DNA of 64,000 nucleotides. Origin: a virus. The translations under genes and the position numbers were made by a program. Positions 1 to 64,000 of the stretch are shown in pieces. Numbering within the stretch: the first letter of the stretch is position 1; each line of letters opens with the position of its first letter. Location of the stretch: the IMG/VR virus record IMGVR_UViG_3300007513_000013, positions 54,472 to 118,471 of that record; one strand, given 5' to 3'. The notes below the pieces were generated by a model. The model saw only the letters and a list, made by a program, of their open reading frames with translations. It ran no database searches and was not told the origin of the DNA.

Positions 1-1
1 A

Positions 2-121
2 TTAGAAGAGTTTGATACAAATATCCCAGGCCAAACACTGGTTTATGGAGATCCCAATAATGCCGGTGGATTAAATACAAAGCCTAAAAAGTTTGCTGAC
101 GAAGAAAATGAAGGAAGTTAA
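2..121 (+). CDS. C-terminal end of an unidentified phage protein (5' truncated)
   Basis: The window opens inside a reading frame of which the last 39 codons and a TAA stop are visible. The tail is polar and ends in an acidic run (KFADEENEGS). No motif is recognisable in so short a piece. The stop overlaps the start of the next gene by 14 bp, so the two are probably on one transcript. Function cannot be assigned. Confidence 0.6.
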   Translation, partial: LEEFDTNIPGQTLVYGDPNNAGGLNTKPKKFADEENEGS

Positions 122-707
122 TAATTTAGTAAAAGAATGGAAGAAATTTTTATTAAAAGAAGATAAAACCTACCAAATATATTGTGATATGGATGGCGTT
201 TTAGTAGATCTGGTTGGTGCCGTCTTAGAAAAGGCACAAAAAAATGCAAAAGATGAAAAGTTAAGAAAAGGTGTTGAAAAAATTCTAGCCATTGATTGGA
301 GATGGACGGAAAAGAATCCAAAATACCAGAAATCTTTAGATTATATTGATAACATGGTAAGCAATAATGTAGAATTTTGGGCAACATTGCCCCCAACATC
401 AGATAAAGACGTTTTGTGGAGTTATATTTCACAATATGATCCAATTATCCTTTCTCACCCATGGGATGGAGAGTCTGCAGAGGGGAAAAGAGTGTGGGTT
501 TCGAATTTAATAGATCCTCAACCAATTGATGTGATACTAACAGGCGACAAACACAGGCATGCTACAACAAAAGATGGTAAACCCAACATTTTAATTGATG
601 ATTTTGAAAAATATACTGTCCCATGGGAGCAAGCAGGGGGCATTGCCATACTACATACTTCTGCAGAGGACACAATAAGCAAACTTAAGGCTTTAATGGA
701 GCAATAA
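108..707 (+). CDS. HAD-superfamily 5'-nucleotidase-like protein with a capsid-targeting-like N-terminus
   Basis: This 199-aa protein carries the HAD motif I DMDGVLVD with the nucleophile and acid/base aspartates at residues 27 and 29. A late acidic motif LIDDF lies at residues 162-166. This pattern fits the phage and bacterial 5'(3')-deoxyribonucleotidases (C-type cytosolic nucleotidase family), which dephosphorylate dNMPs in the cytoplasm. I chose ATG 108; an in-frame TTG at 93 lies upstream inside the previous gene. Residues 8-18 (VKEWKKFLLKE) form an amphipathic helix ending in L-x-E, like the N-terminal signals of T4 internal head proteins and like the next gene. The enzyme might therefore be packaged, which is inference. 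The stop codon abuts the next ATG. Confidence 0.75.
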   Translation: MKEVNNLVKEWKKFLLKEDKTYQIYCDMDGVLVDLVGAVLEKAQKNAKDEKLRKGVEKILAIDWRWTEKNPKYQKSLDYIDNMVSNNVEFWATLPPTSDKDVLWSYISQYDPIILSHPWDGESAEGKRVWVSNLIDPQPIDVILTGDKHRHATTKDGKPNILIDDFEKYTVPWEQAGGIAILHTSAEDTISKLKALMEQ

Positions 708-1454
708 ATGAAGAAATTATTTGAAAATTGGCGAGGATTAATTAAAGAATCAAGGGGTCCAAAGGGTTTTCACTATAAAATTACACAAAGTTCCAAAACA
801 ATAGTGATTTTGCCTTTAAGTTTGCAAACTAATGAACCAGAACCAGGAAAAGCAGAGGGAAATGCAGAGGTTGTTCTTGAAAAACGCACAGATATTCCCA
901 ATTGGCAGCTAGCATGGTCTAATGCACCTGCTGATTCAGAGGGTGTTGGTACGATAATGTACCTAATGGCACTAGAATTAGCCGGAAATGAAGGTTTATC
1001 CCCCGATGATTACGATCAAAGTGATGATGCACTACGTGTTTGGGCCAAATTTATGCCCGAAAACAATAGATTTGGTGTTTCTAAGGTCAAAAAAGAGCAA
1101 TTTGCCCACGATAACGATGAAAATCCCTTCTTTTTTGTGTTCTACAAGCCGAATAGAGCCATTTTAAGCCGCTTTAAGGACCGTATATCGTATGAGGAGG
1201 GGTCGGAGGAAGAAAAGCCCGTCAAAGAGCCTGATATTGAGCCGTTCGACGTTGAAAATGACTGGGATTCTCTCTATGATGACGAAATATTGCAAGAAGA
1301 AGAGCCCTATCAGAAGAAAGTGAAGAAAAAACACCGCAGAATGAAGGTTAGACTGATTGGAAAGGGCAAAAACAAGCATAATGTGGGCAAAAAGATGAAA
1401 AAGCCGTCTTATAAGCGATCAAAAAGCGCTCCACCGGGCGCTGGTGGCTCTTAG
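708..1454 (+). CDS. Putative virion-associated protein with GNAT-like core and basic tail
   Basis: The 248-aa protein begins MKKLFENWRGLIKES, an amphipathic segment ending I-K-E-S that looks like a T4-type capsid-targeting and cleavage signal. Residues about 60-120 contain a W-x(3)-W-S...GVGTIMYLMALELA...SDDALRVWAKF pattern. I have seen this pattern in phage virion proteins with an acetyltransferase-like fold, but enzyme activity is not evident. The region near residues 160-195 is acidic and residues 200-248 are very rich in Lys/Arg, suggesting nucleic-acid contact. It starts immediately after the stop of the HAD gene. The assignment to a packaged protein is inference. Confidence 0.6.
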   Translation: MKKLFENWRGLIKESRGPKGFHYKITQSSKTIVILPLSLQTNEPEPGKAEGNAEVVLEKRTDIPNWQLAWSNAPADSEGVGTIMYLMALELAGNEGLSPDDYDQSDDALRVWAKFMPENNRFGVSKVKKEQFAHDNDENPFFFVFYKPNRAILSRFKDRISYEEGSEEEKPVKEPDIEPFDVENDWDSLYDDEILQEEEPYQKKVKKKHRRMKVRLIGKGKNKHNVGKKMKKPSYKRSKSAPPGAGGS

Positions 1455-1484
1455 TGACTAGTTATTGATAGCGAGGGAGGTTTT

Positions 1485-1685
1485 ATGCCAATTATCACTG
1501 AAATTTCCGATTTTGACCTCGAAATGATCAATATTCTGATCAAAAAAGAGCGCGAAGAGCAAAATAACGCTTTTGGGCGCCCATTTCTTCAAATACCAAC
1601 CCCAAATCCGCTAAATTGTCCGAAATTGCGCGAAATAACAGAAGAAAAACAAAATGACGACAAAATAATCATTATTGACATTTGA
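1485..1685 (+). CDS. Small hypothetical protein, 66 aa
   Basis: A 66-codon frame starts at ATG 1485 behind a strong GGGAGG Shine-Dalgarno sequence about 5 nt upstream. The product is charged, with an N-terminal helix (DFDLEMINILIKKEREEQ) and a hydrophobic C-terminal strand (IIIIDI). No membrane segment or known motif is visible. It lies in the 270-bp gap between two probable virion-protein genes. The ribosome binding site is the main reason to believe it is real. Confidence 0.6.
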   Translation: MPIITEISDFDLEMINILIKKEREEQNNAFGRPFLQIPTPNPLNCPKLREITEEKQNDDKIIIIDI

Positions 1686-1688
1686 AAA

Positions 1689-1695
1689 CTATTTA
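1689..1695 (+). promoter_or_regulatory. CTATTTA element (candidate phage promoter)
   Basis: ACTATTTA lies 28 nt before ATG 1724. The same heptamer precedes six other transcription-unit starts in the window, so it may be a promoter element. No -35 box is obvious. Confidence 0.35.
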
Positions 1696-1723
1696 AACTG
1701 TATACTTTTATTTTCCCGGAGTT

Positions 1724-3658
1724 ATGCAGCATATGCCCTATAAGAACCTTGCAAGAATTATATTAGAAGAGTATTATAAGCTTATAAGCGAGTCAAAGGG
1801 CAAACTACCATCGACTATAAGCAAAATAGGTAAACCGGTTCGTATACCTACGCCTAGGCTTCCAACTATTAGGCCTGGTTTGTTAAACCTCGGAAAAACC
1901 AGCAAAATAGGACAGACTGGTCATGTTCCGGATGACGTGGGAGCGCCGCTCGAAGGTGAATTTACATATAGACCTTATGATCTTGAAGCGGCGCCGGTAA
2001 AAGAATTGACGCCTGCTGTTGGCGCGCCGCATGTAGAACCACATGGCCAGAACGTGCAGTATTTAGGGGTGCGCGAGGCTCCGGGTGAACCTGTAGATTA
2101 TAGCGCGCTAAGAACGGAACTTGGTGGCATGCTGGCGCCACATTTTCGAAAAGAACCTGTAAATCCACAAAACTATAGTAGGGTGGCAATGCCGGGAGAC
2201 GAAGGAAATTTAACGGTTCGGCCATCATATGAACAATTTGAAGAACTAGCACCAAGTGGTTTGCGCGATGTAATAAAAAGCATCACAGCGGATGTAAGGG
2301 CGGGGGTTATTACTCCACACGATGCTGCTAGCTTTGTAATCGAGTATTATCCCCGTGAAGCAATGCAATGGCACACAAGACGAGGATATCTTGCGGATGT
2401 AGAAAAAGCAGTTAAAGCAAAGATAAAAAGCATCGATCTTTACCCTAGTGCTGAAAAAGTTGCGTTAGAAAAGTTAAGATTGAAAGCTGCAGAAGCTTTT
2501 GAAGCAAACAGACCGGTGGGAGTTGCAAGCACCGGAAGGCTTGATTTATCAGGTGGTTCAACCATGGAAATACTAGCTCAAGAAAAGGCAGTTATAGACA
2601 GCATTGCTCCAAGCTTGGCGCGCCAGTATTATGGTAAGGATTATGGTAATTTAACACCTGGAGAAAGAGCGACTGTTCAGGGTATTAGTAAAAACACGCT
2701 TGATAGTATAAAAAATACGCCCCCAGCGCAACTTCGTAAAAATATTGCAAATTTGGAGGCGCGCCAAGGCCAACAGAACCCATGGGAAAAGGCTGGAGTC
2801 TCGAAAAAGCTATGGGACGAAGATGTTGCTGCGAGATGGGGACAATTAATTGATGAAGTACACCCAATGGTAGTAGATTATTATGTCGACGGAATTCGCA
2901 GTGGAAAAATTACGGGGCGCGCCCTACAACTTGCGCGTGGAACATGGATGAAAGATCCTTTTTATCGCGCAATTGTAAACAAACTGGAGGAACCCTCGCT
3001 TATCATCACTGATCATACCAAAGAACCTGCGATGACCGTTCGAAGGGACTTTAGCGAAGATCCGCGGGGCGTAACGGTTGTTGAACCCACAAAAACACAC
3101 GAGGATTACGCACCCGGGATGTCTCTTGAAGATTTTAAAGGCGTTGAGGCGCCGAGTAATTCGGAATTGGCGTGGGCTCGTCACAGGGCACATACGCAAA
3201 GGGGCCATGAGGATACAGGCCAACTCATTCCCGGAAGAACATATGGGATTCAAGCTTATGAGAGAGCGGTGAGCGAGATAGGGCGTCTAGGCATGCCTTT
3301 AACTCCCGGAGAAATAAGAGAATTGGCAACTAACAGCCCTACAGCATTGCGTGTATATCGCGACATTTTAAATTTGGGATGGGATGAGCACATTGCGCCC
3401 GGCCTCAGAACGCCACGAGTGCGCGTTCCGGAGCGTGGGTTCGATTGGGACACACACTTACAAGACGTGGAACGGGAGATACAAAGGTTTGGGTATTCTC
3501 GTTCGGCTGCAGATGTATGGGGTGAAAATCCACGTGGTGGTCTAACAGTTGTTGATGAGACACCGCCAAGAAGAAGAGGTCGCATGACAGAATTTGACGA
3601 AGCTAAAAAAATAGTACAGAAAGAATACCAAAAGTTATTGTTGGAAATCAAGAAATGA
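1724..3658 (+). CDS. Large putative internal virion protein, 644 aa
   Basis: I do not recognise a family. The N-terminus (ARIILEEYYKLISES) is an amphipathic helix ending I-S-E-S, and the C-terminus (KKIVQKEYQKLLLEIKK) is a second helix of the same style. Both resemble capsid-targeting/prohead-protease signals of T4 internal proteins. Residues 23-86 are clearly related to residues 12-72 of the next protein (shared KLPST.SKIGKP, LP.IRP and APLEGEF.Y.PYD), so the two genes are partial paralogues. The middle is polar, with Pro/Gly-rich linkers. GGAG at 1718 is only 2 nt from ATG 1724 but 11 nt from the in-frame ATG 1733, which may be the true start. The TGA overlaps the next ATG by 4 bp. Four GGCGCGCC palindromes fall in this gene. 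Confidence 0.65.
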   Translation: MQHMPYKNLARIILEEYYKLISESKGKLPSTISKIGKPVRIPTPRLPTIRPGLLNLGKTSKIGQTGHVPDDVGAPLEGEFTYRPYDLEAAPVKELTPAVGAPHVEPHGQNVQYLGVREAPGEPVDYSALRTELGGMLAPHFRKEPVNPQNYSRVAMPGDEGNLTVRPSYEQFEELAPSGLRDVIKSITADVRAGVITPHDAASFVIEYYPREAMQWHTRRGYLADVEKAVKAKIKSIDLYPSAEKVALEKLRLKAAEAFEANRPVGVASTGRLDLSGGSTMEILAQEKAVIDSIAPSLARQYYGKDYGNLTPGERATVQGISKNTLDSIKNTPPAQLRKNIANLEARQGQQNPWEKAGVSKKLWDEDVAARWGQLIDEVHPMVVDYYVDGIRSGKITGRALQLARGTWMKDPFYRAIVNKLEEPSLIITDHTKEPAMTVRRDFSEDPRGVTVVEPTKTHEDYAPGMSLEDFKGVEAPSNSELAWARHRAHTQRGHEDTGQLIPGRTYGIQAYERAVSEIGRLGMPLTPGEIRELATNSPTALRVYRDILNLGWDEHIAPGLRTPRVRVPERGFDWDTHLQDVEREIQRFGYSRSAADVWGENPRGGLTVVDETPPRRRGRMTEFDEAKKIVQKEYQKLLLEIKK

Positions 3659-6600
3659 AAAAAAAGAAAATCACCATCAAGATGAACGAATCAAAAAGCA
3701 AATTACCATCAACTTTAAGTAAAATAGGCAAACCTAGACCACCAGGGCCATCGCTTAAGCTACCAGTTATTAGGCCTGATTTATTAAAAATTGGCAGCCC
3801 CACTATTTCAAACACTCCACGAGCAGTAGATGCGCCACTTGAGGGTGAATTTGTATATAAACCTTATGATCCTGATGTATTAAAACCAGAGGTGCATTTG
3901 ATGCCGAAGCCGCCGGAGACACCTGATCTTGCGCGCGGGAAGCAGCCTGATTACGATTGGCTGGAAAGCGAGGTTACACCTGCGGCACCAGTAGAAACTC
4001 CAGTTATAGAGCCGTGGGAGTCGCCATTACGTTTAGACGACCGACAGCCATTAATGGCAGCCAGGGAAGAAGAAAAGCTGGTTAATGGTTTGAAAAATTT
4101 TCTTGCGAAAGAATACTCAAGCGGCCGGTATAAGGAAAAATGGTTAGATGCCGGGGTACCAGAAAAAGTGTACGATGAGCTTGTTTTGCCGCGCGTAATA
4201 AAAAAAATCAACGCCACGCCAATAATTATTTCAAGTCAAACACCTGATGGGCTTAACCCAGAAATATGGGAGAGGGCTGGTGGCGTATATGCCCCGCCGG
4301 GTGCAACTGGGACACCATGGGGGAGCGTACAAATAAGAACACCATCAGATATAGCAAAATATTCCACCGGAGGCATGTCGACCTTGGGAACACTGGCTCA
4401 TGAAGTTGGCCATGGTTTTTCTTATGATCCATATTTGGTTGCAATTTACAACAAATTCAGAAGTGCTCCTAATCCTGCGCAAGAGTTCCTAGCAAACAAA
4501 GCATTAGTTAGGAGCGGCATACCGGCTGAAATTATTCCGTATCTCAAATCGCACGGCTTAAGTGCAGCGCAGCAAGGTCTTTATCGTTACTACCCTCCGG
4601 AGCATGCGCAATCCATTTATATACCAACTGCTACACTGGCTCAAATGCAGGCTTATGAGCTAGATAGTTTACTTGATCTTGGTCAGCATGGCGGCCAGAT
4701 TGGAGACCGTCTAACACCTGGAGAATTGCTGGGTTATAAATGGGCGCAAAATTTTAAAAAATATCGTGCTGGAGACACTTCTCCAGAAGTGAAGGAAGCT
4801 GCTCTTCAGGAATATAAATGGCGAAGCAATATAGAGGAAATATATGCAGATGTAAAAGCAGTTGATGCTATTTTAAAGCGCCCAATGACAGGGAATGATA
4901 TTAGAGAAACTTGTATGGGAGTTCGTACTGTTGGTTCGGCTGCAATAAATGCTGTCCCTTCGTTTAGGGATTTTTTAAATTGCAAACACCCTGAAAAGGC
5001 TGCTTCTATATTCAACAAAATAGTCCAAATCGGCATTGCTGGTACTGGTGCTGCAGCTGTTGGTGCTTCCGAGGGAGATGGATCACAAAGCTTAAAAGAA
5101 GATACACAAAATAAAATAAACAAAATTATTTCTGAAGAAATTGAGAAAATGTTGTTAGAGGCACCTGTGATACCCGCTTCTTTTGCCGATTATTTAGATA
5201 CACCGCATGCAGCTGCTCTTCGAAGAAAAATGGACTTCTTAGGTTCAAAACATTCTCTCCCCTACCCTCAAAGCATGGACGTACGCCCGAAGGAAGAAAT
5301 CGGTGGTGGTTATACAGACGAATTTGGCTTGAAGCATCAAAAAGGTTCACAGCGCGTGACGCCCGGAGAGCAACTTAAGCACGAAATTGCAATGGGCGGC
5401 ATGAACTGGAAACAAGGTGTCCCGGGATATTATTTACCATGGGGCGGCCCTAAAGATCCTAAAGATCCCCGCGGGGCGCCAAGAGGTTGGATATATCAAG
5501 GGCCCGGAACACGAGAAGGTGGGGGTTCCACACCGGTTCCTCCGCAAAGAATGGGCGGCTCTAGTGCTCTAAAAAAAGATCCGAGTGGTTATTTTCAAAG
5601 ATTTGGAAAGGGCAAACGAACTTGGTCTGGTGTGCCAAGAGGAAAAAATAAAGGACTGAGATATGGCTACATTCCCGGCTCAGAATTAAAGGCGAAAGTG
5701 GACGAATACACCAAAACGAGAAACATACACAAAGATCTAGAAGACGAAACGTGGCAAAATTACAGAGGCCGCTCAAGTTTTTTCAGTGAAGATTCCGGAG
5801 ATTTAGATGGTCCGATTGTTCGCTCATATCAAGATCCAAAAACAGGCAAGTGGCATCAAACCACAATTGTACCGATGGCAGATCCATATAGGCAGGGACC
5901 GGATCCCAGTAAAGAGGGAAAGTCATCATGGTTAGATCTGTTTACTGGTGGCGGATCTGGTGTGGGATGGACTGGCATGCCACACACTGGTCCAAGCGCA
6001 TCGCGGCAGCTAGAATTAAACAAAGAAAGAATGCGTCGGTGTGCAAATGATCCTAAATGTCTTGATAAATTAAAATCAAAATGGGAAAAATCTAAATATT
6101 TCCCTGGAGCAACAGAAGGGTTCGGAAATCTTCCTCTCATGTGGCCTGGATGGGAACAACTTACAGATTATTGGACCGGAATACAGTCGCCCGGAACGCA
6201 TCGTGCTGCCCTACCAGATGAAAGCAGTTATCTACGACATTTGGGTGTACCCAAGAAAGCTACACAAAAGGTTTTTAATAAAAAAGATTGGCATTATTTA
6301 AACGACAGAGAGAAAGAGGTCGCTAGTTTTAACTATTGGGAGCGCAAAGAGAATAAAGATAGAATTCCTGAACTTTTGAAAAAACAAGAATCTGGTGATC
6401 TTACCGATAGAGAAAGACTGGAACTAAAAGGGTTAACGTATGTAAAGGAGTTTAGTAAAATCGCAGACAAATACAAAAAAGCGATGGGCCCGGGCTATGA
6501 ATATTCTAACCCTGCATATGCAGGTGACGTTCCTTATCAGTTTAATCTTTTCACAGATCCTATAGAAGTAACTCCAGCCGGTATACCGGCCATGCTTTGG

Positions 6601-8643
6601 AGAGGGCTAGCCAAGGGAGGCTTACGGAATATGTACAGATCATTGAAAAGTGGACAGCCTATGCCAACTGGTTTAGGTGGCGAAATTACCCCAAGGCTGG
6701 CTCATTGGTCAGAATCTCCGGTGTTGGCGAGGCTAGCTCCAAAAACAATAGACGCGGCGCAGTCTGCAGAGCTAATGCGCCAGGCGAAAGCCGCAACTGA
6801 TCCTACGCAGTTGGCCAAAGGAGCAGTAGTTGGGCCCGGGGCACTTCCGGGTGGTGAGCAAATAATACGTCCATATGAAATACCAACGCCCAAGGGGCCA
6901 AAGCCGTTTGAGCCGGTAAGAGTCGACGTAGAAAAAAGCGAAGCCTTTAAACACATTCATCAACAAGTTAAGGCTTTAAAAGATTGGCATCAAGCTAATT
7001 TTGGTGCAAGGAATTCGGTCGAAATTGAAAATATCAAAAAAGGAATAACACAACAAGCGGTAACTGGTAGGCTTTATGACCTAGAAGACCTCAAACATAT
7101 AATCATCGATCTTAAAACTAGTGGCGGTTGGGCAAGAAATCCATTTGCGGAGCTTTCACAAATAAAATATGATCCTAGGTTACTTGAAGAATCCTTAGAC
7201 AGCTTGAAAAACGTTGTTCTAGGAAAATTACAGAGTTTATTAAACGAAGACAAAGATATAGTTCTGGAAGAAATAAAGCCGCCCAAGCCCTACAAACCCA
7301 AGACTGTCAATTATAAATTTTCGTTTGGAAGAATTGGAGAGGAGCCTTTAGAAGAGCGTGATGGCGACAAACTTCATTATGGAGCATCGATGAATAAGCC
7401 TGTTTTGGCTTTTATCAATCTTGTTCTGGCCAAAAGAAAAGTCAAGCAACAGCAAACAGGAAAACCAATTAGAGCGCTAACTGATAAAGAGCTTTCAGAT
7501 TTGATTACATATACAAATTACAAAGGTGGCTCAAATAAGGTTAATAGAGCTTTAAGCAATCTTCGTTATAATCCAAAAAATCCAAAAAACGATAGAGATT
7601 ACTATAAAAAACTCAGCAAACAAGTAGGAATAACACAAGAACAAACACGAGAAATGTTAAAAGAACTTGAAATTGATAATGTAATTGGTGGCGTTCGATG
7701 GGGTGGGGCGAACAACAGGCAATCGCCGCGGGGTTATAGCCAATTCATGTCTAAAATGCTACAATATAAGTCCAATCCGGATTCTGAATTTCATGATGAG
7801 GCCACTAAAGTATTATATTATATGCAACACCGGCATGACAAGAGGAATACTGGTGCAAAAGGTTTAAAAAAATATTTAAATAAAAGACTAGAGAAAGAAG
7901 GGTATGGCAAAGATGCCATACAAACAATATATGGAAAAGGCGGATATGTAAAGGGTACCCTAAACTACTCCATCGTTATAAATGATAAATATGTCCTATC
8001 TTTGTATACAAAGTCTAAAAAACCTAAAGCATCTTCATATAAAATGAGACCAGACTTACATAAGATATCGGCTGATATTATCTTACGTAACCTCGATCCA
8101 GAAGAGTTAGGTGTTGGTGGTTATGATCGATTAAAACAGGACACGGAAATAGAAGGCTGGAATCAAAGAGAGATGGATAGAGTAGAGAAACTAGCTACTT
8201 GGGATGTTATTTCACCAGAGGACATGATGTCTGCACAAAAAATTGATGCACTAGTACCTCAAGAGGTGGACAAAGCAGTTGACCTAGATAGAGCAGAAGA
8301 GGAGCCAGATCTGCCATTGAGCAAAGAAAGACTAAATGAAGAAAAGCAACATATTGCGGTTGATATTGTACTAAAGTATAATAACGACTTTTCATTCTAT
8401 GGCTATGTGTTAAATCAAATTAGAGCAATTGATGGAATTACAATTGCAAAGGCGGATGAAGCTGGTGTTGTAGATGTTTCGCCCGAACGTCAACAAATTT
8501 TATTGCACCTTAAGTTTATGCCAATTGGCTCACTTTCACGTTATTTTTGGTATCTAAAAAATGAGCTAAAGAAGATACAGGATGCCAGTGGCGACAAGAT
8601 CGACAGTGTACAAATTCGCGGAATCCCACGACAAATAGATTAA
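3655..8643 (+). CDS. Giant multidomain protein: HExxH metalloprotease plus beta-lactamase-like serine hydrolase
   Basis: The 1662-aa protein has several parts. Residues 12-72 repeat the N-terminal module of the preceding protein. A zinc-metalloprotease motif HEVGH is at 249-253, with a possible third ligand in EEIYAD near 392-397. A hydrophobic helix leads to a helix ending M-L-L-E-A at 499-503. A long Gly/Pro/Trp-rich region follows. A second LxE helix (SLLNED, 1194-1199) precedes a class-A beta-lactamase/D,D-peptidase-like domain with SxxK as S1245-MN-K1248, YTN at 1286-1288 and KGG at 1428-1430 in place of KTG. The last 100 residues look like a small alpha/beta domain. Peptidoglycan or host proteins are plausible targets; both activities are inferred from motifs. 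ATG overlaps the upstream TGA. Confidence 0.7.
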   Translation: MKKKKITIKMNESKSKLPSTLSKIGKPRPPGPSLKLPVIRPDLLKIGSPTISNTPRAVDAPLEGEFVYKPYDPDVLKPEVHLMPKPPETPDLARGKQPDYDWLESEVTPAAPVETPVIEPWESPLRLDDRQPLMAAREEEKLVNGLKNFLAKEYSSGRYKEKWLDAGVPEKVYDELVLPRVIKKINATPIIISSQTPDGLNPEIWERAGGVYAPPGATGTPWGSVQIRTPSDIAKYSTGGMSTLGTLAHEVGHGFSYDPYLVAIYNKFRSAPNPAQEFLANKALVRSGIPAEIIPYLKSHGLSAAQQGLYRYYPPEHAQSIYIPTATLAQMQAYELDSLLDLGQHGGQIGDRLTPGELLGYKWAQNFKKYRAGDTSPEVKEAALQEYKWRSNIEEIYADVKAVDAILKRPMTGNDIRETCMGVRTVGSAAINAVPSFRDFLNCKHPEKAASIFNKIVQIGIAGTGAAAVGASEGDGSQSLKEDTQNKINKIISEEIEKMLLEAPVIPASFADYLDTPHAAALRRKMDFLGSKHSLPYPQSMDVRPKEEIGGGYTDEFGLKHQKGSQRVTPGEQLKHEIAMGGMNWKQGVPGYYLPWGGPKDPKDPRGAPRGWIYQGPGTREGGGSTPVPPQRMGGSSALKKDPSGYFQRFGKGKRTWSGVPRGKNKGLRYGYIPGSELKAKVDEYTKTRNIHKDLEDETWQNYRGRSSFFSEDSGDLDGPIVRSYQDPKTGKWHQTTIVPMADPYRQGPDPSKEGKSSWLDLFTGGGSGVGWTGMPHTGPSASRQLELNKERMRRCANDPKCLDKLKSKWEKSKYFPGATEGFGNLPLMWPGWEQLTDYWTGIQSPGTHRAALPDESSYLRHLGVPKKATQKVFNKKDWHYLNDREKEVASFNYWERKENKDRIPELLKKQESGDLTDRERLELKGLTYVKEFSKIADKYKKAMGPGYEYSNPAYAGDVPYQFNLFTDPIEVTPAGIPAMLWRGLAKGGLRNMYRSLKSGQPMPTGLGGEITPRLAHWSESPVLARLAPKTIDAAQSAELMRQAKAATDPTQLAKGAVVGPGALPGGEQIIRPYEIPTPKGPKPFEPVRVDVEKSEAFKHIHQQVKALKDWHQANFGARNSVEIENIKKGITQQAVTGRLYDLEDLKHIIIDLKTSGGWARNPFAELSQIKYDPRLLEESLDSLKNVVLGKLQSLLNEDKDIVLEEIKPPKPYKPKTVNYKFSFGRIGEEPLEERDGDKLHYGASMNKPVLAFINLVLAKRKVKQQQTGKPIRALTDKELSDLITYTNYKGGSNKVNRALSNLRYNPKNPKNDRDYYKKLSKQVGITQEQTREMLKELEIDNVIGGVRWGGANNRQSPRGYSQFMSKMLQYKSNPDSEFHDEATKVLYYMQHRHDKRNTGAKGLKKYLNKRLEKEGYGKDAIQTIYGKGGYVKGTLNYSIVINDKYVLSLYTKSKKPKASSYKMRPDLHKISADIILRNLDPEELGVGGYDRLKQDTEIEGWNQREMDRVEKLATWDVISPEDMMSAQKIDALVPQEVDKAVDLDRAEEEPDLPLSKERLNEEKQHIAVDIVLKYNNDFSFYGYVLNQIRAIDGITIAKADEAGVVDVSPERQQILLHLKFMPIGSLSRYFWYLKNELKKIQDASGDKIDSVQIRGIPRQID

Positions 8644-8669
8644 TTATTTTTATAAACTAAAGAAAACGC

Positions 8670-8697
8670 TTGTTTTTTTGTTAAGTTGTGTTATACT
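8670..8697 (+). promoter_or_regulatory. sigma70-like promoter for the lipoprotein gene
   Basis: TTGTTT at 8670-8675 and TATACT at 8692-8697 are separated by 16 bp and sit just upstream of the lipoprotein start. The match suggests transcription by host RNA polymerase independent of the upstream operon. Confidence 0.5.
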
Positions 8698-8718
8698 TAT
8701 ATATAGAGGGCTTGTGCG

Positions 8719-10863
8719 TTGTTTATTAAAAAGCTACTTTCCTTAATACTTTGTTTCTTTATAATTTTATTTTTTATCGTTTCATGTACAGATGAACAAG
8801 GAGGGGGCAGTGGGAAAAATGATGAAGATTTATATGCGTACCCCGAAATTTCTACAAAAGATACTTCTGAAGATTCTGAGGATGTATCTGAATCTGAAGA
8901 CGCGACTGAAGAAGTAGAAGAAGATACCTACTCTGTTTGGACCGATCCTTGTGTTGACTGCGCTTGGTATTTTTGTGGCAACCTAGATGTCATATGGCAA
9001 AAACAAATTTGTATCAATAACTGTGATGATCCCCCTACAATTGTTTTTGAAGGTGAGTGCGAAGAGCACTTAGAATGCAATCCCGCACAACTAATTTTAG
9101 AAGCAAACATTCCATGCACAACAGAAGATGGATATCCAGGCACAAAAGACAAGCTTTGCAACAAAGGGCAAATACAATATACAGACTGTAAATCAAGCTG
9201 CTCAGAGGAGATCTGTGACCTTTTAGACAACGATTGTGATGGTGACATCGATGAAGGCGTAAAGAACGCTTGTGGAGAGTGTGGGGACGTCCCAGAGGAG
9301 GTTTGTGACTTCATAGATAATGATTGTGATGGCGTAATTGACAATGGTGTCGCAAATGCGTGTGGTGGATGTGGAAAAGAACCAGAAGAGATATGTAATG
9401 GAATAGACGATAATTGTGATGGTGAAATTGATGAAGGTCAATTAAATGCGTGTGGAAAATGTGGACCAGTTGATGATGAAATTTGTGATGGTATTGATAA
9501 TGATTGCAACGGATTGATTGATGAAGATTTGATAGGAAAGTGTTCTACAGACTGTGAAGAAAATTTAAAATATTGTGTAGGTGGTCAGTGGATATGTACA
9601 GCAAAACAACCGCAACCGGAAGTATGTAATGGATTAGATGATGATTGTGACGGAAAAGCAGATGAAGGCTTAGATTGCTTGTGCACAATACAAGACATTG
9701 GTGTTTTATTTCCATGCCAAGAGGGTCCTTTGGTTTGCGGTGCGGGATATAAGACGTGTGAATGTGTTGATCCCAGCGATCCAACATGTGCCGAACTGCA
9801 GTTAACAGAGTGTTTAGCTGTATGTCATTGGCTTCCACAAACTACTGCACCCGGGACAATTTGCGATAAATATTTAGGTGAAGTAAAGCCAGAAGAATGT
9901 AATAATCATGATGACAACTGTAATCAACAAGTGGATGAAAACTTATTTGCAGGTTGTTATAGTGGGCCGCCAAAAACAATGTATGTTGGAATATGTATAC
10001 CAGGCGAAATGACGTGTTCTGCGGGCAGTTGGGGCAATTATGATGATAACAATCAATTCATTAAAAAACTGTGCTTAGGAGAGGTTACGCCGGAGCCAGA
10101 GGACATATGCAATGGTACAGATACAAATTGCGACGGTAAAATTGATGAAGACAAAGAATTAGAGCCTACAGACATATTGTTTATTGTTGATTTGTCTGGA
10201 TCTATGGTTGAAGAGATTAATGCGGTCATGACTGCTCTTAATAAGTTTGCAGCACACTACAGTGATTCCGATGTAGTAAAATGGGGCTTAGTTTTTACAG
10301 CGGCGCAAGATCCAACATGGAGCGAGCGCGTTGTTTTGCAAACAGACCTAGTTGATTTTCAAACCTTTGTTAACACATTCCAAAACTCTGGCTTTAGTCT
10401 AACCGGAGGGAACGAACAAAATTATGATGCAATTTACCTAGCTATTCATAATTTGGTTGCAGACGCCGATCTTCCTTATAAAATCTCTGATTTACAATGG
10501 GGCTGGGGATCTGTCGAATCAGTACCTCCCAAGGACCAATGGAACATTAGTTGGCGTGATGATGCAAAGCATGTCATAATTTTATTTTCCGACGAAGAAG
10601 GTCAATCTTATTTGACACCGGCACTCACTGAGGCAGATATGGTTAATATGATTAATGCTGCTGATGAGTTGGCTGTATATACTTTCACTTCTCCGATGGT
10701 AATGAGCAGTGGGTGGGGGAATTCTTACGTACCGCTGGCTCAGGCAGGCGTTGGTGGAAAAGTTTATGAATTAACGATGAAGGCCATTGAAATGTATAAC
10801 AGTCTTTTAGAAATTCTAGATGAGACTGCATGTGGAAATAGCGTAAAAAATAATAATCCTTGA
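8719..10863 (+). CDS. Lipoprotein with MopE-type repeats and a von Willebrand factor A domain
   Basis: The 714-aa product starts with a hydrophobic signal peptide and the lipobox IVSC (lipidated Cys23), so it should be anchored in the host envelope. An acidic Asp/Glu/Ser linker (about 29-74) follows. Seven Cys/Asp-rich repeats of the form E.C.G.DN.CDG..DE (PF11617-like, often called MopE repeats) span about 163-478. A VWA domain begins near 485 with a metal-binding DLSGS motif (D491, S493, S495). Start is TTG 8719, 8 nt after AGAGGG. Such architectures are common in surface proteins of deltaproteobacteria-like hosts and rare in phages. It is probably host-derived, possibly changing the cell surface or blocking other phages; function is inference. 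Confidence 0.85.
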   Translation: MFIKKLLSLILCFFIILFFIVSCTDEQGGGSGKNDEDLYAYPEISTKDTSEDSEDVSESEDATEEVEEDTYSVWTDPCVDCAWYFCGNLDVIWQKQICINNCDDPPTIVFEGECEEHLECNPAQLILEANIPCTTEDGYPGTKDKLCNKGQIQYTDCKSSCSEEICDLLDNDCDGDIDEGVKNACGECGDVPEEVCDFIDNDCDGVIDNGVANACGGCGKEPEEICNGIDDNCDGEIDEGQLNACGKCGPVDDEICDGIDNDCNGLIDEDLIGKCSTDCEENLKYCVGGQWICTAKQPQPEVCNGLDDDCDGKADEGLDCLCTIQDIGVLFPCQEGPLVCGAGYKTCECVDPSDPTCAELQLTECLAVCHWLPQTTAPGTICDKYLGEVKPEECNNHDDNCNQQVDENLFAGCYSGPPKTMYVGICIPGEMTCSAGSWGNYDDNNQFIKKLCLGEVTPEPEDICNGTDTNCDGKIDEDKELEPTDILFIVDLSGSMVEEINAVMTALNKFAAHYSDSDVVKWGLVFTAAQDPTWSERVVLQTDLVDFQTFVNTFQNSGFSLTGGNEQNYDAIYLAIHNLVADADLPYKISDLQWGWGSVESVPPKDQWNISWRDDAKHVIILFSDEEGQSYLTPALTEADMVNMINAADELAVYTFTSPMVMSSGWGNSYVPLAQAGVGGKVYELTMKAIEMYNSLLEILDETACGNSVKNNNP
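9205..10152 (+). repeat. Seven degenerate MopE-type repeats inside the lipoprotein gene
   Basis: Seven copies of an 18-residue pattern (for example EEICDLLDNDCDGDIDEG) occur, the first four nearly evenly spaced and the last three separated by Cys-rich inserts. The conserved acidic and Cys residues suggest calcium or metal binding and disulphide pairing outside the cytoplasm. Confidence 0.8.
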
Positions 10864-10887
10864 CAAAAACAAATTAATATATAAGAA
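10860..10887 (+). promoter_or_regulatory. Possible promoter overlapping the lipoprotein stop codon
   Basis: A perfect -35 hexamer TTGACA (10860-10865) overlaps the TGA stop. The best -10 candidate 16 bp on is TAAGAA, which is weak, so this is tentative. Confidence 0.3.
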
Positions 10888-10896
10888 TAGTAATAT

Positions 10897-11292
10897 ATGA
10901 AAAACATTAAACTTAATAGCATATTGAAAACATGCGATGATTCTAAAATTGAAACCTACATTAACAACATACCAGAACCTTGGAGTCATAATAAAAAAAT
11001 AGCAGTACTGCTTATAACACTAGCCATATTAAATATTTTTGATGCATTGTGCACGCAACATCTTATTTCTGTGGGTGGAATGAAAGAGTTTAATCCACTT
11101 ATGCTGAGTTTGCTTAAAATGAGCGATGGTATATTTATTTTTGCAAAGCTGTTTGTTGGCTTCTTAGGTATTGGAATTCTATGGCGTTACAGAGAAAATA
11201 TTTTAGTATATCTATTAACAATTCCTCTTGTAATGCTATATACTTTTATTGGGGCAATGCACATAGCTTTGCTTATACGATACTATCAATAA
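10897..11292 (+). CDS. Small membrane protein, DUF5658-like
   Basis: This 131-aa protein has a soluble 28-residue start and then three hydrophobic segments (about 28-52, 76-96 and 103-127). The first segment runs into FDALCTQHLISVGGMKEFNP, which matches the D...T...G..E.NP pattern of DUF5658-type inner-membrane proteins. Function is unknown. It follows the lipoprotein gene by 33 bp and is followed by another small membrane protein, so the three may form an envelope-directed cassette inserted between large virion genes. Confidence 0.7.
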   Translation: MKNIKLNSILKTCDDSKIETYINNIPEPWSHNKKIAVLLITLAILNIFDALCTQHLISVGGMKEFNPLMLSLLKMSDGIFIFAKLFVGFLGIGILWRYRENILVYLLTIPLVMLYTFIGAMHIALLIRYYQ

Positions 11293-11307
11293 AATTGGAA
11301 ATTAAAT

Positions 11308-11574
11308 ATGAAAACTACTATAAAATATGTGGTTGCTAGCGTTTTAGCTTTTGCTATAGGCGCTAGCGGAGCTTATTATGCAACTACACACAAATATGAA
11401 GCCAAGATTGTGCAACATCAAAAGACCATTGATGACGCTGCAGCACAAATTAGTTCTTTTTGTGAAGGACAGAAAGTTGGAGACATAAGGATTACTAGGG
11501 CTCTATGTGGCGATGTTAAAGAATATTGTCTCTGTGTACATCCAGATAAATTTCGCGCAGATTTTCATCAATAA
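11308..11574 (+). CDS. Small signal-anchored protein, 88 aa
   Basis: Residues 5-26 are hydrophobic with small residues (ASVLAFAIGASGAYYA), giving a signal anchor or signal peptide. The remaining 60 residues are polar and contain four Cys (FCEG, LCGD, YCLC). The expected topology is N-in with the C-terminal part in the periplasm. It resembles i-spanins or Rz-like proteins only in layout; no partner or lysis cassette is next to it. No lipobox is present. It begins 15 bp after the DUF5658-like gene. Confidence 0.65.
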   Translation: MKTTIKYVVASVLAFAIGASGAYYATTHKYEAKIVQHQKTIDDAAAQISSFCEGQKVGDIRITRALCGDVKEYCLCVHPDKFRADFHQ

Positions 11575-11579
11575 CGTTC

Positions 11580-11588
11580 TGTTATAAT
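11580..11588 (+). promoter_or_regulatory. Extended -10 promoter candidate
   Basis: TGTTATAAT forms a consensus extended -10 (TGnTATAAT) 46 nt before the next start. No good -35 is seen. A CTATTTA element follows 22 nt downstream, so this gene may have two promoters. Confidence 0.4.
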
Positions 11589-11609
11589 GGTATAAAGCAA
11601 TTGCTTAAA

Positions 11610-11616
11610 CTATTTA
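11610..11616 (+). promoter_or_regulatory. CTATTTA element (candidate phage promoter)
   Basis: AACTATTTA lies 18 nt before ATG 11635 and matches the recurrent heptamer at other unit starts. Confidence 0.4.
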
Positions 11617-11634
11617 TTTACAGAGGTTTTTTGT

Positions 11635-13506
11635 ATGTCGTCCAAAAATGTATATACTCTTTTCAAAACATTGCGTGAGTACCTTAGTGAAGAAACGGTA
11701 CAACTAGATATATCCTTACCAGAAGAAGAAAATGTCGGAGAAATTGAAGCCAAAGAAGCTCGATGGGTCGATAACTTATCTGATAGTGACCCGGGCGTAT
11801 TCAATTTAAAGCTAGTAAAATCACAATTCAAGTCTCCCAAAAAAGATATGCTACAGGAACAGGGTTTACATGGATTTGACTTGCCATGGGCGTGGAAAGA
11901 TAAAATATTAGCACTGGCTCCGCCTGCAGAACCTGTGGATTCAGTTCCGGGCGGCGTGATTCTTCCCGGACCTCAAAAAGCCAAAGAAAATCCACTCAAA
12001 GGCACAGATTTGGAGCACATCCAGCCAGAAGTGACACACCCAAAAGAACTGGCTGGTCAATATATAATAGAGCCTTTCGAAATCACTGCTCGTTCTAAAG
12101 AAGAGCAAGATAAAGCATATAAAGACTCACTTAAACAAGTTTTTTTACCGCCGTCCGGACTGAAAGATTCTTCTGAGACGGGATATACAGCCGGGCGTAA
12201 ATGGAGGCAATATGGAGAGTCGCGAATGGCGCGAATGTTGACTGATGTTGCACAAGAGTGGAAAAATAATCAAGAAGATTTAGTCGACGAAAAGGGAAGG
12301 TGGGGCCCCATTGAATATTGGGATGTGTCCAAAAAGGGAGGGGGCGAGTTTCCACCGCATGTCAGCCACCAATCAGGGAGAGATGTTGATATCGCAACGT
12401 TTCTCAAATCAAAGGCCCGCGGCTCTGCTAATATGGCCACCATTAGTACCGTTGATATGTATAGGATGTATAGGTTGGCTGAAATGTATATTAATTGGTC
12501 AGCGGATAATCCGGAGCCGCACTGGATTGACAAAGAAACAGGACTAGCTAAAAATCCGATGGTGATATTCTGGAATCAAGAATTAATTGATGCAACAAGA
12601 AAATGGGCAGAAAAAAAACACAAAGTGAATGGTGAGTGGGTATACAAAAACAATGTCAGCGAAATGACCAATGATGCAATGTTTGGCACGTGCACAAAAC
12701 GGAATTCTCGGGAGGAGTGCGTAAAGCGCAAAAAAACATCTGATGTTAACAGGGGGCCGCGGACGTTTCGTCATGAACCTGGACATGCAAACCATTATCA
12801 TATACGTACAGACCGAAGTTATGGAAAAAGAAACAAAATAAGATATGCAAACAAAGGTGAAAAACCATCTGTTTATATGCCTCCGCCTGAGCCGGAAGGG
12901 TTTGATCCAAAGGTGCGCATGAAAACTGCAGAGGATGAAGCAAGAGAATGGAAATGGAACGACAAGACACAACAGTGGGAAAATATGTTTGAGGGCGGCG
13001 CGGAGCAGGTTTATAACGTAGGCGGCGGAGGGCGGCCAGATCAAACAGTCCCAGTACCAGTGCCGACGCAAAAACTGTCGACGGTGCCCCCCAGTAATAA
13101 AATTAAAAAAGCGGCAAAAAAGAAGAGGCGGCACCGGGGCGTTTTTAAAAAGGCACCTAGTGGGCCCGAGACTATGAAAAACCTTATTAAGAGTGGGATA
13201 TATGGGCCATTGGATGAGCAGATGGGGGCGCCCATGGATCCTATTCAGCAACAAATTCAAATGTCCGTAATGGCAGCACAAGAACAACTCGGTCCTTTGT
13301 TTGGTCAGTTGCAAGGAATGATTGTGCAAATGCGCACTTTAAACACCCCAGCAGCCAATCAAGAGGTAAAAAAGCAAACTAATAGAATTGAACTAATTAC
13401 TAATGACTTAAACGACGGAGATATTGATGTCATGGCCGCAATTGGTCAATTGGGTAACATTGCAAACGACATGGGCAAGAAAATGCAAAAGTTAACACAA
13501 GGGTAG
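11635..13506 (+). CDS. Putative virion murein endopeptidase, MepA-like (M74 type)
   Basis: The 623-aa protein contains the signature of penicillin-insensitive murein endopeptidases. HxSHQxGRDVD spans residues 242-252, giving zinc ligands H245 and D252, and H387-Y-H389-IR supplies the third ligand. In MepA these bind zinc for cutting D-Ala-mDAP cross-links in the periplasm. E. coli MepA is less than half this length. Here the domain (about 170-400) sits between an N-terminal helix ending YLSEE (16-20), a Pro-rich linker, a basic stretch (KKAAKKKRRHRG) and a C-terminal helical domain preceded by GPLDEQ. The flanking LxE motifs suggest a packaged and processed precursor. Start ATG 11635 follows AGAGG. 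No signal peptide is present, so delivery with the virion would explain access to peptidoglycan. Confidence 0.8.
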   Translation: MSSKNVYTLFKTLREYLSEETVQLDISLPEEENVGEIEAKEARWVDNLSDSDPGVFNLKLVKSQFKSPKKDMLQEQGLHGFDLPWAWKDKILALAPPAEPVDSVPGGVILPGPQKAKENPLKGTDLEHIQPEVTHPKELAGQYIIEPFEITARSKEEQDKAYKDSLKQVFLPPSGLKDSSETGYTAGRKWRQYGESRMARMLTDVAQEWKNNQEDLVDEKGRWGPIEYWDVSKKGGGEFPPHVSHQSGRDVDIATFLKSKARGSANMATISTVDMYRMYRLAEMYINWSADNPEPHWIDKETGLAKNPMVIFWNQELIDATRKWAEKKHKVNGEWVYKNNVSEMTNDAMFGTCTKRNSREECVKRKKTSDVNRGPRTFRHEPGHANHYHIRTDRSYGKRNKIRYANKGEKPSVYMPPPEPEGFDPKVRMKTAEDEAREWKWNDKTQQWENMFEGGAEQVYNVGGGGRPDQTVPVPVPTQKLSTVPPSNKIKKAAKKKRRHRGVFKKAPSGPETMKNLIKSGIYGPLDEQMGAPMDPIQQQIQMSVMAAQEQLGPLFGQLQGMIVQMRTLNTPAANQEVKKQTNRIELITNDLNDGDIDVMAAIGQLGNIANDMGKKMQKLTQG

Positions 13507-13509
13507 ACA

Positions 13510-16500
13510 ATGTTAGATATATTTAATGAATCAGAACATCCTTTAGAGGGGCTAGAAGAATTAATTCAAGATCTTTTTTCATTTTCTAATGAAAGATTTG
13601 GATTCCAGAGACCTCCCAGTTTATTTCTTAGGTCTGATTCAGAAAACGCAAAAAACGCATTAGGTAGAACCGGTTCTTACGACCCGTCAAAAATGGAAAT
13701 TATGATCTTTGTAGATAAGCGACACCCAAAAGATATTTTGCGCTCTATATCTCACGAACTAATCCACCATATGCAAAACTTAAGAGGTGATTTTGAACAT
13801 GAATTCGACACATCAGAAGGATATGCCCAAAACGATCCACACCTAAGAAACATGGAAGAAGAGGCTTATTCTGCTGGAAATCTGTGTTTCAGAGATTGGG
13901 AAGACTCACGAAAACAACAATTAGCAGAATCAATATGTTATAACAATATTATAGGAGGAGATGACATGTCAGAGGATAAAAGAATTCCACTGAAAGAGTG
14001 GAAAAATGCAGAACTTAATTCACAATTGATGAAGAAGTTTGGTCTTGTAAATGAAGAATCAGGTGCAGGAGCCGAGCAACTTTATCACGAAGAAACCACT
14101 GCAGAAAATGTTAGTGGCGAAGAAACCCTAGAAGAAGACGAAGAACCAGAGAGTACCAACTTCTCTACAACCTTAAATGAGAGAAAAGAACTTGTTGTAG
14201 AGAAGAGGGCTGAATATTATCGTGCTCCAGGGGAAAATTATAGATTTGATCGGGATGAAGCCAATAAAGGCAAGGGTGGAGTGTATTCGCAAAATATTGC
14301 GCAAGTATATGATCGCTGTGTTGCAGAGGAAGATCAAGATTGTATAGACGATCTTGAAATGTCCGGAGATATATATCAATGGGCTGACCGGCAGGGTAGA
14401 GCAGCCAAAAAGGCAAAACAATATTGTATATGGGGCCATTGCTTTCCCCTGTCTTCTAAAAAGAAGCCAAAAGGGAAGCCTAAAAAGAAGCCAAAAGGGA
14501 CATATCAAGAAGGTATTGCATCCTATCTCCCTGTCCACCCTGACAAGCTTAAAACACTTTTAAACGAAGGCTGGCTTGAAGATTGGTGGCGAAGTTCCAC
14601 AGGGCAATCCGGACAGTCTATTCAAGTGGGGCCCGGCCAGAAACAATACCAGAAGGTTCTGAATCAAGGCGCTTGGGTTGATGTTCCGAAGGGTACGTAT
14701 GAACTTCCGGATTATGTTACACCTGCAGACGTGGCGCCTTATATGTATCATAAAGGTGGAAATCCGGCGGCAGAGGCCGCAGAGCATGCCAAACGACGGC
14801 TAAATCCATCATATGGAGCGGTGGATTTTCACGCCCCTCTAAAAGCCGGTCCTTCTGACGTCGAGATGATTCGTAGACATCAGAACCCTAGGCAAAACAT
14901 GGCATATGCCAATCAGCAAATTGCTAAATTACCGGGTGGAAAACAAAGGATGACTACTTTAACCCCCACTGAAGAATTTGCTATAGACATGGGATTAAGC
15001 GCGCTCGATATATACGGTGGTTTTGGGGCGCTAAAATGGGCTAGAGCAATGAAAGCAGCTAAAGCAGCAGAAGAAGCGGCAAGGGTATCCAGAATTGTGA
15101 AATCTGGGGAGAAAGTGGCGCCAAAATTTGGTGTACCTCCGGAATTACCACCACCTCGAAAACCTGCTGAGTTGCCGCACACAGTTATTGATCCAGATGA
15201 TGTATATTACATACTCGATGACGCCGACATTATATCTTCAACGAAATCAAAGCCTGTGCAGCCTCCGCCAGTGCCAAAACCCGTGCGACCACCGCCGGTA
15301 CCGGTCGAAAAGGCGGCGATGAGTCTAGATGACCTTCCGGTGGTGACTGCGGCAATGAGAGGCGAAGAAGCGGCGCAACTTAGTAAGTGGCAAAGAATTA
15401 AAGATTGGACTAAAGATTTGCCCGTTAAAATAAAAGAGGCATCCGGAAAGGCATGGGAGGCTACAAAAACAGGAGCAAGAAAGACAGGTGAATATTTAGA
15501 TCCCAGGACTACGAAATTTCCTACCACATTCAATCAACTTCTTGGGCCGGGTAAACAAAAGTTCTTCAGTAATAGAACTGCATTGAACCTTTTTGCTACT
15601 GCAGCTGGAACCGGTGCTAGCGCAGAAGCTCTATATTATTGGTTTGGTGGCGATGGTCCGTTCATTGAACATGAAGAGGGTAAGAATTATCCATCAAACG
15701 CTATCTTACAAAAAGATCCAAAATCAGGTGAGGTGGTTTCTTATTACCTAACCCGAGAACAGTTTATGGGCGAACCCAGATCGTTTTTTGATCGTACACC
15801 AGATCCCACAAAGTTCGTTAAAGTGTGGACTACAAATGGCAGAGAAGCCAATGATTTAGTTGAAGGTCTTTACGCAGAACAGCACAGAAAAGAGTTTTTT
15901 GCTAAGGTTGGTAATTCTGAAGCTTCTATGAAAGATTACACAGAACTCCGAGAGAAACAACTAGCAGGATTTAAACAATTATATGATGACGGTCGCGTAA
16001 ATAAAGCGGTGCTTGATGCAAAACTAAGACAAATAATGGCAGAATACAAATTAGTAACTAAAACGAAGGAGAAGAGTAAAGTTGATTGGCAACTGACAAC
16101 ACCCGAGCAAAAAGAACTTGTCCGGACTTATTTAAGATCATTAATGTTAGAAGATTATGTCCGAGAGTTTGGGCCGGGTGCAGTTCCAGGGATTGGAGAA
16201 ATATACACGTTCACAGACTATAAAGGTCAAAGAGTAAAGATAGAAAGCTCTGAGGATGATGGCGATAGTTACGGCATAAAAATAATTGGAGTTGAAGATC
16301 CTGATGGTGACGGCCCCTTAACAAAAAAAGATGCGGAAGAGAAAATAAAAAGAAACTGGGTGCTTGGACATATTGGGGGTCGCGAAGATCAGTGGTCTCA
16401 AGGAATGCATTTCCCAATTGCACAGACCGGAAAGCCAAAACACCCTATCCTATACACCCCTCAATCTGAACGTGAGTGGCGAAAGGGATATTTTGCTAAC

Positions 16501-16731
16501 TTATTTGGCGATGATGAACCTGCCGGCTTAAGACCTCCTCGCTCTCCAGCTCTTATGGACAGGAAAACCAGAATGACGGATGAGGAAGAGGTACGCAAAG
16601 AAGATGAGTATGTATACGAAAACAAGGCCCAGGCACTCTTTAAAAAACCCTACAATGAACTAGGCGAAGACGATAAACAAAAAGTTCGCGATGCTGTCGA
16701 GCTAGACGAACTTGAGTGGGTTAACGAATAA
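13510..16731 (+). CDS. Large putative internal virion protein with N-terminal HExxH metalloprotease
   Basis: In this 1073-aa protein, HELIHH at 82-87 with a downstream EEEAY (about 118) marks a zinc-peptidase-like domain of about 140 residues. That domain ends in LAES (138-141). Residue 153 is a Met preceded in the DNA by a perfect AGGAGG, suggesting two ancestral genes now fused. The second part starts with IPLKEW...LMKKFGLVNEE, then a basic KKPKGKPKKKPKG run, another LxE helix (LLNEGWLEDWW, 351-357), Pro-rich linkers and one hydrophobic segment near 700. The C-terminus is acidic and helical. It begins 4 nt after the MepA gene and its TAA overlaps the next ATG, so it is cotranslated. Roles beyond the protease motif are unknown. 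Confidence 0.65.
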   Translation: MLDIFNESEHPLEGLEELIQDLFSFSNERFGFQRPPSLFLRSDSENAKNALGRTGSYDPSKMEIMIFVDKRHPKDILRSISHELIHHMQNLRGDFEHEFDTSEGYAQNDPHLRNMEEEAYSAGNLCFRDWEDSRKQQLAESICYNNIIGGDDMSEDKRIPLKEWKNAELNSQLMKKFGLVNEESGAGAEQLYHEETTAENVSGEETLEEDEEPESTNFSTTLNERKELVVEKRAEYYRAPGENYRFDRDEANKGKGGVYSQNIAQVYDRCVAEEDQDCIDDLEMSGDIYQWADRQGRAAKKAKQYCIWGHCFPLSSKKKPKGKPKKKPKGTYQEGIASYLPVHPDKLKTLLNEGWLEDWWRSSTGQSGQSIQVGPGQKQYQKVLNQGAWVDVPKGTYELPDYVTPADVAPYMYHKGGNPAAEAAEHAKRRLNPSYGAVDFHAPLKAGPSDVEMIRRHQNPRQNMAYANQQIAKLPGGKQRMTTLTPTEEFAIDMGLSALDIYGGFGALKWARAMKAAKAAEEAARVSRIVKSGEKVAPKFGVPPELPPPRKPAELPHTVIDPDDVYYILDDADIISSTKSKPVQPPPVPKPVRPPPVPVEKAAMSLDDLPVVTAAMRGEEAAQLSKWQRIKDWTKDLPVKIKEASGKAWEATKTGARKTGEYLDPRTTKFPTTFNQLLGPGKQKFFSNRTALNLFATAAGTGASAEALYYWFGGDGPFIEHEEGKNYPSNAILQKDPKSGEVVSYYLTREQFMGEPRSFFDRTPDPTKFVKVWTTNGREANDLVEGLYAEQHRKEFFAKVGNSEASMKDYTELREKQLAGFKQLYDDGRVNKAVLDAKLRQIMAEYKLVTKTKEKSKVDWQLTTPEQKELVRTYLRSLMLEDYVREFGPGAVPGIGEIYTFTDYKGQRVKIESSEDDGDSYGIKIIGVEDPDGDGPLTKKDAEEKIKRNWVLGHIGGREDQWSQGMHFPIAQTGKPKHPILYTPQSEREWRKGYFANLFGDDEPAGLRPPRSPALMDRKTRMTDEEEVRKEDEYVYENKAQALFKKPYNELGEDDKQKVRDAVELDELEWVNE
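13953..13968 (+). promoter_or_regulatory. Internal Shine-Dalgarno and in-frame ATG
   Basis: AGGAGG (13953-13958) is followed after 7 nt by ATG 13966, in frame with the surrounding gene at codon 153. It could start a shorter 921-aa product (MSEDKRIPLKEW...). It looks like the relic or active start of a gene fused to an upstream protease gene. Confidence 0.5.
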
Positions 16732-19700
16732 TGGGTGGTGCTGCAGGACACATGGCACATCCTTTTGATTTGCCCGAAGTAAATACTGGAAATGATTTAA
16801 TCAATTTCTTTCAAACAGCGGTAGATCATTTACAAACAAATGCCGGTAGTGTTAAAATTGATGGAGTTAACGTAAGCTTTAAATTAATTGACGGACCTCA
16901 AGGCAAAGAATTTGCAGTTGATCGTGGAAGTACAAAACCAATTGACATTGAAGGGATAACAATAAGCAGAGTTAACGAAAGATTTCCAGAAGGTCATGGA
17001 ATGCGGCCAGCTATTACAACTCTATTGACAATCCTCAATGAGGCTCTCCCAAATATAAAACGACAATTGCAGCAATTGGGAATGTGGTATGACCCCACGA
17101 AATTCTTAAACACAGAATATGTCTTAGGACAAACAAACGTAACTGTATATGATAAAAACTTTTTAGCTATTCACGGCTTAAATCAGTTTTATGAGAAAAC
17201 CAATCAAAGAACCGGCGTTTCTAGACCGGGAACTAAAAGACCCTTAAACAATAAAGCTCCGAGTACAGAAGTAGAATATAGCGACGATCTAATGGAGTCT
17301 TTAGTTGCAGAAATTGGTAAAGTAGCTGGTAGGTATGGATTTGAAGTTTATGGATCCGTGCCAACAGAATCCATGAAGCCTGTTAATTTTTCTAGTACCT
17401 TAAGTACCCCTTTTACTGTTAATTATGGATATGAAGAAAATGGTGAGGTGTTCTCAGACACAAAAACCCTTCAAGAATGGTTGGCAGAGGCCAATAATCC
17501 CCGAGGGGCAACTGTCAATTTAGCCGATGGTAGAAAACAAGGGGCCATGAGCAAATTAGTCTACACAGAAATTTTAAATGGCACTTTAATAACTGAATTG
17601 TTGCAAATTGGTGAAGATTTTTGGCAGAACATGCAGGACGGGGGAAATATAGAAGGAACGGAAGTAGAATTAGCTGTAGATGGCGCAATATTCTACCATG
17701 CAACCAGATTGTTGGGAAATGATGTTTTAGAGACACTCACAAGCCCCATGGGAGACGTTCTAAGCCACGAAGGAGTGGTTATTAGGGGGTTATCCTCTGT
17801 GCCGGTTAAAATCACCGGAGAATTCATCGTACAAGGCCTACAAACGGCCTTTAGAGAGCAGAAAGAACTTTATGAGCAGAATATACCGTTTGCAGGCGAA
17901 AAGTCCCATATAGCCTTCATTCCGGGCGGATTTAAGCCTCCGCACAAAGGGCATCTAGAAATGGTTAAATATTACTACAATAAAGTGGGCCCAAATGGGA
18001 CAGTTGTTGTTTTAATGGGCGGTGGTGGAAAACAGCCGAGAACAATCAATGGAAAACCCATAACTTTGCAAGATTCTATGAATATATGGGAAACATATTT
18101 AAGAAATGATCCTGGAATTGATTGGCCCTCTGATAGAGTGGAGTTTCAGAGTGTTGAAGGTGTTGGTCCAATTGCGCCTATTATAGATTATATAAAAGAG
18201 AAAGCAGATCCAGAAACTGAAGTTATTCATTTGGGCGCTGGTGCGAAAGATGCTAATAGATGGAAAATGATGCTGGATAATTCCAAAAACAACCCGAGAG
18301 GAGTTGAATTACATATTGATCCTGCTCCAAATATGGTAGATTCAGAAGGAAATCCATTGAGCGCAACTGTTATGCGAAGATCTGTTGAAGAAAAAGATCT
18401 AGACACCTTTAAGAGATTTATTCCCGACACCAGCCTTCATACAGCTGAAGATTTGTTTGTTATGCTGAGCGGTGCTTTATTAACAGAAGGAAAGGAGGAT
18501 GACCCACTTCCTGTGGGTATTTTTCTGCGGTTAATTGAAGAAGAGGTAGATAAAGAAATATTAAATGAAAATTTATGGGACACTTTAGATAATTGGAGGC
18601 GCAGATACGGCCGTAAAATCCTTAATCCAATCGAAACAACGGCAGGAGTGTTGGGCGATCTTATCGGTAAACAAGAGGCCGGAAAAAAAGCAGAACACCT
18701 TACAGATAAATTAGCAGACACTATTACATCTCCATTTGATCCTTTAATTAATCCAGTGGTTGATTATCTATCTGGTCGGAGAGACATTGATCCGCCAAAA
18801 GGGCCGGGCGGAAGTACACCAGTTATAGTACCTCCATATGACCCTAGGACAGAAAAAATAAATCAACTTTTAAAACAAAGAGAAGACTGGAGTAAAAAAC
18901 TGCATTTAAAATATTTACAAGACAGAGAAGAAGCTTATTATCGAAATCCGGAAAGATGGGAAGGGAAATTACCCGAAGAAGGATATTGGGGACCTCATGA
19001 GAATAGCCCGACAAGTAAAACGACTTACGATGCGTGGTTAAAATCTGGCGCGTACAGAAAACATTTTCCAAACTTAACACGAATTAGCACTGATGACCCA
19101 AGATTAAAATGGTATTGGAAAGATATGGATCCCTCCAAATTAGAACAAGTATATGGTACTCGCGATGGACGTTGGCACGACCCACTAAAAGAGTCAAACA
19201 CACTTTCACCAGATATGTTTCTAGAATTAATTGAAGAAGCTATAGCCAGCACAGATTTATTTGGTGGCAGGAAAGACGATGCCAATATGTATCCTCAATG
19301 GAATGCTCAAGCTGCTGATGATGCAATATATGATAATGACGATACAATACCGGTAACTGAAGCTAGTGGAATGGCAGCCGGTGATGTTTCTGGTGGCGGT
19401 GTAGGAAATAGGCCTCCGGGAGCTTGTGATGATGAATACTTAATTCGTGAAGAAGACAGTGAAACACCTGAAGTTAAAAAACCTGCTGAAGTTAAAAAAC
19501 CTGCTGAAGTTAAAAAACCTGCTGAAGTTAAAAAACCTGCTGAAGTTAAAAAACCTGCTGAAGTGGCTAGCTGGCAGGATGACCCGAGCTATGAATCATC
19601 TCTCCCTCCTCAAAACAAGCAAGAAGAAACCCACGAAGACAAAATAAAGGGTATGAAGTTTTATAATAACTTAAAAGACGATACATTTAAAGAGGCTTTT

Positions 19701-20690
19701 AACAAGGCCTATAAAACATATGGCTGGAAAGGGGCTTATGTCTGGAAGAAGACATATGAAAACTTCATTAAGAAGGGAGACGGTCCGGATGATGCAGCAT
19801 ACTTTGCCAGCGATGCAGTTACTTCTTTGAAGTGGCCCGGGAAACAAAAAATCACCAAGCAGAGGGCGCGCCCGTACCACCCGCTAGAGCCCGGCTCATA
19901 CACAAAGATTTATACCGGTAAAAACCGGCCATCAGATGAAGAGATAAAAAGAGATCCAGTGAAGCCGCCGCCAAAAGGTTCACAAAAATACTCCTATACA
20001 GATCAGGGCAAACAAATAGCTAATAATGTAAGAAACGACCTGATCAAAGCATATACACAGCCATGGTCCCCGTTTGCGCAGCAAGGAATCAGAAAACATG
20101 GAAAGAAAAAGTATTTTAACGAGATCCTTCCGAAAATTACAGAAAAACTACGTGGCATCAGCTTTAATATTGAAAAAGGTAAAAAGACCGTTAGTGATCA
20201 TGCCGCGGCATATTACGCGCCCGGGACGAATAGTGTCACTCTCCCCGGACGCTTTGATGCAAGCACAGAAGAACTTGAAACACTGCTGGTACATGAAATA
20301 GGGCACTCTTTGGCGCCAGGATTTCTTACTAAACTTGGCCTAGGTGTTATTGATCCGGGTGATAACAAGCAAGATTTATTAGCGTTGATAGACAAGGAAA
20401 AAGTGCACAAAGGGTTCAGGCCCGGGCAGAAGTCGATTATGCACCGGGTTGAGTATGGCAAAGATCCGCATGGTGCGAATCCCTCGGAGATACAAACCAA
20501 CTTAGCTCATTTAAAATATTACCTTATGAAAAAGGGCCACATGGGCAATGATGGGAAAGTAACCGGAAAAGTTATTGACAAAATTCGCCAAGGAAAAATA
20601 AAAGTACCCGGTAATAATTTTGTAAAGAATATAAATTCCAAAATGGATTCGCGCGAACTAGCTCAGCGTATGAATAATATTTGGAATTAA
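16731..20690 (+). CDS. Multidomain protein: ligase-like domain, HxGH nucleotidyltransferase and HExxH protease
   Basis: The 1319-aa protein starts GHMAHPFDLPEV. At 42-45 it has K-I-D-G, the lysine motif I of the ATP-dependent ligase/capping nucleotidyltransferase superfamily, with ERFPEGHG further on. Residues about 392-550 form a cytidylyltransferase-type domain: GGFKPPHKGH (HxGH 405-408) and SATVMRR (544-550), as in NMN/phosphopantetheine adenylyltransferases. LLTEG (583-587) and EILNEN (609-614) mark LxE helices that separate the enzyme part from a linker region. Five AEVKKP repeats (914-943) follow. A metalloprotease motif HEIGH lies at 1188-1192. Nicked-RNA repair or NAD-related chemistry are both possible for the first part, and neither is proven. 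ATG overlaps the upstream TAA. Confidence 0.7.
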   Translation: MGGAAGHMAHPFDLPEVNTGNDLINFFQTAVDHLQTNAGSVKIDGVNVSFKLIDGPQGKEFAVDRGSTKPIDIEGITISRVNERFPEGHGMRPAITTLLTILNEALPNIKRQLQQLGMWYDPTKFLNTEYVLGQTNVTVYDKNFLAIHGLNQFYEKTNQRTGVSRPGTKRPLNNKAPSTEVEYSDDLMESLVAEIGKVAGRYGFEVYGSVPTESMKPVNFSSTLSTPFTVNYGYEENGEVFSDTKTLQEWLAEANNPRGATVNLADGRKQGAMSKLVYTEILNGTLITELLQIGEDFWQNMQDGGNIEGTEVELAVDGAIFYHATRLLGNDVLETLTSPMGDVLSHEGVVIRGLSSVPVKITGEFIVQGLQTAFREQKELYEQNIPFAGEKSHIAFIPGGFKPPHKGHLEMVKYYYNKVGPNGTVVVLMGGGGKQPRTINGKPITLQDSMNIWETYLRNDPGIDWPSDRVEFQSVEGVGPIAPIIDYIKEKADPETEVIHLGAGAKDANRWKMMLDNSKNNPRGVELHIDPAPNMVDSEGNPLSATVMRRSVEEKDLDTFKRFIPDTSLHTAEDLFVMLSGALLTEGKEDDPLPVGIFLRLIEEEVDKEILNENLWDTLDNWRRRYGRKILNPIETTAGVLGDLIGKQEAGKKAEHLTDKLADTITSPFDPLINPVVDYLSGRRDIDPPKGPGGSTPVIVPPYDPRTEKINQLLKQREDWSKKLHLKYLQDREEAYYRNPERWEGKLPEEGYWGPHENSPTSKTTYDAWLKSGAYRKHFPNLTRISTDDPRLKWYWKDMDPSKLEQVYGTRDGRWHDPLKESNTLSPDMFLELIEEAIASTDLFGGRKDDANMYPQWNAQAADDAIYDNDDTIPVTEASGMAAGDVSGGGVGNRPPGACDDEYLIREEDSETPEVKKPAEVKKPAEVKKPAEVKKPAEVKKPAEVASWQDDPSYESSLPPQNKQEETHEDKIKGMKFYNNLKDDTFKEAFNKAYKTYGWKGAYVWKKTYENFIKKGDGPDDAAYFASDAVTSLKWPGKQKITKQRARPYHPLEPGSYTKIYTGKNRPSDEEIKRDPVKPPPKGSQKYSYTDQGKQIANNVRNDLIKAYTQPWSPFAQQGIRKHGKKKYFNEILPKITEKLRGISFNIEKGKKTVSDHAAAYYAPGTNSVTLPGRFDASTEELETLLVHEIGHSLAPGFLTKLGLGVIDPGDNKQDLLALIDKEKVHKGFRPGQKSIMHRVEYGKDPHGANPSEIQTNLAHLKYYLMKKGHMGNDGKVTGKVIDKIRQGKIKVPGNNFVKNINSKMDSRELAQRMNNIWN
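19470..19559 (+). repeat. Five tandem 18-bp repeats encoding EVKKPA
   Basis: Five identical copies of GAAGTTAAAAAACCTGCT run head to tail, then a partial sixth. Perfect identity suggests recent slippage expansion. The product is a charged Pro/Lys linker between domains. Confidence 0.9.
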
Positions 20691-20711
20691 GTTAAATGAG
20701 AAATTTATACA

Positions 20712-20718
20712 CTATTTA
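20712..20718 (+). promoter_or_regulatory. CTATTTA element (candidate phage promoter)
   Basis: ACACTATTTA lies 23 nt before ATG 20742, in the first non-overlapping gap after the large virion-protein run. Confidence 0.4.
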
Positions 20719-20741
20719 CTGTGTAAAGTGGAGCAAAAATA

Positions 20742-21467
20742 ATGCAAACTGAAAGAGAAGATTTTATAAATGAAATTTTGGAAGAAAGGAAGCTTAGAGA
20801 GGTGGTTCGAGCCGGTATTAAAACCATACTGGAGAGGAAAAAGAAAGTCGTTGACGAGTCGATGCAGCTTAAATCAATCATACAGCATATAATTAAAGAA
20901 GCAAAAGCTAAAAACATTGCTGTACATGATTCCACCGGGATGAATAGATTAGAAGATCTATTTAGCAACACTTCTTTTTTAGATACTCTGGAAAAAGCTT
21001 ATATGTCGTTAACTTCGGCTCCAGAACAAAGAAAGTCATTTCGTGCACATCTTTTGAATGCAGTAGAGGCGTTACTGCAAACAGATGATCTAAACAGATC
21101 TGCAGATGCAGAGGAGGCTGGTAGTAGTAGCCTTATGACTAGACCGGTGAAACCTATAGCAGAAGATATTGATGTTGATATCGATGATGACTTTAGTGAT
21201 GATGTTGAAGATGTTAACAAATCTGATGAAGAAAAGGAAGAAGAAGACTTTAGTATTCCCGGGATGGATGAAACAGGCAGAAATATCGCCTTACAAGCTT
21301 TTAATGGTCTTAAAGATTTAATTAAAAACGCTCTAAAGCCAATTGTTAATTCTGAAGATAAAGAATTGTTTATGACATATTTAATTAAAAATTTAAATTT
21401 ATATTTAGATACGTATGAAGAATCGATTACTGGTGACTTTAAAAATCAAGAACCAATGATGCCATAA
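20742..21467 (+). CDS. Hypothetical helical acidic protein, 241 aa
   Basis: The N-terminal half is strongly helical and charged (QTEREDFINEILEERKLREV). The centre (about 140-180) is an Asp/Glu-rich low-complexity linker, and the C-terminal 60 residues form a hydrophobic helical domain (NIALQAFNGLKDLIKNALKPI). The composition would fit a scaffold/core or small assembly protein, but no family is recognised. ATG 20742 follows GTGGAG at about 9 nt. It has its own CTATTTA element upstream and is followed by a 54-bp gap. Confidence 0.6.
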   Translation: MQTEREDFINEILEERKLREVVRAGIKTILERKKKVVDESMQLKSIIQHIIKEAKAKNIAVHDSTGMNRLEDLFSNTSFLDTLEKAYMSLTSAPEQRKSFRAHLLNAVEALLQTDDLNRSADAEEAGSSSLMTRPVKPIAEDIDVDIDDDFSDDVEDVNKSDEEKEEEDFSIPGMDETGRNIALQAFNGLKDLIKNALKPIVNSEDKELFMTYLIKNLNLYLDTYEESITGDFKNQEPMMP

Positions 21468-21521
21468 AATAAAACCAACCGTCCGACCAAGGGTATCATA
21501 AATTTTTATAAAAATTAAACT

Positions 21522-21878
21522 ATGAGCTGGAAAAAAAAGAAAAAATATGGAAAGAACGAGCACTATAGTCTTGTAAAAAAGCTGAAAGACGAAGAAAAGA
21601 TTAATGAAAGCTTTGAGTTAATGCTAAATGGATTATCACTGGAAGAAATCATTGGACTCAAGTTAGAATTAGCATCTAAATTCTTCGGAGGGAAATCTTA
21701 TGGCATGCCAATATGGTACTCGATGAGAGAAATTGTACAAGATGCTGTACTAAAATATGCTCTTTCAGCTTGTCGTACCAAGAAAGAGGCTGCTAGATTG
21801 TTGGGCTTAGATCCTAATAATTTCAGAAAATTAATAAAAAAATACGAAACTGAATCTTTTTTTGAAGAAAATACTTGA
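21522..21878 (+). CDS. Fis-type helix-turn-helix protein
   Basis: The 118-aa protein begins with a Lys run (SWKKKKKYGKNEH). It ends with a classical Fis/NtrC-type helix-turn-helix: ALSACRTKKEAARLLGLDPN at about 85-104, followed by FRKLIKKY. Such domains bind DNA as dimers; the upstream part (LSLEEIIGLKLELA) is helical and could dimerise. It is probably a phage transcription regulator or nucleoid-binding protein. Its last codons carry the -35 box of the tmRNA promoter. Confidence 0.75.
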   Translation: MSWKKKKKYGKNEHYSLVKKLKDEEKINESFELMLNGLSLEEIIGLKLELASKFFGGKSYGMPIWYSMREIVQDAVLKYALSACRTKKEAARLLGLDPNNFRKLIKKYETESFFEENT

Positions 21879-21903
21879 CAAAATTAATTATAATGTTTAC
21901 TAT
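21875..21903 (+). promoter_or_regulatory. sigma70 promoter of the tmRNA gene
   Basis: Consensus TTGACA (21875-21880), a 17-bp spacer and TACTAT (21898-21903) place initiation near 21910, just before the mature tmRNA end at 21917. Confidence 0.7.
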
Positions 21904-21906
21904 TTA
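21900..21906 (+). promoter_or_regulatory. CTATTTA element at the tmRNA promoter
   Basis: The recurrent heptamer overlaps the -10 box and ends 10 nt before the tmRNA 5' end, which is where a -10-like element would lie. Confidence 0.4.
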
Positions 21907-21916
21907 ACGTAATTAT

Positions 21917-22347
21917 GGGGGCGAAATGGTTTCGACAGAGTAATGAGATTGTTTTGTGCAAGACTGTGTAAGTATCACAGTATAAATACTTAAACTTTAT
22001 AAATGCCAACGACAACGTTGAATTTGAATACGCACTAGCTGCGTAATCTGAAGTTACTAACGCTTTATTAACGAAGTTAGATCGGGAATACATACGATAT
22101 CGTGTATTAGTTTTCAAGGGTTCAAATAACCTAGCTCAGCTGTGGCTTAACAAGTCTTAAAAGGTCAGAAGGGCGAAAGGGTTATATAGTTACTATATAA
22201 TTTTGGTAACCAGCACCATAAGTTGGTAAAATGGATTCCCCGATGTTTCATCGGGTGGTTGGTACTTAGGTGGTTATTGTACCTATTCTTGTGAATGACA
22301 AAATAATTAATTTATTTTGGACCCGGGTTCGACTCCCGGCGCCTCCA
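21917..22347 (+). ncRNA. ssrA: Phage-encoded transfer-messenger RNA (tmRNA)
   Basis: This is a one-piece tmRNA. The 5' end GGGGGCGAAATGGTTTCGAC and the 3' end CCGGGTTCGACTCCCGG plus CGCCTCC-A form the tRNA-like domain. The 7-bp acceptor stem closes with the G3-U70 wobble pair that alanyl-tRNA synthetase requires. The T-loop TTCGACT is intact. The tag frame (22005-22046) reads A-N-D-N-V-E-F-E-Y-A-L-A-A then TAA; its LAA end is the ClpXP-type degron. CCA is not encoded. tmRNA with SmpB frees stalled ribosomes and tags the product for proteolysis. No smpB gene is in the window, so host SmpB is presumably used. The gene lies between a Fis-like regulator and an FtsZ-like gene. Confidence 0.95.
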
Positions 22348-22404
22348 CTCATATAGTAAGTTTACATCAGAGATAACTACTTATATACAAGGAGAATTAA
22401 ATTC

Positions 22405-23496
22405 ATGAATGAAAACGAAAATGAGAACGAAGGTGGTTGGGACTTACCAGAAGCTCCCCCAGATGATTTTGATTTTGATTTTGTAGAAGCCTATGATGAT
22501 GAGCCTTCTGTAGGTGAAAAAATGCTAGCTGAAAATACAGCACCTAGCGCAATTAATTGTGCTTTTGTTGGTATTGGCGGTGGCGGTGGTAAAATAGCCA
22601 AAGCCTTTTTGGACTTAGGTTTTAATAAGACATTCCTTGTTAACACTACTGAAAAAGATCAGCCAATTGGACTAGAACCAGAAAATTTTCTTTTATTGCC
22701 TGGTGCAGATGGTGTTGGAAAAGATGTTAAGCTTGGAAAACAAATACTGCAAGATAACAGCGCTATGGTAGAAGATGCCCTCAGAACCAGATTCGGCAAA
22801 GTAGATTGGATTTTTGTTTGTGCTGGTGCTGGTGGAGGCACTGGAAGTGCTAGTTACATTTTACACAAAGCAATGACTCGATATTTATCTTCTATAGAAG
22901 CTTCAGGAAAGGTGGTTTATATAGCTAGCAAACCAACCGCGCAAGAGTTGTTAAATCCTACAATTAAATCTAATTGCGCAATGTTCTTGAAAGATATCAG
23001 CAAGCACACTCATATTATTATTGACAATGAAAAGCAATTGCAATTGCTGAGAGGTAAGGTGGGCATGTTGAATATGTATCCAGCGGCTAATAAGAACTTT
23101 GCAAAACTATTGGCACAGGTTCTTAAACTAGCTCATGAGCCTTCACCAATTCAAGTTTTTGATTCTAAAGATCTAGAAAGATGTTTACAAACAAACGGCC
23201 GTATACTTTTAGGAAGTACTGTTGTAAGAGATCCTTCCAAAACAGATTTAGGGGCAACTGTATTTCAGGGCTGTTTAAAATCTTCCCCGTGTCCTCCACC
23301 AGCTAGCAAATCTAAGACTGGTGCACTATTGTTGGTAACCACTCCAGAAATGGCAGATGATCCTTCTATAAGTAATCGATTAGAGGCAGCCTTTTCATAT
23401 GTTGGTGGTCGTTCTGAGACATTATTTTCTGGTGTTTATGTGAGAGAAAGACTACCAGGATTAATTGCCTTAACTTTATTGGGCGGAATGAGTTAA
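22405..23496 (+). CDS. FtsZ/tubulin-like GTPase
   Basis: The 363-aa protein has the tubulin/FtsZ nucleotide-binding signatures. G-loop VGIGGGGGK is at 55-63, the FtsZ-like NTTEKD follows at about 78, and the tubulin signature GAGGGTGS is at 141-148. The T7-loop equivalent VFDSKDL has Asp253 and Asp256 where FtsZ has its catalytic acids. The first 50 residues form an acidic low-complexity tail (Asn/Glu/Asp/Pro), and the FtsZ C-terminal peptide is absent. It could polymerise, as PhuZ and TubZ do, to position phage DNA or act on host division; either is inference. Start ATG 22405 follows AAGGAG. Confidence 0.85.
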   Translation: MNENENENEGGWDLPEAPPDDFDFDFVEAYDDEPSVGEKMLAENTAPSAINCAFVGIGGGGGKIAKAFLDLGFNKTFLVNTTEKDQPIGLEPENFLLLPGADGVGKDVKLGKQILQDNSAMVEDALRTRFGKVDWIFVCAGAGGGTGSASYILHKAMTRYLSSIEASGKVVYIASKPTAQELLNPTIKSNCAMFLKDISKHTHIIIDNEKQLQLLRGKVGMLNMYPAANKNFAKLLAQVLKLAHEPSPIQVFDSKDLERCLQTNGRILLGSTVVRDPSKTDLGATVFQGCLKSSPCPPPASKSKTGALLLVTTPEMADDPSISNRLEAAFSYVGGRSETLFSGVYVRERLPGLIALTLLGGMS

Positions 23497-23540
23497 AAAA
23501 TAGTTTAATTTCGTTTACAATATGGCTAGAGGTGGTAATA

Positions 23541-23777
23541 ATGGAAGAACAACAAACCAAAACATGGAAAACAGTTGGCACATATACTGATTATAATGAT
23601 GCAGCTGTTAAGAAGAACGAGTTGTGTGAATCTTATCAAGAGGTTAAAATAAAGCGCGGCGGAAAAGGTGGTTCTATATTTCGGGTCAAAGCCTGGAATC
23701 CCCCTCAAAAAGAAAACAAAAAGAAAGGTAAGAAAAATGTCAACAAGAAGGTTCGCAGTCGATCAGAAGGGCAATAA
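23541..23777 (+). CDS. Small basic hypothetical protein, 78 aa
   Basis: ATG 23541 follows AGAGGTGG; a GTG three codons earlier is less likely. The first 55 residues could form a small beta-alpha unit (WKTVGTYTDYNDAAVKKNEL...VKIKRG), and the last 25 are almost all Lys/Asn/Arg, suggesting nucleic-acid contact. Its 3' end overlaps the next gene by 41 bp in another frame. Confidence 0.6.
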   Translation: MEEQQTKTWKTVGTYTDYNDAAVKKNELCESYQEVKIKRGGKGGSIFRVKAWNPPQKENKKKGKKNVNKKVRSRSEGQ

Positions 23778-23955
23778 AGTTTATGTTGGAAGTACTGTAA
23801 GATATAAGGATGACACGCTTTTAATCGAAAATATTCAAGATCTTTCTTGGAATAAAATTCAATATCTTACACTTTCAGACCGTAAAAATAAAAATAAAAA
23901 AATCGATTTTGTTCCCTCATCAGAAGTGACTGCCAGTTATAATTCTAGAAACTAA
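23737..23955 (+). CDS. Small beta-rich hypothetical protein, 72 aa
   Basis: ATG 23737 follows AAGGT and gives MSTRRFAVDQKGNKVYVGST, where the pattern KGNKVYVGSTVRYKDDTLLI suggests a small SH3/KOW-like beta barrel. It ends 8 bp before the deformylase gene. An upstream in-frame extension exists but lies inside the previous gene. Confidence 0.6.
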   Translation: MSTRRFAVDQKGNKVYVGSTVRYKDDTLLIENIQDLSWNKIQYLTLSDRKNKNKKIDFVPSSEVTASYNSRN

Positions 23956-23963
23956 TTAGCTTT

Positions 23964-24392
23964 ATGAAAAGTATTGTAAAAGATGTTTTATATTTGCAGC
24001 AAGCATGCGAGAAAATTGATTCAGAAAAAGAGGCTAAAGAAATCGCAGATGAGCTGTTTGAAATATTAAATAAAAATAAAAATGGTGTTGGTCTCGCAGC
24101 AAACCAAATTGGAATAAACAAAGCTGTTTGTGTTGTAAATGTCTGGCGCCCTCTTTGGTTTATGAATCCTAGTTTTATATCTGCCGGTAGTGAAAAAGTC
24201 CATTTTAATGAAGGGTGTTTGTCATTTCCGGACTCTATTATAACTACAGAGAGGTACAGGCACATTTCCGTAACGGCCGATAATCACGAAAAACAACTTT
24301 ATTTTGGACCATGGAATATGTTAGAATGTGTATGTGTTCAACATGAAATATGCCACTTAAATGGTGAAACAATGTTTGATTATAAAATATGA
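23964..24392 (+). CDS. def: Peptide deformylase
   Basis: The 142-aa enzyme has all three deformylase motifs: GVGLAANQIG (41-50), EGCLS (Cys85 metal ligand) and QHEICH (H127, E128, H131). It removes the formyl group from nascent N-terminal methionine in the cytoplasm. It is short because the C-terminal helix of bacterial PDFs is missing, as in other marine phage PDFs. Phage PDFs have been linked to fast turnover of photosystem proteins in cyanophages, but here no photosystem gene is seen. Its neighbours (tmRNA, PhoH) suggest a wider translation-quality role. The start follows the previous stop by 8 bp. Confidence 0.92.
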   Translation: MKSIVKDVLYLQQACEKIDSEKEAKEIADELFEILNKNKNGVGLAANQIGINKAVCVVNVWRPLWFMNPSFISAGSEKVHFNEGCLSFPDSIITTERYRHISVTADNHEKQLYFGPWNMLECVCVQHEICHLNGETMFDYKI

Positions 24393-24399
24393 GGCATAA

Positions 24400-25461
24400 A
24401 TGAAAAATGTATTGATTATTGGTACCGGTACTATTGGCGAACCTCTGATAGGCTTGTTTGCTGATTTTAAAAAGAAATTAGGTGTAAATGTGTTTTTTCA
24501 CAAACGTACACCCTTGGTAGATGAAATTGCAAAAGTTAATAGCTTGATTGCTCGCGGCGCAAATTTAGTTGTTGATCCAAAAAGAGTAGAGGAGTTTCAA
24601 GCTTTAGGGCATGAACCGGTTTTAAACTATGAGGCTGCATTAAAACTATGTGATATTATTATTGATTGTACTCCCGCGGGAAATGCAGCCAAAAAAGAAC
24701 ACTATTTACCCCTTTCAGAAAAATACAAAAGTAAATGTTTTATAGCTCAAGGAAGTGAGAAAGGTTTCGGCATGCCCTACGCATATGGAATTAATGATGA
24801 TGCACTTCTTAGGGAAAAGCCACAATTTGTGCAGGTAGTTAGTTGCAACACTCATAATATTGCCTCTTTGATTAAAACAATATGCCCTACCATAAGAGAT
24901 CTTCATTGCGGCGATTTTACATGTATTCGTAGAGCAAATGATATAAGCCAAGAAGGAGGCTTTATAGCCTCTCCAGTCGTCGGGAATCACAGTAAGAGGT
25001 CTTTTGGCACTCATCATGCAAAAGATGCCTATGATTTGTTTGCAACGATGTATGAGCATCCAAATCTTTTCTCCAGCGCGCTCAAAACGAACACTCAATA
25101 TATGCACACCATTCGTTTCAACATACAAATCAGAAAGTATGCTACAGAAAGAGATATATTTGATAAATTTAAAAGCAATAAGTTTATTGCACTCACACAC
25201 AAAACTTTAGCTAATAGAGTTTTTTCCTTTGGGAGGGATCATGGATATTATGGAAGAATTTTTAATCAAACTGTTGTCGTGGAACCGACCATTTCTGTTT
25301 CTCGCACTAATGGCACTACACAGATTGCAGGATTTTGTTTTACACCTCAAGATGGAAATTCTTTATTAAGCAGCGTGGCAGCTGCCATGTATAAGATTCA
25401 CGGAGACAAATATAAAGAATATATGAATTTATTTGACGACTATTTATTCAAGAGGATATAA
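24400..25461 (+). CDS. Archaeal-type (type II) glyceraldehyde-3-phosphate dehydrogenase homologue
   Basis: The 353-aa protein starts with a Rossmann motif (GTGTIGEPL). It has the type II GAPDH landmarks in order: DIIIDCTPAGN (about 86-96), the catalytic SCNT with Cys149, a GTHHAKD histidine pair (H205/H206) and matching length. Type II GAPDH interconverts glyceraldehyde-3-phosphate and 1,3-bisphosphoglycerate with NAD(P). It is typical of archaea and uncommon in bacteria, and I know of no well-described phage case. It could redirect host carbon to reducing power during infection, or act on another phospho-aldehyde; the substrate is not proven. It lies 7 bp after the deformylase and 2 bp before a small gene. 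Confidence 0.8.
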   Translation: MKNVLIIGTGTIGEPLIGLFADFKKKLGVNVFFHKRTPLVDEIAKVNSLIARGANLVVDPKRVEEFQALGHEPVLNYEAALKLCDIIIDCTPAGNAAKKEHYLPLSEKYKSKCFIAQGSEKGFGMPYAYGINDDALLREKPQFVQVVSCNTHNIASLIKTICPTIRDLHCGDFTCIRRANDISQEGGFIASPVVGNHSKRSFGTHHAKDAYDLFATMYEHPNLFSSALKTNTQYMHTIRFNIQIRKYATERDIFDKFKSNKFIALTHKTLANRVFSFGRDHGYYGRIFNQTVVVEPTISVSRTNGTTQIAGFCFTPQDGNSLLSSVAAAMYKIHGDKYKEYMNLFDDYLFKRI

Positions 25462-25463
25462 GT

Positions 25464-25793
25464 GTGGTCAATGTTATTAGATATTTAGATTATGCATGCA
25501 CACCAAACAATATTACAATAGAAGCCAGATATCCGGCCACATCTCGATATTTAGAAGTTGAGCTAAAAGTTGATGGAAAAATTGCTTTACATGGTCAATA
25601 TACAATATCGCTTCCAACCAAAAGAGACATTATTGATGAACGCATAAAAACTTTTTGCGGTGGAATAGGAATGTTTACAGAGGATGAGATTCAAGATTAT
25701 GTAATGGCGGATAGAATAATGGCAGCTTTGTATACCAAAAGGCACTTAAAAGAGGTGCGCACAAAAAGCGGCACGTTAATTTGGCGATTTTGA
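25464..25793 (+). CDS. Hypothetical protein, 109 aa
   Basis: GTG 25464 follows AGAGGATATAA. The product looks like a small soluble alpha/beta protein (beta-rich first half with RYLEVELKVDGKIALHGQYT, helical second half). No known motif is visible. It is 2 bp from the GAPDH gene, and its end overlaps the end of the convergent - strand protease gene by 18 bp. Confidence 0.6.
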   Translation: MVNVIRYLDYACTPNNITIEARYPATSRYLEVELKVDGKIALHGQYTISLPTKRDIIDERIKTFCGGIGMFTEDEIQDYVMADRIMAALYTKRHLKEVRTKSGTLIWRF

Positions 25794-26624
25794 TTTCTTT
25801 TTCTTGTTCTTGTTAACGAAGATGTTTTCCAAATCTAATGAGGACATGTGCTTTTTGTAAAGTTCGTATTTTTCTATATTGTATTTAATAAAGTGCTTTG
25901 TATGTTTATATGGAACACCTAGAGAGAGATGGTGAAAACGCACAAAAACACTATGTACAACTCCTATCAAGTCTCCTCTATAATTAAGAATCATAGAACC
26001 AGAACTACCTGGGGCTACCGGCAAAGAAAATAACGCAACTTTTCCTCCTGGTGCTAATCCACTATATCTGCCCTCTAAAATTGGTATCATGTTTTTTGCA
26101 AATATCCCCATGGGCGCCGCAACGTTATATACTTTATCTCCAACTTCTGGTGCCTTTGATGCAACATCTACCGGCTCAATATCGCTCATATCATATACAA
26201 ACAACAAGCAGATGTCCGTTTCTTCGTCATAAGTCAATGATCTGGCGTAATAAATATTACCAGAAACGTCTGTCATCTTATATTCAACAGATATCTTAAT
26301 TGCGGCTTGATTTAACTTCATCATCATTCTTAAGAAAGGCGGGATACTATCAGCGCAGACATGTGCAGCACTAACTGCATATGAACCATATTCATTTTTT
26401 CCAACTACAAAAGCACTGGCAGTGCTTCTGTTCGTTGGCATTTTTTGTGAATTACAAACTCCTTTCTCTTCGTCGCAAGAGTTAACTCTTATTTCTAGAG
26501 ACTTTTCAACATGTATAAAACTCTCTATTGGAAGGAAATTTGAAGATTTGTTTTGGTTGCCATGGGCGCATGATTGCAAGAGAAAAATAGATAGAAATAA
26601 AAATAATACTTTTTTTAAAAACAT
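25776..26624 (-). CDS. Secreted trypsin-like serine protease lipoprotein
   Basis: This is the only convincing - strand gene. The 282-aa product starts MFLKKVLFLFLSIFLLQSC: a signal peptide with lipobox and lipid Cys19. The trypsin-fold triad is visible as SAAHVC (His88), DEETDICLL (Asp137) and PGSSGSM (Ser208). It should be an envelope-anchored, periplasmic or surface serine protease. ATG 26624 has GAGGG upstream; a TTG further up would give a longer start. It is divergent from the PhoH gene and convergent with the preceding gene, suggesting independent control or late acquisition. Targets are unknown; blocking receptors or competing phages is a guess. Confidence 0.85.
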   Translation of the reverse strand: MFLKKVLFLFLSIFLLQSCAHGNQNKSSNFLPIESFIHVEKSLEIRVNSCDEEKGVCNSQKMPTNRSTASAFVVGKNEYGSYAVSAAHVCADSIPPFLRMMMKLNQAAIKISVEYKMTDVSGNIYYARSLTYDEETDICLLFVYDMSDIEPVDVASKAPEVGDKVYNVAAPMGIFAKNMIPILEGRYSGLAPGGKVALFSLPVAPGSSGSMILNYRGDLIGVVHSVFVRFHHLSLGVPYKHTKHFIKYNIEKYELYKKHMSSLDLENIFVNKNKKKKSKSPN

Positions 26625-26700
26625 ATATGGTGCCCTCAACAATAACTAGATAAAACTAATTTAAAAACGTGTGTTCTTTTTATTTTTATGTTTTCACTGC

Positions 26701-26707
26701 CTATTTA
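26701..26707 (+). promoter_or_regulatory. CTATTTA element (candidate phage promoter)
   Basis: CCTATTTACAATAAGG stands 12 nt before the PhoH ATG. It also contains TACAAT, a plausible sigma70 -10. The closeness to the start implies a very short leader if used. Confidence 0.4.
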
Positions 26708-26719
26708 CAATAAGGTATA

Positions 26720-28042
26720 ATGGCTAAAAAAACTTATATTTTAGATACTAGTGTTTATTTGACAGATCACAATTCTATATTTTCATATGGCATTAATGAT
26801 ATCGTGATTCCTTTTAAGGTGTTAGAAGAGGTAGATAAGCACAAGAAAAGACAAGACACTGTTGGTTCAAATGCACGACAGATTATCCGTGCACTGGACT
26901 CTTTTCGTGAAAAAGGTAGCCTCTATAAAGGTGTGCGAATTGGCAAGGGAAAAGGACTGATATCTGTTAAAAAAAGCAAATCAGAAACTCTACCAGAAGA
27001 TCTAGAACCTCATATCGCAGATAATGAAATAATTGCAGTTGCACTAAACGAAAATAAAAAAAATTTAAAACGAAAGACGATCCTAGTTTCAAGGGATGTT
27101 AACATGAGGGTAAAGTGTGATGCTTTAGGTCTTTTAACAGAAGATTATGTGGTAAATCAAGTTGTCAAAGATAGCGATCACTTGTATATGGGGTTTAAAA
27201 GCCATTTAGTGGATGAAGAAATAATTGATCAATTTTACTCTGGAGAAGAAATCTATCTAGACAAGGAAGATATTAAATTACAACCAAACCAGTATCTGAT
27301 GCTTATTTCAAGCTCAAACCAAAAGAAAACGGCGTTAGCTAGATTTTATAGTTATTCTAAACCATTAAAGAGAATCAATGGGGAACATAAAAAAGGAATT
27401 TGGGGCGTAAAGCCAAGAAATAAAGAACAAAGTTTTGCTTTGGACCTGTTGATGGATCCTTCTGTACCAATTGTTACTTTAATCGGAAAAGCTGGTAGTG
27501 GTAAAACTTTGTTGGCGATAGCAGCCGGTTTAGCGCAAGTTATGGAAGACAAAAAAGAATCTAACTATAGAAGATTGGTAATCTCTAGACCAATACAGCC
27601 CATGGGAAAAGACATTGGTTATCTTCCCGGCTCAATGGAAGAAAAAATGGCACCATGGTTGGCTCCCATACAAGATAATTTACAAAATTTAATGGGCAAC
27701 GATAAAGAGACATTAAAAATGTATACCGATAACGGCACTATAGAAATCGAAGCTCTAACTTATATAAGAGGTCGTTCCATTTCAAATGCATATATTATTA
27801 TAGACGAAGCACAAAATTTAACAGCACATGAATTAAAAACAATTATTACGAGAGTTGGCGAAAACACAAAAGTTATCTTTACAGGAGATGTAGAGCAAAT
27901 CGACAATGCTTATGTTGATGAGACATCGAACGGTTTGGCATATGCGATAGAGAAGTTTAAAGGCTATGATTTATCAGGCCACATTACCTTAGTAAGAGGT
28001 GAGCGTTCAAAAGTTGCAACACTTGCAGCAAAAATTCTTTAA
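26720..28042 (+). CDS. phoH: PIN-PhoH protein (PhoH2-like RNase/helicase)
   Basis: The 440-aa protein has a PIN RNase domain first (LDTSVYL with Asp8, then further acidic residues to about 145), then a PhoH ATPase domain. Walker A is GKAGSGKT (256-263), Walker B is YIIIDEAQ, and the sensor region is KVIFTGDVEQID. Bacterial PhoH2 proteins of this layout unwind and cut RNA. phoH is frequent in marine phages, though usually without the PIN domain in T4-like ones. It starts with ATG 26720 and is transcribed away from the lipoprotein protease gene. Phage role is unproven. Confidence 0.9.
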   Translation: MAKKTYILDTSVYLTDHNSIFSYGINDIVIPFKVLEEVDKHKKRQDTVGSNARQIIRALDSFREKGSLYKGVRIGKGKGLISVKKSKSETLPEDLEPHIADNEIIAVALNENKKNLKRKTILVSRDVNMRVKCDALGLLTEDYVVNQVVKDSDHLYMGFKSHLVDEEIIDQFYSGEEIYLDKEDIKLQPNQYLMLISSSNQKKTALARFYSYSKPLKRINGEHKKGIWGVKPRNKEQSFALDLLMDPSVPIVTLIGKAGSGKTLLAIAAGLAQVMEDKKESNYRRLVISRPIQPMGKDIGYLPGSMEEKMAPWLAPIQDNLQNLMGNDKETLKMYTDNGTIEIEALTYIRGRSISNAYIIIDEAQNLTAHELKTIITRVGENTKVIFTGDVEQIDNAYVDETSNGLAYAIEKFKGYDLSGHITLVRGERSKVATLAAKIL

Positions 28043-28097
28043 AAGTGGTGAATTATGTGTTAATATTTAGCATACTAACCTAAAGGAAGGGTAAAAT

Positions 28098-28421
28098 ATG
28101 AGTAGAAATGATGTATCAATTGGAGATAATGTATTGGACGGAGAAGATGTGCTGATTGAAAGATCGGAACTTCAAAAGCCGGTTGAACCGGATACAGATA
28201 TGAAAAACTGGATTGTTGAATACGTTGGAGAAACGCTACAACCAGAAAATAGCGAAGTTACATTGGAAATGGTCATTGAAGTTATGGCAAAAGAATTCCC
28301 AGAGTTTCTTCTTCCGATAGCAGAAGAAAACTTTATCCGCGGCTATCAACAGGCATTGCTCGATGTAGACGAAGGAAAGAAATTATACGAAGAGCAATTA
28401 AAAAAAGCAAATAATGAATGA
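28098..28421 (+). CDS. Hypothetical acidic protein, 107 aa
   Basis: ATG 28098 follows AAGGAAGGG. The product is acidic and helical in its second half (TLEMVIEVMAKEFPEFLLPI...FIRGYQQALLDVDEGKKLYE). No motif is recognised. The last 8 bp overlap the following metalloprotease gene, so the pair is translationally coupled. Confidence 0.7.
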   Translation: MSRNDVSIGDNVLDGEDVLIERSELQKPVEPDTDMKNWIVEYVGETLQPENSEVTLEMVIEVMAKEFPEFLLPIAEENFIRGYQQALLDVDEGKKLYEEQLKKANNE

Positions 28422-29091
28422 GTATGTGAAAAATTCTGCTACAACGGCCGCTGCCTTACAAAGAGAAAAGTTGCTGCACAACAGGGTTGTGATCTATATC
28501 AAAGATCCCCTCCCAGACAATGTTGATGTGGATTATGTAATTTCTTTTCTGGAGAAAAACGTACCATCTCAAATGTTTTATTTCATAGATTCGATTTTTA
28601 TAGGCCAGTTTAAACAGCTGAAAAAAAATGATATCAACGCTTCGTATGAAGATGGCGCAATTTACGCAACAAACGAACAGTCTGATGCAGATGATATGAT
28701 TGATGACATTGTACACGAATTGGCTCATTCTTTGGAAAAATCACTAGGCGATGTGATTTATGCTGACAATTTAATTGAGAATGAGCTTTTGGGAAAACGC
28801 AAAAGACTATATCAGATATTAAACGCAGAGGGTTATGAAGCTAGTTTAAAAAGTTTTTTAAATATAGAATATGATAAAAACTTCGATAAATACTTGTATA
28901 AAGTTGTTGGATATGATAAACTAACTATGTTGACTATGGGGTTGTTTATTTCTCCGTATGGAGCGACTTCAATAAGGGAGTATTTTGCAAACGGCTTTGA
29001 ACATTATTTTTTAGAAAGCAAAGAATATGTACAAAAAATTAGCCCTTCGCTTTTTAGTAAAATAGAGGAAATAATTGACTATGTTCAATAA
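28414..29091 (+). CDS. ATLF-like zinc metalloprotease
   Basis: The 225-aa protein has HELAH (101-105) and, 84 residues later, REYFANGFEHYF with Glu189 as the likely third zinc ligand. That spacing and the E-Y-F-A..F..Y tail follow the anthrax-lethal-factor-like (ATLF/M34-type) peptidases. No signal peptide is present, so it would act in the cytoplasm or from the virion. The target is unknown. It overlaps the upstream gene by 8 bp. Confidence 0.75.
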   Translation: MNEYVKNSATTAAALQREKLLHNRVVIYIKDPLPDNVDVDYVISFLEKNVPSQMFYFIDSIFIGQFKQLKKNDINASYEDGAIYATNEQSDADDMIDDIVHELAHSLEKSLGDVIYADNLIENELLGKRKRLYQILNAEGYEASLKSFLNIEYDKNFDKYLYKVVGYDKLTMLTMGLFISPYGATSIREYFANGFEHYFLESKEYVQKISPSLFSKIEEIIDYVQ

Positions 29092-29104
29092 AGGAAAAAA
29101 ATAA

Positions 29105-29524
29105 ATGGAATTAGTGTTAAAATATAATAAAGATAAAACAGAACTTAAGGTTAATGTTAGTGTGCCTGCGGCCAAATGGGCTGCAGAGGAAAGAGTGTAT
29201 ACAACAGATGATGTTGTTGAGGCTCTGGCCAATTTAGATGTTGCAGTGACAAGAGAACGGTGTACACGGCAGGGCGGAAGGTTATATAACTGGACCGGTC
29301 AAACTAGTGGAACATGGCACTTTGAACTTGATGGCGCCTCTAAATCAGAGACGAAGCCTGCAAAAAAGACAGTTCCAAAAACTGCAGCGCCCAAAAAGAA
29401 AGTAGAGGCCCCCAAGCCAGCGCCCAAAAAGAAAGTAGACGCACCGGAGAAAACTGCAGCGCCCAAAAAGACCGCCAAAACATCCAGCACTAAAGACGTA
29501 CTTAGTCGACTAAAGAAGTCCTAA
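29105..29524 (+). CDS. Protein with histone-H1-like Lys/Ala/Pro tail
   Basis: This 139-aa protein has a compact N-terminal part (1-78) ending in a region with Trp, Arg and Gly. Residues about 79-139 are a repetitive tail of APKKKV, PAPKKK and TAAPKK blocks, like linker histones and bacterial HU/AlgR-type tails. It probably binds DNA or RNA. It follows the protease gene by 13 bp. Confidence 0.7.
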   Translation: MELVLKYNKDKTELKVNVSVPAAKWAAEERVYTTDDVVEALANLDVAVTRERCTRQGGRLYNWTGQTSGTWHFELDGASKSETKPAKKTVPKTAAPKKKVEAPKPAPKKKVDAPEKTAAPKKTAKTSSTKDVLSRLKKS

Positions 29525-29541
29525 GTAAGAATCGAGGAATT

Positions 29542-30333
29542 ATGTCTCATATATCTTTTTCAGAATTAAAACTGTGGAGCGAGTGCCCTTTTAAGCATAA
29601 ATTGGTTTATATTGATAAATTAAAAGGATTTGAAGGGAATATTTATACCGCTTTTGGTACTGCAATTCACGCATCTAGTGAACAAAAGGTCTTAAATGAA
29701 GGTTTAAACGAAAAGGAGATTTTCGAAAAGAACTTTCTAGAAGAACTACAAAAGTTGCCGGAAGCTGTTAGAAAAGATCTGGATAGAAAACAAGTTGAAC
29801 AGTTTCGAAATCAAGGTAAATATTTATCATCGCTGGTAATTCCAGCATTAAAAGATTACTTTGAAAATATCGAAGAAATAGTTTCTGTGGAAGAAAAACT
29901 ATATGAGCCTATAAAAGACTTTACAACAGAAGAGCACGACTTCAAGGGATATATTGATCTGGTTGTTAAAACTTCTGATGGCAAGTATCATATCATTGAT
30001 TGGAAGACATGTTCTTGGGGTTGGGACACTAGAAAGAAGTCGGATAAAATGATCACATATCAGTTGACATTTTATAAATATTATTTTGCACTTAAACACG
30101 GCATTGACCCAAAAAATATTGAAACGCACTTCGGTTTGATTAAAAGAACCGCAAAACACAATAATGTCGAGCTTTTTAGAGTTACTAGTGGAAAGAAAAA
30201 AACAGAGAATGCTCTTAAACTTTTACAAAAAGCACTCTATAATATAAACAAGAAACATTACTTAAAAAATAAACTTTCCTGTAAGAGCCCTTACGGAATG
30301 TGCGAATTTTACAAAACAGAACATTGCAAATAA
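29542..30333 (+). CDS. PD-(D/E)XK nuclease, Cas4/RecB-like with iron-sulphur cysteines
   Basis: In the 263-aa protein the nuclease core is GYID (Asp139) plus IIDWK (Asp153, Lys155). Cysteines at 15, 247, 254 and 262 have the one-plus-three spacing of the 4Fe-4S cluster in Cas4/AddB-type nucleases. These are 5'-3' exonucleases acting on single-stranded or resected DNA. There is no CRISPR array or Cas1 nearby, so a role in phage recombination/replication or host DNA breakdown is more likely than adaptation. Confidence 0.88.
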   Translation: MSHISFSELKLWSECPFKHKLVYIDKLKGFEGNIYTAFGTAIHASSEQKVLNEGLNEKEIFEKNFLEELQKLPEAVRKDLDRKQVEQFRNQGKYLSSLVIPALKDYFENIEEIVSVEEKLYEPIKDFTTEEHDFKGYIDLVVKTSDGKYHIIDWKTCSWGWDTRKKSDKMITYQLTFYKYYFALKHGIDPKNIETHFGLIKRTAKHNNVELFRVTSGKKKTENALKLLQKALYNINKKHYLKNKLSCKSPYGMCEFYKTEHCK

Positions 30334-30342
30334 GAGGTAAAC

Positions 30343-31611
30343 GTGAGCGATAAAAAGATCACCATTTTGACATTGAGCGATCATCCGCTTTCTCCTTCTG
30401 GAGTTGGCACTCAAACGAGAAACATGATTGAGGCAATGCTTGAGACTGGTAAATATAAATTTATAAGCCTAGGCGGGGCGATGAAACACGTCGATTATGA
30501 ACCTAAAAAGGTAGATCCATGGGGAGAAGATTGGGTTATTTTTCCAATCGACGGGTATGGAAATCAAGAAACAATTCGTTCCCTAATCAGAGTTAATAAA
30601 ATAGATATTCTTTGGTTTATGACAGATCCCAGATTTTATGGCTGGCTCTGGTTAATTGAAAATGAAATTAGGCCGCTGATTCCAATGGTCTATTATCACG
30701 TGTGGGACAATTACCCTTATCCAACTTACAATAAACCATTTTATGACTCAAATGACGTTATCGCGACAATATCTAAAGTAACTGACGATATTGTTAAGAC
30801 TGTATCACCAGATGTTGAATCTGTTTATATTCCACACGCAGTGGATGCTAATATTTTTAAAAAACATGATGGTCCCGAAATGGAAAAGTTCAAAACAGAG
30901 GTGTTTAAGGACAACTCTCTAGAGGGTAAATTTATATTCCTGTACAATGGCCGAAATGCAAGAAGAAAACAGACTGGCTCTATGATCTTTTGGTTTAAAG
31001 AGTTTTTAGACAGAGTGGGTCACGACAAAGCTGTTTTTATTATGCATACAGATGTTAAAGACCCGGTTGGCCAAGATCTGGAATATATCATAAGACACTT
31101 AAAATTAACAAATGGAGAAGTTGTATTTTCAACACAGAAATATCCACCGAATGTTTTAGCTAAAATCTATAATATTGCAGATTGTACTCTTTGTTTGTCT
31201 GATGCCGAAGGTTTTGGATTGACCTCTTTGGAGTCTTTAGCATGCGGAACTCCTGTTATTTCAACGTTGACAGGCGGTTTGCAGGAACAAGTAACAGACG
31301 GCAAAGACACTTTTGGAGTGGGAATTGAGCCTAGTACAAAATCTATTATCGGCTCTCAGGATATTCCATGGATTTATGAGGATAGGGTATCGGAAGAAGA
31401 TGTTATAAATGCAATGTTAAAGTTGTACAATATGTCGCAAGAAGAAAGAGACGAACTTGGGGCAAAAGGTACAGCACATGTATTAAAAAATTACAGCTTT
31501 GAAAGGTACGTTGAACAGTGGGATGAATTATTCCAGCGCGTTCATAGTGAAATGGGCTCGTGGGAAAATAGAAAAAATTACAAGTCATGGACTTTAAAAG
31601 AGGTAGTATGA
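30343..31611 (+). CDS. GT4-family glycosyltransferase
   Basis: The 422-aa protein has an N-terminal GT-B half with SPSGVGTQTRNM (16-27) and a C-terminal half with the nucleotide-sugar site DAEGFGLTSLESLACGTPVI (E-x7-E motif). It begins at GTG 30343 after GAGGTAAAC and opens the glycan block. The acceptor and donor are not predictable. Its TGA overlaps the next ATG by 4 bp. Confidence 0.88.
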   Translation: MSDKKITILTLSDHPLSPSGVGTQTRNMIEAMLETGKYKFISLGGAMKHVDYEPKKVDPWGEDWVIFPIDGYGNQETIRSLIRVNKIDILWFMTDPRFYGWLWLIENEIRPLIPMVYYHVWDNYPYPTYNKPFYDSNDVIATISKVTDDIVKTVSPDVESVYIPHAVDANIFKKHDGPEMEKFKTEVFKDNSLEGKFIFLYNGRNARRKQTGSMIFWFKEFLDRVGHDKAVFIMHTDVKDPVGQDLEYIIRHLKLTNGEVVFSTQKYPPNVLAKIYNIADCTLCLSDAEGFGLTSLESLACGTPVISTLTGGLQEQVTDGKDTFGVGIEPSTKSIIGSQDIPWIYEDRVSEEDVINAMLKLYNMSQEERDELGAKGTAHVLKNYSFERYVEQWDELFQRVHSEMGSWENRKNYKSWTLKEVV

Positions 31612-32873
31612 GAAAAAAAGTTTTAGTTAGAGCACCAGCATTGAGCAGAACAGGATATGGTGAGCATGCTCGTTTTGTTTTACGTTCCTTAAGAAAGCAT
31701 GAAGATAAGTTTGACATTTTTTTAGACAACACCAACTGGGGCCAATCCGGCTGGATTTTTCGAGACAATGAAGAAAGACGATGGATAGATACAATTATTG
31801 CAAAAACAATGTTTCACGTGAATAATGATGGCGGCCCAATGGATGTATCTGTACAAGTTACAATACCAAACGAATGGCAACCTTTGGCCCCGGTAAATAT
31901 TGGCGTAACTGCTGGTATTGAAACAACACAGGTCGCACCGCAGTGGGTTGAGCAGTCTTTTGTTGTAGATAAGATTATTACCACTTCCAATCATTCTAAA
32001 CAAGTTTATGAAAACACAACATATGAAGCACAACACAAAGAAACGATGGCGGTTATCAAAGAATTTAGATGTGAGCGGCCAATTGAAGTTGTCCATTATC
32101 CCGTAAAAGATATTGAAAAAGCAGAAATTGATTGTGAACTTGAAACAGACTTTAATTTTTTAGTAGTTGCTCAGTGGGGCCCTAGAAAGAATATTGAAAA
32201 CACAGTTAGGTGGTTTATAGAAGAATTTGTCGACAATTCTAATGTTGGAATGGTGTTAAAGTTGTTTTATAGAAATGGATCTATTATAGATCGGGTCAAT
32301 TTAGAAGAAAATGTAAAAAATCTACTTAACGAATATCCGCAAAGAAAATGCAAAATTTATTTATTACATGGAGATATGAGTGAAGAAGAAATGACCGGCC
32401 TTTATACTCATCCAAAAATTAAGACATTAGTATCTTTGACGCATGGTGAAGGATATGGTCTTCCTTTGTTTGAGGCGGCTTATAACGCACTACCAGTCTT
32501 AGCTCCAGATTGGAGTGGGCATGTCGACTTTTTGTTTAAACCAACAAAAGATAAAAAAGGCAAAATAAAGCAAAAAGCACATTTTGCAAAAGTGGATTAT
32601 GATATCGGCCCGGTTTCCCAAGAAGTATTGTGGCCCGGAGTTCTAGAAAATTATATGATGTGGTGTTACCCAAAGCAGGGTAGTTATAAGATGAAATTAC
32701 GTGAAATCCACAAGGATCACGGCAGGTTCAAATCCCAGGCAAAAAAGCTGCAAAAATGGATTCGAAAGGAATTTTCTGAAGACAAACAATATGAAAAAAT
32801 GGCTAATGCCATTTTGTCTGTTATAGAGAAGGGCGAAACTGCAGAGGAAAAAGCCGTCGTTAGTTATGAATAA
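31608..32873 (+). CDS. GT4-like glycosyltransferase
   Basis: I chose ATG 31608, which overlaps the previous stop by 4 bp. The 421-aa protein starts KKVLVRAPALSRTGYGEHAR and carries a C-terminal donor site HGEGYGLPLFEAAYNALPVL. Both features fit the GT-B fold of GT4 enzymes. It is a second, diverged member next to the first, suggesting successive sugar additions. The end overlaps the next gene by 8 bp. Confidence 0.85.
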   Translation: MRKKVLVRAPALSRTGYGEHARFVLRSLRKHEDKFDIFLDNTNWGQSGWIFRDNEERRWIDTIIAKTMFHVNNDGGPMDVSVQVTIPNEWQPLAPVNIGVTAGIETTQVAPQWVEQSFVVDKIITTSNHSKQVYENTTYEAQHKETMAVIKEFRCERPIEVVHYPVKDIEKAEIDCELETDFNFLVVAQWGPRKNIENTVRWFIEEFVDNSNVGMVLKLFYRNGSIIDRVNLEENVKNLLNEYPQRKCKIYLLHGDMSEEEMTGLYTHPKIKTLVSLTHGEGYGLPLFEAAYNALPVLAPDWSGHVDFLFKPTKDKKGKIKQKAHFAKVDYDIGPVSQEVLWPGVLENYMMWCYPKQGSYKMKLREIHKDHGRFKSQAKKLQKWIRKEFSEDKQYEKMANAILSVIEKGETAEEKAVVSYE

Positions 32874-34470
32874 GATTCTATACATCTCAGATTTTTTTTT
32901 GGACACAATACAAGGCGGCGGAGAACTAGTAGACGATTGTTTAATAAATAATTTAATTGAGCGAGGCTATGATGTTCAAAGAGTGCATTGTGGAAATGCC
33001 ACTCCGGAGTTTATAGATAATAATTCTGCCGCATTTTTTATTGTATCTAATTTTGTCACTCTGTCAGAAGAGTCAAAAGAGTCTTTGGGCGCGCAGTCAT
33101 ATGTGATTTACGAACACGATCACAAATACATAATCGAAAGAAACCCTTCTGCATACAAAAATTTTGAAGTACCATCACATAGATTGGCTAATCTTTCCTT
33201 TTATCGAAACGCAAAAGCCGTCTTTTCTCAATCTAAATTACATTCTGAAGTTATAGGAAAAAATGTAAAGGGAGCAAATGTAATCAATTTAGGCTGCACT
33301 TTGTGGAGCGACGAACATTTGCGCGCCCTAGAAAATAACCTAGATACGCAAAAAGATGATAAGTTTGCTATTGTAAATTCAGAAAACCCTGTTAAAGGTA
33401 GGGATCCTGCAATTGCATATTGCAGAAATAAAAACGTTTCTTTTGATTTAATAGGCTCGAACGATTATAAAGAATTTATCGCACAGTTGGCCGCCAAAAA
33501 AGGCTTAGTTTTCTTTTCACAGGTCTTAGAGAGCTTTTGCCGACTAGTTGTTGAGGCCCGAGTATTGGACTGCACAATTACAACCAATAACTTAAATGGA
33601 TGTGCTTCTGAAGAGTGGTTTAAGAATTATAAAGGCAAGGAATTATTAAATTTTTTAAAGGAAAAGAAAAAGGAAGTCATCGATACAATTATTTCAGTAA
33701 TAAAAGGCGATCACCGTTCTAATAAAAAAGGCGACATCACAGTTATATTGAACTCTTATCGACGTCCATATAATTTAAACATGCAAGTTGAGGCAATAAA
33801 AAACCAAACCATACTTCCAAAAGAAACTTGGCTTTGGGTCAATTCCCATGAAGACAATAAGGGTTGGGACTATTCAAATCTTGGAATAGACAAAGTATTC
33901 AACAATGATCATAATTGGAAATTTTATGGCAGATTTGCTGCAGCCCTTCTGGCAGATACAGAATATGTTGCAGTGTTTGACGATGATACAATTCCGGGAA
34001 AAGAGTGGTTTGAAAACTGTTTAAAGACAATGGAAACCCACGAAGGAATATTAGGAAGCGCCGGTGTAATATTGAATGGCAAACATTACGTTCAGCATAA
34101 TAGGTGCGGCTGGCCCTCTCAAAATAAAGAGGCAACAGAAGTTGATTTAGTTGGTCATGCGTGGTTTTTTAAGCGCGATTGGCTTCAATATTTATGGAAA
34201 GAAAAACCAACAACATGGGACAATGGCGAGGATATACAATTTTCCTATTTAGCTCAGAAATATGGTGATATAAAAACCTACTGTCCACCTCACCCCTTAG
34301 AAAAGCCCGAATTACATGGTTCGATTTTAGGAAATGAGCTAGGCATAGACAATAAAGCAACTTCTACTGATTCTAGTATATCACACGAACGATTTTTTGC
34401 CGAAAGAGACGTCTGTGTACAAACAGCAATAAAAAATGGCTGGAAAACTGTTAATGGAGTTTCGCTGTGA
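32866..34470 (+). CDS. Two-domain glycosyltransferase (GT-B-like half plus GT2 half)
   Basis: The first 280 residues of this 534-aa protein look like a GT-B-type transferase (ISDFFLDTIQGGGELVDDCL start; SENPVKGRDPAI). The C-terminal half begins near residue 287 with a GT2-type nucleotide-binding strand (ITVILNSYRRPYNLNMQVEA). It has a metal-binding FDDD (about 371-374) and HAWFFKRDW, followed by GEDIQFSYL. Two transferase domains in one chain suggest it adds two sugars in turn. The stop overlaps the next gene's GTG. Confidence 0.8.
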   Translation: MNKILYISDFFLDTIQGGGELVDDCLINNLIERGYDVQRVHCGNATPEFIDNNSAAFFIVSNFVTLSEESKESLGAQSYVIYEHDHKYIIERNPSAYKNFEVPSHRLANLSFYRNAKAVFSQSKLHSEVIGKNVKGANVINLGCTLWSDEHLRALENNLDTQKDDKFAIVNSENPVKGRDPAIAYCRNKNVSFDLIGSNDYKEFIAQLAAKKGLVFFSQVLESFCRLVVEARVLDCTITTNNLNGCASEEWFKNYKGKELLNFLKEKKKEVIDTIISVIKGDHRSNKKGDITVILNSYRRPYNLNMQVEAIKNQTILPKETWLWVNSHEDNKGWDYSNLGIDKVFNNDHNWKFYGRFAAALLADTEYVAVFDDDTIPGKEWFENCLKTMETHEGILGSAGVILNGKHYVQHNRCGWPSQNKEATEVDLVGHAWFFKRDWLQYLWKEKPTTWDNGEDIQFSYLAQKYGDIKTYCPPHPLEKPELHGSILGNELGIDNKATSTDSSISHERFFAERDVCVQTAIKNGWKTVNGVSL

Positions 34471-35471
34471 TATTAATAAGTTTCGGAACCAGGCCGGAAT
34501 ATATTAAGCTTAAGCCGATTGTTGATATTTTTAAAAAAAAGAAACAACCCTACAAAATTTTATTCACTGGGCAACACACTAGTTTACTACCCGCAGAAGC
34601 TTCAGTTGAAATAGATTATAAGTTAAACATTAAAGATGGTTCAAATCGACTTGATTCAATCGTTGGCTCTGTCATGAATCAGTCCCATATATGGATTGAA
34701 CAGCTTACGCACGTAATGGTACAAGGAGACACGACTTCTGCTTTTGCGGTAGCATTGGCCGCTTTTCATAGAAAAGTCCCTGTAATACACCTTGAAGCCG
34801 GTCTCAGGACCTATGACAATAATAATCCATACCCAGAAGAATTCAACAGGCAGGCAATTTCTCGTTTGACCAGCATACACCTTTGCCCAACGGAAAATGA
34901 TGCAAATAATTTAAAAAGAGAAAACGCGCAAGGTGAAATACATGTTGTGGGAAATACTGTGTTGGACAATCTACAAAATTTGAAAGTTTCTTATAATAAT
35001 AAAATTTTAATAACAATGCACCGCAGAGAAAATCATGATAAAATAGAAGATTGGTTTTTGGCCTTTAACAACCTTGCGAAATCTTATTTAGAGTATGATT
35101 TTGAGTTTGTTGCTCATCCAAATCCAAACGTACAAAAGCATTTGCACCTATTGGACCATGTTAAGGTGGTGGATCCTATGGAGCATACTGACTTTGTTCG
35201 AGAAGTTGCACAATGCAAGTTTTTAATAACCGACTCTGGTGGGCTACAAGAAGAATCTTCTTTTTTGAGAAAAAGGAGCATTGTTTGCCGAAAAGCCACG
35301 GAAAGAACAGCTGGACTGGGGCATTTTTCAATTTTATGTTATAATCCAAACGAGTTATATGATATGATACCTAGGTACATAAATAATTTTAAAATCAGTA
35401 GTGCGATTAAGTGTCCTTATGGCGATGGCAATTCTGCTGAAAAGATATATAACATTCTAAAATCAAAATGA
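34467..35471 (+). CDS. wecB: UDP-N-acetylglucosamine 2-epimerase
   Basis: The 334-aa protein has family landmarks in order: GTRPEYIKLKP (7-17), HLEAGLRT, PTENDANNL, GNTVLDNL, HRRENHD and DSGGLQEESSF...TERTAGL. It converts UDP-GlcNAc to UDP-ManNAc in the cytoplasm, giving precursor for ManNAc-containing glycans. It is slightly shorter than bacterial WecB (about 370). The GTG start overlaps the previous TGA. Confidence 0.92.
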   Translation: MILISFGTRPEYIKLKPIVDIFKKKKQPYKILFTGQHTSLLPAEASVEIDYKLNIKDGSNRLDSIVGSVMNQSHIWIEQLTHVMVQGDTTSAFAVALAAFHRKVPVIHLEAGLRTYDNNNPYPEEFNRQAISRLTSIHLCPTENDANNLKRENAQGEIHVVGNTVLDNLQNLKVSYNNKILITMHRRENHDKIEDWFLAFNNLAKSYLEYDFEFVAHPNPNVQKHLHLLDHVKVVDPMEHTDFVREVAQCKFLITDSGGLQEESSFLRKRSIVCRKATERTAGLGHFSILCYNPNELYDMIPRYINNFKISSAIKCPYGDGNSAEKIYNILKSK

Positions 35472-36250
35472 CAGACAAATTTGTAAACGACCTATTTTTA
35501 CTTTTAAACAAGCTAAAGAACAATGAACACTTTGCTTTTGTGCGCTTTTCTGACGGAGAAGTCTTTGTTATGCAAAACAAATATTTGAGACTGGGAGAAA
35601 AACAGGTAAACGTTGGTGATTTTGTACATAACTTTGGATATTCAGCAGATGACTTTAAAGAATACATACCTGAGAAACACAGCTTTCTCAAAGACAAATT
35701 AATAGACTCTATCTCGTTTGAAAAAAAGAATTATTTTGTTGGGGCAGGTTGCGCAAATTGTACGTGCGCCATTAGAGAACACATCCCATGGATAAAAGAG
35801 TATTATAAAAACGGCGAAGAGCATTGGACTAGTCCAAACTTGCTTGTTAATTCAAATTATCCGATGTTTGTTGGGCATTATGTGCCTGAATTCAAGAAAC
35901 ATAAGGTTGTTATGATCTGCAGCAAAAATGCTGATCTTACAAGTATGCCTTTTGAAGTAGTGAAAGACTTTAGAGTTGGGAAAAACTGTATAGTCAACGA
36001 TCATCATTTAGAAGATGAGATTAAAGAGTGGATGGAATCTAACTCAATAGAAGATCATGTCTTTTTGTTCTCAGCCAGTAGTTTAAGCGAGGTTTTGATA
36101 CATAAGCTTTTTGATTGGAACGATAAGAACACATATATTGATATTGGAACAACTCTCCACAAATATATGAAATTAGGAATAGAAAGAGATTACCTAAAAG
36201 CCTATTGGAATAATGCTCCTTTGGCGGACATACACAGATCATGCAATTGA
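35468..36250 (+). CDS. GT-D-fold glycosyltransferase-like protein (DUF1792 type)
   Basis: The signature FAFVRFSDGEV (22-32) matches the R-F-x-D-G-E motif of the GT-D fold first seen in DUF1792 enzymes. The rest of the 260-aa protein is alpha/beta with GAGCANCTC (about 93-101) and LFSASSLSEVLI late. Donor and acceptor are unknown. Four-bp overlap with the epimerase and 10-bp overlap with the acetyltransferase gene. Confidence 0.72.
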   Translation: MTDKFVNDLFLLLNKLKNNEHFAFVRFSDGEVFVMQNKYLRLGEKQVNVGDFVHNFGYSADDFKEYIPEKHSFLKDKLIDSISFEKKNYFVGAGCANCTCAIREHIPWIKEYYKNGEEHWTSPNLLVNSNYPMFVGHYVPEFKKHKVVMICSKNADLTSMPFEVVKDFRVGKNCIVNDHHLEDEIKEWMESNSIEDHVFLFSASSLSEVLIHKLFDWNDKNTYIDIGTTLHKYMKLGIERDYLKAYWNNAPLADIHRSCN

Positions 36251-36627
36251 AACTAGTTGAAAATGAACCTAAATACTGGGAATTTATAAGAAATTTAAGA
36301 AATGATTCTGAAGTAAAAAAAGGATTTATACAGCAACAATATATAACGACTGATAATCATAAAAGTTTTATGGAGAATCATAATAAAAATTTTTATATTT
36401 GCCTGGTAGAAGAAAAACCGGCAGGATATGTTGGTCAAATAGATAACGACATAAGAGTTGCAACCTCTCCAGAATTTCAAGGAAAAGGTGTTGGAAAGTT
36501 TATGATTAATACGTTGATGGAAAAGCATCCAAATGCTTTTGCAAAAGTTAAAGTGGAAAACGAAGCGAGTCTGAGGCTTTTTGAAAGTTGCGGATTTAAG
36601 AAACAATATTATATTTTGGAGAAATAA
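36241..36627 (+). CDS. GNAT-family N-acetyltransferase
   Basis: The 128-aa protein has the acetyl-CoA-binding pattern VATSPEFQGKGVGKFMINTL and the closing VKVENEASLRLFESCGFKK, both typical of GNAT enzymes. In this block it most likely acetylates an amino sugar produced by the adjacent aminotransferase. Its stop abuts the next ATG. Confidence 0.88.
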   Translation: MQLKLVENEPKYWEFIRNLRNDSEVKKGFIQQQYITTDNHKSFMENHNKNFYICLVEEKPAGYVGQIDNDIRVATSPEFQGKGVGKFMINTLMEKHPNAFAKVKVENEASLRLFESCGFKKQYYILEK

Positions 36628-37251
36628 ATGCTGCATAACCCTTATAAAATAGTACAGATGTTTGAAGAAGAAGTCGCCCATTACACGGGAGCGCCATATG
36701 CTGTTTCTACAAATAGTTGCACAAATGCTCTGTTTTTAGCATGCAAGTGGAATAAAGTAGAAGGGAAAGAGGTTATAATACCTAAAAGAACCTATTTGTC
36801 CCCTCCTCAATCTATTCTACAAGCTGGCGGAAAACTAATTTTTGAAGACATTAAGTGGGAAGGCACATATCAATTAAAGCCTTTTCCAATTTATGATGCC
36901 GCCAAAAGATTAACATCTAATATGTATATTCCTGGTACATTTATGTGTATTTCTTTTCATATCAAAAAGCACCTTAAAATAGGCAAGGGCGGTATGATAT
37001 TATGTGATAACAAAGAAGCCACAGAATGGCTTAAAGCAAGAAGATACGAGGGCAGAACTGCAGGAATGAAGTATCATGAAGACCAAATTGATGAAGAGGG
37101 CTGGAACATGTATATGACACCCGAACAAGCTGCAAGAGGGTTGACTTTGATGCAGAATTACCCAGAAAACATGCCAGACATTCCAGAAGATCCCCCTTAC
37201 AGGGACTTGACTGAATTTGAATTATTTAAAGATATAGAGGTTAGAGAATGA
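36628..37251 (+). CDS. Shortened DegT/DnrJ/EryC1-type sugar aminotransferase
   Basis: At 207 aa it is about half the usual 370-400. It keeps the N-terminal STNSCTNALF motif (the S-G-T-x-A-L region), PKRTYLSPPQ, YDAAKR (the PLP-contacting Asp) and SFHIKKHLKIGKGG with Lys114 as the likely PLP lysine. The usual 35-residue stretch before YDAAKR and most of the C-terminal domain are gone. It could still be an active minimal transaminase or a binding remnant. The ATGA overlap with the next gene and its intact frame argue against a decaying pseudogene. Confidence 0.78.
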   Translation: MLHNPYKIVQMFEEEVAHYTGAPYAVSTNSCTNALFLACKWNKVEGKEVIIPKRTYLSPPQSILQAGGKLIFEDIKWEGTYQLKPFPIYDAAKRLTSNMYIPGTFMCISFHIKKHLKIGKGGMILCDNKEATEWLKARRYEGRTAGMKYHEDQIDEEGWNMYMTPEQAARGLTLMQNYPENMPDIPEDPPYRDLTEFELFKDIEVRE

Positions 37252-38864
37252 AGATTATAGGAGTTAGCACGGGTCACGATTGTTCATATTGTGTTTTGGA
37301 AGATGGAAGGCCGGTTGTACATGAAGAATGGGAACGTTTTTCCAGAATAAAGGAAAGCGATACTAACGTTTTTGAGTTTTTGGAAGATAGATTAGCTGAT
37401 TACAAAGATACAAAATATGTAACTCATTGGCCCTGCAATCCGAATGGTTGGGAAAATATCTTTAAAGACAAGAAGTTAGCCTCTTTTGAAAAGATGAAGG
37501 AAATGGTCAAGGAAAACGGAGGAGCCTATTATCAATTTGGACACCATCAAAGTCATGCTGCCAATGCTTTCTTTTCAAGCAATCATGATAGGGCACTAAT
37601 ATTGACATTGGATGCTGGTGGTTGGGATTACGGTGATTATGATGAGAACAGTGTTGGAAGGGGAGAAATCCACGACACTTCAGTTACTGTTTGGAGAGGT
37701 GAGAAAAACAAGATACACCCAATTGCAATTCTTTCGATTGAGGATTTAAGCATTGGTTTGGTTTGGCATGATATTCTACCTTCAGTTTTTGGCCTTTCAA
37801 ACGGAACACCAATTGGAAATCAGGCCGGTACTGCCATGGCAATGGCAGCAATGGGAAAAACAGATAAATATGTAGATAAAATTGGCTTTAGCAACAATCA
37901 TCATCGTACAGATTATAAGTACCTTAAAAATGCAGCCGTAGAAAATCCTGATGAATTATACGAAATAGCAAGAGCGCTGCAAACAAACACTGAAGGGCAA
38001 ATCAGGCGCCTGATTAGTTATTATCTAGTGGAAGGGGATGAAAACTTGTGTGTCGCTGGCGGAGTTGCATTAAATTGTGTATCTATGGGTAAACTATTTG
38101 ATTGGTTTCCACAGCTTAAATCTGTTTATGTGCCTCCTGTGCCTTATGATGCGGGTTTATCTATTGGCTCCGCTCAATATCTTTATCATCACGTGCTAGA
38201 TAATCCAAGAATCACCTGGGAAGATAATTTTACACCTTATTTAGGAGTAACCTATGAATTGAGCGAAGTAAAAGAGGCGCTGGAACAGCACAAAGATGAG
38301 GTCACCTTCTCAGAAGCTTCTGATTCTGAAGTGCTGGAGTTACTGGATAAACAGAATATTGTTGCAGTTTTTGGCGGCCCCTCGGAATCTGGCCGACGCG
38401 CCCTAGGCAACAGAAGCATTTTGGCAGATCCTCGCAACGCTAATATGAAGGATATAATTAATGAAAAGGTCAAACATCGACAGTCGTTCCGTCCATTTGC
38501 GCCATCTATTTTAAGAGAAGAAGTAAAAAATTGGTTTGTGCACGATGTTGATAGTCCATATATGAATTTTGCTTTGAGATATCAAGAACATGCATTAGAA
38601 AAAGTACCGGCCGTTGTGCACTTTAATAACACTGGCCGTTTACAAACAGTAACAGAAAGCGATAACAATTGGTATTACAACTTTATAAAACAATGGCAAG
38701 AAAAGACTGGAGTGCCGATTTTATTAAACACCAGCTTTAATGATCGAGAGCCAATTGTTGAAACACCAGAACATGCACTTAAATGTTTCATGAAAACCAA
38801 AATAGACTATTTGTATTTTACCGATTATGGCATTTTGGTGCGCAAGAACGAAGAAGAGAAATGA
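37248..38864 (+). CDS. O-carbamoyltransferase (NodU/CmcH/TobZ family)
   Basis: In the 538-aa protein the N-terminal ASKHA-like domain begins IIGVSTGHDCSYCVLEDG and has GHHQSHAANAFF with metal-binding His, then TLDAGGWDYGD. The C-terminal YrdC-like part has AGGVALNC, GGPSESGRRALGNRSILADP and SFRPFAPSIL. Relatives transfer carbamoyl from carbamoyl phosphate, through carbamoyl-adenylate, to sugar hydroxyls. Here it would decorate the glycan made by the block. ATG overlaps the previous TGA. Confidence 0.9.
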   Translation: MKIIGVSTGHDCSYCVLEDGRPVVHEEWERFSRIKESDTNVFEFLEDRLADYKDTKYVTHWPCNPNGWENIFKDKKLASFEKMKEMVKENGGAYYQFGHHQSHAANAFFSSNHDRALILTLDAGGWDYGDYDENSVGRGEIHDTSVTVWRGEKNKIHPIAILSIEDLSIGLVWHDILPSVFGLSNGTPIGNQAGTAMAMAAMGKTDKYVDKIGFSNNHHRTDYKYLKNAAVENPDELYEIARALQTNTEGQIRRLISYYLVEGDENLCVAGGVALNCVSMGKLFDWFPQLKSVYVPPVPYDAGLSIGSAQYLYHHVLDNPRITWEDNFTPYLGVTYELSEVKEALEQHKDEVTFSEASDSEVLELLDKQNIVAVFGGPSESGRRALGNRSILADPRNANMKDIINEKVKHRQSFRPFAPSILREEVKNWFVHDVDSPYMNFALRYQEHALEKVPAVVHFNNTGRLQTVTESDNNWYYNFIKQWQEKTGVPILLNTSFNDREPIVETPEHALKCFMKTKIDYLYFTDYGILVRKNEEEK

Positions 38865-39739
38865 TCACGTTTTTAGAATTAGGAAAACATGGCCGCCTAG
38901 GCAATCAACTTTTTCAATATGCCGCACTGAAAGGCATTGCTCTAAGAAATAACTACGAGTGTAAAATTCCAGATCCGGCAGAGTGCGAGTGGCACGGTCA
39001 AAAATGTCTATTAAAGGAATTTAATATAGAGAGCGAATATTTAACCTTACAAGATAGAGAAAAAATTGAATATATGGCAGTAGAGCCAAGCCCCCATTCT
39101 TTTTACGAGCAAATGCTGGCAATACCTGACAACACCAATCTTCATGGCTATTTTCAGTCGACATACTATTTTAAAGGATATGAAGAGCAGATTCGCAAAG
39201 AACTGACCCCTAAAAAAGAATATATTGATTTTGCCAAAGAGTATCTTGAACCACTAAAGACAGACGGCAGTGCCATAGTTAGTGTTCATTTACGCAGAGG
39301 GGACATTACAGATGGTACGAATGCAAGTGAGAAGTACTTAAATTTTTATGGAAAAGATGATATATTTAGTAAAGAAAGCGGCTATGGTAGATATATTAAC
39401 AAGGCCTTGGAAAATTTCAAAGATGTGAAAGTAAAATATCTAGTCTTTTCCGGAGGTTCGCGCACAGGAGACGATGCCGCCGACATTGCATGGGCTAAGA
39501 ACAATTTTGCAAAAGATAAATTTAAAGTATCAGACACCAATGATCCAATGAAAGATTTGGCATTGATTATGTCATGCGATCACAACATCACATGTCACAT
39601 GACGAGTTTCGGTTGGTGGGGGGCATATTTAAATTTTAATCCGGATAAAATTGTTATTGCACCTAGGAATTACTTTTATGATATGCCTAGCGCATACGTA
39701 AGGCCCGGCTTCTTTCCAGAAAATTGGAGCTTGACCTAA
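38861..39739 (+). CDS. GT11-family (alpha-1,2-fucosyltransferase-like) glycosyltransferase
   Basis: I chose ATG 38861, which overlaps the carbamoyltransferase stop by 4 bp. The 292-aa enzyme has GRLGNQLFQYAAL near the start, VSVHLRRGDI and the TCHMTSFGWWGAYL region, all GT11 landmarks. GT11 enzymes move L-fucose from GDP-fucose. No GDP-fucose pathway genes are in the window, but GDP-mannose 3,5-epimerase is, so GDP-L-galactose could be the donor; that is inference. Confidence 0.85.
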   Translation: MITFLELGKHGRLGNQLFQYAALKGIALRNNYECKIPDPAECEWHGQKCLLKEFNIESEYLTLQDREKIEYMAVEPSPHSFYEQMLAIPDNTNLHGYFQSTYYFKGYEEQIRKELTPKKEYIDFAKEYLEPLKTDGSAIVSVHLRRGDITDGTNASEKYLNFYGKDDIFSKESGYGRYINKALENFKDVKVKYLVFSGGSRTGDDAADIAWAKNNFAKDKFKVSDTNDPMKDLALIMSCDHNITCHMTSFGWWGAYLNFNPDKIVIAPRNYFYDMPSAYVRPGFFPENWSLT

Positions 39740-39753
39740 AGGGGATATGAAAA

Positions 39754-40587
39754 GTGGAGAATAAAAAAATAAAATTAATTAAAGAATACTGGAACAGACG
39801 GCCGTGCAACATAAAACACTCTTTAAAGGAGTTTGGCACCCAAGAGTATTTTGACGAAGTGGAAGAAAGAAAATATTTTGTTGAACCCCACATTCTAGAG
39901 TTTGCTGAATTTCAAAAATGGAAAGGAAAAGAGGTTTTAGAGATTGGTTGTGGAATAGGGACTGATAGTGTGAATTTTGCTCGAAATGGTGCAAACCTAA
40001 CTGTTGTTGAACTCTCCGAAAAGAGTCTAGATGTATGTAAAAAACGATTTGGCGTTTACGGATTAAAAGCTGATTTTATCTTGGGAAATGCAGAAAAGCT
40101 CTCTTCTTTATTGCCGGTGGGAAAAAAGTATGATTTAGTTTATGCGTTTGGCGTAATCCACCATACAAACAAACCAGATAGAGTAGTTAAGGAAATCAAG
40201 AAAGTTTTAAAGCCCCAGTCGGAGCTAAGAATAATGTTGTATTCTAGGTTTAGTTTTAAATTGTTTGATTTTATGCATCAAAATAATATTTGGGACTTTA
40301 GCAAAACGAGAGAAACGATACAATATTTTGCCGAAGCTCAATTGGGTTGCCCTAGGGCTTTAACTTATACTTTTAAAGAAGCAAGAGAACTATTAAGTGA
40401 TTTTGATATCATTTCTATCAAGAAGGATCATATCTTTCCTTACGATATATCTGAATATATTAATCATAATTATGAGATTGCTGATTCCTTTAAAAATATC
40501 ACTAATGAAGATTTTAGACAACTGTGTGGCGAGTTGGGCTGGCACACTTTAATCAAAGCAAAGCCTAAAAACATGCCTGGAGAATGA
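39754..40587 (+). CDS. SAM-dependent methyltransferase
   Basis: The 277-aa protein has the Rossmann methyltransferase pattern: VLEIGCGIGTDSVNFARNGA (motif I), LTVVELSEKSL, DFILGNAEKL and YDLVYAFGVIHH. The start is GTG 39754 after GGGGATATG. It likely O-methylates a sugar in the block. No substrate information can be read. Confidence 0.88.
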   Translation: MENKKIKLIKEYWNRRPCNIKHSLKEFGTQEYFDEVEERKYFVEPHILEFAEFQKWKGKEVLEIGCGIGTDSVNFARNGANLTVVELSEKSLDVCKKRFGVYGLKADFILGNAEKLSSLLPVGKKYDLVYAFGVIHHTNKPDRVVKEIKKVLKPQSELRIMLYSRFSFKLFDFMHQNNIWDFSKTRETIQYFAEAQLGCPRALTYTFKEARELLSDFDIISIKKDHIFPYDISEYINHNYEIADSFKNITNEDFRQLCGELGWHTLIKAKPKNMPGE

Positions 40588-40591
40588 TTTA

Positions 40592-41365
40592 ATGAGCTTT
40601 TTCACACAAGACATTTCTCAATGGTTAGAAAAATATCTAGAGGAGAGTTGTTTATCAACATTTGTTGTGGGAGTATCTGGTGGTGTTGATTCGGCTGTTG
40701 TGTCTACTTTGTGCGCACTGACAGGTAAGCCTACAGTGGTGCTTAATATACCTGTAAATTCAAAACACGAGAACACTGCTCTTTCCACTACTCAATGTGA
40801 GTGGTTAGCAGCAAATTATGACAATGTTACGGTACATGAGATAGATCTAAGCAATACATATAAAGAGTTTCAAGAAGCTGTTTTAAAGTCAATTGATATC
40901 AATGGGTTAGCCATGGCCAATACTAAGTCGCGTTTACGTATGGTGTTGTTGTATTATTTTGCCACAACGTTAAATGGTTTAGTGGTTGGAACTGGAAACA
41001 AAGTTGAAGATTTTGGTGTAGGCTTTTATACCAAATACGGTGACGGAGGAGTTGATGTAAGTCCAATTGCAGATCTTACCAAAACTCAAGTGCGCAATCT
41101 AGCGAAAGAACTTAACATACCGGCTGAAATTATTGAAGCTCCTCCGACTGATGGCCTTTGGGAAGATAGTCGCACCGACGAAGAACAAATTGGCGCTTCA
41201 TACGAGGAATTGGAGTGGGCTATGGATTATATTGATAATAATAGACAAACATCGTTATCAACAAGAGAGAGACATGTTTTAGACATATTTGTTAGTTATA
41301 GAACTAAAAATGCTCATAAAATGAATCCCATACCGGTATATCAATGTAGAGGAGAGAAAGGTTGA
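40592..41365 (+). CDS. nadE: NH3-dependent NAD+ synthetase
   Basis: The 257-aa enzyme has the PP-loop SGGVDS (29-34) and the conserved GTGNKVEDFGVGFYTKYGDG and DVSPIADLTKTQV stretches. It also has the late PPTDGLWEDSRTDEEQIG region. It amidates nicotinic-acid adenine dinucleotide to NAD+ using ammonia and ATP. There is no glutaminase domain. Several NAD-dependent enzymes (nucleotide-sugar dehydrogenase, epimerase, dehydratase, GAPDH) are encoded nearby. The stop overlaps the TTG start of the next gene. Confidence 0.9.
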   Translation: MSFFTQDISQWLEKYLEESCLSTFVVGVSGGVDSAVVSTLCALTGKPTVVLNIPVNSKHENTALSTTQCEWLAANYDNVTVHEIDLSNTYKEFQEAVLKSIDINGLAMANTKSRLRMVLLYYFATTLNGLVVGTGNKVEDFGVGFYTKYGDGGVDVSPIADLTKTQVRNLAKELNIPAEIIEAPPTDGLWEDSRTDEEQIGASYEELEWAMDYIDNNRQTSLSTRERHVLDIFVSYRTKNAHKMNPIPVYQCRGEKG

Positions 41366-42468
41366 ACATTTCAGTAGTAGGTATTGGAAAATTGGGTCTT
41401 TGTTTTTCTCTTACGTTAGAAAAAGCAGGCTATAATGTTGTGGGCGTTGATATCAATGAGAATTATGTAGCTCAAATTAATCAAAAAACACTTCACAGTT
41501 CTGAAGCGGGAGTCACAGCTGTCCTAAAAAAATCTCAAAACTTTAAAGCAACAACATCGCTTAACGAAGCACTAGAACACTCTAATATTATTTTTGTAGT
41601 CGTTGCAACCCCTTCGTTAGAAAGCGGGAGATATGATCATTCACAGGTTGATTCTTTGGTCGATAGATTAAATGATATTGGTCCGGTGAAAGAACAGAAA
41701 CATTTGATAGTGTGCTGTACTGTTATGCCGGGTTATTGTGACTCCATAAAAGAAAAACTAAACAGTTTAAATTATACAGTGAGTTACAATCCAGAATTTA
41801 TTGCACAGGGTACAATTTTACGAGATCAGTCGCGACCCGATATGATATTGATCGGAGAAGCCTCAGAAAAAGTGGGTGACATTTTAGAGGAAATTTATAC
41901 AAAGCATACAATCAGCAGTCCGCGCATATGTAGAATGTCTCCTAAAGAGGCAGAAATCACTAAAATAGCTTTAAATTGTTTTCTGACAACAAAAATAGCA
42001 TATGCCAACATGGTAGGGGATATTGTTATTGCCGCAAATGGCGACCCGCATAAAGTTCTTAAGGCTATTGGTGAGGATTCCCGGATTGGTAATAAATATT
42101 TAGGCTATGGATATGGCTACGGGGGACCTTGTTTTCCTCGTGATAACCGTGCTTTGGCTGTGTTTGCTGAAGATGTGGGAGTGGAAGCATTGGTAAGTGT
42201 TGCCTCTGATGAAAGCAACAAAAAGCACTTACAAAACCAAATTCAACAATATATTAGCAAGAACCCGAAAGATAAAGAGTTGGTTTTTGATTATATAACC
42301 TATAAGCCTGAGTCTACGCTATTGGTAGAATCACAACAGCTTGAATATGCCGTTGGTCTGGCAAGAGAAGGTTACAAAGTCCGAATTAGAGAGAGAAAAG
42401 AAGTGATAGAAGAACTTAAAAAAGATTATGGTAACTTGTTTACTTACGAGGAGAGAGAAAATGACTAA
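41362..42468 (+). CDS. UDP-glucose/UDP-ManNAc 6-dehydrogenase family protein
   Basis: In the 368-aa protein the NAD-binding start NISVVGIGKLGLCFSLTLEK leads to VVVATPS, PEFIAQGTILRD and EAEITKIALNCFLTTKIAYAN. The catalytic Cys lies in GGPCFPRD. The family oxidises C6 of UDP-glucose, UDP-ManNAc or GDP-mannose to the uronate. The C-terminal domain is short compared with about 390-450 aa. Because a UDP-GlcNAc 2-epimerase is encoded upstream, UDP-ManNAc is a plausible substrate. TTG 41362 follows AGAGGAGAGAAAGG. Confidence 0.87.
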   Translation: MNISVVGIGKLGLCFSLTLEKAGYNVVGVDINENYVAQINQKTLHSSEAGVTAVLKKSQNFKATTSLNEALEHSNIIFVVVATPSLESGRYDHSQVDSLVDRLNDIGPVKEQKHLIVCCTVMPGYCDSIKEKLNSLNYTVSYNPEFIAQGTILRDQSRPDMILIGEASEKVGDILEEIYTKHTISSPRICRMSPKEAEITKIALNCFLTTKIAYANMVGDIVIAANGDPHKVLKAIGEDSRIGNKYLGYGYGYGGPCFPRDNRALAVFAEDVGVEALVSVASDESNKKHLQNQIQQYISKNPKDKELVFDYITYKPESTLLVESQQLEYAVGLAREGYKVRIRERKEVIEELKKDYGNLFTYEEREND

Positions 42469-43465
42469 GAGAGCGTTAGTGTGCGGTGCAGGCGGATTTA
42501 TCGGAGGCCACATGGCAAAGCGCCTTAAAGATGAGGGCTGGTGGGTACGAGGCGTAGATTTAAAGCCCAATGAATTCATGAACATGGAAGAAATCTGTGA
42601 TGAATTCTTTGTTGGGGATCTTCGCGATCCTCTTTTCACCAGTGTAATGGTTTTTGCCCCTACTCAAACTTCTGAAAAAGACGCAGAAAATGCATTTGAT
42701 GTTATATATCAGTTTGCAGCGGATATGGGTGGTGCAGGTTTTATTTTCACGGGAGAGAACGATGCAGATATTATGCATAATTCAGCCCAAATTAATCTTA
42801 ATATTGCTCATGAGGCAACCAAAAAGAGTGTAAAGAAAGTGTTTTATTCCTCCTCTGCTTGTATGTATCCAGAATATAATCAAATGGATCCGGACAACCC
42901 TAAATGCTCAGAAGACTCGGCATATCCCGCTGCACCAGATAGTGAATATGGCTGGGAAAAGTTATTTAGCGAGAGGCTTTATTTGGCATTTGCTAAAAAT
43001 TATGGTTTAAATGTAAGGATCGCTCGCTACCATAATATTTTTGGACCTCAAGGTACGTGGGACGGCGGAAGAGAAAAAGCACCTGCAGCGTTTTGTCGCA
43101 AAGCTGCAAAAGCAGATGATGGTACTTCTATTGAGGTTTGGGGCGATGGAACAAGAACACGCTCCTTTTTATATATTGATGAGTGTATTGAGGCCACGCG
43201 TAGGTTTGTTGACTCTGATTTTATAGGCCCAGTAAACATAGGTTCAGAAGAGATGATTACCATTCAGGATTTTGCTAATATGGCTATTGATATATCTGGA
43301 AAAAAACTAACTATCAATAATGTTGATGGACCTTTGGGGGTCCATGGGAGAAATTCTGATAATAAGCTTTTTCAAGAAAAAGTTGGCTGGAAGCCTTTCC
43401 AGCCTCTACGCGCAGGGATGGAAAAGACTTATAAATGGATTTTAGAACAGATAAAGGAAGGGTAA
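42461..43465 (+). CDS. GDP-mannose 3,5-epimerase
   Basis: I chose ATG 42461, overlapping the previous gene by 8 bp. The 334-aa SDR protein has GAGGFIGGHMAKRLK, YQFAADMGGAGFI, SSACMYPE (catalytic Cys), YGWEK, and HNIFGPQGTWDGGREKAPAA with the catalytic Lys, then NIGSEEM. These match plant GDP-mannose 3,5-epimerase almost position for position. The reaction gives GDP-L-galactose or GDP-L-gulose. This enzyme is known mainly from plants and some bacteria. Confidence 0.92.
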   Translation: MTKRALVCGAGGFIGGHMAKRLKDEGWWVRGVDLKPNEFMNMEEICDEFFVGDLRDPLFTSVMVFAPTQTSEKDAENAFDVIYQFAADMGGAGFIFTGENDADIMHNSAQINLNIAHEATKKSVKKVFYSSSACMYPEYNQMDPDNPKCSEDSAYPAAPDSEYGWEKLFSERLYLAFAKNYGLNVRIARYHNIFGPQGTWDGGREKAPAAFCRKAAKADDGTSIEVWGDGTRTRSFLYIDECIEATRRFVDSDFIGPVNIGSEEMITIQDFANMAIDISGKKLTINNVDGPLGVHGRNSDNKLFQEKVGWKPFQPLRAGMEKTYKWILEQIKEG

Positions 43466-44431
43466 GTGAAACTAGTAACAATAACCGGATGTTTGGGGCT
43501 AATTGGCTCATATGTCACGAGAAGGTGTTTAGAGAAGGGTTGGAAAGTTTATGGAATTGATAGCTGTACATATGCGGCAAATATGGATTTTATTGACGAG
43601 TTTAAAGAAAGTGAAAACTTTACGTTTGTCAAAGAAGACATCGCGACTTTAAAATATTTACCCGATTGCGATTATGTTATCAATGTTGCAGCAGAGTCTC
43701 ATGTTGGGAACAGCATCATCGACAGCACAGACTTTATAACATCTAATGTTGTTGGGGTTAAAAATTTATTAGATCTTATTCGAAGAAAACCCAGCAATGT
43801 GGACAGCCAACCGATATTCTTTCACTTTAGTACAGATGAAGTTTATGGAGATATTACTAGCGGCTTCCATACAGAAAACGACCTTCTTAAACCAAGTAAT
43901 CCATATTCAGCTTCAAAGGCTGCCGCAGATATGTTTATTTTAGCTTGGGCAAGAACTTACGGTATTGATTATATCATTCTAAGGCCAACAAATAATTACG
44001 GTCTAGGACAATATCCAGAAAAACTAATACCAGTGTCAACAAAACTTTTAACAAGAAATAAAAAAATAAGATTGCACAATGAGGGCACCCCAATAAGGAA
44101 TTGGTTGCATGCAGATGACACCGCACAAGCAGTTATAACCATTGTTCAATCCGGCGTTAAAAACGAAATATACAACGTTGCTGGAAGTTTTGAACAAAAA
44201 AACATAGAAACAGTTAAAAAAGTTATCAATTGCTATTATAATAGTAATCATAGTAAGTTGCATGAAGACTGGACAAACTTGATTGATTTGTCGTATGTGC
44301 GAGAAGGTCAAGACGTGAGATATGCCTTGGATGACTCAAAACTAAAGAAACTTGGTTGGAGTGCAAAAAAGAACTTCGATGAAGAAATAAACAAAATAGT
44401 TCAATACTATAAAAATAATTTTAAATGGTAG
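43466..44431 (+). CDS. dTDP-glucose 4,6-dehydratase-like SDR protein
   Basis: The 321-aa SDR protein shows TITGCLGLIGSYVTRR (NAD loop), NVAAESHVGNSI, HFSTDEVYGD, PYSASKAAADM (Tyr/Lys catalytic pair), RPTNNYGLGQYPEKLIP and RNWLHADDTAQA. These are RmlB landmarks for 4,6-dehydration of a nucleotide sugar to the 4-keto-6-deoxy form, the substrate for a DegT aminotransferase. GTG 43466 directly follows the previous TAA. Confidence 0.88.
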   Translation: MKLVTITGCLGLIGSYVTRRCLEKGWKVYGIDSCTYAANMDFIDEFKESENFTFVKEDIATLKYLPDCDYVINVAAESHVGNSIIDSTDFITSNVVGVKNLLDLIRRKPSNVDSQPIFFHFSTDEVYGDITSGFHTENDLLKPSNPYSASKAAADMFILAWARTYGIDYIILRPTNNYGLGQYPEKLIPVSTKLLTRNKKIRLHNEGTPIRNWLHADDTAQAVITIVQSGVKNEIYNVAGSFEQKNIETVKKVINCYYNSNHSKLHEDWTNLIDLSYVREGQDVRYALDDSKLKKLGWSAKKNFDEEINKIVQYYKNNFKW

Positions 44432-44439
44432 GTAAAGAA

Positions 44440-44670
44440 ATGACAAACACAACAGAAGAAAAGAGCATGTTTTTAACAGATCAGGCCCTAGGGGCTGTAA
44501 TGATGGCCTTGCAAAAGTCCTTGATGGAACAAAGCGACATTGTACCGGTACTAAAAGGTTTTAAATTTAGGCTTTCAGAAGAAGGCTTGATGGTACTGAA
44601 CCCTCCTCTGGTAAAATTCAATGAAGAATTTGAAGATTCCTTGAGTGAAGAAAGCGCTGATGTAGCATAA
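44440..44670 (+). CDS. Small hypothetical protein, 76 aa
   Basis: ATG 44440 follows TAGGTAAAGAA; a GTA-spaced ATG at 44425 lies inside the previous gene. The product is helical at first (LTDQALGAVMMALQKSLMEQ) and ends in an acidic tail. Similar small genes lie near late sigma factors in T4-like marine phages, from memory of gene order. Function unknown. Confidence 0.6.
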   Translation: MTNTTEEKSMFLTDQALGAVMMALQKSLMEQSDIVPVLKGFKFRLSEEGLMVLNPPLVKFNEEFEDSLSEESADVA

Positions 44671-44674
44671 AAAT

Positions 44675-44914
44675 ATGCCAACGTATGAATATCAATGCAG
44701 CAATTGCAATGAAATAACCAAAAAACGCCACTCAATAAAAGAAAGACTCACCGATTGCACAAGCTGCAATTCTGCTAACTCTCTAGAAAGACTACTTGGA
44801 GACTTTATGATTCTTAATAAAAAAGAATCTGGAAAACTAGTTAAAAACTTTATTGAGGATTCCAAAAAAGAATTAAAAGCAGACAAAGACAAACTTAAAA
44901 GGCAGGAATATTAA
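44675..44914 (+). CDS. FmdB-type zinc-ribbon protein
   Basis: The 79-aa protein begins PTYEYQCSNCNEITKK, the hallmark of the FmdB/CxxC zinc ribbon, with a second CTSC pair at about residues 28-31, so one zinc is bound by four Cys. The C-terminal half is a Lys-rich helix. Phage copies are common and their role is not settled; DNA or protein binding is likely. Confidence 0.82.
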   Translation: MPTYEYQCSNCNEITKKRHSIKERLTDCTSCNSANSLERLLGDFMILNKKESGKLVKNFIEDSKKELKADKDKLKRQEY

Positions 44915-45229
44915 ATGTTAATTACTATATTGACGATATCTTTATTATTAAATATCTTCTTTGTTTGGTATGTTGTTAAGTTGCTTAAAAAGCTTTTGTA
45001 TGTTTCTGATAACATTGGCGGCTTAATGGATGATTTAAGTGCATATGCAGAACATGTAGAAGGCGTTTATAATATGGAAACGTTTTACGGAGATCCAACA
45101 ATTGAATTGTTGTTAAAATACTCCAAAGACTTGGTACAAGAAATAAAAGCATACGAAGAAATTTACGAGCTTATGGCTGCACCGGAAATAGAAGAAGAAA
45201 TAGAAGAAGAGAGATTAATAGATGGCTAG
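44915..45229 (+). CDS. Small membrane-anchored protein, 104 aa
   Basis: Residues 2-22 (LITILTISLLLNIFFVWYVV) form one transmembrane helix. The rest is a soluble helical tail with a strongly acidic end (EIEEEIEEER). Gene starts right after the zinc-ribbon gene, and its last 8 bp overlap the sigma-factor gene. Function unknown. Confidence 0.7.
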   Translation: MLITILTISLLLNIFFVWYVVKLLKKLLYVSDNIGGLMDDLSAYAEHVEGVYNMETFYGDPTIELLLKYSKDLVQEIKAYEEIYELMAAPEIEEEIEEERLIDG

Positions 45230-45896
45230 AAGAAGAAAAGAACATTATTTTACAAAAGATCATGAAAACGCAATAGTTGAATATGCCAAGACTAAGTGTG
45301 TAAAGATAAGAACTAAATTATATATTGATCTTATAGGCCCGGCTTTTAATGAAATGGTTGACAAAATAGTTTATACGTATAAATTTACAAACCTTCCCAA
45401 CATTGATGACTTGAAAGACGAATGCAAAATTTGGCTTACAACGATTCTAGACAAGTACGATCCAAATAAAGGTTCCAAAGCTTTTTCATATTTCAGCGTT
45501 ATAACCAAAAATTGGTTTATTCATAAAGTTAAGAAAAACACCAGTAAAAATAGGAGAGAAATACATTTTGATGATGTGAAAGCAGATACGGCCACTGAGC
45601 ACTTGGTAGTCTATAATGAATATTACGAATTGCGCAATCAAAAAGAATTTTGGAATTCATTTTATGAAGAAATATATGGATGGGAAGAGGAGAATCTTAA
45701 GGCTAATGAAAAAAAGGTTTTACAAGCGGTTAAAATTTTATTTGAAAACTCTGAAGATATAGAAATTTTTAATAAAAAAGCTATTTACTTATACTTAAGA
45801 GAAATCACCGGCTTAAATACAAAACAGGTGGTCAACAACCTTAATAAAATAAGGGTGAAATATAGGGATTTTAAAAAAGGATGGGACAGAAGCTAA
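45222..45896 (+). CDS. T4 gp55-like late-transcription sigma factor
   Basis: The 224-aa protein has a sigma-region-2-like core: NIDDLKDECKIWLTTILDKY then DPNKGSKAFSYFSVITKNWF, then IHKVKKN. This matches gp55 of T4 and its marine relatives, which bind host RNA polymerase core and recognise the late promoter -10. The C-terminal part is helical and could contact the sliding clamp. It sits immediately before the baseplate genes, in line with control of late genes. Confidence 0.82.
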   Translation: MARRRKEHYFTKDHENAIVEYAKTKCVKIRTKLYIDLIGPAFNEMVDKIVYTYKFTNLPNIDDLKDECKIWLTTILDKYDPNKGSKAFSYFSVITKNWFIHKVKKNTSKNRREIHFDDVKADTATEHLVVYNEYYELRNQKEFWNSFYEEIYGWEEENLKANEKKVLQAVKILFENSEDIEIFNKKAIYLYLREITGLNTKQVVNNLNKIRVKYRDFKKGWDRS

Positions 45897-46186
45897 AAGA
45901 TGTAAGTGAGTATATACTCTCTGCAATCGAAAACATAGAAAAAGACAGAGCAATAACCAGCACTTTGTTGACCGACATAATGGTTAAACTTAAGCAAGCT
46001 TCTGAAGACTCTCATCAAGACTTGGGCCTGATCGCTGCTAAATATGTAGAAACACTACAGAGATCCAACGAACAATTGGTAAAAATTACCGGCCTTTTGC
46101 ATAAAAAAGACTCAAAAGAACAGTTAACAAACTTATCTAGTAAAGATAAAGATGAATTATTTGATTTAATACAGGAAAATAAATAA
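45881..46186 (+). CDS. Hypothetical helical protein, 101 aa
   Basis: The ATG lies inside the sigma-factor gene (16-bp overlap), and the stop overlaps the next ATG. The protein is a near-continuous amphipathic helix (KDVSEYILSAIENIEKDRAI), suggesting a coiled coil. The position between sigma factor and baseplate genes could mean a transcription accessory or a small assembly protein. No homology is recognised. Confidence 0.65.
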   Translation: MGQKLKDVSEYILSAIENIEKDRAITSTLLTDIMVKLKQASEDSHQDLGLIAAKYVETLQRSNEQLVKITGLLHKKDSKEQLTNLSSKDKDELFDLIQENK

Positions 46187-48177
46187 TGTCTAAAATCAAA
46201 GGGATTGACCCAACATTAGAATTGGGACCGGGAGGTTGGCCAAACGTAGTAGAAACTCGACCATCGGCCAAATCTCCGGTCGATCCTTATGTAAATAATA
46301 AAAATCCTGCCGCCGCCGCAGCCGGAGAATTAGCTCTTGAAAATACAAGACCAGCGAAACAAGATCTGCACCGCGGTAAGTATTTAGCAATTGTTTTAAA
46401 GGTTAACGAAGACTATAATTTTCCTCACGATACACACCCGGAGGCACAACGCGCAGCTTTGTTTGGCCTTTCTCCGGAGAAAGTCTTTTCAGTAACTGCG
46501 TATATTAATACTGTTGATTGCTTGCCGTTCCCAGAATCAGGCGATGACATCCATTTGATTCAAATGAGAGAACACACTTTTGAATTTATTGGCTCGATGT
46601 GTGGGCCACGCAAACCAGAAAAAAATGAATTAATTTGGGTTAGTTATGGATATCAAGGCGCCGGAATAGACTGGACAGATGGCGTATATTTGGGCCCAAA
46701 GAATAATGCAAACCCAGCTAAGGTTAATATAATTAGCAGAGAGGCTGCAGCCGATGCAATTGCCAATGCTTCTGGTGGTGACGGCACACTTCCGCAGACA
46801 GCTTCTCCGCCTGATTGGACAAGATTTCTTAAAGAAAGGAAAAATAAAGGATTTCTGTCAACAATGACACCCTCTCGTCATGAGATTTATATAGACAAAA
46901 CATCAGATTATTTCAATTTAGAACGTCGCTCAATAGTGCCAAACACTGAATATGGCACATTGACTCACGTTGATGCAGAGCACCACAAAACTAATCCTGC
47001 ATATCGCCCAGATCGAAAAATATATGTATTGCCTCCACACAAGAAGTTGCAACAAAGAAAACAAACTAGAATGCTTATACTTCGCGAAAGTGGCACTTCT
47101 AGATTCGAGCCATATTATGACCTAGATGAGGATCCCTTGATGCATTATAATGTGGTGTATAAAAACTTAGTAAAAGAACAGCCGAGTAGGAAAAAGACAT
47201 GTGCAATCGTAGTAAATATTCCATATGGCCTTACTTTTGAAGATATAAAAGGTCCATTTTCAAAAAATGCGGTCGGATGTGTGCTTTCTTCTCCTGGTGA
47301 TGGAAAAGCTTTCTTTAAAAAAGCTGGCGTTGCTTGGGATCCTAGATTGAAACCTCATATATTGGAGGGTCTGGCGCAGTTTAGTAGCTTTAAATCTGAA
47401 ATAAATAATTGGGTAAGCTCTAAAAAACTACCAGATGGCGCCCCAGCCTATATAATGGGCCCATATGGTACGCCGGGCTTAGAAACCGGCCCAAACGAAG
47501 GTGTCACTAACAATTTCTGGGAAGGAAGATTGACATGGGCTCGCTGGGGTCATTATTTTTTACCGGACGAAAGGCAGGTCATCTTATTATATAATTTGGT
47601 TTCTAGTTTGGTAAGAACCCCTCCTCAATCTGTATATTCTTGGGGATTTAAACCCGCAAGAACAAGCGACTATTTGAATTTTGATTTTCCAGCACTTAAA
47701 ACAAAACGCGGTGATCCGGACTTTGGCTTTCATTGGGGTACTGTTAGCGGCGAATATTCTGGAAGAGGTAGAATAACCCCTAAAAAATGGTGGCAAAATT
47801 GCCTAACATCAAAGAACGTTGGAAAAAAACAAAAAGTTTCAGGTATTTCTGCCGCAGCAAGATGGATAGGAAAAGGCACCGATGGCCTGTTTCTAGAATA
47901 TTATATCCTTACAAGAAGTTTAGGGTTTAAACACAATGAGGCTTGGTATATAACTTTAGCGGTAGCATCAGAAACATTTCCGAAAAAATATGGTGGCGTC
48001 GGCTTTGGTCCGTCTCCGATTCCAACGGATGCACTGCTTAACAAATACCTAAAGAAAGGCCAGAGGATGTGGTATAGAGCGGCAACTTATATGCATGGAG
48101 ATAAATCCAAAGAGTTATCAAGCGTTGCAAAAAAGAAAGCATCGCAGAAAAAGAAGATAGATAGGAAAGATAGATAA
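46186..48177 (+). CDS. Baseplate hub-like structural protein, 663 aa
   Basis: Residues about 65-165 form a beta-rich region (KYLAIVLKVNEDYNFPHDTH ... NELIWVSYGYQGAG) like the OB-fold of gp5-type hub proteins. The rest is large and unrecognised, with a Gly/Trp-rich stretch DFGFHWGTVSGEYSGRGRIT (about 510-529) and a basic end. A lysozyme or peptidase site is not visible. Position before spike-like, gp25 and gp6/J-like genes supports a tail role. Confidence 0.65.
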   Translation: MSKIKGIDPTLELGPGGWPNVVETRPSAKSPVDPYVNNKNPAAAAAGELALENTRPAKQDLHRGKYLAIVLKVNEDYNFPHDTHPEAQRAALFGLSPEKVFSVTAYINTVDCLPFPESGDDIHLIQMREHTFEFIGSMCGPRKPEKNELIWVSYGYQGAGIDWTDGVYLGPKNNANPAKVNIISREAAADAIANASGGDGTLPQTASPPDWTRFLKERKNKGFLSTMTPSRHEIYIDKTSDYFNLERRSIVPNTEYGTLTHVDAEHHKTNPAYRPDRKIYVLPPHKKLQQRKQTRMLILRESGTSRFEPYYDLDEDPLMHYNVVYKNLVKEQPSRKKTCAIVVNIPYGLTFEDIKGPFSKNAVGCVLSSPGDGKAFFKKAGVAWDPRLKPHILEGLAQFSSFKSEINNWVSSKKLPDGAPAYIMGPYGTPGLETGPNEGVTNNFWEGRLTWARWGHYFLPDERQVILLYNLVSSLVRTPPQSVYSWGFKPARTSDYLNFDFPALKTKRGDPDFGFHWGTVSGEYSGRGRITPKKWWQNCLTSKNVGKKQKVSGISAAARWIGKGTDGLFLEYYILTRSLGFKHNEAWYITLAVASETFPKKYGGVGFGPSPIPTDALLNKYLKKGQRMWYRAATYMHGDKSKELSSVAKKKASQKKKIDRKDR

Positions 48178-48191
48178 GAAAAAGGTGAAAA

Positions 48192-49175
48192 ATGGTAGAT
48201 AAGAAAGCGTCAGACGTTTCGGGTCTGTCCCCCTCAAAAAAATCAGCATTAAACTCTTTATTGGGTACCGAAGGTGAAGCAAAAATCGACGGGGGAATGA
48301 ATTGTACTTTAAAAGTTGAGCCGGTCCCAAATTTCAACAAAGCGCCCTGTGAGGTTGTACTTAAAAACTCAAACAACTCTTGGATTGTTTTGGGAAGAGA
48401 CAGGCCTGCAGGTACACTATCCGGATACGGCGGCTATGGCTTTTCTCAGGCCGGAATGATTGATCTTGTGGTTGGTAGGATGAATCCGGTACAAATGGAA
48501 GTTCACCCTTCAGATGGCGGCGAACTTAAAGTTGATAACTTCTTTGTACCGTATGTCCCAGAAGATGATGATGTGCCTTCTTTTACCACTGATTCTGCAC
48601 GTGTTTATATAAGTCAAAAAACAGATGTAGATATAAATTTTAATTTAGTGAGAGAACGCTCAGGAAACTCAGAGGGTAAGTCTGCTGTCGCAATTAAGGC
48701 AGATGCGGTTAGAATAATGGCAAATGAGAGTATTAAATTAGTTACCGCACCAGATAAAATGAACTCATATGGAGTCCCCACGACGACAATACAGGGGATT
48801 AGTTTAATAGCAGGAAATATACCAGAAGATGACGAACAGGACGGGCTGCAACCATTGGTTAGAGGGTTCTTCATGTCGGAGTGTGTACACGCGATTGTTG
48901 ATATGATTATGGATTTGAATTTTACTGTGCAGGGTGTTGTAAACGAGTGCATAAAACTGAATAAACAACTAGGAAAACACGTACACGGTGTCGCTGGCGC
49001 TATGACAAATGCCAATTCCGCAAACACTCCTGCTGCAGCAGCAAACCTCAGACTCAACAGCGTCTCAATGCAATCGTTGGAAAACAACGTTGCAAACCTT
49101 GAGTCGGTGAGGAAGGATTATGTAATGCCGAATGGTAGTGCATATGTTTGCAGTAGGTATAACAATACTAATTAA
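48192..49175 (+). CDS. Spike-like baseplate protein, 327 aa
   Basis: The centre has a repeated beta pattern (SAVAIKADAVRIMANESIKL) of the sort seen in gp5/VgrG beta-helix spikes. The end is an Ala/Asn-rich helical region with HGVAGAMTNAN. Together with the neighbouring hub-like gene it may form the tail tip. It starts 14 bp after the previous gene. Exact homology is not established. Confidence 0.6.
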   Translation: MVDKKASDVSGLSPSKKSALNSLLGTEGEAKIDGGMNCTLKVEPVPNFNKAPCEVVLKNSNNSWIVLGRDRPAGTLSGYGGYGFSQAGMIDLVVGRMNPVQMEVHPSDGGELKVDNFFVPYVPEDDDVPSFTTDSARVYISQKTDVDINFNLVRERSGNSEGKSAVAIKADAVRIMANESIKLVTAPDKMNSYGVPTTTIQGISLIAGNIPEDDEQDGLQPLVRGFFMSECVHAIVDMIMDLNFTVQGVVNECIKLNKQLGKHVHGVAGAMTNANSANTPAAAANLRLNSVSMQSLENNVANLESVRKDYVMPNGSAYVCSRYNNTN

Positions 49176-49208
49176 TTTTATTTTTAATTCTAGTTAAATA
49201 GAGGGAAC

Positions 49209-52200
49209 ATGGGAAAGTTAAATAAAGAACAAATTGTAGAAAAATATAAGCACACTAAATGGTACAAAAGATGGGCCAACAATAAGGATATTTTCGATAC
49301 TGATAGTGAATTTAGTCTGGTTTATGACTTTGAGAATGATGAGCCTCTAGAGTTTCCCCTTTTAGCAATAGAAAAGAACTTAGTTTGGTCTTGGAAGAAA
49401 GACATTAGCTCTATTCATACTCCTCGGTGGGCAGACGTTTACGAAGGAAAGGACAATCCGCGCGGAAAAATTTCAAAATTAGAAGGAACTGATTGGTCCT
49501 ATTATATCTATGATACTTTTAATTTCGATATGGCTCATGCCCTTCGCGGAAACCCGGGCATAAACCCTGATTTGACTAGTCCATATGGTATGGCAGATCT
49601 TATCAAGGGAAATTTTATCGACTATGTTCTTCTTAGTTTGGCTCCTGTTCTAAAGTTATCAGGAAAGAAAATTGGCCTTGACAGTGACGGATATCCAAAA
49701 CCTGGAAGTCCTTGGGGAAAAATATCTAAAGAAATTAACAACTTGGGAGTTGGCTCAAAAGATAGTCCAATTCAATTTGGCGCCTACGATATTGAAGTTA
49801 GAGGCGCGCACGATACGGCTAAAATGGTAGGCCCGGGCCTACGCTTTCTAATCGGAATTAGAAATAGTCTATTGGATGAATTACCGGATGACGAAAAACT
49901 TCTTGGCGGTTCTCCAAAAACCATCAATATGGATGACTTAAATCCAGCCGCCTCAATAGTGTTCAAAATTGGAGACATTGATAGTGATTTAGATGCTATG
50001 ATTGAGCTTTTTAAATTTTATGGACGCTGGACAAAAGAGCGGGGAGAGTTTAAGGTAGAATACAAAAAAAGTGAGAAGGAGAAGAAGGTACCAATCAATC
50101 TTACTTTTGAAAAAGAGGCTGAGAATCTTGAAAAATTTAAAAGCAAGTTAAAAGAGTTTATAAGTAATGCCTCCGGCCGTGTAAAAGCTGTTTCGAGTGT
50201 GCGTAGTACACCAAGAAGACCGGGCTTCGGCACAGTTGTCGAGGCCGAAGAAGCTGGTTTTACAGAAAAATCAATGAATGAGGCCGAAGATAAGTATAAA
50301 ACCCCCGATGTTGATCTCAAAAGTAAAACAAAATGGGCGCCACTAACATCGATGGCTAAAGATTTAAAAGCAGGCGCAATGATGGAAATGATAAAAGAAC
50401 AAACGCGCTGGGGAGACAAAGAAAATATTGTAGAAATTGCAGTAAATACATCGTGGGAAATAATGTATGTTGTAGAATATCAACCAGCAGGAAAATTCAA
50501 GACAGACGGGAAGCCCCTGCAAAAAGGTGGTAGGATTGCAATTGGCAGGCTTGATACTGCGTGGAATTCCGACAAAACAAAGAACAAAGCAATTGCAAAC
50601 ACTCGCTTGATCCTTAGAGAGTTGGCAGACTTTAAAAGCTCAGACGTGGTAAATAAAAGAACAATTGGGTACATTTCCAAACTACATGGATTCAAAAATG
50701 GATTCAAAAATGAGAAGTTGGCAGCGTTTGTTCCCAGACAAGCAAAAACACACCCATCGCAATTACCACCGGAGAAGTTTTTAAAAGACAATACAGTAGA
50801 TCCAGCCGGTAAAAAGTTAACTTTTACATACAGTGCAAATCCAAAAATAGCTCTTGAAAAAATTAGGAAAAGTTTAGATAACAATCCATTGGCCTCTGCC
50901 GGAAACCGTGCTCTGATAAAAGAGTCGGTCGAAGATAAAGACTTCGTTGACAAATATTTAAGCTATCTTGAAAATTGGGATGACAAAATACAAGATGGGT
51001 TTTTCGAAAACCTTCCAGCCAAACCAAAAAGATTACGCCTTCATGACTGGCCAAACACATTTGACGATATTTACTATGAAGTTTTAAACCAAGCAGACGT
51101 TCAGGCATTAGTTGTAGAGCTTATTCGCTGCCTAGCCCCAGAAAACTGGTTATATATTCTTTGCAAAAAGGCCATGAAATATATTGGCTTTGAAAGATTC
51201 ATGGAGCAGTTGCAAAACAGCGGCCTTTTGGAACAACTTATGGAGGGCAATGAGGCACTCGCGGCAGGCTTAAATGATTATAGACAGAAACAAACTGTTC
51301 AAGCTTCAGAAAAGTTTTCCTTGGCCCAAGAGAAAGAAGAGATAGACAAAGAGATCGAGGCGCTAGAGACGCTTAAAGCGGCCCAAGGCGGCTCTGGAGA
51401 CGTCGATGCATATATGGACACAACACTAGATGAAAGGCTCGACCAGTTATGGGGACTGAGACAACTAGTGGAGGTTGATCAAGGAATGGCCGCTCTAGGC
51501 GATCCAATTTACCCGATGTCTGAAGAATTTGCAGACGGCCTTGAAGAAGCCAATGATATGATGATGGACGCCATTGGAAACCTACAAGATCCAAACTTGA
51601 TTGATAAAATTTGTAAAAACATTATTCCAATGGTTAAAGAGTTGTGGCAGTTAATGAAAGATCTTTATGCATTTTTTGCCGGTTTACCACCAGACTGGAG
51701 CGCGAAAAAAAGGAGTCTTACCTTAAAGAGGCCAAAACTCCAGATAGATGATCTTGGTAAAATAATAATAGAAATTCTTAGACAAATGGCAGCCCAAGCT
51801 ATAGCTGCAGCTGTACTGTTCTTCGTAAAAAAATTATTGCAAGAGTTGATAGATGCATGTAATAATTTTATGGATTGGTTAGAAAATGGTGATCCGGAAG
51901 ACGATGCGACTCCCGGTAGTGCCAGTTTCGACGATATGTTGGCGGAAAACGAAGACTTTTCTGGACTGTTTGATGCTATGTCCGGGAATTTGGGGCTTAA
52001 GCCCGGCAAACTAGGCCCAGCGGATATTGCTGCAACATCAGAAGAACTGCTAAATTTAATGGGAGATTTAGAATTGTTGTTTTCGCAGATTGAGCTTTGT
52101 GGCTTGTTCTATGGAAAGCCGACGTTAACAACAACAACCATTATTAGAAATCTAATTTTAGCTAAGTATGAAATTATCGCTTCGAAATTACAAGAATCCG

Positions 52201-55200
52201 ACAGTAGCTATATTACAGACGCTTCTATTATCGATTTTTTCAGTGGATTTCAAAACTATATTGACAACTCTTTCTGTTCTAATATTATGGAGGGAAAGGA
52301 GAAAGCATCGCTTTATGAGGTTTGTCTACCTCCACCCAACATACAAAGTTTAAAAGAAGATTTATTGGACGGAAATGCGACAGAAGAACAAATTGAAAAT
52401 GTACTCGAACAAAACAAGCTAGATCATGAAGCTTTGTTAGATTGGGCGCTAGATATGGCCATGCAAGATGAGCTTATTGAACCTCCTCCTGTTTTTTGTG
52501 GCCCTGACGGCCCGGGCCTCATTGAGCGCGGAAGTGTGGGTCCAACCAAATTTACAAACGACATGGTTTTGGAACAACTTTTTGAACCAATTGATCATGA
52601 GTTTAGAGGAGATCTGACTTATTTCATAACAAAATTAACCAGTAAAAATACATTTGGAAATCCCATGGGATTGGGTCTTAGTGATGAAACAGATCAAAAC
52701 GGCAATCGTGTTGGCAGAACTGACCTAAATGACACGTGGGGTTGGAATGATAATATGTCAGAGGCTCAAGACAGCTTAATAGGCAAAGCCAACCGTGCAG
52801 CTGCCAGAAATTCCAATGGAATATATGCGAAACCAATACTGTTTAACATATATTCATCACTGAGAAACGATAGGACAGTTCGACATGCATATGTGGCCTC
52901 GAATTATATTTTAAGGAACATTGACGGATATAAGAATAGTGATATGTTAGATTCTTACGTGTTAGATGCTGAAACTCCTTCGTATATTTCTTTAAATGCT
53001 TGGAGAATGGCAGAAAAATTTGGAACTCAAGATAAATTGGGCTTGCAGCCGGACATCGGCTTATTGCAGTCCTCGCCTGTTATATTGTCTTTGCTTCCTA
53101 ATGTTTTTGGAGCAGATCCGACCAACAAAACAGATAAAAGGTACCTTTTGCGGCTAAACGACGCTGTTACGCAGCTTTCAGATTGGACCGACCTTAAGGT
53201 ACCATCTGACCATAAGTGGAACTACATTAAGGGCAGCAAGTCTGAAGCCAACAATCTAGATGAAGACACCTGCAGGTTTTATGGAGATTTATTACCATTA
53301 AACGAGAAACTAGCTGAAAAGTTCGAATATCCATTCAAAGGTTCGGACTTTTTCTTTGAAACCGGACCGGGCACACCAAACGTTGGCCCCTTTAACGATT
53401 CGCGACGACCGATAAATAGTGTATATTTAGAATCGTTTATGAAAAAACGTTTTTCTGATAATATAGATGCAATATATGTCCCCCAGGCATACACCGCAGA
53501 CGCGTCCGCAATTTTTGTTCTTCCCGAGGATGACAATCCGCAAGAGCACATTGAAGAACTCTCTATCGCCGTCCATGGTGTTGGCGAAAACGGCGGCCTA
53601 GCAGAGTTTATGGGACATTACCGTTTTGCTGCGGTTATGCACGATGAAATAGTTTGGGGCTCCGCTAGATTTCTTGGCCAATCATTTTTCTTTAGACGAG
53701 AGAAGGATGTAAAAGAGTATCTTTACAGTCTTATACCCACTAAAGTTACTGGAATTGGTTCTGGTTGTGTGCCGTTGCCCGATGGAAGTATATTAAAAGT
53801 AGATGAAATAAAAACAAAAATAAGAACAAGAAAAAAGGAATTAGAGTGTGAAGAACAACAACCAAAAATGGGTCACGATCCAAGCTTTTTTGGCCTTTCC
53901 GCGGCCGAAGGAATGGTTTTAACTATTGCGAGAACATATGCAGTTGAAACGGCCCTTAGACTTCTGCCAATGTTGTGGGAAATGGAAATTGACGGCCCGT
54001 TACGCTCGGAAGCACTTATTGATTATGTGACAATGAAGGCGGTTGATGAGTTTATACAATTGGATTGGGAAAATACATTTATTACACACACAAATATGTA
54101 CAAGAGACACCACCGGCCTAAAGTCGTTCAAATTAAGTATCATGATTTAGAGTCCATGGACATCGGTGAGGTCGCCGGATCGGTTGCCAAGCCGGGCCAA
54201 AAACTTAGGCCACCCGGTGTATATACAGAAGACTTACCAATACCAGCTGCACCAGCTAAATTAATATTGAACAAAGAAACAAAAAAATATGAGCACGGAC
54301 CCTTTCATCCCAAATACCAGGCACATATTCTTGCCATGGCAAATAAAATTGTATTTCGACTGGCAAAAAAAGCAGAAGAGTCTGGAGGCAAAGATAAAGA
54401 CGGCAACCCTCTTTCATATTTGGCAGATCCTTTTGATACCGACGATCCTGGTAATGTTTTGGAAGGTGCAAAAGTCTATCCAAAAGAAATGTTTGAAAAA
54501 AATCCTTATAGTATAGAAGGTTTCAAATTCTTGATGAAAACCGAAATAAAAGAAGTTTCAAAATTCTTCGGCAAGAAATTTTCTGAATTGGATATGCCTT
54601 CTTATATTTCAGGCGATTATCCAAATATGTATCAATGGTGGCTCAAGAACGTTATGCGCCTAGAGGCTCCGGATATATATCTTTCTGCGACCAATAGTGG
54701 CACCAGTCAGGGCGAATATCTGGGTACCGGACCTGAAAATTTTGATGCATATATGGCTAAGTTGTTTGACAAGTTTCCAGATAAAAAAGGAAGCTGGAAA
54801 TCCCAAACAGTCAAAGCTATTGAGGATGTAGTTGACTTGAAATTCTTGTTTGAGCAAGATCTTCATTCACACTGGATGCCTAGATTAGTGTATAAAGACT
54901 CTCACTTGAAATGGGTTGGCTCAAAATTTGGAAATCAAGCGGGCGGCAAAACAGCGTCTAAAGGTCAGTCTTTTGGTCGTTTTTATGCGGTTGTACCCGG
55001 GTTCACAGACGGCCCGGCCGACCCTGACGGCGATCAAGTAGATCAAATCATGATGAAGCGAAGTGCTTGGGAAATATATGGCAAAAAAGGCGCCTTTGTG
55101 CTCGAACCATATATTAAGATAAAGCAAACAACACTTGAGGACGGCACGCCAAAGATCATTAGTGCCGGAGATAAAAAATTCCAGCCGTTTAATCTAGACA

Positions 55201-58148
55201 AACTCAAAGGTCACTCTCTTATTTTGCCCGGCATGCAGGCAACGGCGGACAGCCACAAAGAAGCCTACCATGAATCCTTCGTCCTGCAGGAGTCAACTAA
55301 ACAGAAACTATTAGATCTCAAAAAGGTCGGCATGTGGGGCGGCTACGAAGAAGCAATCGAAGCCATGGAAATGGCTCTTGAGGCAGTCAAAGCTGCCACT
55401 GAGGCTCATAAGAAAGATTGGGAACAAGCCAAAGAACTGGTTAGTGATGCTAACACATATGTTCAATATTCCGGCACAGCAAAAGGCGCAAAGAATCTCA
55501 TTGAATCTGGCTATTTAGATCTAAGAAAAGGGGCTTATTTAAACCTAACAGACTTTATTGAAGAATTTGGCAGTGAAGAACTATATGATATATTTGGTGC
55601 CGTTGGATCAGAACAATATGATCCCGATATTGATGCTCATGAGTTTTTCGATTCATGGGAATACGGATTAAGACTGGTTTATGTTTTTCCACTGGGCGGT
55701 TCTTGGGACACAGATAAACTCAGTGCAGATAAAGTTGGATTATGGCACGGCTCAGAAAATGTACCGGTGCTTCCAGATCCATCCAACGAAGGGTTGGCAG
55801 ACAAAGATAATCCGACACGTTGGGCCAAAGAACTTCATGAATATCGAGAGCGATTAATCTTAGATGCAATTAAGGGCGGATTCCACACCGATTTCATCGG
55901 ATACGGCGGTGTTAATTATCCTAACACCCAAAATTTTAGAATTACTGCGGAAGAATCAAATGGTTATTGGAAGGGCGGCCCAGTTAAAATAAACGCCCAG
56001 AAGGCCGCCGTCCAGGTAGATACACTGCGAGTTTTTGAGAATCTGCCCCCAGTAGGTGTTCCGCGATATCTAAATCATACGCAAGGCTGGGAGTTTTGGG
56101 TTTCAATGCAACAAGCAAGAGAAATATTAGGTTACAGCGAGAGTGTGAGTCATATTCCACAAATGGTGAAACATTATGAAGAATATTTAGAAAAACACTT
56201 TGCAAGTTTGTATGGGCCCACAATTAATTTAAAAAACTCATTTCAAACTTACAATTCCTATGAAGACGTTTTTGACGGCGACGATACTTATGAAACAGGT
56301 TATTGGAACTCAAAGAAAACCAATGGTGATGGTTACATAGAGGTTTTACAAGACTTCTGGGATGCCTCGGTTTCGCTTGATGCTGCTAATGAAACTGACA
56401 TGTCAACTATCGCTGCAAAAAATAGCTATATTATTCGTGAAAGAATACTTCACCTGACTGCACAACAAGAAAAAAAATTATTTGTATCTCCGGAAATATA
56501 TTGCGTTCCCCTTGCAGAGGTTAATGTGCCTGTTATTGCAGGCGGCGGTTCTCCAAAGCTTTTACGCTATAGGGAAGACATTAATATATACAAAGAATAT
56601 CCAAAAGAAGATTTGATGCAACGCTTAGAGGAAAAGCTAAAAACACCTTGGGGAAAAGACAACGGCCTCTTATATAACATGTACGATCTGGAAGCTTCAA
56701 TTTCCTTCTTGGCACTTTATCTTATTCAAAAATCATATGAATCAGAAGAGTACAAGGATATGTTTAAGTCAACTAAGCGTTTATTGCGCACAACGTTTTA
56801 TACATGCATGTTGGCCCAAAGAGCAACTCATGATACTGATGAATTTGATTCGTGGGAGCTTTGGATGGGCTGGATGTGTAAAAAAGGCGACGGCCCTTGT
56901 GGAAGTGAAAACGGCGAAATACTTTGTATGATAGCTAATATGATAGGTGTGGCATGGCCCCCGGATTTAGGGAAGCTTTTCACTCTTTCACCGCTAGCCA
57001 TACTAAAAATATTGGTAATGATAATTGATCCAACATGGTGCAAAATGCCATGGACTATTCCTGGTATCGTTATGTATTATTTAAATAAACTAACTGATGG
57101 CTGGTGGGATTGGGACTGGTGGGAGAATGACGGCAAAAAGTGTCTACCATTGCCGCCAAGCCCACTTGAACCACCTCCTGAAGTGCCCGAACTAGAAAAA
57201 CTAAAGAAGTTTCAAATCTTGAAATTGGGCATGCTCTATAAAGCAGCCGGTTCAGTGACGGACGAAAGCCTTGAAGATATTATTCTTGCTTTTGACGCTG
57301 ACGATAAACACACATACGGCTTTGACCAAACTAGGCTGTGGCAAGCACTTCTTAAATCTACAGAAAACCCCAATGGCGCCATTGTAGGCCTAGAGGAAGT
57401 ATTTGAGAGAACTGCACAGTTCCTTCAACTTAGAGAAGAGTTAAAAGAAAGTCATCACAAGCTTTTAAACGATGTTATAAACGGCAAGGGAATAGGCACT
57501 CCTGAATCTCCAGGCGAACTTTACTCTTATGTATGTGCGGGGTGGACATGTGAAGATTTTATGTCTGATCCCAACAAAGAGATTGAAGGAATGCCAGATA
57601 CGTTAGCTTATTGCCTAGCAAAAGCAAAATATATTAATCGCTTTGAAGAGTTCGAGGCAACTGTTAATGAATTTAAAGCAATTTTTGAGGCCGCAAAGAG
57701 TGCTGATAACCCTAAAGATAAAATAGAAATTGATTATGACGATGCCGGAGAGTTGGCAATGCTTGAAATTAATCTCTCTGAGGATGGGCCATACTGTCAA
57801 GAACCCCCGGAAGCCCCTGTGTCAAGCGACCCCTTGCCCGTCGAAAACGCATGGGAAATTGGTTGTGTAGATAAATGGTCAGAACTAGAGCAGAGCATAG
57901 AGACCACTCTAAGCCCAGGTACAGATATTGTCTCCATTAACGGTTCAGAGATGACACAAACCAAATGGAGTGAAATCAAGTGTCAGGGGGCTAATACTAT
58001 ATTACAATCGTCATATACTCACAACGAGAAGAGGATGTATGCCTTGATTTTATTTATTGCAATTCAAGAGCTTGAAAGTGGAAAGCTGGTGGAAGAACTA
58101 GAGTCTCAATTTAAAAACGCTATAACTGAATTCAAATTGTTGAGTTAA
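49209..58148 (+). CDS. Giant virion structural protein, 2979 aa
   Basis: A single frame of 8.9 kb starts at ATG 49209 after AGAGGGAAC. It is flanked by baseplate genes, so it is very likely a baseplate or tail component. Visible parts: a charged coiled coil (about 700-725), a hydrophobic helical stretch (QMAAQAIAAAVLFFVKKLLQ, about 858-877), a second coiled coil (about 2030-2077), and a Trp-rich segment (GWWDWDWWEND, about 2629-2640) followed by a Pro-rich hinge. No enzyme motif is recognised. The T4 wedge protein gp7 is about a third as long; equivalence is only a guess. Confidence 0.7.
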   Translation: MGKLNKEQIVEKYKHTKWYKRWANNKDIFDTDSEFSLVYDFENDEPLEFPLLAIEKNLVWSWKKDISSIHTPRWADVYEGKDNPRGKISKLEGTDWSYYIYDTFNFDMAHALRGNPGINPDLTSPYGMADLIKGNFIDYVLLSLAPVLKLSGKKIGLDSDGYPKPGSPWGKISKEINNLGVGSKDSPIQFGAYDIEVRGAHDTAKMVGPGLRFLIGIRNSLLDELPDDEKLLGGSPKTINMDDLNPAASIVFKIGDIDSDLDAMIELFKFYGRWTKERGEFKVEYKKSEKEKKVPINLTFEKEAENLEKFKSKLKEFISNASGRVKAVSSVRSTPRRPGFGTVVEAEEAGFTEKSMNEAEDKYKTPDVDLKSKTKWAPLTSMAKDLKAGAMMEMIKEQTRWGDKENIVEIAVNTSWEIMYVVEYQPAGKFKTDGKPLQKGGRIAIGRLDTAWNSDKTKNKAIANTRLILRELADFKSSDVVNKRTIGYISKLHGFKNGFKNEKLAAFVPRQAKTHPSQLPPEKFLKDNTVDPAGKKLTFTYSANPKIALEKIRKSLDNNPLASAGNRALIKESVEDKDFVDKYLSYLENWDDKIQDGFFENLPAKPKRLRLHDWPNTFDDIYYEVLNQADVQALVVELIRCLAPENWLYILCKKAMKYIGFERFMEQLQNSGLLEQLMEGNEALAAGLNDYRQKQTVQASEKFSLAQEKEEIDKEIEALETLKAAQGGSGDVDAYMDTTLDERLDQLWGLRQLVEVDQGMAALGDPIYPMSEEFADGLEEANDMMMDAIGNLQDPNLIDKICKNIIPMVKELWQLMKDLYAFFAGLPPDWSAKKRSLTLKRPKLQIDDLGKIIIEILRQMAAQAIAAAVLFFVKKLLQELIDACNNFMDWLENGDPEDDATPGSASFDDMLAENEDFSGLFDAMSGNLGLKPGKLGPADIAATSEELLNLMGDLELLFSQIELCGLFYGKPTLTTTTIIRNLILAKYEIIASKLQESDSSYITDASIIDFFSGFQNYIDNSFCSNIMEGKEKASLYEVCLPPPNIQSLKEDLLDGNATEEQIENVLEQNKLDHEALLDWALDMAMQDELIEPPPVFCGPDGPGLIERGSVGPTKFTNDMVLEQLFEPIDHEFRGDLTYFITKLTSKNTFGNPMGLGLSDETDQNGNRVGRTDLNDTWGWNDNMSEAQDSLIGKANRAAARNSNGIYAKPILFNIYSSLRNDRTVRHAYVASNYILRNIDGYKNSDMLDSYVLDAETPSYISLNAWRMAEKFGTQDKLGLQPDIGLLQSSPVILSLLPNVFGADPTNKTDKRYLLRLNDAVTQLSDWTDLKVPSDHKWNYIKGSKSEANNLDEDTCRFYGDLLPLNEKLAEKFEYPFKGSDFFFETGPGTPNVGPFNDSRRPINSVYLESFMKKRFSDNIDAIYVPQAYTADASAIFVLPEDDNPQEHIEELSIAVHGVGENGGLAEFMGHYRFAAVMHDEIVWGSARFLGQSFFFRREKDVKEYLYSLIPTKVTGIGSGCVPLPDGSILKVDEIKTKIRTRKKELECEEQQPKMGHDPSFFGLSAAEGMVLTIARTYAVETALRLLPMLWEMEIDGPLRSEALIDYVTMKAVDEFIQLDWENTFITHTNMYKRHHRPKVVQIKYHDLESMDIGEVAGSVAKPGQKLRPPGVYTEDLPIPAAPAKLILNKETKKYEHGPFHPKYQAHILAMANKIVFRLAKKAEESGGKDKDGNPLSYLADPFDTDDPGNVLEGAKVYPKEMFEKNPYSIEGFKFLMKTEIKEVSKFFGKKFSELDMPSYISGDYPNMYQWWLKNVMRLEAPDIYLSATNSGTSQGEYLGTGPENFDAYMAKLFDKFPDKKGSWKSQTVKAIEDVVDLKFLFEQDLHSHWMPRLVYKDSHLKWVGSKFGNQAGGKTASKGQSFGRFYAVVPGFTDGPADPDGDQVDQIMMKRSAWEIYGKKGAFVLEPYIKIKQTTLEDGTPKIISAGDKKFQPFNLDKLKGHSLILPGMQATADSHKEAYHESFVLQESTKQKLLDLKKVGMWGGYEEAIEAMEMALEAVKAATEAHKKDWEQAKELVSDANTYVQYSGTAKGAKNLIESGYLDLRKGAYLNLTDFIEEFGSEELYDIFGAVGSEQYDPDIDAHEFFDSWEYGLRLVYVFPLGGSWDTDKLSADKVGLWHGSENVPVLPDPSNEGLADKDNPTRWAKELHEYRERLILDAIKGGFHTDFIGYGGVNYPNTQNFRITAEESNGYWKGGPVKINAQKAAVQVDTLRVFENLPPVGVPRYLNHTQGWEFWVSMQQAREILGYSESVSHIPQMVKHYEEYLEKHFASLYGPTINLKNSFQTYNSYEDVFDGDDTYETGYWNSKKTNGDGYIEVLQDFWDASVSLDAANETDMSTIAAKNSYIIRERILHLTAQQEKKLFVSPEIYCVPLAEVNVPVIAGGGSPKLLRYREDINIYKEYPKEDLMQRLEEKLKTPWGKDNGLLYNMYDLEASISFLALYLIQKSYESEEYKDMFKSTKRLLRTTFYTCMLAQRATHDTDEFDSWELWMGWMCKKGDGPCGSENGEILCMIANMIGVAWPPDLGKLFTLSPLAILKILVMIIDPTWCKMPWTIPGIVMYYLNKLTDGWWDWDWWENDGKKCLPLPPSPLEPPPEVPELEKLKKFQILKLGMLYKAAGSVTDESLEDIILAFDADDKHTYGFDQTRLWQALLKSTENPNGAIVGLEEVFERTAQFLQLREELKESHHKLLNDVINGKGIGTPESPGELYSYVCAGWTCEDFMSDPNKEIEGMPDTLAYCLAKAKYINRFEEFEATVNEFKAIFEAAKSADNPKDKIEIDYDDAGELAMLEINLSEDGPYCQEPPEAPVSSDPLPVENAWEIGCVDKWSELEQSIETTLSPGTDIVSINGSEMTQTKWSEIKCQGANTILQSSYTHNEKRMYALILFIAIQELESGKLVEELESQFKNAITEFKLLS

Positions 58149-58175
58149 AATATAATAAATTAATTCACACCTACA

Positions 58176-58182
58176 CTATTTA
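58176..58182 (+). promoter_or_regulatory. CTATTTA element (candidate phage promoter)
   Basis: ACACTATTTA lies 25 nt before the gp25 ATG, in the gap after the giant gene. Confidence 0.45.
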
Positions 58183-58207
58183 GATATGAAGCGGAGAACA
58201 TTAATAA

Positions 58208-58603
58208 ATGGAAGGATTTTCACCTAAATTACCTCTTACTGTTGATTATACCGATGGTTATACGTTGACAAAAACTTATAAGGAAGTTATTGCGCAAAAT
58301 TTAAAACATTTAGTTTTAACTGCGCCTGGCGAAAGGATTATGGATCCGGAGTTTGGAGTGGGTATTCGAAATTATTTATTCAGACATAACATAGAATCGG
58401 TTCATCAAGAAATTTTATATACCATTGACAGCCAAGTTGCTAAATATATGCCCTTCATAGAAGTGGAACCAGAAATATTAGCTTTAGGGGATTCTTCTGA
58501 TAGTGTGGAAGATTTTAATGGAATAAATCTAAGAATTAAATACTCTGTTAAGCCTTTAAACTTGACAGATGTGCTAGAAATAACAATTGATGAAACTATT
58601 TAG
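58208..58603 (+). CDS. gp25-like baseplate wedge protein
   Basis: The 131-aa protein shows the gp25/lysozyme-like wedge signature: APGERIMDPEFGVGIRNYLF at about residues 38-57. It is found in nearly all contractile-tail baseplates, where it joins the wedge to the sheath. The length matches T4 gp25 (132 aa). Its final codons ACT ATT TAG contain the CTATTTA element of the next gene. Confidence 0.92.
   Translation: MEGFSPKLPLTVDYTDGYTLTKTYKEVIAQNLKHLVLTAPGERIMDPEFGVGIRNYLFRHNIESVHQEILYTIDSQVAKYMPFIEVEPEILALGDSSDSVEDFNGINLRIKYSVKPLNLTDVLEITIDETI
58596..58602 (+). promoter_or_regulatory. CTATTTA element (candidate phage promoter)
   Basis: AACTATTTA overlaps the gp25 stop codon and lies 27 nt before the next ATG. 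Confidence 0.35.
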
Positions 58604-58629
58604 TTTAAACTTATAAGGGTTTATAATTA

Positions 58630-60447
58630 ATGGCAAAAAAAGAAAATGTACCTATTAAATATACTAGCAGAGACTTTGCATCGATTAGAAGCGATTTAGT
58701 TTCGTATGCAAAAAAATATTACCCCAAGACATTTAAAGATTTTAACGAGGCCTCTTTTGGCGCCTTAATGTTGGATACTGTTGCCTATACTGGTGACATA
58801 CTTTCATTTTATTTAGACTATCAGGCCAACGAATCTTTCTTAGATACAGCAGTGGAAGTCAACAATGTTATTAGATTGGGAAAACAAACTGGATATAATT
58901 TTGAACATTTTTCAACTTCTTTTGGTAAAGTTTCCTTGTATGTTTTAGTGCCCGCCAACGCCAATGGTATTGGAGTAAATTCTGATTATGTGCCGATTTT
59001 AAAGCGCGGCACTTCATTTTCTTCGCAAGGCGGCGGGAACTTTATTTTGACCAATGACGTTGATTTTTCTGGGCAAGACACGGAAGTGATCGCTGCTAAA
59101 TTTGATGATAACACTTCAGCAACAACTTATTACGCAATTAAAAGCGAAGGCGCCGTAATTTCTGGCGATATGACAATGGACTTTATTGAAGTGGGGGACT
59201 ATCAGCCGTATTATAGCGCAGAGTTAGCAGGCGGCAATACTATTTCTGAAATTGTTTCTGTTATTGATTCACTAGGAAATGAATATTATGAAGTAGATTA
59301 TTTATCTCAAGATACAATATATATACCAGTCTCAAATACAGGCGCAGATAAAGATGTTGTCCCTAGTATAATGAAACCATTGTCAGTTCCAAGAAGATTT
59401 GTTGTTGTAAAGGAATTTGGTAAAACCTTTTTACAGTTTGGTTACGGCGCTGAAGTCGAGCTATCGTCAGAAACTGAAAGTATTAAAGATCCAAGCGAAG
59501 TTGTGTTGAAACTACACGGAAAAGATCATATCGTAGATGAAACGTTTGATCCGGCCAACTTATTAGGCACTGACAAACTGGGGGTGAGCCCGGCAAATAC
59601 AACATTACAAGTTGTTTATCGCGTCAACACTTCAATGAATTCCAATGCCGCAACCGATTCTGTAACCAGCGTTAATGGCCCTAGGGTAGAATTCCCTTCA
59701 GCTCTAGAGGGCGTCCAACTAAACTCATCTACAATGAATGAGGTTGTCGGTTCTTTGGAAGTGAAAAATGAAGAGCCGATTCTGGGCGACATAACTCAGC
59801 CAACCATTAAAGAAATTAAACATAGAATAAAAAACACATTTGCAACTCAAAATCGGGCCGTAACATTAGAAGACTATCAAAGTCTTGTCTATAGAATGCC
59901 GGGAAAATACGGTGCAATTAAAAAATGTCATATTATACCAGATGTAAATTCGTTTAAGAGAAATTTAAATTTTTATATTCTTTCAGAAGATGTCAGCGGA
60001 AAGTTGATTCAATCTAACACGCCACTTAAAAGAAACCTTAAAACGTGGATTAACAGATACAAAATGATCAACGACACAATTGATATATTGGATGCACAAA
60101 TTATCAACATTGGCATTGAATTTGAGATAGTTAGCATGCTATCGGCAAACAAATATGATGTTTTAGAGGCTGCAACAGATGCTTTAAGAAGAAAATACAC
60201 AAACTATAGTTACAATATTGGAGAACCGCTTTATATAACAGAGATTTACTCAACTTTAAACAGGGTGAGAGGAGTTTCTGATACACTTAAAGTGAAAATT
60301 ATTAAAAAGGTTGATTCTTCATATTCACAACTTGGATTTAATGTTGATTACTACACTTCACCAGACGGCAGATATGTTGCAATGCCAGAAAATGGAGTTT
60401 TTGAAATTAAGTTTCCAGATGTAGACATCAAAGGGGCTGTTAAATAA
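58630..60447 (+). CDS. gp6/J-like baseplate wedge protein
   Basis: The 605-aa protein begins PIKYTSRDFASIRSDLVSYA with FNEASFGALMLDTVAYTGDI and FYLDYQANESFLDTA, typical of gp6 and baseplate J proteins that form the wedge ring around the hub. The C-terminal half has LEDYQSLVYRMPGKYGAIKK, another J-family trait. It follows gp25 as in T4-like and Mu-like phages. TAA overlaps the next ATG. Confidence 0.9.
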   Translation: MAKKENVPIKYTSRDFASIRSDLVSYAKKYYPKTFKDFNEASFGALMLDTVAYTGDILSFYLDYQANESFLDTAVEVNNVIRLGKQTGYNFEHFSTSFGKVSLYVLVPANANGIGVNSDYVPILKRGTSFSSQGGGNFILTNDVDFSGQDTEVIAAKFDDNTSATTYYAIKSEGAVISGDMTMDFIEVGDYQPYYSAELAGGNTISEIVSVIDSLGNEYYEVDYLSQDTIYIPVSNTGADKDVVPSIMKPLSVPRRFVVVKEFGKTFLQFGYGAEVELSSETESIKDPSEVVLKLHGKDHIVDETFDPANLLGTDKLGVSPANTTLQVVYRVNTSMNSNAATDSVTSVNGPRVEFPSALEGVQLNSSTMNEVVGSLEVKNEEPILGDITQPTIKEIKHRIKNTFATQNRAVTLEDYQSLVYRMPGKYGAIKKCHIIPDVNSFKRNLNFYILSEDVSGKLIQSNTPLKRNLKTWINRYKMINDTIDILDAQIINIGIEFEIVSMLSANKYDVLEAATDALRRKYTNYSYNIGEPLYITEIYSTLNRVRGVSDTLKVKIIKKVDSSYSQLGFNVDYYTSPDGRYVAMPENGVFEIKFPDVDIKGAVK

Positions 60448-62408
60448 TGTCAATATTAAGATACACGGCTAGTGCAGACACAACTATAACAAACGCGTTT
60501 GAGTTTGATATGAAAACCAGAGGCACCGGCTCCAACATGGGAGCTTCAGATAGTTTAGAGGTTTTTTCTATTTATAACCAAGTTAGTAGTTCTACGAGCG
60601 GTAAAAGCGCCGAATTGTCTCGCGTCTTGGTAAATTTCCCAATTTCTACTATAGAAAGCGACAGAACAGCCGGAACACTTCCAGCCTTTGGAAAAGTTAA
60701 TTTTTATTTAAGAATGTTTAATGCAGAGCATGCTTCTACAACTCCTGCGCAATTTACTTTAACAGCGTCAGCAGTCACAACAGATTGGGAAGAAGGTTTT
60801 GGTTTGGATATGGAGTCCTATAAGGATTTGACTCGCGATGGAGAGGGGGCAAACTGGATTAATTCAAGGGCCCTCAACGCAGCTACAGCAACTTTCACCT
60901 TTACGAATACCGGCAATGCCGCGGGAACTTATGCTGATGAGGCAACAATTACCATTACAGATGCCGGAGACGTAGCGAAAACCTATAAAATCATGACCGG
61001 TTTTGATGCCAATGCGGCCAATCAAGAATTTAACACTGGCGCAACTGATGAGGCCGCCGCAGCAAATTTCAAACAAATTGTCGAGAGCGCAAATGGTCAT
61101 AATGGCACTATACTTGTTACTGTTGATGGCGGCACTGTCACAATGACACAATCAGTCACTGGCACTCGCGGCCTTAAAGATATTACAGTATCCTCCTCTC
61201 CAGATTGGAACGCCAATACAAGCACAAATGTAGGCACAGCCTTTTCGCTAGCATCTTTGTGGACTAGGGCTGGTGGTGATTATGATTTCCATCCAGATTC
61301 TTCTTTTCATCAAAGTTTTGAATCCGGCCGCGAAGATTTGGAACTTGATATCACGCCTCTTGTTGAACAATGGTTAAATTCTGCTGGAAATACTTATGGA
61401 AATAAATCTAGTGCTCGATATGGCGTTGGAGTCTTTCTAACAGGAACACAAGAGGCGCACCATGATGAAGCTGATAGTGGCGGAGTGTTAAAAAACCTTA
61501 GTGGCTCTGCGCGCTCCTATTATACTAAAAAGTTTTTTGCAAGAGGCAGTGAGTTTTTCTTTAAACGGCCCCTTATCGAAGCGAGATGGGATTCCTCCAG
61601 AAAAGACAACCGGTCAAACTTTTACTTTAGTAGTTCCATTGCACCTGGAGAAGATAACTTAAACACGATATATTTATATAATTACGTAAGAGGCCAATTG
61701 AAGAATATTCCAGGAGTTGGCACTACAGGTTCTATTTTGGTCAGCATATACTCTGGCTCTGCAGATAATACTGCCGCGCTGGAAACAGCACAGCAAAAAC
61801 TTTGGAACCCATATAACGTTGAGCCAACGGCAGGAGGGGCCCATGTCTTAAATATAACGGGTAGTTACGTCTCTACTGGTATTTATTCTGCTTCGTTTGC
61901 CCTTACTGGAACATCGGGCTTAACAACTATATATGATGTTTGGCATAGCGGAACGTTTGCAAATCCGCACGTACATCAGTATTTTACGGGCGCAATATCT
62001 ACAAACGACTTTAATTCTTCAGAGATCGATCCGAATGCAAATTATGTAATGAATATGAAAAACTTAAGACCAATTTATTCGGACAAGGAGACAGCCAGAT
62101 TTAGATTGTTTACTAGAAAAAAAGATTGGTCCCCAACTATTTACACAAAGGCAACCAAGAACATTAAAACCGATATTATAGAGGACGTTTATTATAAAAT
62201 ATTTAGAGTTAAAGACAATCATACAATAATCGATTACGGAACAGGAAGTTTAAACCACACCAGATTGTCTTATGATGTTAGTGGAAGTTATTTTGACTTA
62301 GACATGTCAATACTGCAGAATGATTATATGTATGGAATTAAATTGGTTGCTTATGAAAATGGTAAATATACGGAGCAACCTGATATTTTTAAATTTAGGG
62401 TAGAGTAG
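60447..62408 (+). CDS. DNRLRE-like virion protein with inserted beta module, 653 aa
   Basis: The N-terminus (YTASADTTITNAFEF...GASDSLEVFSIY) and the GANW...WTRAGGDYD landmarks fit DNRLRE-type extracellular beta domains. Between GANW (about 134) and WTRAGGDYD (about 271) there is a Thr/Ala-rich beta module of about 130 residues (about 139-270) that looks like an inserted Ig-like or bacterial adhesion domain. The rest is beta-rich with Gly/Ser linkers. It is probably a wedge-associated or fibre-like tail protein. Confidence 0.68.
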   Translation: MSILRYTASADTTITNAFEFDMKTRGTGSNMGASDSLEVFSIYNQVSSSTSGKSAELSRVLVNFPISTIESDRTAGTLPAFGKVNFYLRMFNAEHASTTPAQFTLTASAVTTDWEEGFGLDMESYKDLTRDGEGANWINSRALNAATATFTFTNTGNAAGTYADEATITITDAGDVAKTYKIMTGFDANAANQEFNTGATDEAAAANFKQIVESANGHNGTILVTVDGGTVTMTQSVTGTRGLKDITVSSSPDWNANTSTNVGTAFSLASLWTRAGGDYDFHPDSSFHQSFESGREDLELDITPLVEQWLNSAGNTYGNKSSARYGVGVFLTGTQEAHHDEADSGGVLKNLSGSARSYYTKKFFARGSEFFFKRPLIEARWDSSRKDNRSNFYFSSSIAPGEDNLNTIYLYNYVRGQLKNIPGVGTTGSILVSIYSGSADNTAALETAQQKLWNPYNVEPTAGGAHVLNITGSYVSTGIYSASFALTGTSGLTTIYDVWHSGTFANPHVHQYFTGAISTNDFNSSEIDPNANYVMNMKNLRPIYSDKETARFRLFTRKKDWSPTIYTKATKNIKTDIIEDVYYKIFRVKDNHTIIDYGTGSLNHTRLSYDVSGSYFDLDMSILQNDYMYGIKLVAYENGKYTEQPDIFKFRVE

Positions 62409-62414
62409 AACAGG

Positions 62415-64000
62415 ATGCACGACGATATTAAAAAATATTTTAATGAAGAAGACCCTACAATTGTTAATTTGACTGATATCGATTCTCTAGGAAAAGAGGT
62501 CGAATCACTTAATTATCTTAGAGCGTATATCGAACAAAAAGAGCGCTTTGTCCCTCATATAGACTTTTCAGATCCCGCTAATTTTGCTAAATTTGGCTCT
62601 GCAGAACAGTATTATCGCGATGCAATTGAAAGAATTTACAAAACCTATCCATATGATGGCTCATTATATGAGAGAATTGCATGGCACAATAGTTCATCCT
62701 TTTTTGACAATCATGTTTTCGATAAAGAATATCCCAGAACAAACGGTTATATAAAATTCTCAGCCGATCCTGATGTGGCAAATGGTGGCTGGGGCGTTCA
62801 AGGGACAACCTCTAACTTATATTCTAGTAGTTCGGTGGGTGAATATATAATTTTTAAAGGTGGCCCACACCCGAGCAACAGAGGAACAGGCAAAGCACCA
62901 AACGATAAATCTGGTGATTATAAAAGCGGCTACTCAAATATATTTGATCAATCAGAAAACAGAGAATCAAATCTTAAAATTGATGGAAATGATGGAAACA
63001 CTGTTGAGTTCTGGATGAAAAAAGAGGATTTTGAAGCAGGAGGTGCAACCACATCAAAAATGGTGATTTTTGATACGTACGCTGTAAACGGAACAACTAC
63101 CGGAAGCTCTGAATATGGTCGCTTAAGGATCGAAACAGATGCTAGCAAGGATCCATCCACTTCTCCATTTTATGTCACTTATATGTCTGGAAATACGGGA
63201 TTTGACACTTTAAATATTGGCAATTGTACATATGCCGATGTTGCAGACAGCAAATGGCATCATTATGCATTTACTTTTAAGAGCAACGTTGCAGAAAATC
63301 ATTCTATTTTATTTGACGGAGTTGATGATTTTCTTAATGTCGGTCAGCCTAAAAGTTTAAATTTTGATCCGGACAGCGACTTTTTTACTCTTTCGGCGTG
63401 GATAAAAACTACTGCTGAAAATGGCACCATAATTAGCTTAGCAGAAGACGGTACTGCCGCCAATGCGCAATATGAATTATATGTAGCTTCGGGATATCTT
63501 GCCGCTGTAGTTGGCGGCAACGCTAATACGTCTGTTTCTAATTCAACTATTAATGACGGAAATTGGCATCATTGTGTTCTTGTTAGTAACACCGCGGCTC
63601 ATTTGTTATATCTCGATGGTGTACTGCAGACAGACACCGGAGCTTGTGGCAGTACAACTAAATCGGGGATTGATGTGCTTATTGGAGCCAGAAGAAACGG
63701 CGATAATACAACTACAGGCCGCCTTTTTGATGGCAATATTGACGAAGTAACAGTGTGGAGCGCTGCCTTGAATGCTAATCAAGTTGCAGAACTATACAAC
63801 GGAGAGCTTCCGGCCGGACTAGTAAAAGGTCCCATTTTTGCAGATCCCAGAATACACAGTGCAAAAGCAAATCTTGTGCATTATTGGAATATGGGAGAGT
63901 CCATAAAGAAAGGAGAAAATGGAAAAGAATTAAAAGAACTAGTTAGTGGCGTACACAATGCAGTGTTTAACAATTTCTCTTTTGACTCAAAAAGTGGACC
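62415..64000 (+). CDS. LamG-domain tail protein (3' truncated)
   Basis: The frame is open to the window end (528 codons visible). After a helical start come concanavalin/LamG-type features: NTVEFWMKKEDFEAGG and WHHYAFTFKSN, then FDGVDDFLNVGQ, FFTLSAWIKTT, WHHCVLVSN, HLLYLDGV and GNIDEVTVWSAALNANQVAE. The second LamG domain appears to begin inside the first. Such domains bind glycans, so it is a candidate receptor-binding or fibre-associated protein. ATG 62415 lies 6 bp after the previous stop. Confidence 0.82.
   Translation, partial: MHDDIKKYFNEEDPTIVNLTDIDSLGKEVESLNYLRAYIEQKERFVPHIDFSDPANFAKFGSAEQYYRDAIERIYKTYPYDGSLYERIAWHNSSSFFDNHVFDKEYPRTNGYIKFSADPDVANGGWGVQGTTSNLYSSSSVGEYIIFKGGPHPSNRGTGKAPNDKSGDYKSGYSNIFDQSENRESNLKIDGNDGNTVEFWMKKEDFEAGGATTSKMVIFDTYAVNGTTTGSSEYGRLRIETDASKDPSTSPFYVTYMSGNTGFDTLNIGNCTYADVADSKWHHYAFTFKSNVAENHSILFDGVDDFLNVGQPKSLNFDPDSDFFTLSAWIKTTAENGTIISLAEDGTAANAQYELYVASGYLAAVVGGNANTSVSNSTINDGNWHHCVLVSNTAAHLLYLDGVLQTDTGACGSTTKSGIDVLIGARRNGDNTTTGRLFDGNIDEVTVWSAALNANQVAELYNGELPAGLVKGPIFADPRIHSAKANLVHYWNMGESIKKGENGKELKELVSGVHNAVFNNFSFDSKSG

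Follow-up and report, generated by a model that had tools for sequence, protein, structure and literature searches.

Several neighbouring genes of a T4-like virus encode very long proteins in which unrelated enzyme domains follow one another, and this raises the question of why a virus should make such enzymes as single polypeptides. A sequence-only reading of the locus had proposed that they are packaged polyproteins, which are cut after (L/I)xE into separate enzymes and injected with the DNA. The window, which is the whole 64,000-nucleotide stretch analysed here, comprises bases 54,472-118,471 of a 118,471-bp IMG/VR fragment. In this record and its relatives, we found short helical tags, internal copies of these tags, fixed junctions, variable fusion and, in the relatives, a head protease. 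Judged from these sequences, the proteins are likely to be head cargo of a T4-like myovirus, which would be tagged, cut by a gp21-type protease and released as enzymes that leave with the DNA.

Giant ORFs and their domains

The ORFs at 93/108-707, 708-1454, 1724-3658, 3655-8643, 11635-13506, 13510-16731 and 16731-20690 were reproduced, as were the three HExxH motifs that had been pointed out in them (HEVGH 4399-4413, HELIHH 13753-13770 and HEIGH 20292-20306). The domains, motifs and neighbouring gene are as follows.

108-707, + strand: NT5C-type deoxynucleotidase (PHROG 5'-3' deoxyribonucleotidase, E 2e-19)
3655-8643, + strand: 1662-aa ORF with zincin motif HEVGH (4399-4413), SxxK motif (7387-7398) and LLNE site (7195-7248)
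12199-12807, + strand: MepA/M74-like murein endopeptidase domain (Pfam E 5e-5, NCBIfam E 9e-6, both under the curated cut-off)
13510-13932, + strand: zincin core (HELIHH) at the opening of the 1073-aa ORF (AF2 pLDDT 85)
16734-17885, + strand: ligase-like covalent nucleotidyltransferase domain (KxDG 16848-16871, EGVV 17766-17786, KITG 17805-17825)
17898-18410, + strand: NMN-adenylyltransferase (NMNAT)/cytidylyltransferase-like domain (PHROG cytidyltransferase, E 4e-6; alignment with relatives)
18513-19238, + strand: insert of about 220 aa between two similar helices (VGIFLRLIEEEVDKEILNE and LSPDMFLELIEE), missing in relatives
19353-19388, + strand: VTE/ASGMAAGDV in the 1319-aa ORF, like the gp23 maturation site of relatives
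20292-20309, + strand: zincin motif HEIGHS in the C-terminal extension of the 1319-aa ORF (from sequence)
20742-21467, + strand: conserved neighbour gene, separate in most relatives and fused to the ligase/NMNAT ORF in one (L110)

The 1319-aa ORF carries unrelated domains, ligase-like, NMNAT-like and zincin motifs, in one polypeptide. Its ligase-like domain has the KxDG nucleotidyl-lysine motif together with the Glu residues of motifs III and IV, which are features of the nucleic acid ligase superfamily, and among 32 homologues K41, D43, G44, E128 and the motif KxDGxN are invariant, with E346 nearly so. The AF2 model of this domain (pLDDT 88) has RNA and DNA ligases as its best Foldseek matches, at a weak level (E 0.03 or worse, TM about 0.2). 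The nucleotidyltransferase sites of the sequence-only reading were reproduced, and a cytidylyl/NMN-adenylyltransferase domain was found with a PHROG E value of 4e-6. The zincin core of the 1073-aa ORF shares 38-49% identity with the first part of ORFs of 203-332 aa that six relatives encode, and its zincin-like AF2 model gave weak M61/YbeY-type matches.

Two further sites held in part. The MepA domain was found and its H..HxxxxxxD and HxH motifs are visible, but the Pfam score is 23.3 bits against a cut-off of 25, and we therefore name the domain MepA-like and do not file it as M74 although the metal-binding motifs can be seen. At the serine-hydrolase site, SxxK..KGG is visible but is recognised by no profile and no PDB sequence; relatives of this segment were sought and none was detected. 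Comparison of the SxxK segment, the MepA segment and the ligase profile with PDB sequences gave nothing convincing, and family searches with the 1662-aa ORF returned no match. When the C-terminal part of that ORF and the 623-aa ORF (11635-13506) were scanned against IMG/VR, only a twin assembly was found, and this near-identical twin is also the sole source of homologues for the giant ORFs' extensions. The twin is 99% identical, keeps the same giant ORFs open and ends at the same base; since its ORFs are almost identical, dN/dS cannot be derived from it.

Other features of the record were noted alongside. Inside the giant cluster, positions 8719-10863 encode a MopE-repeat and VWA protein with a lipobox-like start, which has homologues in G033, G028 and G002, and positions 19476-19530 hold an array of the 7-aa repeat PAEVKKP; in the twin, this gene is shorter by 21 bp, a difference that one repeat unit would account for. 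Further along the window lie a Tubulin/FtsZ-like protein (22405-23496; Pfam E 2e-7, just below the cut-off, and PhuZ PHROG E 0.003), an M90-like zincin (28414-29091; weak Pfam match below the cut-off) and a large cluster of glycosyltransferase, sugar-nucleotide and carbamoyltransferase-like genes (30343-44431). Upstream of the window, at C1:30939-40144, the record has about a dozen short paralogues of 64-111 aa starting MKVGDLV(K/R). The two differently named assemblies stop at the same base inside an ORF (window position 64000, G001 position 85938), which suggests a repeat or an assembly break.

Helical tags at the ends and inside of proteins

Of the (L/I)xE cleavage-like signals that had been claimed, the part that stood is the helix before the site; the bare motif did not stand out. 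Raw [LI]xE counts are at chance in six of the seven ORFs, for example 16 against 15.8 expected from shuffling in the 1662-aa ORF and 12 against 11.2 in the 1073-aa ORF, and a mild excess is seen in the 1319-aa ORF alone (20 against 12.9, p 0.02). Raw counting was rejected as evidence for this reason, and since the plain motif is not enriched, a list of such sites proves little by itself. In helix context, LxE is enriched in the 623-aa ORF (p 0.006).

Two N-terminal helices recur in the record, namely class A, of the form MKxTKxxLxxIIxEE (consensus MKLTKSKLKQIIKEEL), and class B, of the form MKxLxENWRxxLxE (consensus MKLLFENWRRYLKED). Tag profiles were built solely from related viruses and run on the record with shuffled controls. 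Class A gave 11 sites of at least 10 bits, against 0.05 expected per shuffled genome, and class B gave 4 sites, against none expected. Five of the 11 class A sites are internal or C-terminal; in record coordinates they include aa 152-175 of the gene at 42866, where MK is retained, aa 165-182 of the gene at 44167, aa 128-142 of the gene at 28572 and aa 186-201 of the gene at 44715. The fifth, at aa 490-503 of the 1662-aa protein, is the MLLEA site of the sequence-only reading. Internal copies occur in relatives too. In the giant cluster, the following helices were located.

108-161, + strand: class-B-like N-terminal tag MKEVNNLVKEWKKFLLKE of the NT5C nucleotidase (weak, 5.3 bits)
708-749, + strand: class B tag MKKLFENWRGLIKE of the 248-aa ORF 708-1454 (14.5 bits; no shuffled match of at least 8 bits)
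1733-1792, + strand: class-A-like N-terminal helix MPYKNLARIILEEYYKLISE of the 644-aa ORF 1724-3658 (from sequence; below the profile threshold)
3599-3646, + strand: class-A-like C-terminal helix EAKKIVQKEYQKLLLE, directly ahead of the start of the next ORF (from sequence; below threshold)
5104-5160, + strand: internal class A tag TQNKINKIISEEIEKMLLE (aa 484-502 of the 1662-aa ORF; MLLEA), 10.2 bits
11647-11691, + strand: N-terminal helix NVYTLFKTLREYLSE of the 623-aa ORF (from sequence only)

Among the individual sites of the sequence-only reading, LIKES is backed by the relatives-only profile at 14.5 bits and MLLEA is an internal tag that reaches 10.2 bits with the same kind of profile. LLKED matches its tag profile, but weakly (5.3 bits), and LISES follows a class-A-like helix that scores under the threshold. 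YLSEE, LLNED, LLNEG, LLTEG and ILNEN are plausible candidate cleavage sites, whereas LAES in the 1073-aa ORF had to be given up as a conserved site, as it is not kept in the zincin homologues. Most individual internal LxE sites are unproven, since raw counts in most of the giant proteins equal chance. In addition, two paralogous segments share a boundary, which is marked by LISE/SKGKLPSTISKIGKP in one ORF and by MNE/SKSKLPSTLSKIGKP in the following one (the slash denotes the joint).

Because the class A search pattern itself contained IxEE, column conservation from the scan alone was set aside, and the link to (L/I)xE was retested with prefixes cut before the site, using class A tags from this record and from gp6-retrieved genomes. 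For class A, 24 of 26 truncated prefixes continue to [ILV]xE at positions 12-14, where the background is 2.6% per position; for class B, 24 of 40 reach [ILV]xE at a fixed offset. In alignments of 34 or 35 tagged proteins that are for the most part unrelated, the only columns conserved to at least 90% were W8 and E14 in class B and L8, I12 and E14 in class A. Neither tag pattern is present in 992 ORFs, mainly tail genes, that flank gp6 in 79 relatives. The tags are homologous short peptides, and their counts are therefore not independent events; similarity of tags within genomes is significant for class B (p 0.0025) but not for class A (p 0.14).

The tagged proteins of relatives match SAM lyase (three), DUF3293 (two), Nudix, AAA, protein kinase and GNAT families as well as LigT and tRNA-ligase phosphodiesterase domains. 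Of the proteins encoded here, one with a Nudix domain (E 1e-16) bears a tag, as does the NT5C nucleotidase, whose tag is weak. Such a cargo would fit roles in taking over the host, in salvaging nucleotides or in countering defences during entry.

The joint before the ligase-like domain and the shuffling of units

The best evidence of the case comes from the junction of the ligase-like domain, which the sequence-only reading had not noticed, as it had not noticed the VTE/ASGMAAGDV site. The 1319-aa ORF has no N-terminal tag and opens with MGGAAGHMAH, so that M/GG sits where relatives show LxE/GG. Here, the joint is a gene boundary, since the upstream ORF ends in ELEWVNE, its stop overlaps the ATG, and the next ORF begins M/GG.

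16705-16760, + strand: junction ...DELEWVNE stop / ATG GGAAGHMAH, at the place of the relatives' LxE/GG joint (from sequence)
1299-1451, + strand: basic C-terminal module EEPYQKK...KRSKSAPPGAGGS after ILQE, at the end of the 248-aa ORF

A scan of IMG/VR for MGGAAGHMAH-type starts, together with known loci, gave 106 non-redundant homologues in 50 clusters. The GG start is preceded by Met alone in 15 of them, by [LI]xE in 86, by another hydrophobic-x-E in 3 and by LLxC in 2. Among the non-Met starts, P1 is Glu in 98% and P3 is L, I or V in 100%, P4 is mostly hydrophobic, and P5-P12 have no residue in common. The stretch before GG ranges from a short T4-like tag (MITFAQFLLE/GG or MKTFKQYYNTILNE/GG) to 922 aa of another protein. 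Where at least 100 aa lie upstream in frame, [LIV]xE/GG is found at 47 of 50 joints, whereas the motif precedes 2 of the 306 GG pairs elsewhere in these ORFs. As homologues that start with M/GG lack LxE, the motif is not part of the fold. In its sequence, the LxE/GG joint is the T4 gp21 cleavage rule, in which gp21 cuts after Glu in L/I-X-E (PMC9026906).

Around this joint, the units are fused in different orders. An NMNAT-type motif precedes the ligase-like domain in 30 homologues and follows it in 17, and none was detected in 39 homologues with a short upstream stretch. Fused ORFs add other segments, for example an extra HExxH segment in L453. In the cultured Flavobacterium phage immuto, NMNAT and two HExxH segments share one 907-aa ORF with an NT5C nucleotidase gene after it, and this set is also present in the window. 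The 639-aa ORF of the cultured Microcystis phage Mel-JY01 is a fusion of NMNAT and ligase with IIAE/GG at the joint, and it lies near the terminase gene; in the record studied here, the giant ORFs are not near the baseplate genes. The basic C-terminal module of about 45-50 aa, which ends in KPSYKRSKSAPPGFGGS and a stop, closes unrelated ORFs in about 20 IMG/VR records (including L467-L487), and it is mostly placed directly after [LIV]xE.

The head protease, other explanations and relation to known cargo

No PF03420 (gp21-like) protease and no gp23 were found in the 118-kb fragment, but nearly all large relatives with the tags or the ligase-like domain have the protease. Genes resembling gp25 and gp6 of the T4-like baseplate, assigned by family resemblance with gp6 relatives found, lie near the end of the record (58208-60447), and in relatives the head module follows tens of kb past gp6 (in G002, gp21 at 89 kb and gp23 at 92 kb); the fragment therefore most likely stops short of it. 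An S77 protease scoring above the curated cut-off occurs in 13 of 22 gp6-related records. Among large records, it occurs in 14 of the 16 with tags and in 16 of the 17 with the ligase-like domain, two counts that cover feature-bearing relatives; both cultured phages have it, and many of the records are fragments. In G040, G041, G047, G049, G050, G052 and G054, the S77 match lies within 570-831-aa ORFs, as if fused to another head protein. The gp23 maturation site is kept in relatives as LL[RK]E/A or S and LL[RK]E/ASSMAAGDV, to which VTE/ASGMAAGDV of the 1319-aa ORF is similar.

The core of the packaged-polyprotein proposal has strong comparative support in the GG junction, the internal tags, the fused, split and permuted domains, the protease in relatives and the specificity of gp21; set against it are several listed sites at chance, a fragment that holds neither gp21 nor gp23 and the untagged 1319-aa ORF, and from the evidence we infer rather than observe targeting, virion presence through packaging, cleavage, injection and the substrates of the enzymes. 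In such a scheme, the short helical tags with their terminal (L/I)xE probably attach to the prohead core and bring the proteins into the head, where the gp21-type S77 prohead protease of the virus would cut after Glu. Several cargo genes would have been lengthened by fusion, giving long proteins whose joints carry (L/I)xE, so that a single translation product would be split inside the prohead into separate enzymes. The released set would consist of the nucleotidase, the ligase-like and NMNAT-like nucleotidyltransferases, the MepA-type endopeptidase and the zincins, which would exit alongside the DNA upon infection.

Unrelated enzyme domains and HExxH motifs that share one polypeptide also recall the polyvalent proteins of Iyer et al., invasion proteins that would be packaged whole or processed by their own embedded zincins, with LxE being incidental; that paper proposes release by embedded peptidases, and the N4 virion RNAP is packaged uncut (PMC5512222). 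We consider this unlikely here, as it does not predict a P1 Glu and a P3 L, I or V before the conserved GG in 47 of 50 fused ORFs, nor LxE at the close of short N-terminal tags, and several fused ORFs, including the 639-aa fusion of Mel-JY01, have no visible HExxH. Another possibility is that the tags target proteins which are indeed packaged, while internal tags are passive remnants of fusion and the fused proteins stay uncut in the head. Internal class A copies often retain the MK start, as simple fusion would leave it, but P1 and P3 are nearly invariant in the 50 fused ORFs while P5-P12 drift, which is unexpected for remnants and makes this explanation quite improbable. That LxE reflects only chance or composition in acidic, helical proteins agrees with the shuffled counts in six of the seven ORFs and could yet apply to individual sites, LAES among them; where the tags and the GG junction are concerned, it is contradicted by the tag profiles, the truncated-tag test, the junction statistics and the M/GG homologues that place the motif outside the fold, and as a general account we regard it as very improbable indeed.

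The preferred reading, head cargo cut by the prohead protease, would extend the internal-head-protein cargo of T4 to polyproteins. As in T4 IPI-III and Alt (PMC9026906, PMC9958956), a short N-terminal propeptide ends in an L/I-X-E cleavage site, and 10 residues of IPIII are enough for packaging (PMC9026906); the S77 protease and gp23 are found here in relatives, and T4 cargo can likewise be enzymatic and counter host defence. Unlike in T4, there is a second tag class (A), tags lie inside or at the end of proteins, many genes per genome are tagged, and fused enzymes are joined at LxE. The polyvalent proteins of phages and conjugative elements (PMC5512222) are similarly multi-domain, with peptidase, nucleotide-active and peptidoglycan-active domains and likely co-delivery with DNA, but the joints here fit a head protease instead of an embedded metallopeptidase, and the ligase-like and NMNAT units permute around one joint. 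In the giant phage SPN3US (PMC10052503), many internal ejection proteins are cut after Glu by the gp21-related gp245, several times per protein; the cuts described in the available text of that report remove N-terminal propeptides and in one case a C-terminal one, and separate enzymes joined by cut sites are not reported there. P1 DarB (PMC9024508), a giant protein of 250 kDa, is taken into the head via an N-terminal signal, and LxE-joined units as seen here are not described in the text available for it. The 'polyprotein' DNA polymerase of hot-spring viruses (PMC7689252) is a different system. In open-licence papers, we found no description of these tags or joints.

We lean towards the view that head-protease sites serve as separators of a modular cargo code in T4-like viruses of sea and fresh water, whose units could be freely fused, permuted and split because the prohead protease would cut them apart after loading. 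Many enzymes seem to be head-tagged in this mostly marine T4-like family, and a whole tool set could enter with the DNA. Both Microcystis phage Mel-JY01 and Flavobacterium phage immuto are cultured, and the reading can be tested in them. If it is true, sequence alone would be enough to recognise internal head cargo in many uncultured viruses and would yield candidate takeover or anti-defence enzymes that act when infection begins (SAM lyase, kinase, phosphoesterases and many unknowns). It would also mean that tailed phages use polyprotein processing by the capsid protease, in the service of a large set of injected enzymes.

Follow-up and report, generated by a model that had tools for sequence, protein, structure and literature searches.

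Why should a virus of bacteria carry a gene for a large, lipid-anchored protein of the type found on bacterial surfaces? The question is raised by an open reading frame (8719..10863, + strand) in the window, by which we mean the whole 64,000-nucleotide stretch analysed, forming the final 64 kb of a 118,471-bp IMG/VR virus record. The frame opens with a TTG start codon, encodes 714 aa and is preceded, 8 nt 5' of the start, by a ribosome-binding site GAGGG (8706..8710, +); sites of the GAGG or GGGG type occur in many near relatives. A first-pass annotation had read the product as a lipoprotein bearing seven MopE repeats together with a VWA domain whose MIDAS is intact, encoded behind a separate promoter between virion genes. 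The domain reading is borne out in each of its parts, and the remaining claims fared less evenly.

The N-terminus (MFIKKLLSLILCFFIILFFIVSC; 8719..8787, +) combines a positive n-region and a hydrophobic core with a lipobox, I-V-S-C23, followed by Thr at position +2. From these features the protein is very probably a bacterial-type lipoprotein, of the signal peptidase II substrate type. An acidic linker follows (residues 24-70; 8788..8928, +), which is predicted to be disordered, with a pLDDT of about 33-48 over residues 25-71 in an alignment-based model and a D/E content averaging 25% across the 48 residues after the lipobox Cys. Next come a Cys-rich N-terminal domain with an invariant Cys pattern (residues 71-160; 8929..9198, +) and seven MopE repeats with an interspersed Cys-rich segment (residues 166-480; 9214..10158, +), the motifs starting at residues 166, 196, 226, 256, 303, 394 and 464. 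The Pfam model PF11617 finds the same number of stretches as first proposed, seven, at E=2.3e-20 (73 bits against a curated cut-off of 27). The C-terminal VWA domain (residues 481-706; 10159..10836, +) is integrin beta-I-like and carries three MIDAS motifs: D491-L-S-G-S495 (10189..10203, +), E566-QNY-D570 (10414..10428, +) and D625-E626 (10591..10596, +). The VWA match of the window copy lies under the Pfam cut-off (E about 0.007); the structural model is confidently VWA.

The gene is not a one-off, as hundreds of viral contigs carry relatives (184 and 424 related stretches in two IMG/VR scans), which upholds its description as a phage-encoded lipoprotein of bacterial-surface type. The carriers form a group of bacterial viruses, none of them cultured and most of them marine. 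Zero records of the INPHARED phage collection match the window protein, a PHROG search with it gave no family match, NCBIfam had nothing above cut-off for the lipoprotein, PADLOC returned no defence match, and we found nothing on point in the literature on a phage VWA/MopE protein. Within a 46-sequence alignment, where identity to the window copy ranges from 38 to 79%, Cys23, D491, S493, S495, E566, D570, D625, E626 and many stalk Cys are invariant, so that the lipobox Cys and the key residues of all three MIDAS motifs are retained in 46/46 members. PF11617 is likewise matched in 46/46 at E<=0.01, with 5 to 9 motifs per member, and PF00092 (VWA) in 22/46 at the same threshold (best 1.7e-6). 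A hydrophobic stretch ending in Cys is present in 73 of the 74 non-truncated relatives of the first IMG/VR set, and in 44/46 family members position +2 is occupied by S, A, T or G. Ka/Ks is 0.033-0.075 for pairs with measurable Ks, indicating strong purifying selection on the lipoprotein; together with the lipobox statistics, these values place the observation beyond chance. The repeats (0.65) and the MIDAS segments are the best conserved parts of the protein; the signal, the linker (0.19) and the VWA loops at residues 526-540 and 661-675 (0.24) are the least conserved.

The alignment-based model has a mean pLDDT of 80.8, with most VWA blocks above 83, and a low pTM of 0.47, at which the arrangement of the domains is not readable from it. 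Searched against the PDB with Foldseek, it is matched best by integrin beta headpieces (E about 1e-6); VIA-align ranks VWA subunits of TFIIH (Z to 17.6) alongside integrin beta chains (Z 15.7-16.6). Since these two rank together, the overall fold is that of a general VWA domain, and what is specific to integrins is the metal site. The second MIDAS motif is usually Thr, and in integrin beta chains it is Glu followed after three residues by Asp; the window protein has E566 instead of the usual Thr, and then D570, as in integrin beta chains. With a VWA profile, integrin beta-8 was recovered at 2e-4, the match covering the C-terminal half. In BFVD, an unnamed protein of 266 aa (A0A516KYY5) matches best, at 27% identity.

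Upstream of the gene, the separate sigma70-like promoter first proposed stands in part. Directly upstream, a scan with the sigma70 consensus gave no site above threshold, and the best consensus scores in 17 relatives averaged 9.1 against 8.2 in shuffles, so we rejected a consensus sigma70 promoter. A conserved element was found instead: two blocks, roughly AAACATTTGTT and TATAGTTAT with a spacing of some 16 nt, are conserved across 17 aligned near relatives, and in the window they take the form AAACGCTTGTTT-N16-TATACTTATAT (8664..8702, +; TTGTTT and TATACT, with TG ahead of the second hexamer). With its own sequence excluded from the matrix, the element at 8664 still outscored every other place in the 118-kb record, at 19.7 against runners-up of 11.2 (+) and 15.2 (-); the maxima of six shuffles were 9.5-18.7, one of the six reaching 18.7. 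L016 has no strong match to it. Judged by sequence, the two-block element is likely a private promoter of the lipoprotein gene.

The gene is accessory and lies at different loci in different subclades. Ten large viral records that have it encode one full copy each; in one of 284 kb (G288, L078) there is also a second, shorter VWA copy (C1:224791-225510, in a 442-aa frame). When ten records were collected through the DNA polymerase of the window phage, two matched the lipoprotein family and eight did not, so it is not a core gene of the clade. The eight include records of 185 kb and 162 kb, linear records that may be incomplete; this pair retains the neighbouring gene g13510, and no lipoprotein homologue was found in the examined stretch upstream of g13510. 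The neighbourhoods across subclades differ, which indicates that the form of the protein was kept while its neighbours changed, and an accessory gene at different loci probably works independently of any fixed virion partner.

These observations are best explained as a whole by an exported lipoprotein that remodels the surface of the infected cell, an explanation that we put a little short of even. The protein would be made in the infected cell, exported and lipidated, and then sorted to the outer membrane, where it would face outwards; sorting is suggested by the lack of Asp at +2, and exposure by the anchor, the linker and the type of domain. That it is a surface-facing outer-membrane protein we consider probable. 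On its acidic, predicted-disordered linker, a Cys-rich stalk of 5-9 MopE motifs would carry the VWA tip, which, when loaded with metal, would bind an acidic ligand on a surface partner. Attachment to the infected cell would thereby change: a phage receptor may be blocked or masked (superinfection exclusion, or "lytic conversion"), and progeny may be kept from sticking to debris. That the protein acts in the infected cell, and not as part of the particle, is favoured by the accessory distribution, the gene's own upstream element and purifying selection, although records without the gene may be incomplete, which tempers the first of these arguments.

Of the possible benefits, we favour superinfection exclusion as the likeliest main role, although at less than even odds. 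The lipoprotein Llp of phage T5 brings about superinfection exclusion by binding FhuA, and it has been proposed that exclusion lipoproteins aimed at TBDTs are widespread among coliphages (PMC9586334). The exclusion lipoproteins known so far are small, however, and the window protein is about 700 aa; moreover, a Ka/Ks of 0.05 may be lower than one would expect of an exclusion factor that tracks receptors. Even so, the loops at 526-540 and 661-675 are the least conserved parts of the VWA domain.

As the main rival, with the same anatomy but another benefit, the VWA tip may be an adhesin that sticks infected cells to each other, to hosts not yet infected or to particles, bringing released phages into contact with new hosts. 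An integrin beta-I-type MIDAS is a ligand-binding site in the animal counterparts, the repeat stalk and linker suit presentation away from the membrane, and the combination of conserved MIDAS and stalk with some variable VWA loops would fit. However, it is uncertain what a lytic phage would gain from adhesion, and the resemblance to integrins lies in the fold and the metal site, which is no proof of adhesion given that TFIIH subunits score as high. We regard the adhesin as a credible but rather unlikely reading. Its broadest form, a widespread phage family of integrin-like adhesins whose metal-dependent binding of infected bacteria to cells or matrix steers the spread of infection, seems to us unlikely.

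The genes around the lipoprotein gene bear on two further readings. Directly downstream in the window lie a DUF5658 membrane protein (10897..11292, +; PF18902, E=2.5e-14), which is a syntenic partner in near relatives and is found beside or near the lipoprotein gene in several of them, and an 88-aa protein with one N-terminal transmembrane segment (11308..11574, +), a possible partner. A near relative, G283, has the order lipoprotein, small lipoprotein, DUF5658, small lipoprotein, short hydrophobic protein, and in it a 71-aa protein with an N-terminal hydrophobic segment is placed similarly to the 88-aa protein. This row, and the two genes downstream in the window, are what would be expected if the lipoprotein belonged with small lipoproteins, DUF5658 and single-span proteins to an envelope-remodelling module, serving envelope stability or the timing of lysis and not recognition. 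Yet in a distant subclade the lipoprotein gene adjoins a ThyX-like gene (read from its sequence) without such partners, and the endolysin is far away in the record (L165:7312-8166), so that a module of this kind appears quite improbable. In G294, two tandem family lipoproteins stand between the ThyX-like gene and a DNA polymerase (L363:5359-8857), one of them mainly MopE (747 aa) and the other MopE plus VWA (418 aa).

Many genes around the locus share an N-terminus of the FENWRKYLxE type (for example MKKLFENWRGLIKES, VKEWKKFLLKED and FKTLREYLSEE), found at 93-707, 708-1454 and 11635-13506 of the window, at L165:6334-7068 and L167:14041-14499, and in relatives. It resembles the capsid targeting sequence of T4 internal head proteins (PMC3012670), and by analogy the genes that carry it may encode virion-packaged, injected proteins. 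The placement between virion genes is thus plausible as far as several neighbours with this T4-like N-terminus are concerned, but the giant neighbours have no PHROG virion match. That the lipoprotein is itself in or on the particle and aids host attachment gains something from its position among large proteins, several of which have capsid-targeting-like N-termini. We rejected a tail or virion protein: it has a lipoprotein signal peptide and not a head-targeting sequence, it lacks a PHROG match, its distribution is accessory, and in distant phages its relatives lie in non-tail neighbourhoods with non-virion neighbours. The virion reading is accordingly very unlikely.

Other features of these genomes were recorded alongside. 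A second recurring N-terminal motif, MKLTKxxLxQIIxEEL, tops several otherwise unlike phage proteins (L165:558-959, L166:8572-9228, L167:2866-5800, and L362 of G294) and is a possible sorting or packaging tag. Two large neighbours show peptidase features: the product of 11635-13506 has a weak Peptidase_M74 match (E=5.4e-5, under cut-off), and a 1662-aa protein at 3655-8643 of the window contains a HEVGH motif. Adenylosuccinate synthetase-like frames, read as such from sequence (MIADVVLGLQHGDEAKGK...), lie beside or near the locus in L025, L036 and L362, and may have a bearing on purine metabolism or on modified DNA. Among L166:2571-4142 and L165:10336-13767 are the phage's own GroEL (phrog_5725, E=4e-143) and its DNA polymerase, which is only about 30% identical to those of cultured phages.

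Cellular relatives were sought with the alignment among GTDB contigs. The closest among the matches listed are mainly MopE proteins of Myxococcota and Deltaproteobacteria, aligned mostly over the repeats, and most of the cellular matches listed start in the MopE region, after the N-terminal Cys-rich domain. In several cellular ORFs with both domains, the VWA-like motif apparently comes first and MopE after, the reverse of the phage order. Three genomes of Myxococcota or Deltaproteobacteria give 151-307 profile matches each. When a VWA profile was run on 282 genomes of the phylum of G002 (a "Myxococcota bacterium" record), only partial matches were obtained, the best being an 826-aa ORF in G217 with MopE followed by VWA. 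Its contig, L188, has 45% GC and several ORFs that start with motifs like EEWKQFLAES and KWRSFLAEAG; in view of this composition and the capsid-targeting-like N-termini, it probably represents phage DNA that was sorted into the bin, and we rejected L168/G217 as a cellular homologue. Also set aside were the high-identity MAG matches L092 and L138, which have only the MopE repeats in common with the phage family, and L085 and L097, in which repeats but no VWA were seen in the ORFs (L085 is truncated where its contig ends). Neither the GTDB matches listed nor, by VWA profile, the 282 genomes contained a cellular homologue of full length.

Of the deltaproteobacteria-like host first suggested, the predominance of Myxococcota and Deltaproteobacteria among the cellular matches listed survives, while the sole hit with the full architecture lies on a phage-like contig; a Myxococcota-like host is thus hinted at only weakly, binning errors being possible. 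Two viral records, L035 (IMGVR_UViG_2716884848), which encodes the protein, and L342 (IMGVR_UViG_2684622992), which has the same phage polymerase, bear names that resemble IMG genome ids and not metagenome ids. That the gene is a passenger, picked up from a host and without a selected role, is highly improbable in view of Ka/Ks values of 0.03-0.08, the hundreds of viral contigs and the failure to find a full-length cellular version, even though MopE repeats are abundant in Myxococcota and the distribution is accessory.

Remodelling of the infected cell's surface thus remains our preferred reading, by which a virus may change what sticks to the cell it has taken over. Surface-altering phage lipoproteins are already known, but as small proteins; the one described here is large and strongly conserved, combines a stalk of repeats with a metal site of integrin type, and is carried by hundreds of viral contigs, without a cultured relative in INPHARED. 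If the surface location and ligand binding are true, the family would offer a handle on how marine phages influence cell-cell contact or shut out competitors, and on which bacteria such uncultured marine phages infect.

Among known systems, the integrin beta-I domain shares with the window protein the VWA fold and a MIDAS composed of DxSxS, Glu and Asp with Glu-x3-Asp, at a low sequence identity of about 11-19% in the structural matches. The window protein differs in having no hybrid or PSI domains and no alpha partner, and in having a lipid anchor rather than a membrane helix, plus the MopE stalk. A Pfam scan of the 46 members found no hybrid, PSI, EGF or transmembrane feature, with PF00362 weak in three; with a signal peptide and MopE repeats in place of the integrin domains, membership as an integrin beta subunit was rejected, and the likeness remains. 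The MopE proteins of Myxococcota and Deltaproteobacteria have in common with it the repeats and, in some, a VWA-like motif, but in several cellular ORFs with both the motif is ahead of the repeats, and the alignment to the phage family is essentially of repeats only. MopE of Methylococcus shares the PF11617 motif by the name of the Pfam model; MopE* holds copper via two His and kynurenine, ligands that differ from the Asp/Asn-rich PF11617 motif, so copper binding is not to be read from the name (PMC3423442). T5 Llp and T1 Cor are, like the window protein, phage-encoded lipoproteins directed to the host envelope, the size and fold of Llp being unlike those of the window protein. To our knowledge both are small and without VWA or MopE.

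Follow-up and report, generated by a model that had tools for sequence, protein, structure and literature searches.

A phage-encoded one-piece tmRNA gene with exchangeable modules in its PK3/PK4 region

The stretch of DNA analysed here (the window; 64,000 nucleotides, positions 54,472 to 118,471 of the 118,471 bp IMG/VR virus record IMGVR_UViG_3300007513_000013) originates from an uncultivated, probably marine phage and contains phage-type genes for PhoH, a peptide deformylase, an exonuclease and a baseplate wedge protein. Between an open reading frame for a Fis-type helix-turn-helix (HTH) protein and a gene for an FtsZ/tubulin-like GTPase it carries a one-piece tmRNA (ssrA) gene (Table 1), which matches the covariance model RF00023 with an E-value of 3e-40 and a score far above the gathering threshold of 47 bits, the sole RNA family above threshold in the window (cmscan). 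An earlier note had proposed, from the letters alone, a complete phage-encoded tmRNA and had named a covariance-model search as the check; this search and the presence of all listed parts (tRNA-like ends, G3-U70 pair, T-loop and tag) confirm the proposal. The interval then given, 21875–22347, extends from the −35 box of a promoter-like site to the discriminator A73, the mature RNA starting at 21917. ARAGORN reported no gene for the tmRNA region and nothing in the whole window, so that the gene is identified by the covariance model and by comparison with relatives; the miss is probably due to the unusual 3′ half. With 434 nt the RNA exceeds the size range of 230–400 nt quoted for tmRNAs (PMC3968760). 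The order of its parts (acceptor 5′ strand, tag, acceptor 3′ strand) is the standard one and not the circularly permuted one of RF04321, a family whose only matches are pieces truncated at the ends of the stretch. The window gene is a real phage tmRNA gene.

The protein encoded downstream matches FtsZ chains (E 2e-8, phmmer) and scores just below the cut-off of 33 bits for PF00091 (32.1 bits, E 1.8e-7). It contains the GGGTGS signature, belongs to a type found in large phages and, at E 1e-5, matches none of 50,697 phage records. A peptide deformylase gene lies close to this gene and the tmRNA (23964–24392). More distant parts of the window encode a 714-aa protein with MopE-type putative metal-binding repeats (PF11617; 8719–10863) and a block of glycosyltransferases, UDP-GlcNAc 2-epimerase, Nol-like carbamoyltransferase, NAD synthetase, UDP-glucose dehydrogenase and nucleotide-sugar epimerases (30343–44431). 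ARAGORN detected no tRNA genes in the window; one related contig (L334) has three, Arg-tct, Leu-taa and Met-cat, at 43–1748, far from its tmRNA.

Table 1. Coordinates of the tmRNA gene, its parts and its surroundings in the window
Feature	Position	Strand	Description	Basis
HTH gene	21522–21878	+	upstream ORF, Fis-type helix-turn-helix (HTH_8)	PF02954, 23.4 bits (cut-off 22)
Promoter-like site	21875–21903	+	sigma70-type, TTGACA-17-TACTAT; −35 box overlaps stop codon of HTH gene	10/12 consensus positions
tmRNA (ssrA) gene	21917–22350	+	one-piece; discriminator A at 22347; CCA not encoded	RF00023, 105.6 bits
Acceptor 5′ strand	21917–21923	+	GGGGGCG, pairs with CGCCTCC (22340–22346), including G3-U70	sequence
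Helix H2, 5′ strands	21947–21962	+	partners 22299–22308 and 22288–22292	sequence
PK1	21963–21992	+	ACTGTG/CACAGT and TAAGTAT/ATACTTA	helices with compensatory changes among relatives
Tag frame	22005–22046	+	ANDNVEFEYALAA, then TAA; GCC as resume codon	sequence
PK2	22049–22080	+	TGAAGT/GCTTTA and CTAAC/GTTAG	compensatory changes in relatives
Module C	22084–22175	+	helices 22087–22092/22103–22108 and 22118–22122/22128–22132	common to L312, L327, L332, L211, L330
Short hairpin	22183–22199	+	TATATAG/CTATATA, before module B	sequence
Module B	22205–22288	+	three hairpins at PK3/PK4 position	R1 model, 90.2 bits
Module B helices		+	i 22210–22214/22222–22226; ii 22239–22245/22249–22255; iii 22261–22265/22279–22283	
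T-arm	22323–22339	+	CCGGG TTCGACT CCCGG, TTCGA-type loop	sequence
FtsZ-like gene	22405–23496	+	FtsZ/tubulin-like GTPase, 363 aa, 57 nt downstream of tmRNA	PF00091, phmmer, synteny

The tRNA-like domain is complete, with an intact acceptor stem of 7 bp followed by the discriminator A; the CCA end is absent from the gene, and ACTC stands in its place. The tag frame, with an alanine resume codon, a stop codon and a hydrophobic C-terminus, specifies 13 residues. Of the four pseudoknots of the canonical ring, PK1 and PK2 are intact, and the PK3/PK4 region is replaced by module C followed by the ca. 80-nt module B, the helices of both modules covarying. A broken pseudoknot structure had been named in advance as evidence against a tmRNA; the replacement of PK3/PK4 by other structured modules, which the earlier note had overlooked, does not exclude membership because known tmRNAs differ in how many pseudoknots they contain (PMC3968760).

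Relatives were gathered via the downstream FtsZ-like protein, which yielded 48 loci in viral contigs, and a scan with the tag pattern added many more. Among the 48 records with a related FtsZ-like gene, most of which are fragments, 30 yielded a tmRNA match, which exceeds the cut-off in 29. The comparison set comprised 51 distinct one-piece viral tmRNAs. All 51 retain G3-U70, while both partners vary in the acceptor pairs 4, 5 and 6. Pairing within the acceptor was a condition for inclusion in the script and so cannot count as independent evidence, unlike the G-U at position 3, where any standard pair would have passed. The invariant G3-U70 together with the compensatory changes in the neighbouring pairs makes it probable that selection maintains the gene as a working tmRNA. 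The CCA end is present in 36 of the 51 genes and absent from 15. In most relatives with an ANDN tag whose locus extends far enough, an HTH homologue precedes the tmRNA by 1–320 nt on the same strand; the 3′ neighbour is often an FtsZ-like gene, and the order HTH, tmRNA, FtsZ-like is often conserved. These observations bear on the view that the gene is passenger DNA devoid of selected function, derived from a host ssrA that was picked up by integration or imprecise excision. Integration into ssrA genes is indeed common, and fragments of ssrA are known from prophages (PMC9004378, PMC11915505). The compensatory evolution across dozens of phages, the fixed G3-U70, the conserved neighbours, the retention of a full gene instead of a fragment and the lack of a bacterial donor with this tag in one-piece form among the matches listed render this origin extremely improbable.

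The tags of the relatives vary in their middle part, and nearly all end with ALAA (one with RLAA). Resume codon, stop codon and ALAA end are conserved in almost all relatives, which argues against a role as decoy or competitor that binds SmpB, EF-Tu or stalled ribosomes and disturbs host trans-translation instead of tagging, since a decoy would not need the tag frame. There is a precedent in the truncated, tag-less tmRNA of phage DS6A, which inhibits the endogenous tmRNA in E. coli (Mao et al., as cited in PMC11915505); for the window gene we consider such a role very unlikely and regard the RNA as probably functional. A related tmRNA with the tag ANNNYHYDNVALAA was noted in L014, L015, L048 and L049, and also in L076–L079. 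It retains the acceptor, G3-U70 and CCA, has the T-loop GGCAGTA, not one of TTCGA type, and contains TAGTTTCGAC in place of TGGTTTCGAC in the D-loop region.

The sigma70-type promoter proposed earlier is plausible, the designation “consensus” being slightly generous for a match at 10 of 12 positions. A single site is weak evidence because the region holds 11 promoter-like sites compared to 6.5 expected from shuffles. At the same place, eight of the 51 relatives reach a match of 11/12, a value that single-base shuffles attained 7 times in 2040 trials. Elsewhere among the relatives the end of the HTH gene is 1–10 nt away from the tmRNA, so that read-through transcription from the HTH gene into the tmRNA also appears likely.

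Between the tag stop codon and the 3′ strand of H2 the relatives differ by whole blocks. The window tmRNA has module C and then B, L312 has C and then block A (a short hairpin block present in many relatives), L006 and L007 have A and then B, and blocks D, E or F occur in other relatives. Calls of block E within module-B sequences were disregarded, as a loose pattern had produced too many of them there. In 18 sequences of module B, 93.6% of the cells are paired, compared to 44% or less when the partner strand is slid; 7 of the 15 pairs change on both sides, and helix iii is paired in 90 of 90 cells. Module C is paired to 98.2% versus at most 47% when slid, in only five sequences, among which four of the six pairs of its first helix show double changes. 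Neither module matched a separate Rfam family, and every occurrence with readable flanks lies inside a viral tmRNA, some copies at contig ends having no flanks. An AGCC/GGCU helix enclosing module B was rejected because shuffles do equally well, and a resemblance between module B and block E, seen in four sub-threshold matches inside tmRNAs, is too weak to claim a link. L004 encodes an FtsZ-like protein 88% identical to that of the window and nevertheless contains only block A, which indicates that the modules turn over faster than the neighbouring gene. As read from these alignments, the PK3/PK4 region is a site of interchangeable modules, and this constitutes the new point of the analysis. 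It fits the finding that PK2–4 of E. coli tmRNA can be interchanged or replaced with little effect (Nameki 2000, as cited in PMC3968760 and PMC1168896) and the statement in the latter two sources that PK2–4 mainly serve folding and maturation.

The modules might alternatively regulate a functional tmRNA, for instance as a binding site for a protein of phage or host, as a ligand sensor or through a preference for certain ribosomes. Loops and linkers of module B (ACC, UUAAG, AAUGGA and GG[CU]GGU) are near-invariant beyond the needs of the helices, loop i (ACC/GCC) and loop iii (GGYGG) could form a kissing contact, and a glutamine-riboswitch-like element has been described in another marine phage tmRNA gene (PMC9004378). 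However, L004 dispenses with module B despite its close relationship, module B corresponds to no separate Rfam family, and the putative kissing contact is ambiguous in register. A regulatory role is therefore rather unlikely in our estimation. Quite doubtful is also the more specific reading of module B as a new selected RNA domain of three hairpins and a kissing contact, exchanged as a cassette and endowed with an added function; if true, module B might recruit a phage protein or favour certain ribosomes.

Phage tmRNAs as such are already known from isolate phages, Streptomyces phages and huge phages; one survey reported them in about 2.3% of isolate phages (PMC9004378). With the one-piece bacterial tmRNA (RF00023, E. 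coli ssrA) the window RNA shares the G3-U70 acceptor, T-arm, H2, PK1, PK2, an internal tag ending with ALAA and the one-piece layout. It differs in modules C and B replacing PK3/PK4, the 13-residue tag, the CCA end not being encoded and the phage location beside HTH and FtsZ-like genes. The tmRNAs of Streptomyces phages (StarPlatinum, Yaboi and others) are likewise phage-encoded and have a 13-residue tag ending with YALAA, which reads ANSNVASAYALAA in some records. However, the hosts and phages are unrelated, and most of the tmRNA sequence is unaligned, the weak DNA match consisting of short pieces that cover 23% of the query. The two-piece tmRNAs of Alphaproteobacteria and of marine phages such as Melnitz (RF04321; PMC9004378) share the tag type AN[DN]N...[DE][FY]ALAA; in contrast, the window gene is not permuted, and the permuted relatives recovered by the same tag scan constitute a set of their own. 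The tag pattern also matched alphaproteobacterial permuted tmRNAs in bacterial genome contigs among the matches listed, a likeness that does not identify the host. Tag pattern and module B gave no match in 398 Pseudomonadota genomes, the model search, run with strict filters and without a positive control, being weak evidence. The tmRNA region had no match in isolate phages at E 1e-5. Huge phages (PMC7162821) resemble the present one as large phages with tmRNA and peptide deformylase and are reported to carry SmpB as well; in contrast, no phage-encoded SmpB was found in 32 records of our set, most of them fragments, and the phage tmRNA presumably relies on host SmpB.

Gene, structure, conservation and module exchange are established here, and the anatomy supports ordinary trans-translation with host AlaRS, EF-Tu, SmpB and proteases as a possible function. 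We consider it highly probable that the RNA is a working one-piece tmRNA used during infection, in which modules B and C act as folding and spacing elements. In a corresponding scenario, a primary transcript would start at the promoter of the tmRNA gene itself and/or result from read-through of the HTH gene, both of its ends would be trimmed and host enzymes would add CCA. The G3-U70 pair should then permit charging by host AlaRS and, together with host SmpB and EF-Tu, the tmRNA may enter ribosomes stalled on broken mRNAs. The tag A-ANDNVEFEYALAA would be added to the unfinished product, whose ALAA end would direct it to host ClpXP-type proteases. Ribosomes might in this way stay available to the benefit of the phage while host and phage mRNAs are degraded, and the supply of tmRNA would be independent of the host's own ssrA gene. 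Previously, a phage tmRNA has been proposed to maintain the hijacked machinery or to tag host proteins (PMC9004378). The earlier note had further suggested that the gene may be expressed early and that its RNA could take over from host ssrA once the host genome is broken down or alter which proteins are degraded. Modules B and C would take the place of PK3 and PK4 in the folding and spacing of the pseudoknot ring, and phages could exchange modules freely because the ring tolerates substitution.

The finding reveals one-piece tmRNAs as a family that is widespread among uncultivated large phages and largely missing from isolate collections. Selection appears to keep PK1, PK2, the tag and the tRNA-like domain, whereas the remainder of the ring is exchanged, which represents a natural counterpart to the laboratory finding of PK2–4 interchangeability. 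The family thereby offers ready variants for asking what purpose the ring serves and why phages keep a ribosome-rescue RNA of their own.

Follow-up and report, generated by a model that had tools for sequence, protein, structure and literature searches.

The window, the whole 64,000-nucleotide stretch analyzed here, covers positions 54472 to 118471 of a 118,471-base IMG/VR virus record. It encodes a GTPase of the FtsZ/tubulin superfamily 54 nt downstream of a tmRNA gene. The features of the locus, numbered from the first base of the window, are as follows.

21522..21878, plus strand: 118-aa Fis-type helix-turn-helix (HTH) protein, a conserved neighbor in the window's gene arrangement (Pfam HTH_8, E = 4.8e-5; cluster c28)
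21875..21903, plus strand: possible sigma-70 promoter before the tmRNA, TTGACA-17-TACTAT (consensus scan, 10/12)
21917..22350, plus strand: one-piece tmRNA gene, ssrA (Rfam RF00023, 105.6 bits, full model length)
22005..22046, plus strand: tmRNA tag frame ANDNVEFEYALAA*, ending in ALAA (sequence; like tags in relatives by ARAGORN)
22389..22394, plus strand: Shine-Dalgarno AAGGAG, ribosome-binding site of the GTPase gene (sequence)
22405..23496, plus strand: FtsZ/tubulin-superfamily GTPase gene, 363 aa, ATG at 22405 to stop (open reading frame, profile and fold matches)
22405..22524, plus strand: disordered acidic N-terminal extension, codons 1-40 (pLDDT < 50 for most of residues 1-37)
22462..22500, plus strand: conserved short motif DDFDFDFVEAYDD, codons 20-32, within the disordered extension (family form D-[DE]-F-D-F-V-x-[AH]-Y; alignment)
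22564..22596, plus strand: T1 glycine loop, residues 54-64 (G56, G58, G59, G61, G62 and K63 invariant in 78/78)
22825..22848, plus strand: T4 tubulin signature loop GAGGGTGS, residues 141-148 (G143-S148 invariant in 78/78)
23158..23175, plus strand: T7 (synergy) loop FDSKDL, residues 252-257, with catalytic aspartates D253 and D256 (F252, D253, D256 and L257 invariant in 78/78)

An earlier note, made from the letters of the window, had placed a tmRNA beside the GTPase gene, and both the Rfam score and the presence of a tag frame agree with it. ARAGORN reported no tmRNA in the window, which we attribute to a miss by the program because Rfam finds the gene. Matches resembling the candidate promoter are common by chance (13 found versus 10.2 expected), and no terminator-like site was seen between the tmRNA and the GTPase gene.

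A distant branch of the tubulin superfamily

The GTPase matched the NCBIfam ftsZ profile (E = 6.5e-10; 38.8 bits against a cut-off of 295.2) and the Pfam Tubulin profile (E = 1.8e-7; 32.1 bits, just below the 33-bit cut-off), and a sequence search of the PDB aligned FtsZ chains to residues 54-274 (E = 2e-8). In an AlphaFold2 model built on the family alignment (mean pLDDT 88.6, pTM 0.85, with blocks of ~96 over most of residues 41-362), the GTPase domain and the C-terminal domain are both predicted to be complete. Foldseek and VIA-align superposed residues 47-363 on complete TubZ, CetZ and FtsZ structures. Fold matches over 267-309 residues gave Z scores of 32.6 for TubZ, 32.2 for CetZ2 and ~28 for FtsZ, the first two being a tie for the nearest solved fold; PhuZ chains were missing from the best 50 VIA-align matches, which reflects the length of that list and says nothing about likeness to PhuZ. 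Among predicted viral structures, the best matches were two uncultured-phage proteins named FtsZ or cell division protein (18-19% identity), followed at far weaker scores by tubulin/PhuZ-type proteins. The motifs G56-I-G-G-G-G-G62 and G141-A-G-G-G-T-G-S148 and the acids D253 and D256 read as the earlier note had described them, and these motif matches are not due to chance. Its identification of an FtsZ/tubulin-like GTPase is likewise borne out by the profile and full-length fold matches: judged by sequence, the protein is a clear yet distant member of the superfamily.

Across an alignment of 78 distinct family sequences, 64 positions were invariant, including residues of T1, T4 and T6, N229 in helix H7, and D253 and D256. 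The T7 loop aligns to that of FtsZ, CetZ, TubZ and PhuZ, and the family carries the feature set of the superfamily (T1 and T4 glycine loops, the T6 Asn and the T7 Asp pair). Segment 331-345 of the C-terminal domain is about as conserved as the nucleotide loops in the same 78 sequences. Pooled pairs gave a dN/dS for the core of 0.079/1.86, or ~0.04, a rough figure because dS is near saturation, and these comparisons indicate that the core is under strong purifying selection.

At its N terminus the protein carries 16 D/E against 1 K/R in 44 residues, and in both model and alignment the chain stops at the final strand of the C-terminal domain, with no C-terminal tail, linker or partner-binding peptide. 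The earlier note was thus right about an acidic N terminus and a missing tail; its phrase that the one stands in place of the other should be read with caution, and the extension is a separate feature with its own conserved motif. In relatives, the extension varies in length and is strongly acidic. The motif within it has a mean column entropy of 0.95 bits versus 2.51 and 2.27 for its flanks, and F26 is kept in 77 of 78 relatives. A DFDFV motif that is kept in a disordered arm while its flanks vary is likely to be a contact. A further reading, that the prohead protease removes an N-terminal propeptide at the conserved LPEN, which resembles an L-x-E site, is weakened by two observations: E43 gives way to D in 19/78 sequences and in a few to something else, and the model shows residues 41-50 as well ordered. 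In three of the gene arrangements described below (A, D and E), the protein often starts with M-[AGP]-S-[ST] (L008, L011, L024, L039, L075, L090 and others), and an internal in-frame ATG lies ~20-60 codons further on with its Shine-Dalgarno inside the open reading frame; two isoforms are possibly made there. The extension in those relatives evolves as coding DNA (pooled dN/dS ~0.31), and the window copy corresponds to the short form only.

A scan of IMG/VR with the window protein found 48 loci (58-100% identity), and a scan with a 33-member alignment found at least 162 loci with confirmed relatives, 80 of them listed. Among 50,697 phage records, the sole match was a weak one to gp138 of Bacillus phage G; the family was absent from all cultured phage records searched, and we found no description of it in the literature searched. 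A genome-collection scan (591 candidate stretches) yielded, among the matches listed, one confirmed relative (L122; 55% identity), on a 15-kb contig of a Flavobacteriaceae metagenome-assembled genome. This relative, on what may be a phage contig binned with the bacterium, hints weakly at a host and was the only one among the matches listed that could speak for a cellular origin of the family, which we set aside.

The earlier note had called for a phylogeny. Our tree sampled the family together with FtsZ, archaeal FtsZ, one CetZ-type protein, TubZ-type plasmid proteins, phage G and PhuZ, with FtsZl1 and FtsZl2 left out. Within that sample, the phage family with its intact T7 loop formed one clade (100/99) that did not group with non-polymerizing FtsZ-like proteins; FtsZ formed another (100/98) and PhuZ another (100/100). 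A plasmid TubZ from Lysinibacillus stood beside the phage family (94/85) on a long branch, a link of which we are unsure, and the deep branching order is untrustworthy because the distances are great. Descent from a host FtsZ is unsupported by the tree. The family is a real and widespread phage tubulin clade, known here from uncultured T4-like phages only.

CetZ proteins are shape proteins known from archaea, and phage tubulins are known mainly from nucleus-shell phages, where they center the shell, and from plasmid-like elements. Each of these systems resembles the phage family in part. FtsZ provides the best sequence matches in the PDB and NCBIfam and has the same motifs and two-domain fold, but the phage protein scores far under the FtsZ cut-off, lies outside the FtsZ clade and has no C-terminal linker or peptide. 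CetZ, close in fold (25% identity over 291 residues), differs in that the one CetZ-type protein sampled fell outside the phage clade. TubZ/RepX, the partition tubulins of plasmids and phages, have a like fold and like T6 and T7 loops but only 18% identity to the phage protein, near whose gene neither a TubR-like conserved neighbor nor iterons were found. Gp138 of phage G is, as here, FtsZ-like and encoded by a very large phage, but it has 24% identity (E = 0.02) and groups with plasmid TubZ-like proteins. PhuZ is likewise a phage-encoded tubulin-superfamily GTPase with the T4 signature and T7 aspartates; its family (phrog_4733), however, matches the window protein only at E = 0.003 and forms its own clade, and the family described here differs in having an N-terminal acidic arm and no C-terminal tail. 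PhuZ occurs in 66% of chimallin phages and is therefore not universal among them (PMC10299810), and it moves capsids and the phage nucleus (PMC10299810; PMC13282480).

Carrier phages and gene neighborhoods

A gp23-type major capsid protein was found in 11 of 13 large carrier records, and chimallin in none of the 13 (possibly fragments), although a phiKZ positive control matched. Since these T4-like carriers have no chimallin, the GTPase is not part of a nucleus-forming system, in contrast to PhuZ, whose carriers (Chimalliviridae) form a nucleus. Each of the 13 records has one clear tubulin-family gene, and one has a marginal second match. The window's record encodes a phage DNA polymerase, a DnaB-like helicase, ribonucleotide reductase and GroEL, and the window itself a gp55-like late sigma factor and a baseplate wedge protein. 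Gp23 was not found in this 118-kb fragment; the T4 order of portal, protease, capsid and adaptor genes is seen in a record with the same gene arrangement (G006), where the tubulin gene lies far away. The earlier note's view of the phage as T4-like is supported by these genes, and its suggestion that the tubulin has a role different from that in nucleus-forming phages fits the missing chimallin.

The gene occurs in several arrangements among the 78 loci. In arrangement A (25/78), it lies between gp23 and the head-tail adaptor, and in B (5/78), terminase and portal genes are upstream and the prohead protease downstream. Arrangement C, that of the window (14/78), runs from the Fis-type HTH gene through the tmRNA and the GTPase to a peptide deformylase or NAD-binding protein and PhoH; D (19/78) has the tmRNA, the GTPase, a sigma-region-4 gene on the opposite strand and PhoH. 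The remaining loci belong to arrangements E, F and G or are unassigned. No conserved partner protein common to all arrangements was found. On well-supported branches of the family tree, the gene must have changed place at least six times to account for arrangement A. A head-gene role, which adjacency to gp23 might suggest, is weakened by a control anchored on the major capsid protein, in which only 6 of 44 loci with enough downstream DNA carried the GTPase and the gp23-adaptor interval usually held other accessory genes, such as a sulfotransferase. When 12 capsid-related records were searched whole, the gene was present in one, which shows that phages of this kind can do without it. The interval is thus an accessory slot, and late-region cargo or late expression may explain the position of the gene there, rather than a proven head function. 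The DNA preceding the gene showed no consistent T4 late-promoter box in arrangements A, B and G. The window GTPase is linked to the tmRNA and not to structural genes.

Three minor features of these loci may be added. Between gp23 and the head-tail adaptor, the T4-like phages of L135-L212 have a variable interval that often holds a sulfotransferase-like gene. One locus has a tandem pair of gp23-type capsid genes encoding 632 and 629 aa (L182:6001-9882). In one locus of arrangement E, the gene 3' of the GTPase matches Zeta toxin-type kinases (L017:11075-11974; Pfam PF06414, E = 1.7e-8).

A putative filament in phages without a nucleus

In the tubulin superfamily, the GTPase site spans two subunits: one binds the nucleotide, and the adjoining one supplies the T7 acids that act on it. 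We know of no use for the T7 aspartates in a monomer. Given that these acids are invariant in the family and that purifying selection is strong, polymerization is the best explanation, and the sequences strongly imply that the phage GTPase polymerizes head-to-tail. We propose that the protein binds GTP and assembles into dynamic protofilaments, with GTP hydrolyzed between neighboring subunits, where the T7 loop of one would reach into the nucleotide pocket of the other. In cells lytically infected by large T4-like phages without a nucleus, the filament would most likely be a scaffold or track that serves phage replication or virion assembly. It would then work like PhuZ but with other cargo, for which replication sites, capsids or membrane are candidates. 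The C-terminal tails of FtsZ and PhuZ play an adaptor role; here, the N-terminal DFDFV motif on its flexible acidic arm might serve as the adaptor. Both the cargo and the adaptor role are weakly inferred. As a whole, a polymerizing phage cytoskeleton in T4-like lytic growth, with the N-terminal motif as adaptor, is a credible proposal that falls somewhat short of probable. The wider proposal, of a separate phage tubulin clade that builds a dynamic cytoskeleton without a nucleus, uses an N-terminal adaptor arm and has its expression tied to the phage tmRNA, is offered a little more tentatively.

The GTPase might instead be directed against host division, by co-assembling with or capping host FtsZ or by taking its partners, thereby blocking septation while the infected cell keeps growing. 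Phages commonly aim small proteins at FtsZ, as do lambda Kil (PMC3961180), T5.008 (PMC10714956) and P1 Icd (PMC11897509), and the phage GTPase lacks a C-terminal tail, the route of FtsZ to the membrane, as might also be true of a dominant-negative copy. We nevertheless consider this unlikely, in that the family forms a clade apart from all sampled FtsZ, has ~15-19% identity to solved FtsZ structures and scores far under the ftsZ profile cut-off, and a decoy needs no intact catalytic residues under strong selection.

The recurrent association with tmRNA invites a different explanation, in which the tmRNA and the GTPase work as a single unit, for example through shared transcription and regulation, with ribosome rescue and filament formation starting together. 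Phage tmRNA is rare (402 of 18,146 genomes, given as 2.3%), and only 2.5% of one-piece phage tmRNA genes are marine (PMC9004378); a tmRNA was found in 11/13 carrier records versus 2/11 related records without the GTPase gene (Fisher p = 0.003, or 0.02 for records of at least 110 kb, values that are too generous because the records are related). In arrangements C, D and E, the distance from the tmRNA to the GTPase gene downstream on the same strand is commonly 1-70 nt, though the other neighbors differ, and several gaps are so short that there is no room for a separate promoter or terminator. However, the GTPase stands apart from the tmRNA in arrangements A, B and G, and a common position is no proof of a common task. 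We regard a single functional unit as quite improbable. The literature searched held no phage tmRNA coupled to a tubulin-type gene.

A TubZ-like partition motor, segregating phage genomes in a plasmid-like or pseudolysogenic state, would suit the closest folds (TubZ and CetZ), the TubZ-like T6 (DNE) and T7 (FDSxD/E) loops and the plasmid TubZ that adjoins the clade on its long branch. It is very unlikely, however: no TubR-like partner is conserved across arrangements, the Fis-type HTH neighbor being found mainly in arrangement C; no iteron array was found at 19000-27500; and the gene sets of the carriers are T4-like and presumably virulent. Just as doubtful is a GTP-binding but non-polymerizing regulator or virion component, for which some FtsZ-like families that may lack filament parts (FtsZl1; PMC2875224) and the place of the gene in the head cluster of several genomes could be cited, given that the T7 aspartates and segment 331-345 are about as conserved as the nucleotide loops and both domains are complete in the model.

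That this family branches separately from phage tubulins described so far suggests that a skeleton in the infected cell may be built even by phages that lack a "phage nucleus". If so, tubulin-based organization of infected cells would not be limited to nucleus-forming phages, and the wide spread and strong conservation of the clade among T4-like phages would mean that tubulin-type filaments are also at work in the phage body plan that has been studied best. This raises the question of what a nucleus-free phage moves with tubulin. The prokaryotic tubulin family would also gain a deep branch with its adaptor at the opposite end, together with a recurrent link of a tubulin-type gene to a phage tmRNA.

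Elsewhere in the genome of the window's phage, the GroEL chaperonin is near full length (L251:2571-4142; phrog_5725, E = 4e-143). Tandem 18-bp repeats at 19450-19582 of the window code for PAEVKK within a 1319-aa protein that has a cytidylyltransferase-like region, and positions 30343-44431 hold a block of glycosyltransferases, a Nol-like carbamoyltransferase, NAD synthetase, UDP-glucose dehydrogenase and nucleotide-sugar epimerases.
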